From Oscillospiraceae bacterium (GTDB taxonomy: Bacteria > Bacillota > Clostridia > Oscillospirales > Acutalibacteraceae): a DNA stretch of 38,305 bases. A program made the position numbers and the translations under genes. The notes under the pieces were generated by a model. That model had not been told where the DNA came from. It ran no database searches and was given only the letters and a program-made list of their open reading frames with translations. Positions 1-38,305 of the stretch are shown one piece after another. The first letter of the stretch is position 1. Each line of letters opens with the position of its first letter. The DNA is taken from NCBI GenBank assembly GCA_015066625.1, contig SVOC01000020.1:1-38305 (forward strand), read 5' to 3'.

Positions 1-200
1 GCTGTTTCAATTTCATAAATCTCTGAGCCGAGGTAGATGAAGTTGTTATACTGTGCATCAAGCTCTGCATATGTCTTGATTTTTGATGTGCCCTCAGCTG
101 CTGAAGCCTTGGGAGCAACAACTGCGCCTAAGCATGAGAATGAACCGAATACCATAACAATGGCAAGGAGCATACTCAAAGCGCGCTTGAATTTTGACAT
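1..200 (-). CDS. Secreted protein, N-terminal part only (runs off window edge)
   Basis: An open frame starts with ATG at 200 and runs off the left edge, giving 66 residues. A GGAGG ribosome binding site (211-215) lies 10 bases upstream. The product begins MSKFKRALSMLLAIVMVFGS, a basic n-region and hydrophobic core, and continues to an A-S-A-A type cleavage site near residue 34, so it is exported. The core (LLAIVMVFGSFSCLGAV) resembles that of the next gene upstream (LMAFAMLLGSFSVMGSA), which suggests that the two are paralogous surface proteins. The Cys in it is not in a good lipobox. No promoter is obvious in the 80 bases upstream, so it may be read through from the 354-5369 gene. Function cannot be assigned from the visible part. 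Confidence 0.75.
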   Translation of the reverse strand, partial: MSKFKRALSMLLAIVMVFGSFSCLGAVVAPKASAAEGTSKIKTYAELDAQYNNFIYLGSEIYEIET

Positions 201-283
201 TTGCTCATTTCCTCCTTTAAATTTATGTGCTGTGTAATTAGGAACATTTTAAAGAGCATCGTCGGATATAAAAAGCCTTTAGG

Positions 284-314
284 GGCATAGCCTGCACAAA
301 GCACAGGCTATGCC
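284..314 (-). terminator. Hairpin downstream of the dockerin-like protein gene
   Basis: Inverted repeat GGCATAGCCTG / CAGGCTATGCC (284-294 with 304-314, 9-base loop) lies 40 bases past the stop of the 354-5369 gene. In the minus direction a run of five T (near 270-274) follows about ten bases after the stem, so this is not a textbook intrinsic terminator and may leak into the next gene. Confidence 0.55.
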
Positions 315-353
315 GTTAATAAATCAAATCAATTGCGAATGAAATTCACTAAA

Positions 354-3300
354 TTATAATTCAACATATGAGGGGTTGAAGTCGGGGTCAACTTCCTGGT
401 TGATGTAACCTAAACCAACGTTGGCACCGATGATGTATGAGCCGTCACCAAGGTCGATAGCGCCGTCGTTACCAACGTCTGCTGCTGCTGCAAGGTGACC
501 GTTATGGCTTTCATATTCCCACTCGAATACGTAGTTGATGTTGTCAAGAATGTAGGGTTCGTCAAGAGTTGAGCAAACTGCGTCACCGTCAAGGTCACCG
601 ATAACAACGATGTAGTATGTGTCAACGATATCACCTGTTGTTGCGTTAGTGATCTGAACGATTGCGCCTGTACCAAGCATTCCGAGTTCGTTGTATTCAA
701 CTGTTACTTCTGCATTTTCAAGAGTTTCAAATGCATAATCAATAAGGGTGTATTCGTCGGCAAGGTTTTCACCAACACCTACGAGGTAACCAGTAATGGG
801 TGTGCCGTCATCAAGTTCGGGCATATACATTTCATGGTTCAATGCACCGGCATGAAGCTGAGGTCTGAATGACTGGTTGTAGTTGAAGTCCATGAAGATT
901 TCGAAGGGAGCTTCCTGAACAAATTCAACAACGGGTTCTGATGAACCGCCTGCACCGGCAGCATCAAGACCGGCAATAGCCAATCTAAGATCATTTGTAA
1001 GACCTGCAAGATATCTGTTGTTATCATCAGTATCGCTGAGATCCTTTTCAGCATCAAGAGCTGCATTGTATGCATCCATGAATGCCTGATATGATTCCTT
1101 GGTGTAATCCTTCTGCTTGTCAACATCTGAACCTGTAACAGCGATGATAGCTTCAGCATCAGCGATAGCTGCGTTGAGTTCTACGTAGCTTGCTGATTCA
1201 GCGAGCTTCTTCCATGCTGCAACGATTTCTGATGAAGCTTGGTTGATCTTTGAGGGACGAGGATCGCTCTCTGTAAGAACTTCTGCTGCGAAGTTAACAG
1301 CTCTGTCGTATCTTTCTTCTGATGATTCGGTGTATGATGCTGCGGGATCCTTAGCATTACCGTACTCATTGAAGAGGATTTCAAGCTTGCTTGTGTCACC
1401 GGGAAGTCTGATAAGACGGTCGCCGGTAAGGTTGAGCATATGGATAGCATAAGTTGCTTCAACTGAGCTGACAACGCCCATGTTAGCAATTGCTTCTTCG
1501 TATGCTGCTACTGATTCTGCATATGCTACCCTGTCTTCGTCTGTAAGCTCATAGCCTTCTTCGAAGCCCTTAACGAATGCCTGCTGTGATTCGATAAGAT
1601 CTTCAACACGGTCTCTTGCGTCTCTGTACTTGTTGTAAGTATGAGGAACATAGTCGCGCATGCCGAAGTAGGTGTATGCGGGATCATCGTATTCAATGTC
1701 TACTCTTGTGGGATAGCCGTCAGCGTTATTAACTGCTGTGTAGTTGATGCCGCTGAACCTTGAAATAGCTGACTTAAGGCCTGCAGTACCTGAGTTAGCT
1801 GCACATGCTTCAAGTCTTGCGATAGCTGCTTCAAGCTCTGTTGCATACTTCTCGCAAAGGTTGCTGTAAAGAGCCTTATCAGCATCGCTGAGGTTTGTGA
1901 TTTCATTCCAGAATGATGAACCGGTCTTGGGCTTAAGAGCAAGTCTTGCAGCGTTCTTAAGAGCTGCAACGTAGTTGTTCCATGCGCCTTCAGCGTCGTC
2001 GCCCTTGTAGTCTGATGCCTGACGGTTTGATGAAATTGCTCTTTCGAACATTGATTCAAGACCGAAGCTGTCATAAAGAACGATTGTGGTGTCAATGTTG
2101 TATGTTGTGCCGAATGCTGAAACGTTTGTTGTGATACCGTATGAACCATCGGGAACGCCGCCGTTGTCAGTGCCGTCGGGGATACGTTCGCCTGTTACTT
2201 CGTCATAGATGTAGTCGCCGTTTTCATCTACGATGTAATTCTCTTCGAATCTCTCGTAGTATGAACCGTCTTCCTTCATTGCAACATCAAAGGGATAGAG
2301 GAAGTAAAGACCCTGATCACCAGTCATTGAAACAGCTGTTTCTTCAGCTACTGCATTCTTAACGATAACGCCTGCTGCTTCGCCGCTGAGGCTGTTAACT
2401 GTTGCAGTTGATGCTGACTTGTCGCCCTTATCCTTAATACGGATGCTGTAACCTTCGATATCGTCAAGATCATCGCCTGAATCAAGGTAGATTGAGGGAT
2501 AATACTCAACATAGTAATCTGAATTTTCGGGAACCTTTGTTGCAAGAGCGTCGTCATCAAGGTTGGTAGCGCCAACGTATGTGTAAACGGTCTTTGAAAG
2601 AACGATGTCTTCATTTACTCCGTTTGCATTTGTTGTCTGGAATGCTTCGCCTGATTCGAGCTTAACTTTGTAGTTAACTTCGATTTCAACGAGGTTACCT
2701 GCTGTACGTGTACCGTTAAGAGTAACTGTAAGCTTATCGCCACCGGCGATTTCGCCTGTCCTTGTTGAGGGAGTAAGTGAAGAAGTGTTTACACCTGCAT
2801 CGTTGTATGTTCTTACAAAGATGTTTGTAACTTCATAAGTGTAGAGCTTATCCTGATGTGTTACACCGTTTACATCTGTGTAAGCAGTGTTGATACCGCT
2901 TGATCCGTTGATAACGGTAAATGTGGGAGCAGCGCCGTTTGCGGGAATTGTGTCAGAAATGTTGATTTCCATCTCTTCGAATTCCTGGTCGTCGCTGAGA
3001 CCGAGAAGCATACATACGAGGGGAAGAGCTACCTGAGCAATTTCGTCACCCTGTGCTTCAAGGAATGCACCTGCAGCGTTTGTTGTATTGTTTGTGCCGA
3101 GTGACTTGAGAAGGTCACCAACCATAGCACCGAGAGTTGTGTTGTCAAGAAGCTTGTCAACTGAGTCAACTGCGGGGAATACGCCGGGGAAGAGAAGTTC
3201 AAATACGTTGGTGATAATGGTCATGATGATCTTAACACCGTTGTCTCTGCTGAACTGACCGTTGGGGTTTCTGCCGAAGATTTCAGCAAGGTTTGTTGCG

Positions 3301-5369
3301 TCAAGATAGCAGATGGGCTTAACAAGGTAATCAAAGATAAGAGTCTTTGAAACAATTGTGTTACCGGTACCTGCGATCTTATCTGAGATCCAAGCATTTG
3401 TGCCCTTGATGGGGATAAGTGAATTGATGATTGTATCGATATCCATCCATACATCGTCAATTGTAAGATCGCCAACTTCGCCGCCGAATTCGTCGCACTG
3501 GAAGTCGAGGTTAAGAAGGGGACCGTATGTTGTAACAGCCCATGCTACGATCTGAATAAGCTTATCTTCGTAAGTGCCCTCGTCGCCGCTGTACTGAAGA
3601 AGACCTTCGCCGGCAACGGGATCGTTACCGCTTGCGGGAACCATATCGAAGCCCTGGTTGAGGTTGTAAACTGCAACGTCGAAGAGGATTGAAAGAGCCT
3701 TTTCTACAACTGCGTCATAGTAAGCTCTGTCATTAGCGTAATTTGCTCTTACGGGCTTGGTGTATGTGAACTGAGGAATATCCTGCCATGCAAGCTGTTC
3801 AACAGCTCTGTAACCAACATCAGCGATTGTCTGATGCTCTGCTTCAATGTACATCCAATCAACTGATGAGTTGAGGATAGCCTTAAGTACAAATGAAACA
3901 AGCTGCTGGTTGTTCATTGTTGTGAACTCACTGGGATCGGGAACATCAACGATATCGCTGAAGAAGAGACCCTGTGTGATCTGAAGGACGAATCTGAGAA
4001 CTGAGCAGATGTTGTTGAAAAGAAGTGAGTTACCGTTGTTACGGCCGTTTACTACTGTACCATCCTGCCAATCCCATACGTAACCTTCTTCAGTGGGAAC
4101 GCCTCTTTCGTTGATAAGAACGATATCAAGGAACTCACCGAGAGTATCGTTGAAGTTATCAACAAAGGTTTCGTTTGCGGGAATTGTAACGGTGGGAATA
4201 CGAGCATCCATGTTAAGGAACTTAGCGTAGATGTTTGTTTCATCATAAACATAATCGCCGTCATATGCGGGATTGTAGTCGGGGTTTTCAACCCATTCGC
4301 CTGATGCCTCATCATAAACAGTCTTGTTTGTATACTTTTCATCATATTCTACACCGCAAAGCTCACGAAGCCATACTCTTGTGTCTCTGTTGAGAACGGG
4401 AACAAGAAGACGGTTGTAAGCTGCCTGCATGAGAGGTTCGATGAATTCGTAACCTGTCTTGCTGGTTGTGATGTCGATAAGGCTGTAATCAGCTGCGGGA
4501 GCTGCAGCACCATTGGCTACTCTCTTTGAACCGCCGAGACCTATTGTTACCCACTGGTCGGGATGTACCCAGCCGTAGTAGTCATATGTTTCAGTGTCAG
4601 GAGCAGTTTCCTGTGTACCGTCTGCATTGTAGAAAGCGTAGCTCTCGTACATTACATGGCTGTACTTATTGTTGAAGTCATCGTCAAGCTTCTTCCACTC
4701 ACCGAGAACGAGCTCGTTGAGAATATCCTGAAGAAGAGTGATAGCACCGTTGTCAGGATTCTTGTACTGTGCGGGAAGAGCTGATGAATCGCCTTCAAGT
4801 GCATCGTAATCTGCACCTGCTTCAGTCATGCTGTAGATGAAACCGATAGCGAGTTCTCTGACATTGAACTTGAAGTCAGCGATGAATGAATCAAGAATAC
4901 CAAGGTTAATTGTACCGTTAGCGTACATTTCACCAAGGGGAGCGATCTTTGAGATGAAGTTAAGGAGAGCATAAACTACCTCAAGATCCGTTTCATCATA
5001 TCTCTGAACACCTTCGAGAGGAGTTACGAGAGAAGGAAGGATTGAAGCGTGTCCCAGAAGGGGAAGGAGTGTTTCAACACTGCTAACAAGTGAAAGAACA
5101 CTTGTAAGAGTAGTGTTGACGTCACTAAGGTCGAGAGTACCGATGAAAACATCGACTACCATCTGCTCCTTAGCGAGCATACGATCGAGTTCATCAAGAG
5201 CCATTGATGCTGTCTGTTCGAGTGTAAACTCAACAGCGTCTACATCATTGTACTGGTCTCTGATGGCGTCGCCCTTATAAGCCTGATACGCTGAACCCAT
5301 TACTGAGAATGAGCCGAGGAGCATAGCAAAAGCCATAAGGATTGCGAGAATGCGTGTTGACTTTTTCAA
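354..5369 (-). CDS. Large secreted multidomain protein with FIVAR-like region and C-terminal dockerin-like module
   Basis: 1671 residues, starting at TTG 5369 with the ribosome binding site GGAGGTG (5377-5383) seven bases upstream; no better start is nearby. Residues 1-30 form a signal peptide (MKKSTRILAI, then a hydrophobic core). The next ~1000 residues are not recognised; they are rich in Leu/Ile helical stretches and Asn/Asp/Tyr. Residues ~1400-1475 look like a FIVAR helical module (LNAAIADAEAI ... YTKESYQAFMDAYNAA ... LRLAIAGLDAA). The C-terminus (~1590-1655) has two calcium-loop-like segments: GDLDGDAVCSTLD fits DxDxDx6D fully, and ADVGNDGAIDLGD has Gly at the third position. This is the layout of a type-I-like dockerin. 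No catalytic domain was identified. If the dockerin is real, the protein would bind a cohesin on the cell surface or on a scaffold; no cohesin is visible here. A promoter and a structured leader precede it. Confidence 0.85.
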   Translation of the reverse strand: MKKSTRILAILMAFAMLLGSFSVMGSAYQAYKGDAIRDQYNDVDAVEFTLEQTASMALDELDRMLAKEQMVVDVFIGTLDLSDVNTTLTSVLSLVSSVETLLPLLGHASILPSLVTPLEGVQRYDETDLEVVYALLNFISKIAPLGEMYANGTINLGILDSFIADFKFNVRELAIGFIYSMTEAGADYDALEGDSSALPAQYKNPDNGAITLLQDILNELVLGEWKKLDDDFNNKYSHVMYESYAFYNADGTQETAPDTETYDYYGWVHPDQWVTIGLGGSKRVANGAAAPAADYSLIDITTSKTGYEFIEPLMQAAYNRLLVPVLNRDTRVWLRELCGVEYDEKYTNKTVYDEASGEWVENPDYNPAYDGDYVYDETNIYAKFLNMDARIPTVTIPANETFVDNFNDTLGEFLDIVLINERGVPTEEGYVWDWQDGTVVNGRNNGNSLLFNNICSVLRFVLQITQGLFFSDIVDVPDPSEFTTMNNQQLVSFVLKAILNSSVDWMYIEAEHQTIADVGYRAVEQLAWQDIPQFTYTKPVRANYANDRAYYDAVVEKALSILFDVAVYNLNQGFDMVPASGNDPVAGEGLLQYSGDEGTYEDKLIQIVAWAVTTYGPLLNLDFQCDEFGGEVGDLTIDDVWMDIDTIINSLIPIKGTNAWISDKIAGTGNTIVSKTLIFDYLVKPICYLDATNLAEIFGRNPNGQFSRDNGVKIIMTIITNVFELLFPGVFPAVDSVDKLLDNTTLGAMVGDLLKSLGTNNTTNAAGAFLEAQGDEIAQVALPLVCMLLGLSDDQEFEEMEINISDTIPANGAAPTFTVINGSSGINTAYTDVNGVTHQDKLYTYEVTNIFVRTYNDAGVNTSSLTPSTRTGEIAGGDKLTVTLNGTRTAGNLVEIEVNYKVKLESGEAFQTTNANGVNEDIVLSKTVYTYVGATNLDDDALATKVPENSDYYVEYYPSIYLDSGDDLDDIEGYSIRIKDKGDKSASTATVNSLSGEAAGVIVKNAVAEETAVSMTGDQGLYFLYPFDVAMKEDGSYYERFEENYIVDENGDYIYDEVTGERIPDGTDNGGVPDGSYGITTNVSAFGTTYNIDTTIVLYDSFGLESMFERAISSNRQASDYKGDDAEGAWNNYVAALKNAARLALKPKTGSSFWNEITNLSDADKALYSNLCEKYATELEAAIARLEACAANSGTAGLKSAISRFSGINYTAVNNADGYPTRVDIEYDDPAYTYFGMRDYVPHTYNKYRDARDRVEDLIESQQAFVKGFEEGYELTDEDRVAYAESVAAYEEAIANMGVVSSVEATYAIHMLNLTGDRLIRLPGDTSKLEILFNEYGNAKDPAASYTESSEERYDRAVNFAAEVLTESDPRPSKINQASSEIVAAWKKLAESASYVELNAAIADAEAIIAVTGSDVDKQKDYTKESYQAFMDAYNAALDAEKDLSDTDDNNRYLAGLTNDLRLAIAGLDAAGAGGSSEPVVEFVQEAPFEIFMDFNYNQSFRPQLHAGALNHEMYMPELDDGTPITGYLVGVGENLADEYTLIDYAFETLENAEVTVEYNELGMLGTGAIVQITNATTGDIVDTYYIVVIGDLDGDAVCSTLDEPYILDNINYVFEWEYESHNGHLAAAADVGNDGAIDLGDGSYIIGANVGLGYINQEVDPDFNPSYVEL

Positions 5370-5457
5370 ATTTGTACACCTCCAAAAAAATTTGCAAAAA
5401 TGAAAATGTGTAGGGACGGCTCAAAGCCCGATAAGCACTGCAAAACACCTTTTTCAA

Positions 5458-5523
5458 GGGCTATGCGGCACACCGGCCGACCTCCTTTGCGACTCAGGCA
5501 GACGGATTGACACCGCACAGCCC
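5458..5523 (-). promoter_or_regulatory. Structured 5' leader hairpin
   Basis: The ~250-base leader between the promoter and the TTG start at 5369 contains a long-range stem, GGGCTGTGCGG (from 5523) pairing with CCGCATAGCCC (to 5458), 11 pairs with one G-U. It encloses a 44-base region that is G/C-rich compared with the surrounding AT-rich non-coding DNA. A second small hairpin (CGCC-T6-GGCG) lies at 5585-5598. It does not match a riboswitch class I can confirm, and no U-run follows, so attenuation by termination is not evident. Confidence 0.35.
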
Positions 5524-5634
5524 GAAATCAAACGACCGGCACCGGATTTTAAGCGTCCACAGCAGTTGTTCCGACCTGTTTTGCCGCCAAAAAAGGCGCA
5601 AATACAGATGGAAAACCACCATATGGTCATATTA

Positions 5635-5663
5635 AATATACTCAATATCAGAGCGAATGTCAA
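5635..5663 (-). promoter_or_regulatory. Sigma-A-type promoter for the 354-5369 gene
   Basis: On the minus strand, -35 TTGACA (5663-5658) is followed by exactly 17 bases and -10 TATATT (5640-5635). It gives a leader of about 260 bases before the TTG start at 5369. Confidence 0.75.
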
Positions 5664-5778
5664 TGTTTTTCAAAAACGAATTAATATTTTGTTAATAATC
5701 AACAACTGCGCAAGCTGATTTTTGGTTAATCTGTCCTGCATTTCCGGACACGGCTACGTATATGCGTACAACTGTTTC

Positions 5779-6402
5779 TTGTAAAGCAAAATCGCCTTAC
5801 AACCACACTGCTTTTTGCAATTTTCCGTCATTGTTTTTCCTGTACAAAAAAGCACCCTGAAAGAGTATATATATAAAAGGTATAGTAAATTTCGCTGCAT
5901 AGTCGCTTTTATTTTTCTGATAAGGAATATTTCATGTCTTGTGTAATGGCAACAGCCTTTACATGGTGTGTTTTTCAGAAACTCATATAATTTTGCAAAA
6001 AAACGCCCTTTTTGTATGATTTTCCGTCAGATTTTGAGCAAACAAAGAAAAAATGTCCGTTTTCACGCATCTGTAATGCTCCTGCACTTTACAAACCGTA
6101 CGCCTGTTCCGCTGTATCCTGAAAATTGATCGTGAACACTCTCTTACAACTGAAAAAAAGGTAAAAAATGCTGTTTTTATTTCGGATTTCAGCTGATTTT
6201 TTGAATCGTAACACTGTGTTGACCCATTTTGCTGCATTCGCCGACATCCAAGCAAAAAGGCGATTTGTAAAGTGTTTAACCTTTACAAATCGCCCGGTTT
6301 TATTGGAAATTTATAAAATTGCAACTTTTCAGCAATATCAACGGTTTCAGCCTTGTTAAAGTACTAATTTTTTGCACTTGTAAAGCTATTTAACTTTACA
6401 AG
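5779..6402. repeat. Array of five interrupted palindromes, consensus TTGTAAAG-N8-CTTTACAA
   Basis: Five 24-base sites share 8-base arms and an 8-base centre: 5779-5802 (TTGTAAAG/CCTTACAA), 5941-5964 (GTGTAATG/CTTTACAT), 6071-6094 (CTGTAATG/CTTTACAA), 6265-6288 (TTGTAAAG/CTTTACAA, arms extended outward to 14 bases as 6259-6294) and 6378-6401 (TTGTAAAG/CTTTACAA, arms extended to 9 as 6377-6402, overlapping the stop codon of the GT84-like gene). Centre sequences differ; centre-to-centre distances are 162, 130, 194 and 113 bases. Conservation of the arms and of the N8 spacing but not of the centres suggests dimer-protein sites or diverged stem-loop repeats. I did not notice further copies elsewhere in the window, but this was not an exhaustive search. 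Confidence 0.6.
6259..6294. terminator. Perfect 14-bp hairpin, probable terminator of the spoVAD operon
   Basis: GGCGATTTGTAAAG (6259-6272) and its exact complement (6281-6294) flank an 8-base loop. In the minus direction the stem is followed at once by TTTTTGC, so it can end transcription from the GT84-like gene, whose stop is 101 bases upstream. It is also one copy of the palindrome family in this region. Confidence 0.6.
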
Positions 6403-9400
6403 ATAGCTGTTTTTAAGACGTCGGGAATTTTTTCTTCAAGCAGTGTTTTTGCCCCTTTCATTGACCTGTCGCGCATAAATCTTCGCTGCATGCACTGCCA
6501 ATTCATCACATTTGCAACAGAAATAAAACTCATGCCCACATGATGCACCATATAGGACTTTACAACATTGTATTTTTGCCCATTTTTGTTGTTAGTAAAA
6601 TCAACCGCTTCATAAAAACCGTAGTTGCCGTACATTCTCAGTTTAAGGAAGCGTGCAATGTTTTTCAAAGACGGTTTCAGTGCGGTTGTAAGTGTGAGAA
6701 ATGAGGAATATGGCGATGCCACATATTCCTCATCAAGACCGCACTTTATCCCCAGTGCCTGCACTCCGTGAGCCTTGTAGCTGTAATTTCCGTTTGTATC
6801 AAAGGCATTGTAACTGCTTTCGGATACGCCAAAGGGCCGTCTGCTTGCTCTTTTCCGCTGACAGTAAAGGCAGAAACACAGTGCCTCGCATGCGGCAGAG
6901 CCTTTGAGAGCAGGCAAAAACAGATTCGGCATAAAATATTCAAACATTGTGCCCGTCCAGGATGAAAAGCCTGCATATCTCCCCTGCTTTGCGGCGTTTC
7001 TGCCCGTTGCACCCCAGTGCTTTTTCGGCACCTGTCTTTTTGCAACGGCAAAATAAGAGGTCATTCTCGCTTCACTCATATACATATCGTAGTAAGAAGC
7101 GCTTAATTCATCCTTATCGGGCATAATTCCTGTATGAAACAGCCTTCTGTGGGGATTATACATAGGCGAAAGGTCCGTATTACCGATTATCTCTTCGATT
7201 TTTTCAATTATATCGGAAAAATCATCGCATTCCCGTTTGTATTCTTTCAAGCCTTCTTTAAGAGCAGTAAGGCAGCAAAGGAAATTGCCGCTGTCTACGG
7301 TTGATACAAAACGGGGTCGGACAGTTTCTAAAGTTGAAATATCATACCAGTTGAACAGATTACCCTTGTATTTTTCAAGCTTTTCAACGGAATTCAGGCT
7401 TTTTTTGAGCCTTTGGCAAAGCTGTGCCGAAGTAATAAAGCCGAAATCCCTTGCTGCAAGAAACGAAACCAGCATAAGACCGATATTGGTTGGCGAAGTA
7501 CGGGTTGCAACCGTTTTATCGGGGCAAAGCTGAATGTTATCGGGCGGAAGATAGTTGTTATTCTTGCCGCACAGCTCATCAAAATAGCCCCACATGGACG
7601 ATACATAAGTCATAAGCCTTTCTTTTTGCTTTTCGGTAAGCATTATATCCGTATTTTCCGTTATTTTACCGCTGAAAAGGGTAACGGGAATATCCGCCAG
7701 CAGAATCAGCCCTGCAAGGCGGTGTATGGGTAAGCCGAAAACACAAAGGAACACCCCGAAAACCGCTGAAGGAAGGCACATAAACAGCCAGGTCGCCTTA
7801 TTCCCGTTGCTCTGGGATGCGGTTTGCCATTCAAGAAGGTTTTTCTTGCTTACAAACAGACGCCATAGTGCCGTGACCGCCGCAGATAAGCACACAAACG
7901 ATTCTTTTGCAAGATGTACCGTATGCATAAGCCCTCTGACCGTATTTTCCAATACGGGCGGCATTGATTTGCTGAAATAAAGCCGCGTAACGGCGGAAAA
8001 TCCCTTATCTGTAACGGAACTCAAGGCTCCGTAAAAGCATCCCGAGCCTGCGGAAACAAGGGAAACACAGGCAAGAAGCATTCCCCCGTTGCCCTGAATT
8101 ATCAGTGAGCCGAGAAGTGCGGATAAAGTAAAAGCAGGGTTAAGGCTTCGCCTGAGATTATCCAGCATTTTATAACGTGAAACAAAATTCAAAGGATTTT
8201 TACCGAAAATCAGCCGTATATTCTGCCAATCTCCCCTGACCCATCTGTGAAGCCGCTTATAATATCCCCTTTCGTTATGCGGGAAGGCTTCGATTATGCT
8301 TACATCCGACATAAAGCCCGCCCTAATATAGCCGCCCTCTGCAATATCGTGGCTGAGCACGGTTTCGGCAGGCAGAGTATCATCAAGCAGACGGTAATAG
8401 GTATCAACATCAATCAGACCCTTGCCGCAGAATATGCTTTCCCCGAAAAGCTGCTGATATCTTTCGCAGCTCAGGGAATCATAGGCGGTAATACCTTTAT
8501 CCCCTGACATAACGGCGGAAAATCGGCTGTATTGGGCGGTATTCAGCGTGTTTTCAGCCTTGGGCACAAGAATACCATAGCCGCTGACCACTCTGCCGTC
8601 ACGGATAACAGGTCTGTTAAGAGGATGCTCTGCCGCAGTAACAAGGGTATTCACACTGTCAAAAACAAGCTGAGTATCACTGTCAAGGGCAAGAATGTAT
8701 TGTGTGTCGCAAAGCCGTTCCGCATCGCCGTGAACGAGGGTAAATCCTTTTGTGTTGCCCTTGATTGCTCTTATAAGCTCCGTTATTGCCCCTCTTTTAC
8801 GTTCTCTGCCGATGAATTCATCCTGAGTTTTACTGTATAACCTGGGTCTTACCGCAAGGATAAAGCCTCCCGAATAGCGGCGGTTGAGGCGGTTTACAGC
8901 TTCGGTGGCGGCTTTGACAATCAATTTATCTTCGGGTTTTGCAGGACTGTCCGCTCCTTTGAAATCCGCAAGGCAGCAAACCCTTACATTACCCGCTCTG
9001 TTGCTCAGATACACTTCCTCAAGGTGATTTTCAAGCTCTTTCATTTTATCGGCAGAGGGAAGAATTGTTGAAACCGTAATAAGCACGGGTATATTCATAA
9101 CTTTTTCGCTGTTTGAACTTAATCGGGGCAGTCTTACGGCAGGAATAGCTTTCATTGATGCGGATTCAATGGGGTAACGCAAAATTTCCCACAAAGGGAA
9201 GAACGACAGCAGGCTTATGCGAAAATCCTTTAACAGTACGCCCGCCGCAAATGCCGCCGCAAGAGGCATAACCGCCTCCATAACCATATAAAGGTAACCT
9301 CTTTTTACATTCGGTGAGGGCAAAATGTATCTGCCGATGTGACAGCGGTTTTTCTTTGCTTTTTTCAATGCGGATTCTGCAATTTCTTTTTCGGTTTTGC

Positions 9401-9926
9401 CGCTTTTCATTGCTTTATGCGCAATAAAACGGCGGTAGCTTTCTTTTGTCTGCGTATCGCACAGAGAATATTCCCCCGTAGGGTCGTTATTCAGCAAATC
9501 TTCGGCAGAAAAAAGTGTCTCGGATATGAGGCGGAAATCCGTATCGTCAAGCCTGCCGACGGATAGTGATGAATTTTCAAACAGCTTTTTATCCCCCGAC
9601 TTTATGCCCTGCACCGCATATTCAATCAACACACAGGTAATTGCAAGGTAAAGATATCCGGTTTCAACCGCATTAAGGCTTTTCTCCGAAAAAAACACGG
9701 TTATTTTTCCGTCATCGGGCAGGATTCCGTTTTCGCAAAGCTCTCTGCACAGAGCTGTAAGCTTTTGAAACATTATTAAGGTCTTTCTGCTCATATTTTT
9801 GCACTCTGCCTCGGCACATTTTGCCTTGCGGGCAAGTATGCGGCAGTCATCCGCGGTTTTGCCTTCTGTCTTTTTGCCGAGAAGCCGCGCCGCGGATTTC
9901 ATATTAAAAGCAATGTTTTCAGTCAT
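6396..9926 (-). CDS. GT84 cyclic beta-1,2-glucan synthase-like glycosyltransferase lacking the C-terminal phosphorylase domain
   Basis: 1176 residues from ATG 9926 (AGAGG upstream); the ATG overlaps the stop of the preceding small gene (ATGA), which implies translational coupling. Order: N-terminal cytoplasmic region, membrane segments near 215-250, a family-2-like glycosyltransferase core around 280-560 with ALDSDTQLV (DxD), HDIAEGG and RLHRWVRGDWQ (acidic pair and RW motif of processive synthases), more membrane segments (~580-760), then a glucoamylase-like domain (~780-1170, with TNIGLMLVSF, NWYDISTLE, STVDSGN, MVHHVGMSFIS). These match NdvB/Cgs-type synthases, which make UDP-glucose-derived beta-1,2-glucan. 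Known full-length members continue into a GH94 phosphorylase domain that sets chain length; here the protein stops just after the MQRRF...LLEEKIP segment that precedes it. Its place in an operon with spoVAD suggests a sporulation or envelope role, which is inference. Confidence 0.85.
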   Translation of the reverse strand: MTENIAFNMKSAARLLGKKTEGKTADDCRILARKAKCAEAECKNMSRKTLIMFQKLTALCRELCENGILPDDGKITVFFSEKSLNAVETGYLYLAITCVLIEYAVQGIKSGDKKLFENSSLSVGRLDDTDFRLISETLFSAEDLLNNDPTGEYSLCDTQTKESYRRFIAHKAMKSGKTEKEIAESALKKAKKNRCHIGRYILPSPNVKRGYLYMVMEAVMPLAAAFAAGVLLKDFRISLLSFFPLWEILRYPIESASMKAIPAVRLPRLSSNSEKVMNIPVLITVSTILPSADKMKELENHLEEVYLSNRAGNVRVCCLADFKGADSPAKPEDKLIVKAATEAVNRLNRRYSGGFILAVRPRLYSKTQDEFIGRERKRGAITELIRAIKGNTKGFTLVHGDAERLCDTQYILALDSDTQLVFDSVNTLVTAAEHPLNRPVIRDGRVVSGYGILVPKAENTLNTAQYSRFSAVMSGDKGITAYDSLSCERYQQLFGESIFCGKGLIDVDTYYRLLDDTLPAETVLSHDIAEGGYIRAGFMSDVSIIEAFPHNERGYYKRLHRWVRGDWQNIRLIFGKNPLNFVSRYKMLDNLRRSLNPAFTLSALLGSLIIQGNGGMLLACVSLVSAGSGCFYGALSSVTDKGFSAVTRLYFSKSMPPVLENTVRGLMHTVHLAKESFVCLSAAVTALWRLFVSKKNLLEWQTASQSNGNKATWLFMCLPSAVFGVFLCVFGLPIHRLAGLILLADIPVTLFSGKITENTDIMLTEKQKERLMTYVSSMWGYFDELCGKNNNYLPPDNIQLCPDKTVATRTSPTNIGLMLVSFLAARDFGFITSAQLCQRLKKSLNSVEKLEKYKGNLFNWYDISTLETVRPRFVSTVDSGNFLCCLTALKEGLKEYKRECDDFSDIIEKIEEIIGNTDLSPMYNPHRRLFHTGIMPDKDELSASYYDMYMSEARMTSYFAVAKRQVPKKHWGATGRNAAKQGRYAGFSSWTGTMFEYFMPNLFLPALKGSAACEALCFCLYCQRKRASRRPFGVSESSYNAFDTNGNYSYKAHGVQALGIKCGLDEEYVASPYSSFLTLTTALKPSLKNIARFLKLRMYGNYGFYEAVDFTNNKNGQKYNVVKSYMVHHVGMSFISVANVMNWQCMQRRFMRDRSMKGAKTLLEEKIPDVLKTAIL

Positions 9927-10078
9927 AAAAACCTCTGATTGTTCCGCCAGAATTTTACGGCAAGCACGCAGCAGGTAACTGCCGCGCCTGCCGCAACCGC
10001 CTTTTTGGCAACATTCATAACCTTCACGGTTTTCAGTGCAACATTTGCTACTTTAAGCACATTCGTAAGCTCGTTCAT
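9923..10078 (-). CDS. 51-aa small membrane protein between spoVAD and the GT84-like gene
   Basis: ATG at 10078 with GGGAGGT just upstream, inside the 3' end of spoVAD. The product begins MNELTNVLKVANVALKTVKV, is lysine-rich and amphipathic, and then has a hydrophobic stretch (AAGAAVTCCVLAVKF) ending in a basic tail. Its TGA stop overlaps the ATG of the GT84-like gene by ATGA. Tight packing on both sides and a proper ribosome binding site argue that it is real. It is not a recognisable SpoVA subunit; its role could be as a small partner of the membrane glycosyltransferase, but that is only suggested by position. Confidence 0.7.
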   Translation of the reverse strand: MNELTNVLKVANVALKTVKVMNVAKKAVAAGAAVTCCVLAVKFWRNNQRFL

Positions 10079-10079
10079 A

Positions 10080-11096
10080 TTAACCTCCCGTGAGTAAAAC
10101 TCCGTGTGCCACGGCAGGGATACTTTCGCTCTGAAGGGAAGAAACACCTGACATAAGCGCACCCGTACCGACAAAAAGCACCCTTTTAAGCTCACCGTTT
10201 TCAATACGGCTGAGAATATCCGAACAGACCACCGCACCGCTGCAGCCGCATCCCGAGCCGCCTGCACCCGTATCCTTCTGCCTTACGATATCGAATATCA
10301 TCAGGCCGCAATCCTCGTGAACGGATGAAATATCAATATTCTCCTGCTTTACCATAAGCTCGCAGAGAAGTTCCGAGCCTACCGACCCCAGGTCTCCCGT
10401 GAGAATCATATCGTAATCCGAGGGCTGAGTGTTGGTATCCGTAAGGAAATCCGCTATGGTACGGCAAGCGGCAGGTGCCATTGCGGCACCCATATTGTTA
10501 GGGTCTTTTATGCCGTAATCCTGAATTCTGCCGATAATTACCTTTTCGATTTTTGCACCGCAATCCTTCTGCGTTATAACCGCCGCACCTGCGCCCGTTA
10601 CGGTCCACTGTGCAGTGGGTGTACGCTGACCGCCGTATTCAAGAGGCATTCTGAACTGTTTTTCCGCAGAGCAAAAGTGTGACGAGGTTGAAGCAACGGC
10701 TGTGTTACAAACCTTACCGTCAACCCATACCGATGCCATTGCCATTGAAAGTGCCATTGTTGAGCACGCACCGTAAACCCCTGCAAAGGGAATACCCAGT
10801 TCACGTATGCCGAAGGTTGTGCCCGTGCACTGATTAAGCAAATCCCCCGCAAAAATAACATCCGCATCCTCGGGCGAAATCCCTGCCTTTGATATAGCTC
10901 TTGTCACGGCGTCGCGGTGAAGAACACTTTCCGCCTTCTCCCAGGATTTCTTCCCTGCCATACCGTCCTCGTAAATGTAATCAAAAGCATTGCCCAAAGG
11001 TCCTTCGCTCTCTTTTTTACCCGCTACCGCCGCATAGCCCGAAATTCCCGGCATTGACGGCAGTAAAAGCGTATATCTGCCCTGTCTTACAGGCAT
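10080..11096 (-). CDS. spoVAD: Stage V sporulation protein AD (SpoVAD)
   Basis: 338 residues, the usual family length, with a thiolase-like fold. Diagnostic stretches include FDYIYEDGMAGKKSWEKAE near the start, AGDLLNQCTG, GVYGACSTMA, TGDLGSVGSELL, GSGCGCSGAV and FVGTGALMS near the end. SpoVAD is part of the forespore SpoVA channel complex that moves dipicolinic acid into the spore. ATG at 11096 follows GAGGTG at a good distance. The stop (10080-10082) lies two bases from the start of the 51-aa gene. Other spoVA genes normally beside it (spoVAC, spoVAE) are not in this window on either side, so here it stands without its complex partners and is coupled to a glucan synthase-like gene. A possible forespore promoter lies upstream. 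Confidence 0.95.
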   Translation of the reverse strand: MPVRQGRYTLLLPSMPGISGYAAVAGKKESEGPLGNAFDYIYEDGMAGKKSWEKAESVLHRDAVTRAISKAGISPEDADVIFAGDLLNQCTGTTFGIRELGIPFAGVYGACSTMALSMAMASVWVDGKVCNTAVASTSSHFCSAEKQFRMPLEYGGQRTPTAQWTVTGAGAAVITQKDCGAKIEKVIIGRIQDYGIKDPNNMGAAMAPAACRTIADFLTDTNTQPSDYDMILTGDLGSVGSELLCELMVKQENIDISSVHEDCGLMIFDIVRQKDTGAGGSGCGCSGAVVCSDILSRIENGELKRVLFVGTGALMSGVSSLQSESIPAVAHGVLLTGG

Positions 11097-11119
11097 AAAA
11101 TCACCTCGTTCTTTTTGGT

Positions 11120-11148
11120 TATTATCCGCAAAACAGGTTCAGTTATGC
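11120..11148 (-). promoter_or_regulatory. Possible sigma-G/sigma-F-type promoter for spoVAD
   Basis: On the minus strand GCATA (11148-11144) is followed by 17 bases and GATAATA (11126-11120), close to the sigma-G pattern (GHATR, 17-18 bases, CATNNTA) with one mismatch in the -10. The site lies about 24 bases from the spoVAD start. No sigma-A-like promoter is evident in that position, and forespore expression is what SpoVAD needs. Confidence 0.45.
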
Positions 11149-11158
11149 AAAATCGCAC

Positions 11159-11187
11159 TTGATACCGATTGGCTTGTGTGATATACT
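11159..11187 (+). promoter_or_regulatory. Sigma-A-type promoter for the GH98-like gene
   Basis: -35 TTGATA (11159-11164), 17 bases, -10 TATACT (11182-11187), ending 40 bases before the ATG at 11228. It points away from the spoVAD promoter, so the 131-base intergenic region is a divergent promoter region. Confidence 0.65.
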
Positions 11188-11227
11188 TTAATTCGTAATT
11201 TATCCTTGTTCGGAAGGAGCATCGAAA

Positions 11228-13174
11228 ATGAAGAAATTCATAAGTTTGATTTTAATTCTGGCGATGCTGGTTATGATTCCCTTTGAGGCAACCGCAAACA
11301 CAGCCGAGGCGGCGGATGATTTGGTGCTTTTGCCCCAAAAATCAAACGGCACAACAGAAATAAGAACCCGTAAGCAGGTTGACGGCCTGCGAATGTATGT
11401 TGACGAAGAAAACCCCTTGTTTATGATAAGAAACTGCCCCATATGGGGCGGGCCGCAGACGGGCGAAGCCTTTGCGGAATACGCAATAAAAACATACTAT
11501 GCACTGCCCGAAGATATCAGAAATTTTGCGGTAATTTATATCGACGAAGGCACAACGGATATGACCCCTGCACGTCAGCTTGAATTCTGGGATGAGCTTT
11601 TAACCGTTACCGATGCGGCAAATGTTCCCATTGTGTGCCAGTCCGAATGTTTCTGCACCAACAAAACCCGCGACCCCTTTACTCAGGAAGAGCTTTCCGC
11701 AGTATTCAAGGAGCATCCCTCGCTCATCGGTTTTGTTCAGGTTGAACTTTCAACCAACGGTGTTACAAACGAAAAGCTTGCCTATGAGGAAGTTACGGAG
11801 GATAATGGCGTAAACAAAAATATCCTTGCAAGACTCAAATCCTGTATCAAGGCCTGTGCCGAAAACGGCGGACTTTTCATCTGGCAGGATATGGAGTATA
11901 TCTATTGGAAAAAAGCCAATTATGTCAATCATATTCTCAAAGACCGTGAGCTTTATGACCTGCTTAAAAGCAACAGCAAAAACATTGTGATTATGGATAA
12001 GCATAACGGCCACGGCAGACATTTTGCAAGCCAGTCCAACATTCTGGGCTGCTGGCTTGACGGCGTGTGCGGCAACTGGGGCGTGAATCTTGAAAACTTC
12101 CTTTGGTACGAAGAAGGCTTTATCGAATATGACGACCTTGGTGTTGCGCCCAACGAGCCTGACCCCATTACAACCGCAAAATATCCCCCTGCACTTTTCG
12201 GCATTGATATGATTGCGGATATGGTGGGCGGTGCAACGGTTTATGCCATTGAAGGCACATTCAGCAGAGGCGGACTTTATCACTTTGTTGACGGCGAGGT
12301 TATTCTTACCCCTACTTTCTATGATGTGCTTTACCCCATTTATCAGATGATTCTGAACGGTGCGGTGCCCGATAAAGAGGAAGTCAAGGAAAACATAAAG
12401 GTTGCATATAAAATGACCTTCCCCACATCCTATGCCCTCAGCGGAAACGATGCCCACCTGCTTCAGGGTCTTTACTGCGATACCTTCACCTTCTTCCAGG
12501 AGAAGATAGACAACATTTATTTTGACTGCACCAAAACCTGGGTACCCTCAACGGGAAGATATTATCTAATACCCATTCTGCCCATTTATTCAAATCCCGA
12601 AGAAGTATTGCCCGAAAGCAAAATTCTGGGCGATTTCACCTATTTCCTCAATCTTCTTTTCATAAATCCCATAAAGACAAGGTTCTTCAACAAATATTAC
12701 GAAGAAACCTATACGGGTGACGGCGTGCTGTTTGACATAAACGATTATATCTATATTTTCAACAGCAACGAAAACAAAACAATTAACAGTGAGCAGACGG
12801 TAACCTATACTCTGCCCGAGAGCAAAAAAGGAATCACCGCCACCTTTGCCGCACATACCTATGCCATAATCAATGAAACCGAAGACCGAATCGAGATTGA
12901 TTTATGCAATCTCCGCCTTGATACGGATGCGGTATGCCACGGTCTTGAAAGCGAAGACCAGTTTATGCGTGCCTATGCCGCAGGCGGCAAAATGGATAAC
13001 CCCAAGGATTTCAGAATATCGGTTATAAAGCTTACGGGCTTTGAAACCTGCCCAAGCGTTGATGCAACTGCCTCCAACGGCGCAAAAGGCAAAGCGGAAT
13101 GGGATGAAGAAACAAAAACCCTGACCCTGACTGCACTTTCAAACGGTGAGGTAAGAATTACGGTTGATAAATAA
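11228..13174 (+). CDS. Secreted glycoside hydrolase, GH98-like
   Basis: 648 residues from ATG 11228, with AAGGAG upstream. Residues 1-29 are a signal peptide (MKKFISLILILAML ... NTAEAA). The body resembles the catalytic and C-terminal parts of family GH98 endo-glycosidases: LPEDIRNFAVIYID near the start, EHPSLIGFVQVE, ENGGLFIWQDMEY, the stretch LGCWLDGVCGNWGVNLENF followed by WYEEGF, then PPALFGIDMIADMVGGATV. Known GH98 enzymes are endo-beta-1,4-galactosidases that release blood-group A/B antigens from mucin-type glycans, and some are xylanases. Several conserved acidic residues (Asp-Glu in YIDEG, Glu in QVELS, Asp in WLDGV) are candidates for the active site, but I cannot fix them. No carbohydrate-binding module or anchor is visible. 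The gene is transcribed alone and convergent with the operon that ends at 13216. Confidence 0.65.
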   Translation: MKKFISLILILAMLVMIPFEATANTAEAADDLVLLPQKSNGTTEIRTRKQVDGLRMYVDEENPLFMIRNCPIWGGPQTGEAFAEYAIKTYYALPEDIRNFAVIYIDEGTTDMTPARQLEFWDELLTVTDAANVPIVCQSECFCTNKTRDPFTQEELSAVFKEHPSLIGFVQVELSTNGVTNEKLAYEEVTEDNGVNKNILARLKSCIKACAENGGLFIWQDMEYIYWKKANYVNHILKDRELYDLLKSNSKNIVIMDKHNGHGRHFASQSNILGCWLDGVCGNWGVNLENFLWYEEGFIEYDDLGVAPNEPDPITTAKYPPALFGIDMIADMVGGATVYAIEGTFSRGGLYHFVDGEVILTPTFYDVLYPIYQMILNGAVPDKEEVKENIKVAYKMTFPTSYALSGNDAHLLQGLYCDTFTFFQEKIDNIYFDCTKTWVPSTGRYYLIPILPIYSNPEEVLPESKILGDFTYFLNLLFINPIKTRFFNKYYEETYTGDGVLFDINDYIYIFNSNENKTINSEQTVTYTLPESKKGITATFAAHTYAIINETEDRIEIDLCNLRLDTDAVCHGLESEDQFMRAYAAGGKMDNPKDFRISVIKLTGFETCPSVDATASNGAKGKAEWDEETKTLTLTALSNGEVRITVDK

Positions 13175-13175
13175 A

Positions 13176-13210
13176 AAAACCGCTGTGTGAATTTTTCACA
13201 CGGCGGTTTT
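13176..13210. terminator. Bidirectional intrinsic terminator
   Basis: AAAACCGCTGTGTGAA (13176-13191) pairs with TTCACACGGCGGTTTT (13195-13210), one G-U pair. T-rich tracts follow in the plus direction, and the A-run before the stem gives a U-run on the minus strand. It lies between the convergent GH98-like gene and operon A, so it can end both. Confidence 0.85.
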
Positions 13211-13215
13211 ACTTT

Positions 13216-13953
13216 TTATTTGTTTATGCCCTTGTACTCTGACTTAACCTTTTCATAGCTTTCAAGGTTTCCAATATCGTAGCGGCTGCCGGGCATTTCC
13301 ATAGCATGAACATCCGTCTGTGTGCAAAGCCAGGCAATGTAGCTTCCCGGTGCGTCGGTGCCGCAGCCTGCATCAATCCCCTCCTGTACAAGCCCTGCAT
13401 CGGCTTTTGTGTAGTAATAAAACGGAGGGCAGCACCAATTTGTTGCAGGTGCGGGTGATTTTTCGGTCATATTCAGAACCTTATCATTTTCATCGATTGT
13501 CACAACGCCGCATTTGAGGAGTTTATTGAACTCGGGTTCAAAATATCTCATTATGCAGGAAGTACCTTTAGCCTTTGCGTAGCTCACAAACTTTGTAAGG
13601 CTGAAATCAAGAACATTATCACCTGCAATAACAAGCATATCGTCGTCAAGATTCAGCTTTTCAATGGCAAACTGAATATCCTTTACCGCACCCAGACGGG
13701 TTTCGTTGGTGTCCGTGCCGTCATCAACAACGGTTACCTTCTGTTGCTTTGTTCCTGCCCATTTTTCAAAGTGATGAGCATACTTATGGTTTGATATAAC
13801 AACATATTCGTCAACCTCGCCCGAGGTATCAATATCGTCAATCAGCCAGTCAAGAATGGTTTTTTCGCCCACTTTAAGAAGAGGCTTGGGGAAATTCTCC
13901 GTCAGAGGATAAAGACGGGTGGCATATCCTGCCGCAAGAATAAGACATTTCAT
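13216..13953 (-). CDS. Sugar-1-phosphate nucleotidyltransferase
   Basis: 245 residues from ATG 13953. The N-terminus MKCLILAAGYATRLYPLTEN followed by FPKPLLKVGEKT is the nucleotide-binding signature of the NTP-transferase family (GxxTRLxPLT...PKxLL), and AGDNVLDF is the metal/substrate Asp loop. The length is that of a minimal catalytic domain without a C-terminal acyltransferase part. Such enzymes join an NTP and a sugar-1-phosphate to give an NDP-sugar. The gene lies 12 bases after the galacturonokinase-like gene and is the last of operon A. The pairing suggests that it uses the product of that kinase (a uronic acid or hexose 1-phosphate), giving a salvage route to an activated sugar. The nucleotide and sugar are not determined. 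Confidence 0.85.
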   Translation of the reverse strand: MKCLILAAGYATRLYPLTENFPKPLLKVGEKTILDWLIDDIDTSGEVDEYVVISNHKYAHHFEKWAGTKQQKVTVVDDGTDTNETRLGAVKDIQFAIEKLNLDDDMLVIAGDNVLDFSLTKFVSYAKAKGTSCIMRYFEPEFNKLLKCGVVTIDENDKVLNMTEKSPAPATNWCCPPFYYYTKADAGLVQEGIDAGCGTDAPGSYIAWLCTQTDVHAMEMPGSRYDIGNLESYEKVKSEYKGINK

Positions 13954-13965
13954 AGCAACACTTCC

Positions 13966-15141
13966 TTAATCCAGATTTACACCGTCTGCAGTTTCGCAGA
14001 TATGCACGGAATATTTGCCTTCAAGATGAGGGAAGGCTTCAAGATATTCACGGGTTACGCTTTCGATAATGCTTTCTTCGTAATCGGGGTTAATCAGCGC
14101 CATACAGCAGCCCTTGAAGCCCGCACCCGAAAAGCGTCCGCCGTAGATACCCTCTGTATGCGTCATAATTTCGTATAATTTTTTAAGCTCGGGCGAGCCC
14201 GTTTCCCAGTTATAAATGGAAGATTTTCCGCTTTCGAAAGAAAGTCTGCCGAATTCTTCGATATCGCCCTTTCTGAATGCCTCTGCACCCTTCTGCACAC
14301 GGTCAAACTCGGTGTACCAATGCTCGGCACGCTTGCGCCAGTTTTCGGGAAGCTTGTCTTTATGCTCAAGATAAACCTCGTAAGGTACATCACGAAGGTT
14401 TGTTTCTTCAAACTTGCCGTATTCCATACCTGCATAGGCTTTCAGTGCGTATGCGGCACTTCTGCACTCATCAACACGCATATTGAATGCCGAGCCTGCA
14501 AGACTTCTTTCAAGTCCGCTGAAAAATATTGCAATCTTATAGGACTTCATTGCGGGATTCTGAGGGATAAGCTCATATGTATCATCCTGCAAATCCATAT
14601 AAAGAAGATGGTCTTTTTTGCAGTATACCTCGCAGGATTGGTCAAGCTTACCGCAGGAAACGCCTACATAAGCATTCTCTGCCTCCTGAGAAATGGTAAT
14701 AAGCTCCGAAGGGGTAAGCTCAATGCCGTTCATTGTGCAAAGTGCGGATAAAAAAGTGATTATTACCGCCGCAGATGACGAAAGACCGCCTATGGGAAGC
14801 TCGCCGTCAACAACGGCACAAAGACCTCTGCGAAGGGAATAACGTCTGTTAAGGGCTATTGTAGCACCTCTCAGGTGGTCTGCCCAGTCGCCCTGCACCG
14901 TTTCGGGAGTTGCGGCAACATGCCACTGAGCTCTTTTATCAAACTGCATTGATTTTATTTCAATAACACCGTTTTCCTTGGGACCGTAAGCAATATGTAT
15001 GCCCTTATTTATGGCAAAGCCCGTGATTTTGCCAAGCTGATGGTCGCTGTGCGCACCTATGGGGCAGATTCTGTAAGGCGTGAACGCGGTATATTGTGCC
15101 TGTTTTTTATATGTCTGTTCAAACATCTCAACAGCAGTCAT
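13966..15141 (-). CDS. GHMP sugar kinase, galacturonokinase-like
   Basis: 391 residues. I place the start at ATG 15141 because GGAGGAG lies 6 bases upstream; a GTG at 15162 would put that site inside the gene. GHMP motifs are all present: YRICPIGAHSDHQLGKITGF (motif 1, replacing the GRxNLIGEHxDY of galactokinases), GGLSSSAAV (ATP-binding motif 2) and GRFSGAGFKGCCMAL (motif 3). The PYRICP(I/L)GAH-DHQ form of motif 1 is the one I recall from plant galacturonokinase, so the substrate may be galacturonate (from pectin) rather than galactose. The gene lies between the PqqD-like gene and a nucleotidyltransferase. Joint action with the GH2 enzyme encoded at the head of the operon is possible if the substrate is galactose. 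Confidence 0.8.
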   Translation of the reverse strand: MTAVEMFEQTYKKQAQYTAFTPYRICPIGAHSDHQLGKITGFAINKGIHIAYGPKENGVIEIKSMQFDKRAQWHVAATPETVQGDWADHLRGATIALNRRYSLRRGLCAVVDGELPIGGLSSSAAVIITFLSALCTMNGIELTPSELITISQEAENAYVGVSCGKLDQSCEVYCKKDHLLYMDLQDDTYELIPQNPAMKSYKIAIFFSGLERSLAGSAFNMRVDECRSAAYALKAYAGMEYGKFEETNLRDVPYEVYLEHKDKLPENWRKRAEHWYTEFDRVQKGAEAFRKGDIEEFGRLSFESGKSSIYNWETGSPELKKLYEIMTHTEGIYGGRFSGAGFKGCCMALINPDYEESIIESVTREYLEAFPHLEGKYSVHICETADGVNLD

Positions 15142-15172
15142 TTTAATCTCCTCCGTTGCCACCGTAAATTCG

Positions 15173-15442
15173 TTAAAGTTTGTCTATTATGTCAAGTTCA
15201 GCAAGTTTATCAATAAATTCCTTTGTATCCGCAAATGCCTGCTCTTCGGAAACATCGTATTCATCATAAAGTTTTCGTGCAAGCTCATGCACGGAGCTGC
15301 ATTCGGGAAGCTTCTGCCACAAAAAGCAGGCGGACTCGGTAAGCATAAACAATCCGTTATGATCCTTGAGCGCATTGCCTACGGGAACAAGAATTATATC
15401 ATCTCCGATTTGGCGGAGAATCATATCTTTTTTAATTACCAT
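15173..15442 (-). CDS. PqqD-like peptide chaperone (RiPP recognition element)
   Basis: 89 residues from ATG 15442, which overlaps the last codons of the radical SAM gene (ATGGTAA). An AGGAG lies 12 bases upstream; a longer frame exists upstream but lies inside the radical SAM gene. The pattern fits PqqD: an N-terminal beta hairpin (RQIGDDIILVPVG), a middle segment FMLTESACFLWQKL (matching the LNxxAxxIWxxL core), then helices VHELARKLYDEYDVSEEQA and DTKEFIDKLAELDIID. In PQQ and many RiPP pathways this fold binds the leader of the precursor and presents it to a radical SAM enzyme. Here the nearest candidate leader is the Y-I-K-P peptide of the same operon. No PqqD counterpart is visible in operon B. 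Confidence 0.85.
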   Translation of the reverse strand: MVIKKDMILRQIGDDIILVPVGNALKDHNGLFMLTESACFLWQKLPECSSVHELARKLYDEYDVSEEQAFADTKEFIDKLAELDIIDKL

Positions 15443-16506
15443 GGTTGGCAGATGCTCCTTTCCGCAAGAGTAAAAAGATGTTTTGTCATACGGCAGATAT
15501 ACTGCGGTGTTTTGCCGAAATCGCCTGTCTCCGCCCTGCACATAGCCGCACAAACATTACATATACCCGAATATTTACAGGTGAGGCATTCTTCGGGCAG
15601 CCTTATTTTTTCGGTTTCAGCTTTTATTGCCTGCCACGCTTTTTCAAAGCCCTCATCAAGGGGTCTGCTGTCGGGTTCGGGCATCATACCGCAAGGCCGC
15701 ATTATGCCGTCTGCGGTTATCCAGAAAGAAGATTTGCCTGCTCTGCAGCGGACTTTGTTTTCTTCGGGTCCTTTGGGAAGCAGAAGCAATTTTTTGGCTC
15801 TTTCCAGGTAAAAATCCTTATCGAAACGGTATTCATCAACAAGCGAAATATATTCAGCCGCCTCTTCGGGAGAAAAACGTAAATTTTCATTATTCTTACC
15901 CAGTCTGACAGGCGGATATGTATAGGTGGTGGGTTTGAGCGGAATACCCAACTCCTTTGAAATATCTGCGATTTTTTTATACTCTGATATATTTTCGGGT
16001 GTAAAAATCGTGTTGAAGCGTATGGATATTCCAATTTCTTTAATCTTCTTTACAGAACTCAAAACTTTATCAAACGCACCGTTGCGGCAAAGCTTTTTGT
16101 ATGCGGAATTATCCGCACCATAGAGCGAAATGTTAATACGCACAGGCGGAAATTCATCAAAAAGCTTTGTGTATTTTTCAATCAGACTGCCGTTTGTATT
16201 GATTGAAATAAGAAAACCCATTTTCGCAAGAGCTGTATAAATCCGCTCAAAATCATCACGCAGCAAGGGCTCTCCGCCTGTGAGAAGCAGAAAAACGGTT
16301 CCTGCATCTTTAGCCTGCTGTGCAAGATTCAGCCAATCCCGTGCAGACAGAGGGTCTGTTTTCTGTGTGCAATCGTGAACATAACACATTTCACAGTTGA
16401 AATTACAACGCTGTGTAAGCTCAAATGTGCCGGAAACGGGTATGCCTTCACGGGCACCTTTTTCATGAAGATATTTTACCATTAAGGGCTCTGCAAAATC
16501 GGGCAT
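15436..16506 (-). CDS. Radical SAM/SPASM peptide-modifying enzyme (operon A)
   Basis: 356 residues from ATG 16506 (GGAGAG upstream), overlapping the 3' end of the kinase gene by 25 bases. The radical SAM cluster is C34-x3-C38-x2-C41 (RCNFNCEMCY), followed by LLLTGGEPLLR (SAM-binding GGEP) and SINTNGS. The C-terminal SPASM domain has Cx12Gx4C (from CRAGKSSF to RPCGMM), then CLTCKYSGICNVC (Cx2Cx5Cx2C) and a late Cys (YICRM), enough for two auxiliary Fe-S clusters. It belongs with PqqE, sactionine and ranthipeptide maturases, which form C-C or thioether bonds in ribosomal peptides. It is clearly paralogous to the enzyme at 29062-30186 (shared GxFELTxRC, LLLTGGEPLLR, PPVR, CRAGKS-FW-T-DG, PCGMM). 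The likely substrate is the 45-aa peptide of this operon. Confidence 0.92.
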   Translation of the reverse strand: MPDFAEPLMVKYLHEKGAREGIPVSGTFELTQRCNFNCEMCYVHDCTQKTDPLSARDWLNLAQQAKDAGTVFLLLTGGEPLLRDDFERIYTALAKMGFLISINTNGSLIEKYTKLFDEFPPVRINISLYGADNSAYKKLCRNGAFDKVLSSVKKIKEIGISIRFNTIFTPENISEYKKIADISKELGIPLKPTTYTYPPVRLGKNNENLRFSPEEAAEYISLVDEYRFDKDFYLERAKKLLLLPKGPEENKVRCRAGKSSFWITADGIMRPCGMMPEPDSRPLDEGFEKAWQAIKAETEKIRLPEECLTCKYSGICNVCAAMCRAETGDFGKTPQYICRMTKHLFTLAERSICQPW

Positions 16507-17339
16507 AATTCTCTCTCCAGATACCTGACCGCACTTTCATCTGCAAGACAGGCATATTCATATACGGGCACACTCTGACTTAACCGCTGAGCAAAATCAA
16601 TCAGCCTGCCCGTTAAATCCCGTGAATACGGCACGGGATAACAGTTTTTATAAAGCTTATAAAAAGACTCGGTCGGAGCAAGCCTGTGAGCAGTGTTACA
16701 ATCGGCCTGTCCGAGACTTATTACGGCTTTAAGAGGGAGCACTCTGTTAAGGCAATCTTTTGAAGAGCCTGAAAAAGGCATTCCCGCTGCGTAAAAAACA
16801 CCGTCTTTTTCGAAAATCAATGTTTTATCGCCGTTTACAACAACGGCATCTGCGTATTTTCTCCAAAGATTTGCCTGTGTTGATTTTCCTATGGAGCAAG
16901 GCCCCGTAAAAAGAACGGCACCGCCGTTTTTCTCTATAAACGATGAATGAAGCACACATCCGTTGCTTTCGGCAACAAGCTCCTCGATACCGATAAGCGA
17001 AAATATTACGTCTGCACGGAGCATATCACGGTATTTTTCATCAATAACGATATTTATGTTTTTTTCTTCGGCAGTGCGGCAGGCATAATAATCCTCTGCG
17101 TTATCACGGGATTTATAACAGCAACGCAAAACGCCGTTTTCATAATCGCAGACTCTGTCCCGGGAAGCATAATACGGGTTTTCGGTTTTCTTCGGAAGGC
17201 GGGTGGAAAATTCTAAATTCACGCTGTAATCCGCCTGCCCGCCGTCATATGAAAACAATGAATACGGCTCTGTATTATCAAAATCAACCTGCGAATTTAT
17301 CTCAAGGGTGAAATTGCCGATTTTATACTTCTTTATCAT
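16482..17339 (-). CDS. HprK-like P-loop kinase (operon A)
   Basis: 285 residues from ATG 17339 (or the adjacent ATG 17342), overlapping the 3' end of the preceding gene; no clear ribosome binding site, so coupled translation is likely. The P-loop GPCSIGKST is at 146-154, preceded by VLHSSFI and followed by QANLWRKY and VVNGDK, whose Asp is a candidate catalytic base. The same block, HSSFI...GKSTQAxLWxKY...NGDK, then LPLxAxIxLGQA, occurs in the paralogue at 28207-29061. This is the HPr kinase C-terminal fold used by tailoring kinases of some lasso peptides (the PadeK/ThcoK type) and seen beside PqqD and radical SAM genes in uncharacterised RiPP cassettes. The N-terminal ~120 residues are a separate, poorly conserved domain. 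It is unlikely to be a true HPr kinase: it sits in a peptide operon and lacks the HprK signature. Confidence 0.85.
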   Translation of the reverse strand: MIKKYKIGNFTLEINSQVDFDNTEPYSLFSYDGGQADYSVNLEFSTRLPKKTENPYYASRDRVCDYENGVLRCCYKSRDNAEDYYACRTAEEKNINIVIDEKYRDMLRADVIFSLIGIEELVAESNGCVLHSSFIEKNGGAVLFTGPCSIGKSTQANLWRKYADAVVVNGDKTLIFEKDGVFYAAGMPFSGSSKDCLNRVLPLKAVISLGQADCNTAHRLAPTESFYKLYKNCYPVPYSRDLTGRLIDFAQRLSQSVPVYEYACLADESAVRYLERELCPILQSP

Positions 17340-17958
17340 CATAATCCGTAAATATAACACGACAGTTGCTTTCATTAAGCTCCGGCGCCTTGACAAAGGT
17401 CTGTGCATCTGCTTTTATGCCTTCCACACGGATTTTATATGTTACACTGCCGTTAAGCACATCGTCTTTTTTATCCTTATAGTAAATGTATATATCGGAT
17501 TCAATATCCTTGCCTGATATGTTTTTCAACGAAATTGAGCCGCCTGCAATCTTAATCTCAAATTTATCGCTGTTCATAACAGGCTGTTTTTTAAAAAGAA
17601 CCTTATCTTCCGTCTGCCACGCCGTATATACCTCATCGGGGTTGCTGCCCACGGATTGGTTGCACAGAAGCACCGCCTTTGTGCCTCTCAACAAAGCGGA
17701 AACATTGAAGGTCAGTGTACCTTCTTTTGTTTTCACGGTAAGCAGCGCATATTCAACATCGGTGTCGGATACATTTTCCGCCACAACGGCAAGCCTGCCG
17801 TAGTATTCATCAATTTCAATGATTTTAAGCCAGCCGTCAACAGTAACGCCCAGCTGCGCATTTTTGAAAGCAACCGTTGTTGATTCGGGACGGGAATCCT
17901 CTGAGTTATACTTCAGCACTGCAGCAACAATCAGCGAAACTGCAACCAGAACTGTCAG
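17323..17958 (-). CDS. Membrane-anchored protein of unknown function in the peptide operon
   Basis: The safe reading begins at GTG 17919 (198 residues, MLKYNSEDSRP), but the open frame extends upstream and adds a hydrophobic helix (LTVLVAVSLIVAAVLKY) that makes a good N-terminal membrane anchor. The only upstream codon with logic is CTG 17958, which overlaps the stop of the peptide gene as CTGA, like the usual ATGA coupling; it gives 211 residues. Alternatively, deletion of one A near 17965 would join this frame to an ATG (M-K-I-G-L-T...), so a frameshift or sequencing error is possible. The remainder is a beta-rich, probably extracytoplasmic domain of ~170 residues with no motif I recognise. 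Position between the precursor peptide and the kinase suggests a role in the same system. Confidence 0.65.
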   Translation of the reverse strand: MTVLVAVSLIVAAVLKYNSEDSRPESTTVAFKNAQLGVTVDGWLKIIEIDEYYGRLAVVAENVSDTDVEYALLTVKTKEGTLTFNVSALLRGTKAVLLCNQSVGSNPDEVYTAWQTEDKVLFKKQPVMNSDKFEIKIAGGSISLKNISGKDIESDIYIYYKDKKDDVLNGSVTYKIRVEGIKADAQTFVKAPELNESNCRVIFTDYDDKEV

Positions 17959-18092
17959 CCCGATTCTTCATCAATAACGGGGCATTCGTACTCTGCACTG
18001 TTTGTGCCGAGAAGGTAACATCCGGAGGATACATTTGCTGTTATAGCGAGGCTTTCAAAAGCGATTGCGGGTTTGATATATGACTTTTTCAA
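17955..18092 (-). CDS. Putative RiPP precursor peptide A (45 aa)
   Basis: TTG start at 18092, five bases after a perfect GGAGGT (18103-18098), and only 21 bases downstream of the giant GH2 gene's stop. The product starts MKKSYIKPAIAFESLAITAN and ends with VIDEESG; it has two cysteines (C25, C37) and no signal peptide. The Y-I-K-P-x-I motif and the position of the first Cys (20 residues after the Tyr, after SSG) match peptide B at 37946-38179, although the rest differs. It is followed at once by unknown-membrane, HprK-like, radical SAM/SPASM and PqqD-like genes, the normal setting for a modified peptide. The N-terminal half would be the leader and the part from about residue 22 the core; the cut site is not evident. 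Confidence 0.78.
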   Translation of the reverse strand: MKKSYIKPAIAFESLAITANVSSGCYLLGTNSAEYECPVIDEESG

Positions 18093-18113
18093 ATTTTACC
18101 TCCTTATACAGCA

Positions 18114-21100
18114 TTATAATGTAATTCCGAACAGTGCCAATACAAACTTGGCAAAATCAATAACTTTGTTACAGACCCAAACGAGAAAATCAAGGAACGT
18201 AATTTCTGAACCGTCATCGGGTTCTTCGTCGGTGTTGCCGGGCTGCTCATTGTCGGGCTCATCCTGCGGCGGGTCAGCTTCGGGGGGAGCTTCAACGGTT
18301 ACGGTAACGGTTACAGCCTTTGAATAATCTGTATATCCGTTTTCATAAGCACCTGCAACCGTATAGGTCTGAGCGCCGATTTTATCCGTAGCGATTTTCA
18401 CCGTCCACTCAACGGCATCTTCTCCCTCAACCTGAGAAGCCGTAAATTCAACATTCTTCGAATCTACGGGATTACCGTTTTCATCGGTAACAACAAGCGA
18501 GGACACATCTGCCTGAGTTCTGAGCTTTATTGTGATAACGCTGTTACCCTGTTCGTCGGTAACAACTTCGGGCTCCTGTGTCTGTTCAACATCAAGAGCT
18601 GCGGTTCTCATTTTCATAAGAGAATAGGCAGCTACCTGCGTATCGGTGGTTGAAGAAAGGGTAAGCACCTCATCCTCAACCGGTGTGGGAATACGGAAAT
18701 AACCTTTACCGCCGTTCTGCGAGAATGTCCATTTCATATTTGTAACAGAAAGAACACTGTCCGCTTCGCCTGTATTCTGTATAACAACAGTTCCCGTGGT
18801 GTAATAATTGTTACCGTCACTGCCTGCAACCTGTTTCCAGGTAAGCTTGGCATCATTGGGCAGTACGGAATTCAGAGAATAGAATGTGTCGGTTGCTGTT
18901 TCAATACTAACATCGGTTGTTTTGGATCCATATGAAACGGTAAGCACGGGTTTTCCGCAGGCAAGTTTTGCACCCAGCTGAACATCGGTAGGCACGGAAG
19001 TTGCCCAGATTTCAAACGCAACAGCCTGATCCTTTGCAAGATACAGTTCGTTGTTGGGACCTGCATCTCTGTAGGTTGCAATGTCGTTATCAAGAGCGGC
19101 AATACCGTCAATAAAGATAACACCCTGCGTATCGGTTTCTGACAGTGAATCTGCACCTATAAGCATATTCTTGATTTCAAGATAGCTGGGGTAAAGCTCA
19201 TCATCGGTTGCATATGCATTCTTTACATCTTTATCGCCGATATCATCGCCGATGCCTGCAGGTGAATATATCTTTATTGCATCAAGATATACTCTGTAAT
19301 AGCTTGTGCCGTCTGCGGCGGTGGATGAATGACGGAATGCACTTGTGAAGGTTGGAGTTATCACTACGCTGTAATTGCCGTAATCCAGGTCTGTTATCTT
19401 GATTACGGGAATCTGATAAAGCGTTTCTTTTGTGTCCGCATCGGCAACAACCCAGCCGTAAGCATAAGCATATGCGGGGTTATCCGTTTCTGTTTTAACC
19501 ACTTTGCCGTCTTCATCATAATAATGAGCAACATCGGTAATCGCACCGTTTTCATCATAGTATCTTTCGTCGGATGTGCAGGTGCCGTTTGATGTTCTGT
19601 ACATAGGTGTGAATGAATCATTAAGAGTGGGCTTGCCGTCTGCATCCGAATAAATTCTGCCGTAATTGTATCCGTAGAACGTGTCGACAACGGTTGACCT
19701 TACCTGTTCGCCTTTATCATTTTTGACAACAACACTGAATGCACCTGTGGTGGAATCCGTGATGCTTATAAGGTCAAAGCCCGTACCTGTAAAGGTGAAA
19801 TCGATTGTGGGCCATTCAGCACCCGTGCCGCCGCTGTATTTCTTATTCGGATTATTCTTTGTGCTTACATCAACATAGTGCGCAGAACCGCCGCTGTACT
19901 CTGCAAATGAAGAGTAATTTGTTTCGTAACCGTAGGGATTTGCCTCACTGTCGATAAGGTCGGCAGTCTGTTTGAGTGTGGTCAACTGTGTACCGTCGGT
20001 CTTCCAGATGCCGTACTGATTGGTGCCGTTATCATAATCTGAAGGTACTTTACCGTTTGTGTAGGTTACGGTGTCGAAAGTATCTTCGTAATAAATCGCC
20101 GACGCGGGAATGAATGTTGTCTTTTCTATCTGATAGTATATAACATCATCCGCATAAGTGGGGTCTCCCGAAATTTTTGCAACCACATAGAAGTTTTCCG
20201 AATCCTTCATATTCATTGATTCGAGGGTGTAAGACGTGTTACCCTTCTTATCAATTGTGCAGGTACCGTATTTCATCCCTTCAATGGTGTATTTAACACC
20301 TTCTTCAAAAGGAATAATAATTTCGGGTTTTTCGAAGGTGTAAGTCGGGCTGTATTCTTCATTCACGGCACAAATACCGAGATACTCAACCGTTGCACCG
20401 TTATCAACAGCAGCCTGCGAAATATTGTTGTTTTCGGTTATATCATATTCAACGGGCAAGCCGTAATCAAGGGTAAGATTCTGGTCAATGATTCTTACTT
20501 CCTCCGATGTTTCCGAAAGGTTGAACGAAATTTTACAGTTTGAGTCAGATGCGCCTCGTTCAAGATAGAAGAAGTTCAGGGTATGAACTTCGCCGTCGGA
20601 TATAACTTCGTGAAGCTTGTTGATTGAGGCGATTGTGTCTGCATTATATCCCGTGGAATCGGGATTTTCGATATAAGCGTTGTAAGAATATGTTGTTTCA
20701 TATTCATCGCCCTTAAGCACACCGTCCGTAACATCCATTGCATACTGATAATTGATTGTACAGGTTGTGAAGTTGATGGTTGCTGCACGGGCACCGTGAA
20801 GGCCGCCGTTATCAAGAACAAGAACACCGTCAATGTAAACATAAACGTCATCGTCGCCCGAGAAGCTGAATACAACATCTTCACCGTTAACGTGTTTACC
20901 TCCCTTGGGAATATAAAAATTGTGTTCAAATGTAAAGCCGTAGTGATAAACTGCGTTTTCACCTGTGTAGGTTGTTGTCCCCTGCTTGTAGTTAAAGGGG
21001 AAGAAGCCTGAACCGTTATTCGGACCCCATGCGCTCCAGTTTCCGACTTTGTTGAGTTCCATCTCCGCAGTGTGATCTGCATCGTTGAATGAAGCCTGAA

Positions 21101-24100
21101 CAAGATATTGGGTATCCTTACTGTCGAAATGATAGGTATTTACACCGTATTCGTCAGTGCTTATAAACATGGGGAACTCTGTATCCCAGTAATATTTTGC
21201 ATACTGACCTGACGTTTCCGTTGTAACATTACCGTTTGCATCAAGAGTTTCACGGGTAAACAAATCAGGGAAATGAACACTGATGTCCGTAAGATATTCA
21301 AGAGTTATTTCTTTGTATTTTGTGCCTGTATCGATACCGTAGGTATAGCGTTCAATATCATACATGGTATCGGGTCCGTCATTTGCATATGAAAGACCTT
21401 GCGTATATGCCGCATGGGAGGTTACAACTCCCTTATCAAGGGTTGCGCCTGCAAGACCCTGAACCGATGCACCGTCATGCACGGGCTCTGTACCCAACAG
21501 AGGGTCATCGGCACCGTGAGTATTATCTTTTGTCCACACGTTCCAGAGAGTAAGGGGGATTTTTGTGTCTGCATTGACATACTGGAAGTTAGAGGGTGCA
21601 ATAGAAACGGTTGAATCGTTGCGGGGCTTGCCCGTAAACTGCAGAGTATAAATTTTTGCATATAACTCAGCAACTTCTTCGAGCACCTCGTCGGCTCTGC
21701 TGCCAGCCCAACCCATACTTGTATCGTTATAACCGATAAGTTCCTTTATCTGACTTACAAGGTTTACATCTGCAAGAATGGCAGTTTTCATCTGTCTGAC
21801 AGCTATATCGTTCATCAAAAATCCGCCGTCGGAATAATCGGCTGTGCCGTTTGAGTTGTTGTAACCGTATTTAAACAGAGTGCCGTTGATTTTTTTGACG
21901 TCCAGTTCTAGAGAATTGATTGCTGCGCGGACAGCTGCTGTTGCAGCAGTCAGCTCCGCATCTGTTGCATCGGCTTTTTTGTAAACTGCAACACCGCTTT
22001 CAAGGGCTCTGAGCAATGCTTCATAGCTGACTCTCGTATAGGCGGAATAATCATACCCGATACCTTCATGAAGAATATCATAAAGAGCTTTCTTCTCAGA
22101 ATTGACGGTGCCGCCTGTGTTGCCGCCCTCGTCGTCTCCGCCGTCATCGCCACCTTCGGGAGGTGTAACAGAAGTCGGATATTCCGGTGAATAGAGCCAG
22201 ATTGTAGTGTTATAGGTCTTATCGGCTGTGCACAAGCCAAAATATTCCCACTCGCGGAAAAAAGTGATGCGCGTTCCGTTTATATAAGTGTAAATCTGAA
22301 CTGAACCGTTGTCGTTTGCTTCAACATAAAAAGCGTACGGCTGGGAGATAAGTCCCGGGCACCAACCGATTATGCCAAGATATTCGCGTGTATTCCTGTT
22401 CTGAATATAATATTTGCCGTCTCCCTGATGAGTAAACACATATATATTGTCAGAACTTGTATCAAAGCTGTTGTAATAATAAGGGGAACCTGTAACTGCC
22501 CATTCATCTACTGTGATAGCAGTATCTATGCGCATATCACCCCAGTCCGCAACCATCTCGTCGGTCATTACGCAATCCTTAACGTTAAGCACGTATTCGC
22601 CGTCAGGAATACATCTCTCGGAAGCGGTTGTATCCGCAAGATGAATCACAAACTTATCGGGGTCAACTGCGGGAGCAGGTGCGACGGGCTCCTCGGGCTT
22701 GAGTGTATAAAGCCACATCTCATAGTTTATTTTCCAGCTTACACTGTCAACTTCCCCTTTGGTTGCAACATAGTAATGGGTAGCATTGGTGTAATGGCAG
22801 ATGTAATAATCTGAAGAATGAATAAAAATTGAGCCGCTGTCGGTTACATCAACATACAAGCTTTCGGGAGTGGTACTATACATAATGGAGTAATCACCCT
22901 GATCGGGATGACCGCCCAAAGTGATATATTCGCCTGTGCTCTTATTTTTAATGTGGTATTTATTATTGCCCTGATGTTCAAATGTAAAAACATTCAGTTT
23001 ATCTGTGCCGAAGCTTTCATAAGTGTAAGAGCCTGACGAAGAATTGGTCTTGGACCGGATATCGGTATCTGCTGCAAGGGTATAACCCCAGAACGACTCG
23101 CCCGACATTACGGTATCTTGATTAAAAACTACATAATCACCGTCAGGAATACAGCCTTCCGAAACAGTTGAATCGGAAAGATAAATCTCATATATATCTG
23201 TATTTGTTGAGCCGCCCGTGCTGCCCGAATCACCCGAGCCGCCTTCTTCTGTTTCAGGGGGTTCAAGCTCGTTGATGTGATGCTTCACCATTTCGTATTC
23301 ATCGTAAAGAGTAGGTTCGTATTCATCGCCGTTTTGAACGACAACCTCTTCAAACTCATCGGTAAGTTCAATGTCTGTTTCGGTTACGGATGTGACCGTA
23401 ATACCCTGAGTTGAAAAACTTGATGAACCGTCGGATGCAACAGCGGTAAGGTTGATTGTGCCTTCTTCTTCTGTTGTTCTGAGAATCACAAGTGCTTTAC
23501 CGTTGAACATCTGTATTTCAGCCACCGAATCGGAAATAAGCACTGAAGGCTGCTGGAATTTATCCGTTGTTGCCGCATTACCGTTATCTACACCGACAAT
23601 TTTTGCATATCTTGCAGATGAGTCGTCAACTTTTACGTTGAGAGTGCCGTTATAGTCATTCATGAAATTGCCGTCGGCATCTCTTGCCTCAAATTCAACA
23701 TAGACATAGTCCGCACCGTCTGCAACAAAGGTGTTTTTATTCTGCCAGGTATTCACGGCAATCTGCGATGCAGTGCCCGTTACGGATTTTGTTGAGCCTG
23801 CAGTTTCTGTGATTTCATTGTTATTTTCGTCATAGGCTTTAACGGAAAGTGTACCTTCCGCATATTTCACCCTGAACTGAGGATAGAAATCCGCTCCGCT
23901 GCCTGTGTAGAAGTTGCCTACGGAACAGTTGGCATAATCCTTTATACTTTCTGTCCATGTTCTGTATGTATAACCCGCAGGTGTTGTAACAACATTTGAA
24001 GTGGCAGTTGCAATAACCTTGCCGTTAAGAAGCAGTTCTGTTTTCTTTGCGTTGCTGTAAACCGCAACATTCACATATCCGTTATCGAGAAAAAGATTTT

Positions 24101-26111
24101 CCTTGTTCCACGAACCCGGAACGAGGTGAAGCGTGGTGCTCTTATCATTCCACAGGCTTCTGTAAAGGTAGTAGGAGTCTTTTGCAAAGCCTGCCGTATC
24201 AACAATACCGAAATATGATGAGTTGGGAGCTAAGCCCGGACTTGCATAAACCATATCGTCCCAGGGGGTAGGCTCGCCGATATAGTCAAAGCCTGTCCAT
24301 ACAAATTCACCGGAGAACCAGTCATTTGTGGCAACCGCATACCAGGCTTCTGCCGCTTCGTTACCCCATGATACCGCTTCGGTGTCATAGGATGTGCACT
24401 GATAATTATCGGTGGTTGACATTGTGCTGTAAATACCACGGCTGTTGGTTGCGGAAGCTGCTTCCGTTGCAACAAAAGGCTTGCCGTATCTTGAATCTGT
24501 GGGGTCATTCATAACGCTGATCCAGGCATCAGGACTGTAGTTACCGCCGATAACATCCATATATCCGTCAATCATAGTGTTGGTTGCAGGTTCGTAATAC
24601 GGTCTGTTATTGCCCTGAAGCACAACTCTTGATGGGTCAAGTCTGTCTGTTATTTCAACAATGGACTTGGCTATTTCTTCATAATTCGCTGTTGATTCAC
24701 CGCTTGTTATGTTAGAAAGCTCATTGCCAATATCCCACGCAATGATACAGGGGTCATGTCTGTCGCGCAATACCGTCTGCTCAACAACATACTCAAACCA
24801 TTTCTGACCGTGGGCACCGACAGCGGTATTTGATGAAGATATATCCTCATAGAAATATTTACTGAAATCGTTGGTGTTACCGTTTTTGGAAGCATCCCAA
24901 CCGTCAAAGAATTCTTCCATAACAAGCATACCGAGCTCGTTACAGATATCAATCAGAACTCTTGATGCGCTGTTATGCGAGGTACGGATTGCATTACAGC
25001 CCATCTCTTTAAGAATAACAACCTGACGGTAAATTGCTTCGTATTCCTGTACAGAACCAAGTGCTCCCTGGTCGTGATGAAGACAAACACCTTTAAGTTT
25101 CATATATTCGCCGTTCAAGCTGAACCCTTTGTCTTCATCCCAGTCAATGTAACGGTAGCCGAATACTGTATGATATTCATCAATAAGCTCACCGGATTCA
25201 TTCTTTACGACAGTCTTCAACTTGTAAAGGCAGGGATTATCCGGACTCCACAGCACGGGAGAATTGACTTTGGGTTCAAGAATAACCGACTGTTCTGCTT
25301 TGGCAGGCACTGTAATAAGCGGTGATACCGCGGTTTCACTCACAGGATCATTTTTATCGTCAAGGATAGTAGTTTCAACAGTAACTTTTCGGGTAATTGC
25401 CGCGCTGTTACTCACTGTTACATTTGATCTTGCAGTACCGTCACCCTCCGCAATACCCGGAGTTATTACCTGAGGTCCGTAAAGTGAAATATGAACAGGG
25501 TCTGCAATGGTAAGCGTAACATCCCTGTTGATACCCGAACCCGAATACCAACGGCTTGAAGGAAGGTCATTCACAACCTTGACAGCAATGAGGTTGAGCG
25601 CTGTGTTTGAGCAGATAAGATAGTCTGATATTTCAAAAGAAAAACTGTTGTAACCGTAATGGTTTTCTCCCACATACTGACCGTTCACATATACATAGGT
25701 GTGCTGGTAAGCCCCGTCAAAATTAAGAATTATACGGTCGCCTGTATAGTAATCGTAAAGATTGAACCATTTTCTGTACCAACCTGTTCCGCCGGGCAGA
25801 TTTCCGCTTTCAGCTTCTGTTCCCGATGCGGTAAATTCCTGACTTATGCTGAAATCGTGTGGCAAATCAACCTTTTCCCACCCCGAATCGTCAAAACCTT
25901 TCAGGTAGGCTGCTGAATCTTCACAGAATGCAAAGCTCCAACCTCTGTTGAAATCAAGTTCAACTCGGGCGTCATTATAACTCTGAACGTGATCCGTTAC
26001 AGCCGACGCCTTGATTGATTGCACAAGCGAATACCAACCTTCATTGAATATGCCTGTTGCAAATATTAACACACAGAGTAAAAAAGCCAGAACCTTCTTT
26101 GCTGCCTTCAT
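18114..26111 (-). CDS. Giant secreted GH2 beta-galactosidase-like multidomain protein
   Basis: 2665 residues from ATG 26111 (GGGAGG 8 bases upstream). After the signal peptide (MKAAKKVLAFLLCVLIF) come a GH2 jelly-roll domain (~35-200), an Ig-like domain, and a TIM barrel with the acid/base Glu464 in WDIGNELSN and the probable nucleophile Glu550 in KPFVATEAAS. Next are a DUF4982-like domain (~665-720), further beta domains, two tandem ~140-residue modules (~985-1135 and ~1165-1307; each opens C-I-P-D-G-[DE]-Y-V), a FIVAR helical domain (~1335-1405), and a fibro-slime/PA14-like domain (GDDDVYVYIDGVLVLDNGG near 1755). A region from ~2005 to 2490 is shared with the giant protein at 30215-37930. 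The end is an acidic Pro-rich linker and a hydrophobic tail (last 30 residues) without LPxTG. It should cleave beta-galactosides on glycans outside the cell. First gene of operon A. Confidence 0.93.
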   Translation of the reverse strand: MKAAKKVLAFLLCVLIFATGIFNEGWYSLVQSIKASAVTDHVQSYNDARVELDFNRGWSFAFCEDSAAYLKGFDDSGWEKVDLPHDFSISQEFTASGTEAESGNLPGGTGWYRKWFNLYDYYTGDRIILNFDGAYQHTYVYVNGQYVGENHYGYNSFSFEISDYLICSNTALNLIAVKVVNDLPSSRWYSGSGINRDVTLTIADPVHISLYGPQVITPGIAEGDGTARSNVTVSNSAAITRKVTVETTILDDKNDPVSETAVSPLITVPAKAEQSVILEPKVNSPVLWSPDNPCLYKLKTVVKNESGELIDEYHTVFGYRYIDWDEDKGFSLNGEYMKLKGVCLHHDQGALGSVQEYEAIYRQVVILKEMGCNAIRTSHNSASRVLIDICNELGMLVMEEFFDGWDASKNGNTNDFSKYFYEDISSSNTAVGAHGQKWFEYVVEQTVLRDRHDPCIIAWDIGNELSNITSGESTANYEEIAKSIVEITDRLDPSRVVLQGNNRPYYEPATNTMIDGYMDVIGGNYSPDAWISVMNDPTDSRYGKPFVATEAASATNSRGIYSTMSTTDNYQCTSYDTEAVSWGNEAAEAWYAVATNDWFSGEFVWTGFDYIGEPTPWDDMVYASPGLAPNSSYFGIVDTAGFAKDSYYLYRSLWNDKSTTLHLVPGSWNKENLFLDNGYVNVAVYSNAKKTELLLNGKVIATATSNVVTTPAGYTYRTWTESIKDYANCSVGNFYTGSGADFYPQFRVKYAEGTLSVKAYDENNNEITETAGSTKSVTGTASQIAVNTWQNKNTFVADGADYVYVEFEARDADGNFMNDYNGTLNVKVDDSSARYAKIVGVDNGNAATTDKFQQPSVLISDSVAEIQMFNGKALVILRTTEEEGTINLTAVASDGSSSFSTQGITVTSVTETDIELTDEFEEVVVQNGDEYEPTLYDEYEMVKHHINELEPPETEEGGSGDSGSTGGSTNTDIYEIYLSDSTVSEGCIPDGDYVVFNQDTVMSGESFWGYTLAADTDIRSKTNSSSGSYTYESFGTDKLNVFTFEHQGNNKYHIKNKSTGEYITLGGHPDQGDYSIMYSTTPESLYVDVTDSGSIFIHSSDYYICHYTNATHYYVATKGEVDSVSWKINYEMWLYTLKPEEPVAPAPAVDPDKFVIHLADTTASERCIPDGEYVLNVKDCVMTDEMVADWGDMRIDTAITVDEWAVTGSPYYYNSFDTSSDNIYVFTHQGDGKYYIQNRNTREYLGIIGWCPGLISQPYAFYVEANDNGSVQIYTYINGTRITFFREWEYFGLCTADKTYNTTIWLYSPEYPTSVTPPEGGDDGGDDEGGNTGGTVNSEKKALYDILHEGIGYDYSAYTRVSYEALLRALESGVAVYKKADATDAELTAATAAVRAAINSLELDVKKINGTLFKYGYNNSNGTADYSDGGFLMNDIAVRQMKTAILADVNLVSQIKELIGYNDTSMGWAGSRADEVLEEVAELYAKIYTLQFTGKPRNDSTVSIAPSNFQYVNADTKIPLTLWNVWTKDNTHGADDPLLGTEPVHDGASVQGLAGATLDKGVVTSHAAYTQGLSYANDGPDTMYDIERYTYGIDTGTKYKEITLEYLTDISVHFPDLFTRETLDANGNVTTETSGQYAKYYWDTEFPMFISTDEYGVNTYHFDSKDTQYLVQASFNDADHTAEMELNKVGNWSAWGPNNGSGFFPFNYKQGTTTYTGENAVYHYGFTFEHNFYIPKGGKHVNGEDVVFSFSGDDDVYVYIDGVLVLDNGGLHGARAATINFTTCTINYQYAMDVTDGVLKGDEYETTYSYNAYIENPDSTGYNADTIASINKLHEVISDGEVHTLNFFYLERGASDSNCKISFNLSETSEEVRIIDQNLTLDYGLPVEYDITENNNISQAAVDNGATVEYLGICAVNEEYSPTYTFEKPEIIIPFEEGVKYTIEGMKYGTCTIDKKGNTSYTLESMNMKDSENFYVVAKISGDPTYADDVIYYQIEKTTFIPASAIYYEDTFDTVTYTNGKVPSDYDNGTNQYGIWKTDGTQLTTLKQTADLIDSEANPYGYETNYSSFAEYSGGSAHYVDVSTKNNPNKKYSGGTGAEWPTIDFTFTGTGFDLISITDSTTGAFSVVVKNDKGEQVRSTVVDTFYGYNYGRIYSDADGKPTLNDSFTPMYRTSNGTCTSDERYYDENGAITDVAHYYDEDGKVVKTETDNPAYAYAYGWVVADADTKETLYQIPVIKITDLDYGNYSVVITPTFTSAFRHSSTAADGTSYYRVYLDAIKIYSPAGIGDDIGDKDVKNAYATDDELYPSYLEIKNMLIGADSLSETDTQGVIFIDGIAALDNDIATYRDAGPNNELYLAKDQAVAFEIWATSVPTDVQLGAKLACGKPVLTVSYGSKTTDVSIETATDTFYSLNSVLPNDAKLTWKQVAGSDGNNYYTTGTVVIQNTGEADSVLSVTNMKWTFSQNGGKGYFRIPTPVEDEVLTLSSTTDTQVAAYSLMKMRTAALDVEQTQEPEVVTDEQGNSVITIKLRTQADVSSLVVTDENGNPVDSKNVEFTASQVEGEDAVEWTVKIATDKIGAQTYTVAGAYENGYTDYSKAVTVTVTVEAPPEADPPQDEPDNEQPGNTDEEPDDGSEITFLDFLVWVCNKVIDFAKFVLALFGITL

Positions 26112-26189
26112 AAACAAACCTCCCTGAAGTGCTTTGTGGCAATTAAATAAATATAGTAAGACACATAACTTGAACATAAAAATCACTAT

Positions 26190-26218
26190 ATTATATCAAA
26201 CTATAATATTAAAATCAA
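26190..26218 (-). promoter_or_regulatory. Sigma-A-type promoter of operon A
   Basis: On the minus strand, -35 TTGATT (26218-26213), 17 bases, -10 TATAAT (26195-26190), then a ~72-base leader to ATG 26111. The next seven genes follow on the same strand, with no terminator seen until 13210. Confidence 0.8.
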
Positions 26219-26229
26219 GTAGCAGATGT

Positions 26230-26260
26230 AAAAAACCGACACCACGCTGTGATGTCGGTT
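26230..26260 (-). terminator. Intrinsic terminator of the ABC exporter gene
   Basis: In the minus direction AACCGACA (26260-26253) pairs with TGTCGGTT (26241-26234), with further inner pairing, and a run of T follows (26235-26230). It sits between the exporter's stop and the operon A promoter and insulates the two. Confidence 0.8.
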
Positions 26261-26266
26261 AACCGT

Positions 26267-28006
26267 TTATTGAGCTATAACTTCTTCGGGTTTTGTTTCA
26301 ACAAGGCTTCCGTTTTCGTCAATCCTGTAAACCCTTGTGCAATATTGCAGCATACTGGGTCTATGGCTGGTTATTATCCTTATCCTGTTGGGATATTCTT
26401 TCATCAGATTTGCAAGAACAACCTCCTCGGTTTTTGCATCAAGGGCACTCGTCGCCTCATCCATAACCATAATCGGTGCATCGCGGAGAACAGCTCTTGC
26501 TATCGACATTCTCTGAACCTGTCCTTCGGAGAAATTAACGCCTTTTTCGCTGATTTCCGTGTTGATTCCCAGGGGCAATTCTTCAACAAAACTCCATGCA
26601 TCTGCGGTAACGAGAGCACCGATAATTTCCTCGTCGGTTGCCTCTGGTTTTACTATTCGCAGGTTATCCGCAACCGTTCCCGAGAATATTGCATTGCCTT
26701 GCGGAACATAGGAGCAAAACCTTCTCGTGCACTCTGAAACTGGGATTTTTTCGCCGTTTTTTGCTGCCAGAACAAGCTCACCGGAATCGGCTTCAACAAG
26801 ACCGAGAATCAGCCTGAGAAGGGTGGTTTTTCCCTCTCCCGAAGGGCCTACAAAAGCAATGGTTTCGCCTGCATCGGCTTTGAAAGAAACATTTGCCACA
26901 ACGGGTTTATCGCCGTCGGGATAAGTGTATTTAAGGTCATTACAAATGATTGAAACTCCTTGTTTTTCAACGGATTTCTCCATTTTTTCAGCAATCTGAG
27001 TATCTCTGTTTTCTTCAAGAGGAAGGCTTGTGATTTCCATAATTCTGCCTGCCGAGGTGGCGATTGAAATCGCACCCGGAAGAAGCGATACAAGGGATGA
27101 AAACGAGCCCGTAAGCTGACCCGAAATCTGCAGAAATAAGGTCATCGTTCCGTAAGAAATAGCTCCCTGCCATAATCTGTAAACACCCCAGCCGTAACAG
27201 GTGTAGGCAACAACCAGACCTATCAATGACATACAAAGGCTCATTATTATCGAAAACCTGTCGTGGTCAAGCTTGATTTTTCTGTGAAGCTGAAGATTAA
27301 TTTTCATCTGCTCAACATACCGTTTCGTTATGTCAAATGCCTTGATAGTCTGCAGATTCTGAATGGATTCGGAGTAAAAAGAAAGTATTTTTCCGTTCAT
27401 TTCACGGCTTTCTTTGTTGTATTTACGCACCATTTTTGTTGTAATTCTTGAGGAAAAAACAAGAAACGGAGCGCTCATAAATGCAAAAATTGCCATTGTC
27501 GGGTCGTAATAAAGCACCACTGCCAGGCATCCTATAAACTGAGCGGATGTGGTGAAAACCTTGGGAATAAAGGAAACTATACCGCTTGAAACCACACCCA
27601 CATCGCCCTCGATTCTGTTAAGAAGGTCGCCCGAATGATACTTTCTGATATGTTCCCATTTTGAGTAAGTGACGTATTCATAAACACCGCCCCTTATCTC
27701 CGTGCTGATTTTTGTGCCCACTACTCCCGCTATTCTGGAAACCACGGCACCGACAACAATCTGCGTTACCCCGAGTGTTACGGCAATCACCGCGCTTTTG
27801 AAAATTGTATCGTTGCTGTGGGAAACAACGGAATCTATCAGGTATTTTGAAGCAACGCTTGCACCGAGACCCATCGCGGTGCTCAGAAGCCCGATAACCA
27901 CATAGATAAGCACCTGAAGACGATATCTGGAAACATACTGCAAAAGCCATTTCCATTCCTTGCCCAGTGAACGGAAAAGCTCAATATATTCATTGGGTTT
28001 TTTCAC
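26267..28006 (-). CDS. ABC exporter (fused membrane and ATPase domains)
   Basis: 579 residues from GTG 28006, with AAGGGGG seven bases upstream; an ATG at 28036 would add ten residues and is possible. An ABC type-1 membrane domain with about six helices (residues ~20-310) is followed by an ATPase: Walker A GPSGEGKTT, Q-loop VPQGN, a signature variant NFSEGQVQR (instead of LSGGQ), Walker B IMVMDEATSALD and switch His in ITSHR. A C39 peptidase domain is absent, so it would not cleave a double-Gly leader itself. This half-transporter class works as a homodimer and moves lipids, drugs or peptides outwards. It sits between the two peptide operons and is the best candidate exporter for their products, but that is a positional inference. 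Confidence 0.92.
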   Translation of the reverse strand: MKKPNEYIELFRSLGKEWKWLLQYVSRYRLQVLIYVVIGLLSTAMGLGASVASKYLIDSVVSHSNDTIFKSAVIAVTLGVTQIVVGAVVSRIAGVVGTKISTEIRGGVYEYVTYSKWEHIRKYHSGDLLNRIEGDVGVVSSGIVSFIPKVFTTSAQFIGCLAVVLYYDPTMAIFAFMSAPFLVFSSRITTKMVRKYNKESREMNGKILSFYSESIQNLQTIKAFDITKRYVEQMKINLQLHRKIKLDHDRFSIIMSLCMSLIGLVVAYTCYGWGVYRLWQGAISYGTMTLFLQISGQLTGSFSSLVSLLPGAISIATSAGRIMEITSLPLEENRDTQIAEKMEKSVEKQGVSIICNDLKYTYPDGDKPVVANVSFKADAGETIAFVGPSGEGKTTLLRLILGLVEADSGELVLAAKNGEKIPVSECTRRFCSYVPQGNAIFSGTVADNLRIVKPEATDEEIIGALVTADAWSFVEELPLGINTEISEKGVNFSEGQVQRMSIARAVLRDAPIMVMDEATSALDAKTEEVVLANLMKEYPNRIRIITSHRPSMLQYCTRVYRIDENGSLVETKPEEVIAQ

Positions 28007-28054
28007 AGAATTCCCCCTTGTCATTTGTTTGCACATAGAACCCCATTATGATGA

Positions 28055-28084
28055 ATTATAACATAAAAGCGTAGACAATTACAA
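28055..28084 (-). promoter_or_regulatory. Probable promoter of the ABC exporter
   Basis: On the minus strand TTGTAA (28084-28079), 18 bases, and a perfect -10 TATAAT (28060-28055). It is divergent from the operon B promoter 33 bases away, so the two may be co-controlled. Confidence 0.55.
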
Positions 28085-28116
28085 GATATTTTGTATAAAA
28101 ATTTTATAATATCATA

Positions 28117-28145
28117 TTGACTTAAAAGGGGTTTTGATGTATAAT
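28117..28145 (+). promoter_or_regulatory. Sigma-A-type promoter of operon B
   Basis: -35 TTGACT (28117-28122), exactly 17 bases, -10 TATAAT (28140-28145). Transcription would begin near 28152, just before a mini-ORF at 28169 and the kinase gene at 28207. Confidence 0.8.
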
Positions 28146-28168
28146 TTCCGTAATTACGATGGAGCAAT

Positions 28169-28210
28169 ATGGGTGATTGCCTTTCGGGCTTCACCGATGT
28201 CTGGCTATGA
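28169..28210 (+). CDS. 13-codon mini-ORF coupled to the kinase gene
   Basis: ATG 28169 follows GGAG (28161-28164) and encodes MGDCLSGFTDVWL; its TGA overlaps the kinase ATG as ATGA. The kinase gene itself has no ribosome binding site, so ribosomes ending on this mini-ORF could restart there. It may be a translational coupling leader; a function for the peptide itself is not suggested. The alternative is that the kinase starts at the in-frame TTG 28177. Confidence 0.45.
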   Translation: MGDCLSGFTDVWL

Positions 28211-29061
28211 AGAAGATTTATTCCGTTTGCAAAAAGCTGATTTGCATTGAGGCTGAATACTTCCCCGGCGATAATCCGCTGTGGGCACAGTTTGAAGCCG
28301 AGAGCAATGAAGCAGATATAAATATCCGCTGCACCGTGCGTGAACCCTTCCCCGAAATGCAGGGCGAAGCCAAAGGCACTGCAGGCGAATTCAGCGTTTC
28401 GGTTGACGGCGATTGGGTTTACCGTGCATTCCCTATGATAAGGCAGCACGGCGCACTCACGAAGTACACACCTGCCGACACATCTTACAGCGAAACATTC
28501 TTCACGGCGGCAAGCTTCCCTATTATGATGGACGGCAGATATATGTGGAGCTCGGTTTCGCTTGCTCAGCTTTTACTGCCGAAAAATGCGTTTTTTATGC
28601 ATTCATCGTTCATTTCGGTAAACGGCAAAGGAATTTTGTTTTCGGCAAACAGCGGCACAGGCAAGAGCACTCAGGCGGCACTGTGGGAGAAATACCGCGG
28701 CGCAGAAGTCATCAACGGCGACAAAGCGGGAGTTCTTGTTGAAAACGGAGTTTATGCCTGCGGAGTTCCGTTCTGCGGAACGAGCGGTATCTGCAAAAAC
28801 AAAGCGCTCCCCCTCGGTGCAATAATATTGCTCGGTCAGGCGCCCGAAAATAAAATCAGGCGGCTGTCGGGGCTTAAAGCACTGCAGGGAATTCTGCAGA
28901 ATGTTTATCTTGACCTTCTTGCACCCAACGAACAAACAAAAATCTTTGACCTGCTTATAGAGCTTCTCGGGGCAGTACCCGTTTATTCCCTTGAATGTAC
29001 TCCCGATGAAAAAGCGGTTGAAGCTCTTGAAAATGCTTTGCAAAACGGAGGTGTTATCTGA
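28207..29061 (+). CDS. HprK-like P-loop kinase (operon B)
   Basis: 284 residues from ATG 28207 (an upstream in-frame TTG at 28177 would add ten). The P-loop SANSGTGKST is at 146-155, preceded by FMHSSFI and followed by QAALWEKY, VINGDKAG and ALPLGAIILLGQAP. This is the same block as in the operon A kinase, and the proteins have nearly equal length (284 and 285), so they are paralogues from one cassette. The N-terminal ~125 residues are divergent from the A copy and may provide specificity. It stops one base before the radical SAM start. Relatives of this fold phosphorylate Ser in some lasso peptides. Peptide B of this operon ends in a C-terminal Ser and has many internal Ser, but phosphorylation of it is inference. 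Confidence 0.85.
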   Translation: MKKIYSVCKKLICIEAEYFPGDNPLWAQFEAESNEADINIRCTVREPFPEMQGEAKGTAGEFSVSVDGDWVYRAFPMIRQHGALTKYTPADTSYSETFFTAASFPIMMDGRYMWSSVSLAQLLLPKNAFFMHSSFISVNGKGILFSANSGTGKSTQAALWEKYRGAEVINGDKAGVLVENGVYACGVPFCGTSGICKNKALPLGAIILLGQAPENKIRRLSGLKALQGILQNVYLDLLAPNEQTKIFDLLIELLGAVPVYSLECTPDEKAVEALENALQNGGVI

Positions 29062-30186
29062 TTGGGACTTGAATACGACCTTTTCATAAGCAATCTTTTT
29101 TCCAAGGCAGATAAAAGCTCCGTTCCTCTTTCGGGCTCGTTTGAATTAACCTCACGCTGTCCTCTGGACTGCAAAATGTGTTACATTCACCGAAAAGAGA
29201 ATGACTGCGAAGCAATGAAGCACGAAAAAAGCACCCAATGGTGGCTTGACCTTGCACGGCAGGCTCAGGAAGCAGGAATGCTGATGCTTTTGCTTACAGG
29301 CGGCGAGCCGCTTCTGAGAAAAGACTTTGAAGAAATCTATCTCGGTGCAAAAAAGCTGGGGCTTCTCGTTTCAGTCAATACTAACGGGTTGCTGATTGAT
29401 GATGACAAGGTTAAATTTTTTGCGGACAATCCTCCGCAGAAGCTTAATATATCGCTTTACGGTGCGTCGGAAGAAACCTACCGTGAGCTTTGCGGCAACG
29501 GAAAGGCTTACGAAAAAGTTTTTACAGCCGTGAGAAAGCTCCGTGAAGCGGGAATCGGCGTTAAAATCAATTACACCGCAACGCAATATAACAGCCACGA
29601 TGCAAAAAAGATATACGATTTTGCAAACGAACTGGGCTTACCCGTTCAGACCGTGACTTATATGTTCCCGCCCGTCAGGGCAGGCGGCGATACGGCGGAG
29701 AGAATGTCACCTGAAGAAGCGGCAAAGGTTCAGTTTGAATGCAAGCTTCTCAATATGGGCGGCGAAAGGCTGAGAAAGCATATTGAGGCAAAGGCGGATA
29801 TCAAACGGAAGAATACGGACGGCGGCGAAAGAGGCGAGCAAATCCCCTGCCGTGCGGGCAAAAGCACCTTCTGGGTAACATGGGACGGTAAAATGACCCC
29901 CTGCGGAATGATGACGACGCCTATGTTTGAAATCAGCAGTTTCAATGATGCGTGGGAATGCATAAAGAAATCGAGAGAGAATATTTTTCTCCCTCTGAAA
30001 TGCAAAACCTGCGATTTGAGAAATTACTGCGATATGTGTGCGGCGGTAACGCTTGCCGAAACAAACGATTTCAGCACCGTGCCCGAATATCTCTGCCGAA
30101 AAGCGGCGGAACACAAAAGACTGTGCGAAGAATTTATGACGAAGCACGAAAATCATTGTCCAAGAAACAATTTGGATTTAACATAG
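29062..30186 (+). CDS. Radical SAM/SPASM peptide-modifying enzyme (operon B)
   Basis: 374 residues from TTG 29062, immediately after the kinase TGA, with GGAGGT nine bases upstream. Cluster motif C33-x3-C37-x2-C40 (RCPLDCKMCY), SAM-binding LLLTGGEPLLR, then SVNTNG. The SPASM part has Cx12Gx4C (CRAGKSTF ... TPCGMM), CKTCDLRNYCDMC (Cx2Cx5Cx2C) and YLCRK. It is a full-length paralogue of the operon A enzyme. No PqqD-like domain is fused to its N-terminus and none is encoded in this operon, so leader recognition would have to come from the enzyme itself or from the PqqD-like protein of operon A. The gap to the giant gene is 28 bases. Confidence 0.92.
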   Translation: MGLEYDLFISNLFSKADKSSVPLSGSFELTSRCPLDCKMCYIHRKENDCEAMKHEKSTQWWLDLARQAQEAGMLMLLLTGGEPLLRKDFEEIYLGAKKLGLLVSVNTNGLLIDDDKVKFFADNPPQKLNISLYGASEETYRELCGNGKAYEKVFTAVRKLREAGIGVKINYTATQYNSHDAKKIYDFANELGLPVQTVTYMFPPVRAGGDTAERMSPEEAAKVQFECKLLNMGGERLRKHIEAKADIKRKNTDGGERGEQIPCRAGKSTFWVTWDGKMTPCGMMTTPMFEISSFNDAWECIKKSRENIFLPLKCKTCDLRNYCDMCAAVTLAETNDFSTVPEYLCRKAAEHKRLCEEFMTKHENHCPRNNLDLT

Positions 30187-30214
30187 ATAACGCAAAAATC
30201 ATGGAGGTAATTTT

Positions 30215-33200
30215 ATGAAAAAATTTGTCAAACCAATAATCACATTGTTGTTGGTAGCTGCATTGCTCGTTCCCACCATCGGAATGATTTTCAGCTCAGC
30301 GGCAACAAGCTTCACGGTTGAACTTGCATTCGAAAACCTTTTCGTTCTCGATCATTGGGTAATCAACCAGAATTCAATGCGTGTAACAAATGATTCTATA
30401 GCAAGCGGAGCCGTTGCTGCGTACGATGTCGGTTCTGTAACCAATATGGACTTGCAGAACGGCAGCTTCAGGCTTACCAACAAAACTTCTGAAAATGTTT
30501 ACACCGTAGCTTCAATGGGTTCGGGTGAACACACCAAAGACAACTTCGATTATTACAGAATGCCTGTTGAAGAGGGCGTTACCTACACTCTCAGCTACAA
30601 CATCCAAGGTAATGTGCCGGGCTTCTTTCCTTTCGTTTTCTTTTACGATGAATCAAACGAATACAAATCATTTGTCAACGGAGCGGCTACCGGCACGGGT
30701 GACAACAGCTTCACCTTCACCGTTCCCGAAGACATGGCATATATTCAGATCCGACTTACCCTTGCCGGCAACACCGCCAAGAACGCTTATGCCGATATCA
30801 AAAACATAGCAATTTATAAAGTTGACATAGTAGCTGACGAAACCAACCTTTTTGATTTCGCTGCATGGTCAGCAAAAGTCGGCACTCAAACTCACGGATA
30901 TTACAACGCCGGTTCTTTCACTACAAATGCGGATGAGAAGAGTGTGACTCTTACCACCAATTCAGCCAGCCACTTTCTGTTTACCAATTTCTCATATTAT
31001 CCGACTATGGATCAGCCGGGCAATAATGGCGATTATTATACAATAGATGTCGAGCCTGAAACAAGTTACACATTCTCTTACACCCTCGACAACGGTAACC
31101 TTCATGCTTCTACTCTTTACAGACCTCACATCGCTTATTACGATTCAACGGGCAAAATCATCACTTATCTGCCCTACGAGTCTCCCAAATTCGGAGATAA
31201 CAGTTTCACATTCACCACACCTGCAAACACAGATTTCATTCAGGTCATATACGCTGTTGCCTGTGATGTGCAGGCAGGTCTGACCTGTACCGTTAGGAAT
31301 GTTGAGCTTCACAACATACCTTATCCCGTTGAACACAAGGTAGACCCTGTCCGTAAGACTTATACTTACACAGCAGGCAGCAACGCTACATACGGCACAC
31401 TTCCCACTCCCCCTGCCGCAACATACCCCGAAAATTACATTTTTGCCGGCTGGTATACAGGCAAAGACGGCACAGGCACCCGCATTGCTTCCGATACTCC
31501 CATCCAGCCCCAGAGCATGACTGTGTATCCCAAGTTTGAACCTGCGGTTGACAGCCTTACGGTTGCTACAATGCCCGCAAAAACAGAATACACCGTGGGC
31601 GAAAAGCTGAACACTGCCGGTCTTGTTCTCAAAGCAACCATTAACGGCAAGGGCGATGCTGACGGAGACGGAGCAACAGACCCCGACACAACCTTCAATA
31701 TCACTTCGGGTTACTACATCACCCCCGAATATGCAAGCAGCACAGCAGGAACACAGTCAATCACCGTTCACTACGGCGGTAAAACTGCCACATTCAACGT
31801 TAATGTCAGCGCAGGTAAAGATAAGAATATTGTTGTCAACGGCGCTACTTATCCCGTCACGGTAGCAAACAACGAATATACTCTTAATTACCAGGCACCC
31901 TCTCCTTTCAACCGCTATGAAATGACATATTTCTCCGATTCATATGTCAAGGGCGAAATTGTCATGGATGGTATTACCGAAGTTTTCTTCCTTGAACCCT
32001 CCGATAACGGATCCTTCGCTTCTTACATCGACAGCTTCCTCAGAGGCGTTAATCATTACAATGTTGATTCAATCAAATTCACCTGCCTTGATAAGGAATT
32101 CGGCAATTTTGAATTGCTTTCAGTAACAACAATTGCCGCTACCATTCCATCCAACTCAACGCAGTATTACGAGAATGCTGAAACCGGCTACAAGGTTGGT
32201 ATTGACCTCAGCTTCGGCGGCGTTGTTTCTGAAATTTATGACCTTAATAACATCGTTGAGTCCCGTGTTTACAATATAGGCGGCCAACAAGTTACAAAGG
32301 TTGACTACGCAGAAAGATTGAATGCTGATTACGGCACAAACTACATTTCGCGAAAAGCCGAAAATGTTAACCTTATCAACAAATTTGACCGAGGCAGATA
32401 CCTCCAGCAGTCATATTACGGCACATCGCAGAAGCCCTACGAAATGGGCGACTATAACGGAAATCCCTGGCCCTACAACCCCGTTCAGGGCGGTAACCTT
32501 GTTATTAATAATGCAGACGGCACTACCAAGGGTAACGAGGCAAGTAAGGTTATCGACTACAGAATCACCGATGACCAGATTTACATTAAAACCCGTCCTC
32601 TTGACTGGGGTAAAAACTCAGTTGACTACCCCGACAGCTATGTAACCGATTCTTACATGGAAGCATGGTATGTTTTCGAAGACGGAATGATTAAAACATA
32701 TTGCCGCTTTGTTGACTATTCGGGTTATCCCGCACACACCCGTGACCAGGAGCTTCCCGCAGTTTACATCATTGAGCCTCTTAACCACTTTGTTTACAAC
32801 AATGTTGCACAAGGCAGTGAATGGACAACAACAAACTATAAGAAAATAGAAGAACCTGATTTCTGGGGCGTTCTTCCCGAATACAATGCTTTGCTTGAAA
32901 CACCGGTTGATCCTACTGTTGACTGTTACGAAAACTGGGCTGCTTTCGCAGCCAGCGACGATGCGAACAGCTTCGGTGTCGGCGTTTATTCTGCAGGCGT
33001 AACCGATTTCCATTACGGCTGTTTCTTCCCCAAATACCAGGAAGAGGCTGCAAAGAACGGTCAGCTTGTACCCACCGCCAACAGACACGCTGTTACTCCA
33101 GACCCTGCTACAGAAAACCCCACATCATATATTTCACCCGTTGGCCAGATGACATTTGAAAGCTACAAGCCGATTGAATACTCATATTATCTTACAACAG

Positions 33201-36200
33201 GTAAAGTAGGCGAGATTTATAACGACTTCAAAACAGTTGCTAACAAAGATAACCAGGCTGAACAGGATAAGAGCAAGATTGCAGTTCCCGAAACTGTTTA
33301 CATGACCCCCGCAAACGGTGCTTCAAAAATCGGCCAGTATTATGTAAACAACATAATGGATGAAAGCCTCAACAATAAGGTTGTAACCGAAGCCAAGCGC
33401 GATGCAGGAATGTATCTCGGCCTTTCAATCAAAGACGCCAAAGAATTCAGCGTTAAAATCACAAACGTTACAGACCCCTCCAACGATATCTTCCTCTGCG
33501 ATTCAAGCGGCTCAGAAATCAGCGAAGGCTCAAAAATACGCTTTGACTCCTCGGGAACATACATAAACGACCATAGCTACGGCATGCGTTTTTCAGGTGC
33601 AGGTCTTCAGCCGGGCGAAAAAGCAACCGCCAAGTGGGAGATAACCGTCTATAAAAATGACGGCACGTCGGAAGTCTTCACGGCATATACCGTTATGTAT
33701 GCACCCGGACGCACCGTGGGTGCCGTTGCGGAAGCCCGTCAGGTTGGCAATTCTCAAAACGAAATTTCTTCATGGATAACAGGTGCCAACGGAGTTGACC
33801 ACACCAAGCAGGCTCCTTTAGGCTCTTTGCACGCAGACTATCGTAATTTTGGTTACTTTAAAGCTGATCCTTTACATGGAGCTATGCCGTCAGGCGGTTC
33901 AGGCGAAACTGCAAATGACTACATTAATGTAAGCAGCAACACAAACGACTATTATGTCATGCAGGCTGCAACCAACGGCCACGACGGTTCAAGAGCACAG
34001 AGCTACCTGGGCTTGCTGACAGTTGATAAATCCCGTTACACAAACACAAATCAGATTCCCAATCTTAAAATAGGTTACGATGCTCTGAGAATTGATGACG
34101 GTTATCCGAACAACTCACTTCAGAGTTACAACACTTATTACACTTTAGGTACAAGTGAATCCTTCACAGCTACAGATCTTAATGCTGTACCCAGCGGTTG
34201 GACTTCAAACAGTTCTCACGGTCAGCTTTATAAAGAGCTCGGTGAAGATATGAGTAAACTCCCCTACAGAGAAACAGTTATTCCTTCATATAATGTATCG
34301 GACATTGACGGTAAATATATCCATGCAATAGCTCGCGGTGAAGCCTACCAGATTGCTGTTGCAAGAAGATATTCAACCGCAGGTACATCAGTTCTCTGCT
34401 CCGTAACCGATAAGAGCGGTCTTCGTGATGCGATTCTCAACGGCTATACTATAGTTGATGATGATGCCGATTTCAACAGAGAGCTCCAGGAAGCAGCAAC
34501 CGTTCTCGGCGATCCCTCCGCAACTCAGTCGCAAATCGATGAGGCAAAGAAACAGCTTAACGATGCCATGGAAGAACTGGTTGATAAGTTCTACGCATTG
34601 AAATATGATAACCTTTTCAGTGCTTATGAGATGTCCCAGTTCCCCGCAAGCATGAAAGTTGTTGGCGACAGAGGAACAGCCACCTACAAAGACGGCAAAA
34701 TCACCATTGTTAACGACACAATCACGGGCGGTGAAGCATACACCGAATACGGTTCAGCAGACCATTTCTATAAGGTTAAGCTCAACCCCAACACAGAGTA
34801 TGTGTTTGAATATGATGTTACAACAGACGGAAAATCCCAGGCATTCATGTTCTTCTATAATGCAAGCGGCGGTGCCGGAGATGTTCCGACGAACATGAGC
34901 ATTCAGACAAACGGCGGAAACTGGTCATCAAAAACCGAGTCCAATTCCTGGTTCGGTAATTACGGTAACGCCGGCACATACCACTATGTCATAAAGTTCA
35001 CAACCGGTCTCAATACCACTCAGGCAAGCTTCCGATTCGGTAACACAACCAACGATCCCTGCGAATCAACCTTCTCCAACATCAAGCTGATTGATGCAGC
35101 TCGCTATTATGCTGATGTTGAATACGCAAAGACCGAAGATGTTTACAAAGAATACAGCTCTTACGGCGTTCTTCCCGTTCTCACCAGAACAGGCTACACC
35201 TTCGGCGGATGGAAAGATGCTGACGGAAAAGCAGTAACAGGTGCAGACATTGCAACAAATCACAAATCAATCTTCTCGGTATGGACCGAATACACCTACA
35301 CAATTATTTACGACGCAAACGGCGGTACAGGTTCAATCGCAAACAAACCAGTCAAGTATTCAGAAACCGTAGCACTTGATTCAGGCAGCAGCATATCAAA
35401 AACAGGCTACAGGCTTCTCGGCTGGTCAACAGACAAGAACGCAGCGACCGCACAGTATGCACTCGGTCAGAGCGTAAGCAAGCTTACCACTGTGAATAAC
35501 GGCAACGTTACCTTCTATGCGGTATGGCAGCTTTCAGAAGTCAATGTCACATTCGATAACCTTATCGATTTCAGAGCTTGGAACAAGAGTGCAGGCAACG
35601 GCACCGTTTCCAACGTAACAGACACAGGCTTCACAATCACTTGTAACACAGGTGCAGGCGAAGCTACTTCAACTTCACCCATCTTCCCCGTAACGGCAGG
35701 CAAGCAATATAAGATTGAGGCTGATGTTACAGGCAACGCTTGGGACATTTACATCTTCTTCTACGATTCAAAAACATCAAGCGGCACAGGTATTGATTTC
35801 ACTGACAGCGGAAACAGATACGCAGCAAACGGCGGTGGCAACGCCACACAGATATTCACTGCTCCCGCAGGTGCAACAAGAGCTGTAATCCGTGTTGACT
35901 CAAACAACGGCGGTAATGTTACAACATTCAACAACATCCGCGTTTATGAGCATGACGGCATTGATATCAATGTTAAGCCCGCTAACAAGATTGTAAGAAA
36001 CAGCGATACTTTCGGCGTGCTTCCCACTCCCACAAAGGCAGGTCACACCTTCCTCGGTTGGTATGACGGTGACAGACCTGTAACCGCAGATTCAGCAATT
36101 AACAGCACCTCAACTGTTTACCTCACTTCAAAGTGGGTTATCAACGATACTGCTCTTGCAAAAGACACAGTTGTTGTTGACTTTGCAACACCCATTGATA

Positions 36201-37930
36201 TCACACCTCTTGCAAACGATACGGTTTACAATTTGGCAGAAGGCAAAAAGGAATTCCTCGGCTTCAGCTCCGACGGCACAAACTACGGCGCAACAACCAT
36301 TAACGGTACTTACGGTACATTTGCCGTAAAGGGCGAAACCGTTACCTACACTCCCTCAAAAGCGGTTGACGATGCCGAAAAGATTTACTATCACGCTTTA
36401 GTTACTGCTGACGGTAGAGAAACAGAAATCAAGAATGAAATCACCGTTGCCCCCGCATCAAACGTTCTCTATGAAGAAAATCTGTTTACGCAGACACTCA
36501 CCGGACTTGATTGGACCAGAGGCACAGCAACCACTGTAAACCAGAGTTCTTCAACAGAAAATGATGTTTACGGCTACGACAGCAACATCAACGGCTACAA
36601 CAAGCTTTCAAACTACTCAAACGGCTCAGCTTACACGGTAACCGTTAACGACACAAACAAGCGTTCAAAGAATATGACATTTGACTTCGCAGGCGAAGGC
36701 TTTGACCTTATCAGCGCTTGCGGTCCCGACACCGGTGTTCTTGTTGTTACTCTCAGAGACAACAAAACAAGCAAGGTAGTCAAGTCCTATGTTGTTGACA
36801 CTTACTACGCTGACAGCAGATACGCAGCCTCAACAAACAACACTCTTTATCAGGTTCCCGTTATCAGCGAAGCAAAGCTTGCTAACGGTTACAGCAACTA
36901 CACGCTTCAGATTATCGCTTCCTACCTGCCCTCAATGTCAGGCGCTTGCAACAGTCAGGTAAGCACTCAGGCAGTTGACGGTATGACCGTCAGCACGGCA
37001 TCAGGCGCAGGCAACGCAGAGCTTCGCGAAGCACTTGCAGAAATCGGTCTTGATTATGTTCTCGATGCTGAAGAAGTTGAAGTTGTATGGTTCGATGACG
37101 ATTCCGTACTCAACGGCGGCAACGGTGCAAACACCGTTGAAGAAGGCGAAGTAAGAACTCAGGCAGTAACAAGCCTTTTCAACGTTATTGACTCCGTAAG
37201 AGTTTATAAGCCCTTCGAGAACGGTGATGAATACTACATTCCTTCCGAAAAGAATGCTCAGTACTACAATGTTATGGATAACCTTGTAAACGGTAAAGAA
37301 GACGGCATAATCCCCGGTCTGACTTCATTCTTTGCTTATGTTTCAGGTAATGACAATGCAGAAATCACCGTTGAAAACTACAATTCAGTCGGTCCCAAGG
37401 ATGAGCTTTACCTTGCAAAAAGTAACACGGCTGTTTCATTCACCATTAAAGATTTTGACAAAACTACAACAAGCGTTATGATCAGCCTGAGAGCTGCATC
37501 GGGCACTCCCACTGTTAAGATCGGTGAGAATCAGTTCAAAGTCAATAGCAACACCGAAATGTATTATGACATTACCGATTACATCACGGACCGTACCGTT
37601 GCAATTCAGAATATGACTTCAGATGCTCTTCTTTCAGTCGGTTCAATCAAGGTTACAAGCACTGTTGATACATTCTTGTTTGCTACAACAGAACTTGACC
37701 TTGCTACCGCAAGCTTTATGATGTCGGCTCCCGCCACAACCGTCGAGCCCAATACTCCCAATACCGAACCCGAGGCTCCCGCAGACCCCGTTGAACCCGA
37801 AAATCCCGTGAATCCCGAAGAGCCTTCAGACGATAACTCATCGGAATGCTGGCTCGTCAGATTCATCAACTGGGTAATCGAAATGGTCACAAAGGTATTC
37901 AACGTAATCAAAAGTGTTCTCGGATTTTAA
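30215..37930 (+). CDS. Giant secreted multidomain adhesin-like protein
   Basis: 2571 residues from ATG 30215 (GGAGGT six bases upstream). The signal peptide MKKFVKPIITLLLVAALLVP is odd in that its first residues match the Y-I-K-P-x-I-T-L start of peptide B. N-terminal beta domains (~35-390) look like carbohydrate-binding modules in tandem. InlB/Flg_new repeats lie near 395-440, 1640-1680, 1690-1755 and 1925-1965 (GY/YxFxGW cores), a Big_3-type Ig-like domain near 445-535, and a helical FIVAR-like stretch near 1425-1460. No glycosidase active site was recognised in the large middle part. From ~2083 to 2500 it shares a region with the giant GH2 protein (EGFDLIS, VVDTYY, LYQVPVI, KDELYLAKS). It ends in a Pro/Glu linker and a hydrophobic tail (FINWVIEMVTKVFNVIKSVLGF). 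A surface adhesin or scaffold role is likely. Confidence 0.9.
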   Translation: MKKFVKPIITLLLVAALLVPTIGMIFSSAATSFTVELAFENLFVLDHWVINQNSMRVTNDSIASGAVAAYDVGSVTNMDLQNGSFRLTNKTSENVYTVASMGSGEHTKDNFDYYRMPVEEGVTYTLSYNIQGNVPGFFPFVFFYDESNEYKSFVNGAATGTGDNSFTFTVPEDMAYIQIRLTLAGNTAKNAYADIKNIAIYKVDIVADETNLFDFAAWSAKVGTQTHGYYNAGSFTTNADEKSVTLTTNSASHFLFTNFSYYPTMDQPGNNGDYYTIDVEPETSYTFSYTLDNGNLHASTLYRPHIAYYDSTGKIITYLPYESPKFGDNSFTFTTPANTDFIQVIYAVACDVQAGLTCTVRNVELHNIPYPVEHKVDPVRKTYTYTAGSNATYGTLPTPPAATYPENYIFAGWYTGKDGTGTRIASDTPIQPQSMTVYPKFEPAVDSLTVATMPAKTEYTVGEKLNTAGLVLKATINGKGDADGDGATDPDTTFNITSGYYITPEYASSTAGTQSITVHYGGKTATFNVNVSAGKDKNIVVNGATYPVTVANNEYTLNYQAPSPFNRYEMTYFSDSYVKGEIVMDGITEVFFLEPSDNGSFASYIDSFLRGVNHYNVDSIKFTCLDKEFGNFELLSVTTIAATIPSNSTQYYENAETGYKVGIDLSFGGVVSEIYDLNNIVESRVYNIGGQQVTKVDYAERLNADYGTNYISRKAENVNLINKFDRGRYLQQSYYGTSQKPYEMGDYNGNPWPYNPVQGGNLVINNADGTTKGNEASKVIDYRITDDQIYIKTRPLDWGKNSVDYPDSYVTDSYMEAWYVFEDGMIKTYCRFVDYSGYPAHTRDQELPAVYIIEPLNHFVYNNVAQGSEWTTTNYKKIEEPDFWGVLPEYNALLETPVDPTVDCYENWAAFAASDDANSFGVGVYSAGVTDFHYGCFFPKYQEEAAKNGQLVPTANRHAVTPDPATENPTSYISPVGQMTFESYKPIEYSYYLTTGKVGEIYNDFKTVANKDNQAEQDKSKIAVPETVYMTPANGASKIGQYYVNNIMDESLNNKVVTEAKRDAGMYLGLSIKDAKEFSVKITNVTDPSNDIFLCDSSGSEISEGSKIRFDSSGTYINDHSYGMRFSGAGLQPGEKATAKWEITVYKNDGTSEVFTAYTVMYAPGRTVGAVAEARQVGNSQNEISSWITGANGVDHTKQAPLGSLHADYRNFGYFKADPLHGAMPSGGSGETANDYINVSSNTNDYYVMQAATNGHDGSRAQSYLGLLTVDKSRYTNTNQIPNLKIGYDALRIDDGYPNNSLQSYNTYYTLGTSESFTATDLNAVPSGWTSNSSHGQLYKELGEDMSKLPYRETVIPSYNVSDIDGKYIHAIARGEAYQIAVARRYSTAGTSVLCSVTDKSGLRDAILNGYTIVDDDADFNRELQEAATVLGDPSATQSQIDEAKKQLNDAMEELVDKFYALKYDNLFSAYEMSQFPASMKVVGDRGTATYKDGKITIVNDTITGGEAYTEYGSADHFYKVKLNPNTEYVFEYDVTTDGKSQAFMFFYNASGGAGDVPTNMSIQTNGGNWSSKTESNSWFGNYGNAGTYHYVIKFTTGLNTTQASFRFGNTTNDPCESTFSNIKLIDAARYYADVEYAKTEDVYKEYSSYGVLPVLTRTGYTFGGWKDADGKAVTGADIATNHKSIFSVWTEYTYTIIYDANGGTGSIANKPVKYSETVALDSGSSISKTGYRLLGWSTDKNAATAQYALGQSVSKLTTVNNGNVTFYAVWQLSEVNVTFDNLIDFRAWNKSAGNGTVSNVTDTGFTITCNTGAGEATSTSPIFPVTAGKQYKIEADVTGNAWDIYIFFYDSKTSSGTGIDFTDSGNRYAANGGGNATQIFTAPAGATRAVIRVDSNNGGNVTTFNNIRVYEHDGIDINVKPANKIVRNSDTFGVLPTPTKAGHTFLGWYDGDRPVTADSAINSTSTVYLTSKWVINDTALAKDTVVVDFATPIDITPLANDTVYNLAEGKKEFLGFSSDGTNYGATTINGTYGTFAVKGETVTYTPSKAVDDAEKIYYHALVTADGRETEIKNEITVAPASNVLYEENLFTQTLTGLDWTRGTATTVNQSSSTENDVYGYDSNINGYNKLSNYSNGSAYTVTVNDTNKRSKNMTFDFAGEGFDLISACGPDTGVLVVTLRDNKTSKVVKSYVVDTYYADSRYAASTNNTLYQVPVISEAKLANGYSNYTLQIIASYLPSMSGACNSQVSTQAVDGMTVSTASGAGNAELREALAEIGLDYVLDAEEVEVVWFDDDSVLNGGNGANTVEEGEVRTQAVTSLFNVIDSVRVYKPFENGDEYYIPSEKNAQYYNVMDNLVNGKEDGIIPGLTSFFAYVSGNDNAEITVENYNSVGPKDELYLAKSNTAVSFTIKDFDKTTTSVMISLRAASGTPTVKIGENQFKVNSNTEMYYDITDYITDRTVAIQNMTSDALLSVGSIKVTSTVDTFLFATTELDLATASFMMSAPATTVEPNTPNTEPEAPADPVEPENPVNPEEPSDDNSSECWLVRFINWVIEMVTKVFNVIKSVLGF

Positions 37931-37945
37931 GAAAGGATTAGGATA

Positions 37946-38179
37946 ATGAGCAAATATATAAAACCAACAATTACGCTTGTGGGCACAGCCACTGCAAGCG
38001 GTGCCACATCAAGCTGTTCTTCAAGCACTGTTGACTCCAAGGAACTTGTAGATATCCTCTTATCAATGGGCTTTGACCTGAATGCGGTTTTCAATACGGC
38101 TGAAGGCTGCACTCAGCCTGCTGACATGTTTGAACAATACTGCAAATTCTCATCGGCAATTCAGGTCTTCACCTCATAA
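37946..38179 (+). CDS. Putative RiPP precursor peptide B (77 aa)
   Basis: ATG 37946, 15 bases after the giant gene stops, with AAGGATTAGGA upstream. The product begins MSKYIKPTITLVGTATASGA, then a Ser-rich SSCSSS, an amphipathic helix (KELVDILLSMGFDLNAVF), and ends in VFTS. Cysteines are at 24, 55 and 66. There is no signal peptide. The Y-I-K-P-x-I motif and first Cys at 20 residues after the Tyr match peptide A. It is the last gene of an operon with an HprK-like kinase and a radical SAM/SPASM enzyme. A leader of about 20 residues and a Cys/Ser-containing core are likely; three Cys suggest thioether or similar links. A strong terminator follows. Confidence 0.85.
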   Translation: MSKYIKPTITLVGTATASGATSSCSSSTVDSKELVDILLSMGFDLNAVFNTAEGCTQPADMFEQYCKFSSAIQVFTS

Positions 38180-38188
38180 CAATTTCAG

Positions 38189-38224
38189 AACACCCTGCAC
38201 ACTCCGTGCAGGGTGTTTTTTTGT
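38189..38224 (+). terminator. Strong intrinsic terminator of operon B
   Basis: AACACCCTGCAC (38189-38200) and GTGCAGGGTGTT (38206-38217) form a perfect 12-bp stem with a 5-base loop, followed by a T-run interrupted by one G. It lies ten bases after the peptide B stop. Confidence 0.95.
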
Positions 38225-38287
38225 TTAAGGTGAATTATACTATCAAGTGCAACAGTTTAAGAAAATAAAGTAACTCATATAAATCCA

Positions 38288-38296
38288 TGGTATAAT
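38288..38296 (+). promoter_or_regulatory. Possible extended -10 promoter for a gene beyond the window
   Basis: TGGTATAAT fits an extended -10 (TGnTATAAT). No good -35 lies 17 bases upstream. The gene it would serve is outside the window. Confidence 0.35.
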
Positions 38297-38305
38297 GTGA
38301 TTGCT

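What the first reader, a model, noticed from the sequence alone, without database searches (positions are those of the whole stretch)
17955..38179. Two operons repeat the same unusual plan: giant exported protein, adjacent Y-I-K-P peptide, HprK-like kinase and radical SAM/SPASM enzyme
Seen: in operon A (minus) the order is giant - peptide - unknown - kinase - radical SAM - PqqD; in operon B (plus) it is kinase - radical SAM - giant - peptide. The peptide lies 15-21 bases after the giant gene in both, although the rest of the order differs, so the giant-peptide pair seems to be the conserved unit. Known: PqqD, SPASM enzymes and HprK-like kinases tailor ribosomal peptides. Inference: a RiPP-type system in which a modified peptide works with, on, or for a very large surface protein. 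I do not recognise it as a named class.
Basis: partly seen in the sequence, partly recalled or inferred. Interest (0 to 1): 0.92.

Follow-up and report, generated by a model that had tools for sequence, protein, structure and literature searches.

The report
Modified peptide paired with giant surface proteins
In many gut Clostridia a small peptide, apparently altered by a radical SAM enzyme and a kinase, is encoded right behind a giant surface protein, which suggests that the two work together on the cell surface in a way not yet described.

Summary
Both operons have the stated order; the peptide starts 21 nt (A) and 15 nt (B) after the giant gene. One correction: operon A's peptide is cut short. 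Against a relative, 197 nt are missing: half the peptide, a hairpin and the next gene's start.

The plan recurs across Clostridia. Of 57 distinct peptides of this family, 48 can be judged, and 44 directly follow a giant sharing one C-terminal module. That module is in 39 of 48 kinase loci with the peptide and 0 of 33 without. In 150 family genomes, all 8 with the peptide have the module. The giants' front halves differ. The module models as two carbohydrate-binding-like jelly rolls. The amphipathic tail is not diagnostic.

The peptides keep a YxxP leader and three or four cysteines; 54 of 57 end in serine. This fits a PqqD-guided RiPP pathway: a SPASM enzyme acts on the cysteine region and a PEPCK/HprK-fold kinase on the terminal serine, as PadeK does in lasso peptides. 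Product and role are unproven; I infer a surface partner of the giant's module. It met no named RiPP class tested here.

The parts
18114..26186 (-). Giant exported protein A, 2690 aa, beta-galactosidase-type GH2 at the N-terminal side; the likely true start is the ATG at 26111
   Evidence: Glyco_hydro_2 domains; Fibro_Slime domain just below cut-off
18702..20153 (-). C-terminal module of giant A (shared by the giants); modelled as two jelly rolls
18117..18206 (-). amphipathic C-terminal tail of giant A (last 30 residues), after an acidic/Pro-rich linker
17955..18092 (-). Peptide A, truncated precursor (45 aa, TTG start, YIKP leader); second half lost
17957..17963 (-). junction (approximate) of the 197-nt absence relative to L033
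   Evidence: alignment; one search shows the sequence
17323..17919 (-). 'Unknown' gene A without its N-terminus (membrane-anchored exported protein in relatives, by eye)
16482..17408 (-). PEPCK/HprK-fold kinase A (start judged from relatives: near 17342)
15436..16506 (-). radical SAM/SPASM enzyme A
15173..15439 (-). PqqD-type leader-binding protein (RRE) A
26267..28036 (-). ABC transporter without C39 peptidase, divergent from operon B; possible exporter (inferred)
28177..29061 (+). PEPCK/HprK-fold kinase B
29062..30186 (+). radical SAM/SPASM enzyme B
30215..37930 (+). Giant exported protein B, 2571 aa (Big_3, Listeria-Bacteroides repeats)
36422..37684 (+). C-terminal module of giant B
37838..37927 (+). 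amphipathic C-terminal tail of giant B (last 30 residues)
37946..38179 (+). Peptide B, intact 77-aa precursor, YIKP leader, three Cys, C-terminal Ser
38187..38219 (+). hairpin followed by T-run directly after peptide B (terminator-like)

Best explanation
Each operon is a RiPP-type cassette that makes a small modified partner for one giant surface protein. Shown by sequence: a precursor of mostly 76-86 aa with a YxxP leader, three (type B) or four (type A) conserved Cys and a C-terminal Ser is encoded directly after, and sometimes overlapping, the gene of a giant exported protein with a conserved C-terminal module; a kinase, a SPASM radical SAM enzyme and usually a PqqD protein lie in the same cassette. 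Inferred: PqqD binds the YxxP leader and presents the precursor; the radical SAM enzyme crosslinks or otherwise alters the Cys-containing core; the kinase phosphorylates the C-terminal Ser; an ABC transporter exports the product; outside the cell the peptide binds the CBM-like C-terminal module of the giant, helping to hold or organise it in the cell's polysaccharide layer. The hairpin after the peptide gene would give much giant and peptide and little enzyme.
Against: No product, modification or binding has been observed. The first of the two Asp of the lasso-kinase motif is Gly here (NGD instead of DD). Some genomes have module giants with no peptide beside them (G014, G027, G006), or module and kinase on different contigs (G123, G150, G155); G033 has a module but no kinase match. 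Of 71 family genomes with a kinase match, 58 lack the module. L146, L163 and L174 hold close radical SAM relatives with no peptide recognised nearby. Type A is not one clade on the radical SAM tree (10 changes). The module model is of medium confidence (pLDDT 65). In L043, L158 and L205 no module giant lies directly upstream of the peptide. Capsule genes (CpsB in 9 of 48 peptide loci, 4 of 33 others) and the ABC transporter (7 of 48, 10 of 33) are not specific to peptide loci. The window's own operon A has lost half its peptide while the giant and enzymes stay open.
Confidence: 0.5

Rival explanations
1. The peptide is an ordinary RiPP (antimicrobial or signal) that merely shares the operon of a surface protein because both serve niche competition.
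For: Related cassettes with the same kinase and radical SAM families occur without any giant, near an S24-like peptidase, an ABC transporter and a nucleotidyltransferase. The ABC transporter family is shared.
Against: The pair stays adjacent when the rest of the order changes; the core is conserved across genera rather than variable; I noticed no immunity gene, though none was searched for.
Confidence: 0.22
2. The enzymes act on the giant itself (its module or tail), and the peptide is a chaperone, guide or competing substrate.
For: Constant order and closeness of the two genes; some B giants carry a Cys-Trp in the tail (W_B, L035, L039).
Against: The peptide carries the YxxP motif known from leaders read by PqqD-type proteins (PMC10368454, passages); the giants have signal peptides (by eye) and would leave the cell; tails vary or are absent.
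Confidence: 0.1
3. The peptide is processed to a small cofactor (as with PQQ or mycofactocin) used by the giant enzyme.
For: PqqD plus SPASM enzyme is the logic of such pathways (recalled); PqqE and mycofactocin maturase models match under cut-off.
Against: No peptidase or dehydrogenase among the operon proteins scanned; the whole length of the peptide, including its last residue, is conserved; glycoside hydrolases need no such cofactor (recalled).
Confidence: 0.06
4. The phosphorylated C-terminal Ser is further joined to sugars (as PsmN does in pseudomycoidin), so that the peptide links surface polysaccharide to the giant.
For: NTP_transf_5 genes occur in 18 of 21 A/B genomes of the genus against 11 of 24 others (my sorting) and lie in polysaccharide loci in the three looked at; a LytR-CpsA-Psr protein and a subtilase adjoin it in G000; PsmN adds hexoses to the phospho-Ser (PMC9266682, passages).
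Against: NTP_transf_5 was found within the flanks of only 4 of 48 peptide loci against 8 of 33 others; no direct evidence.
Confidence: 0.12

Closest known systems
Phosphorylated lasso peptides (paeninodin PadeK, pseudomycoidin PsmK/PsmN)
   Same: HprK-like kinase, PqqD-type leader binder, YxxP leader, C-terminal Ser, ABC transporter nearby in some loci; in related cassettes also the NTP_transf_5 gene
   Different: No lasso cyclase or lasso leader peptidase among the window proteins scanned; a SPASM radical SAM enzyme instead; precursor gene directly behind that of a giant surface protein
SynChlorMet cassette (NCBIfam TIGR04248-TIGR04251)
   Same: HprK-like protein, PqqD-like protein and SPASM enzymes together
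   Different: All scores seen are far under cut-off (kinases 23.4 and 18.8 of 125; PqqD 14.3 of 100; ScmE 62.6 and 87.9 of 400); one radical SAM enzyme, not two; no giant partner is part of it (recalled)
Sactipeptides and ranthipeptides (SPASM thioether RiPPs)
   Same: Cys-containing core with a SPASM enzyme
   Different: No match over cut-off to the named maturases shown (StsB 74 of 625; PapB 57 and 59 of 340); the added kinase and the giant; thioethers not tested
Cohesin-dockerin or sortase/PEP-CTERM surface attachment (recalled)
   Same: A constant C-terminal module on otherwise different surface proteins, with a partner encoded nearby
   Different: Partner is a small, apparently modified peptide; no sortase or exosortase among the 16 window proteins scanned

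Membership tests
Radical SAM RiPP cassette (general) | small precursor with a leader motif next to a SPASM radical SAM gene | tested here: met
   YxxP leader (one exception seen, L220); cassette conserved
Radical SAM RiPP cassette (general) | leader-binding PqqD/RRE protein | tested here: met
   PqqD 53.1 bits over cut-off 23.4 (operon A); operon B has none in the window, one on contig C17 (58 bits); found in 37 of 48 peptide loci
Radical SAM RiPP cassette (general) | CX3CX2C and SPASM cysteines | tested here: met
   C34, C38, C41 and C254, C272, C307, C310, C316, C319, C338 invariant in 14 of 14
Radical SAM RiPP cassette (general) | modified peptide product | not testable with these tools
   needs mass spectrometry
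Phosphorylated lasso peptide | lasso cyclase (asparagine synthetase-like) | tested here: not met
   no such domain among the 16 window proteins scanned
Phosphorylated lasso peptide | transglutaminase-like leader peptidase | tested here: not met
   none among the 16 window proteins scanned
Phosphorylated lasso peptide | C-terminal Ser as kinase site | tested here: met
   54 of 57 distinct peptides end in Ser (site conserved; phosphorylation itself untested)
Phosphorylated lasso peptide | kinase His-Lys-Asp-Asp motif | tested here: inconclusive
   His154, Lys175, Asp194 invariant in 14; the first Asp is Gly193
SynChlorMet cassette | members over their NCBIfam cut-offs; two radical SAM enzymes | tested here: not met
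HPr-rel-A system | PqqD_rel_X TIGR04353 over cut-off 35 | tested here: not met
   16.5 bits for the operon A PqqD
Sactipeptide/ranthipeptide | Cys thioether to an alpha, beta or gamma carbon | not testable with these tools
   chemistry needed; named maturases shown were not matched over cut-off
PEPCK/HprK superfamily (kinase) | fold | tested here: met

The most novel reading that the evidence does not exclude
A general surface-assembly system of gut Clostridia: a ribosomal peptide, crosslinked by a radical SAM enzyme and phosphorylated (perhaps glycosylated) at its C-terminal Ser, serves as the dedicated adaptor that fixes giant, often glycan-active proteins, through a constant pair of CBM-like domains, into the cell's polysaccharide coat; one peptide may serve several giants in a genome. 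A RiPP would then be a structural part of the cell surface rather than a secreted product.
Probability: 0.27. Interest if true: 0.92.

Novelty: new variant of a known kind. Interest (0 to 1): 0.76.

Why it matters
RiPPs are mostly thought of as antibiotics, signals or cofactors. Here a RiPP-type cassette is tied, over many genera, to giant surface proteins, several of which carry glycoside hydrolase domains. If the peptide is a surface partner, it opens a new use for RiPPs and a new way to display enzymes on Clostridia of the gut, and it gives a clear test: a kinase acting on one conserved terminal serine, and one defined domain pair as the binding partner.

Tried and rejected
Tail as the paired element: rejected as a defining trait, since giants in L162, L187, L192, L193 and L202 lack it by eye and a subtilase without a neighbouring peptide has one.

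Recent duplication of the two operons: rejected. The radical SAM proteins are 43% identical and fall in different clades.

Both peptides as intact genes: rejected for A. Only two peptides are found in the whole genome with model A4, B intact and A cut. The 45 codons of A that remain differ from L033 by 13 synonymous and 0 other codon changes, so the loss looks recent; an assembly error cannot be excluded without reads.

A 24,959-aa open frame reported in G151: an artefact; 72,000 of the 100,000 bases fetched read N.

Known families for peptide and 'unknown' protein: no NCBIfam match for 5 peptides (P0015 at E 0.01, four relatives at E 1); no Pfam match for P0015, P0009 or three full-length relatives of the latter; two sub-cut-off NCBIfam matches for one relative of P0009.

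Fold search of the module by Foldseek gave only low TM-scores; the second look by VIA-align gave CBM-type matches per domain. Papers: searches returned nothing; one returned one paper, of which one passage, on HPr kinases in lasso clusters, was seen; two gave the lasso papers; one listed 10 of 146 general papers, none opened.

Fisher tests ignore kinship among genomes and rest on my own sorting; they are not used in the argument.

Rows dropped: before, 13 loci were left out by hand as other peptide types or chance matches (L055, L056, L059, L060, L064, L066, L145, L183, L184, L199, L208, L210, L230). With those present, 62 of 68 complete peptide rows end in Ser. De-duplication (by the last 55 residues) kept L039 and L156, which are one locus (so 57, not 58), and dropped the in-cassette copy of L167, which does follow a module ORF. 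L035 was not flagged there because a too-early start was taken; by hand its gap is 19 nt (its ORF positions). In one search, 8 of 51 stretches gave no labelled kinase; L217 was fetched but not read.

Full report
What is in the window. The window is one whole contig (G000:C5) of a 2.37-Mb genome in 32 contigs. Operon A runs on the minus strand: giant GH2-type protein, peptide, 'unknown', kinase, radical SAM, PqqD. Operon B runs on the plus strand: kinase, radical SAM, giant, peptide, then a hairpin with a T-run. An ABC transporter without a C39 domain lies divergently before operon B.

A correction. In the close relative L033 (radical SAM 86% identical) the same peptide is 79 aa and is followed by a hairpin and a full 'unknown' gene with an N-terminal membrane segment (by eye). 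The window lacks 197 nt there: the second half of the peptide, the hairpin and the start of the next gene are gone. The remaining 45 codons differ by 13 synonymous and no other changes. Operon A's peptide is thus probably dead, or cut by an assembly error, in this genome; operon B's is intact. No other copy was found in the genome.

Recurrence. A kinase alignment finds matches in 29 of 45 genomes of the genus, the own genome included. Fifty-one stretches around most of these matches were fetched and read; 8 of the 51 gave no labelled kinase. The rest fall into type A (giant-peptide-unknown-kinase-radical SAM-PqqD), type B (kinase-radical SAM-giant-peptide) and distant relatives, of which type C has another peptide beside the kinase and radical SAM genes and no giant. 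Of the proteins beside type C genes, Pfam names two as NTP_transf_5 and one, under its cut-off, as S24-like peptidase. A scan of one genome for each of 84,980 species, through the single pattern KSTQA[AN]LW, gave 111 relatives, the best 80 kept. Most are MAGs labelled Clostridia, Clostridiales or a family of these, many from ruminant guts; three (L184, L186, L209) are labelled Bacteroidaceae or Bacteroides and are not of type A or B. The one named strain seen with type A is Pseudoflavonifractor phocaeensis An569 (L193; Oscillospiraceae). In these 80 plus the window, 48 have a peptide of the A/B family and 33 do not; the giant module is found in 39 of 48 and 0 of 33. Six loci were put with the 33 by hand because their matches looked like other peptides. 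At least 5 of the 33 (L132, L134, L147, L149, L185) are type A cassettes whose upstream part lies off the contig; L146, L163 and L174 are close relatives with no peptide recognised.

The pair. One search collected 58 peptide rows, 57 distinct loci (L039 and L156 are one). Of these 57, 44 directly follow a module giant (43 by script plus L035 by hand; module scores 26 to 520 bits), 9 lie within 410 nt of the end of the sequence held and cannot be judged, and 4 do not: L043 (a short tail-bearing ORF precedes), L158 and L205 (module giant elsewhere in the locus) and a second, inverted copy in L167, whose in-cassette copy does follow a module ORF. Gaps run from -46 to 90 nt, most from -4 to 29. 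In a sample of 150 genomes of the family (the own genome and others of its genus, already used, among them), the peptide is found in 8, all among the 14 with the module; 13 of those 14 have the kinase. The peptide model used there is built from type A, so type B peptides are missed (for example in G119). Conversely 58 of the 71 genomes with a kinase match have no module; these are nearly all weaker kinase matches. Genus level: 18 of 19 module genomes have an A/B-type kinase, and 18 of 21 such kinase genomes have the module, by my sorting. The 8 genomes with only distant kinases among those looked at (G001, G003, G004, G008-G011, G013) have no module. G119, another genus, carries both an A and a B cassette like the window. 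Against strict pairing, several genomes hold extra module giants without an adjacent peptide, and in G123, G150 and G155 module and kinase lie on different contigs.

The peptide. Twenty-three type A precursors keep Tyr5, Pro8, Cys25, Cys37, Cys66, Tyr67, Pro70 and the last Ser79 without exception, with Cys55 nearly so. Type B precursors share the YxxP start, three Cys and the C-terminal [FY]xS. One family member, in L220, has Ala in place of the leader Pro. Of 57 distinct peptides, 54 end in Ser; the three others are L161 (Ser then Asn), the window's cut A and an apparently broken frame in L228. Background: 42 of 719 ORFs end in Ser. Before 13 loci of other types were set aside, 62 of 68 complete rows ended in Ser: four type C precursors do not (L055, L056, L059, L064), two do (L060, L066). 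A hairpin follows the stop: z under -3 (against 60 plain shuffles) in 13 of 13 type B and 29 of 40 type A stretches tested, and 0 of 3 of unclear order. In type A it sits inside the operon, between the pair and the enzymes, as an attenuator would.

The enzymes. The radical SAM proteins have the CX3CX2C motif and seven further Cys of the SPASM region invariant in 14 sequences. The kinase has almost no Pfam signal, but its model (pLDDT 87) has the PEPCK/HprK fold: PEPCK chains lead, HprK chains come from rank 25 on in Foldseek. His, Lys and one Asp of the lasso-kinase His-Lys-Asp-Asp motif are invariant; the first Asp is Gly. From passages of PMC9266682: PadeK phosphorylates the C-terminal Ser of its precursor, and PsmN adds hexoses to it. 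From passages of PMC10368454, one of them in the abstract: a PqqD-type B1 protein aids kinase and peptidase, and a YxxPxL leader motif matters; BsfK, a distant kinase, acts elsewhere (Ser3), so the site is not fixed for the whole superfamily. The 'unknown' gene follows the peptide in 25 of 40 type A rows and 0 of 15 type B rows.

Where it sits. Some type B cassettes stand at the head of capsule or exopolysaccharide loci (L036 by Pfam; G017 and G020 by eye). This is not specific: CpsB-like genes lie in 9 of 48 peptide loci and 4 of 33 others. In G000 a PqqD, a tail-bearing subtilase, a LytR-CpsA-Psr protein and an NTP_transf_5 gene lie together on contig C17. The subtilase is a candidate leader peptidase (inference).

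Mechanism and standing. Shown: the anatomy, the pairing, conserved residues, and folds by model. Inferred: modification of the peptide, site of phosphorylation, export, and binding to the giant's module. I rate the joint reading at 0.5 and the structural-adaptor reading at 0.27.

Novelty. The parts are of known kinds; scores are far under cut-off for the named NCBIfam models shown, which were the best 25 of 74 for each radical SAM protein. The coupling of a RiPP cassette to giant surface proteins was not found in the paper searches made, which cover open-licence papers only. SynChlorMet features are recalled apart from the NCBIfam scores; a search for its name found no paper.

Noticed in passing
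L212:6677-8260 and 6179-6466 (G000:C17): A secreted subtilase with the same kind of amphipathic tail stands beside a second PqqD gene, a LytR-CpsA-Psr protein and an NTP_transf_5 gene in the polysaccharide locus; it may be the missing leader peptidase.
   Followed up: partly
L055, L056, L059, L064 (type C cassettes): A related kinase/radical SAM/PqqD/ABC cassette with other precursors (YIVP or YVVP leader); an S24-like peptidase and NTP_transf_5 lie near in those looked at, and no giant was seen.
   Followed up: partly
L112, L113, L114, L115 (G014) and L116-L118 (G027): Several module giants per genome with very similar tails (TLQALL...), no peptide directly beside them, and one peptide cassette elsewhere.
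   Followed up: partly
L228:12242-12473 (G099): Another type A peptide whose reading frame seems broken, near an open kinase and radical SAM gene.
   Followed up: no
L167:6427 and 10299: Two copies of the peptide gene with the same protein sequence on opposite strands within 4 kb.
   Followed up: no
window 354-5369: A third very large protein (1671 aa) with a signal-like start in the window; its end looks like dockerin-type repeats (by eye).
   Followed up: no
window 11228-13174: A GH98-type protein with a signal-like start, near operon A.
   Followed up: no
window 6396-9926: A 1176-aa protein with a glycoamylase-like C-terminus (PF10091) near a SpoVAD gene.
   Followed up: no
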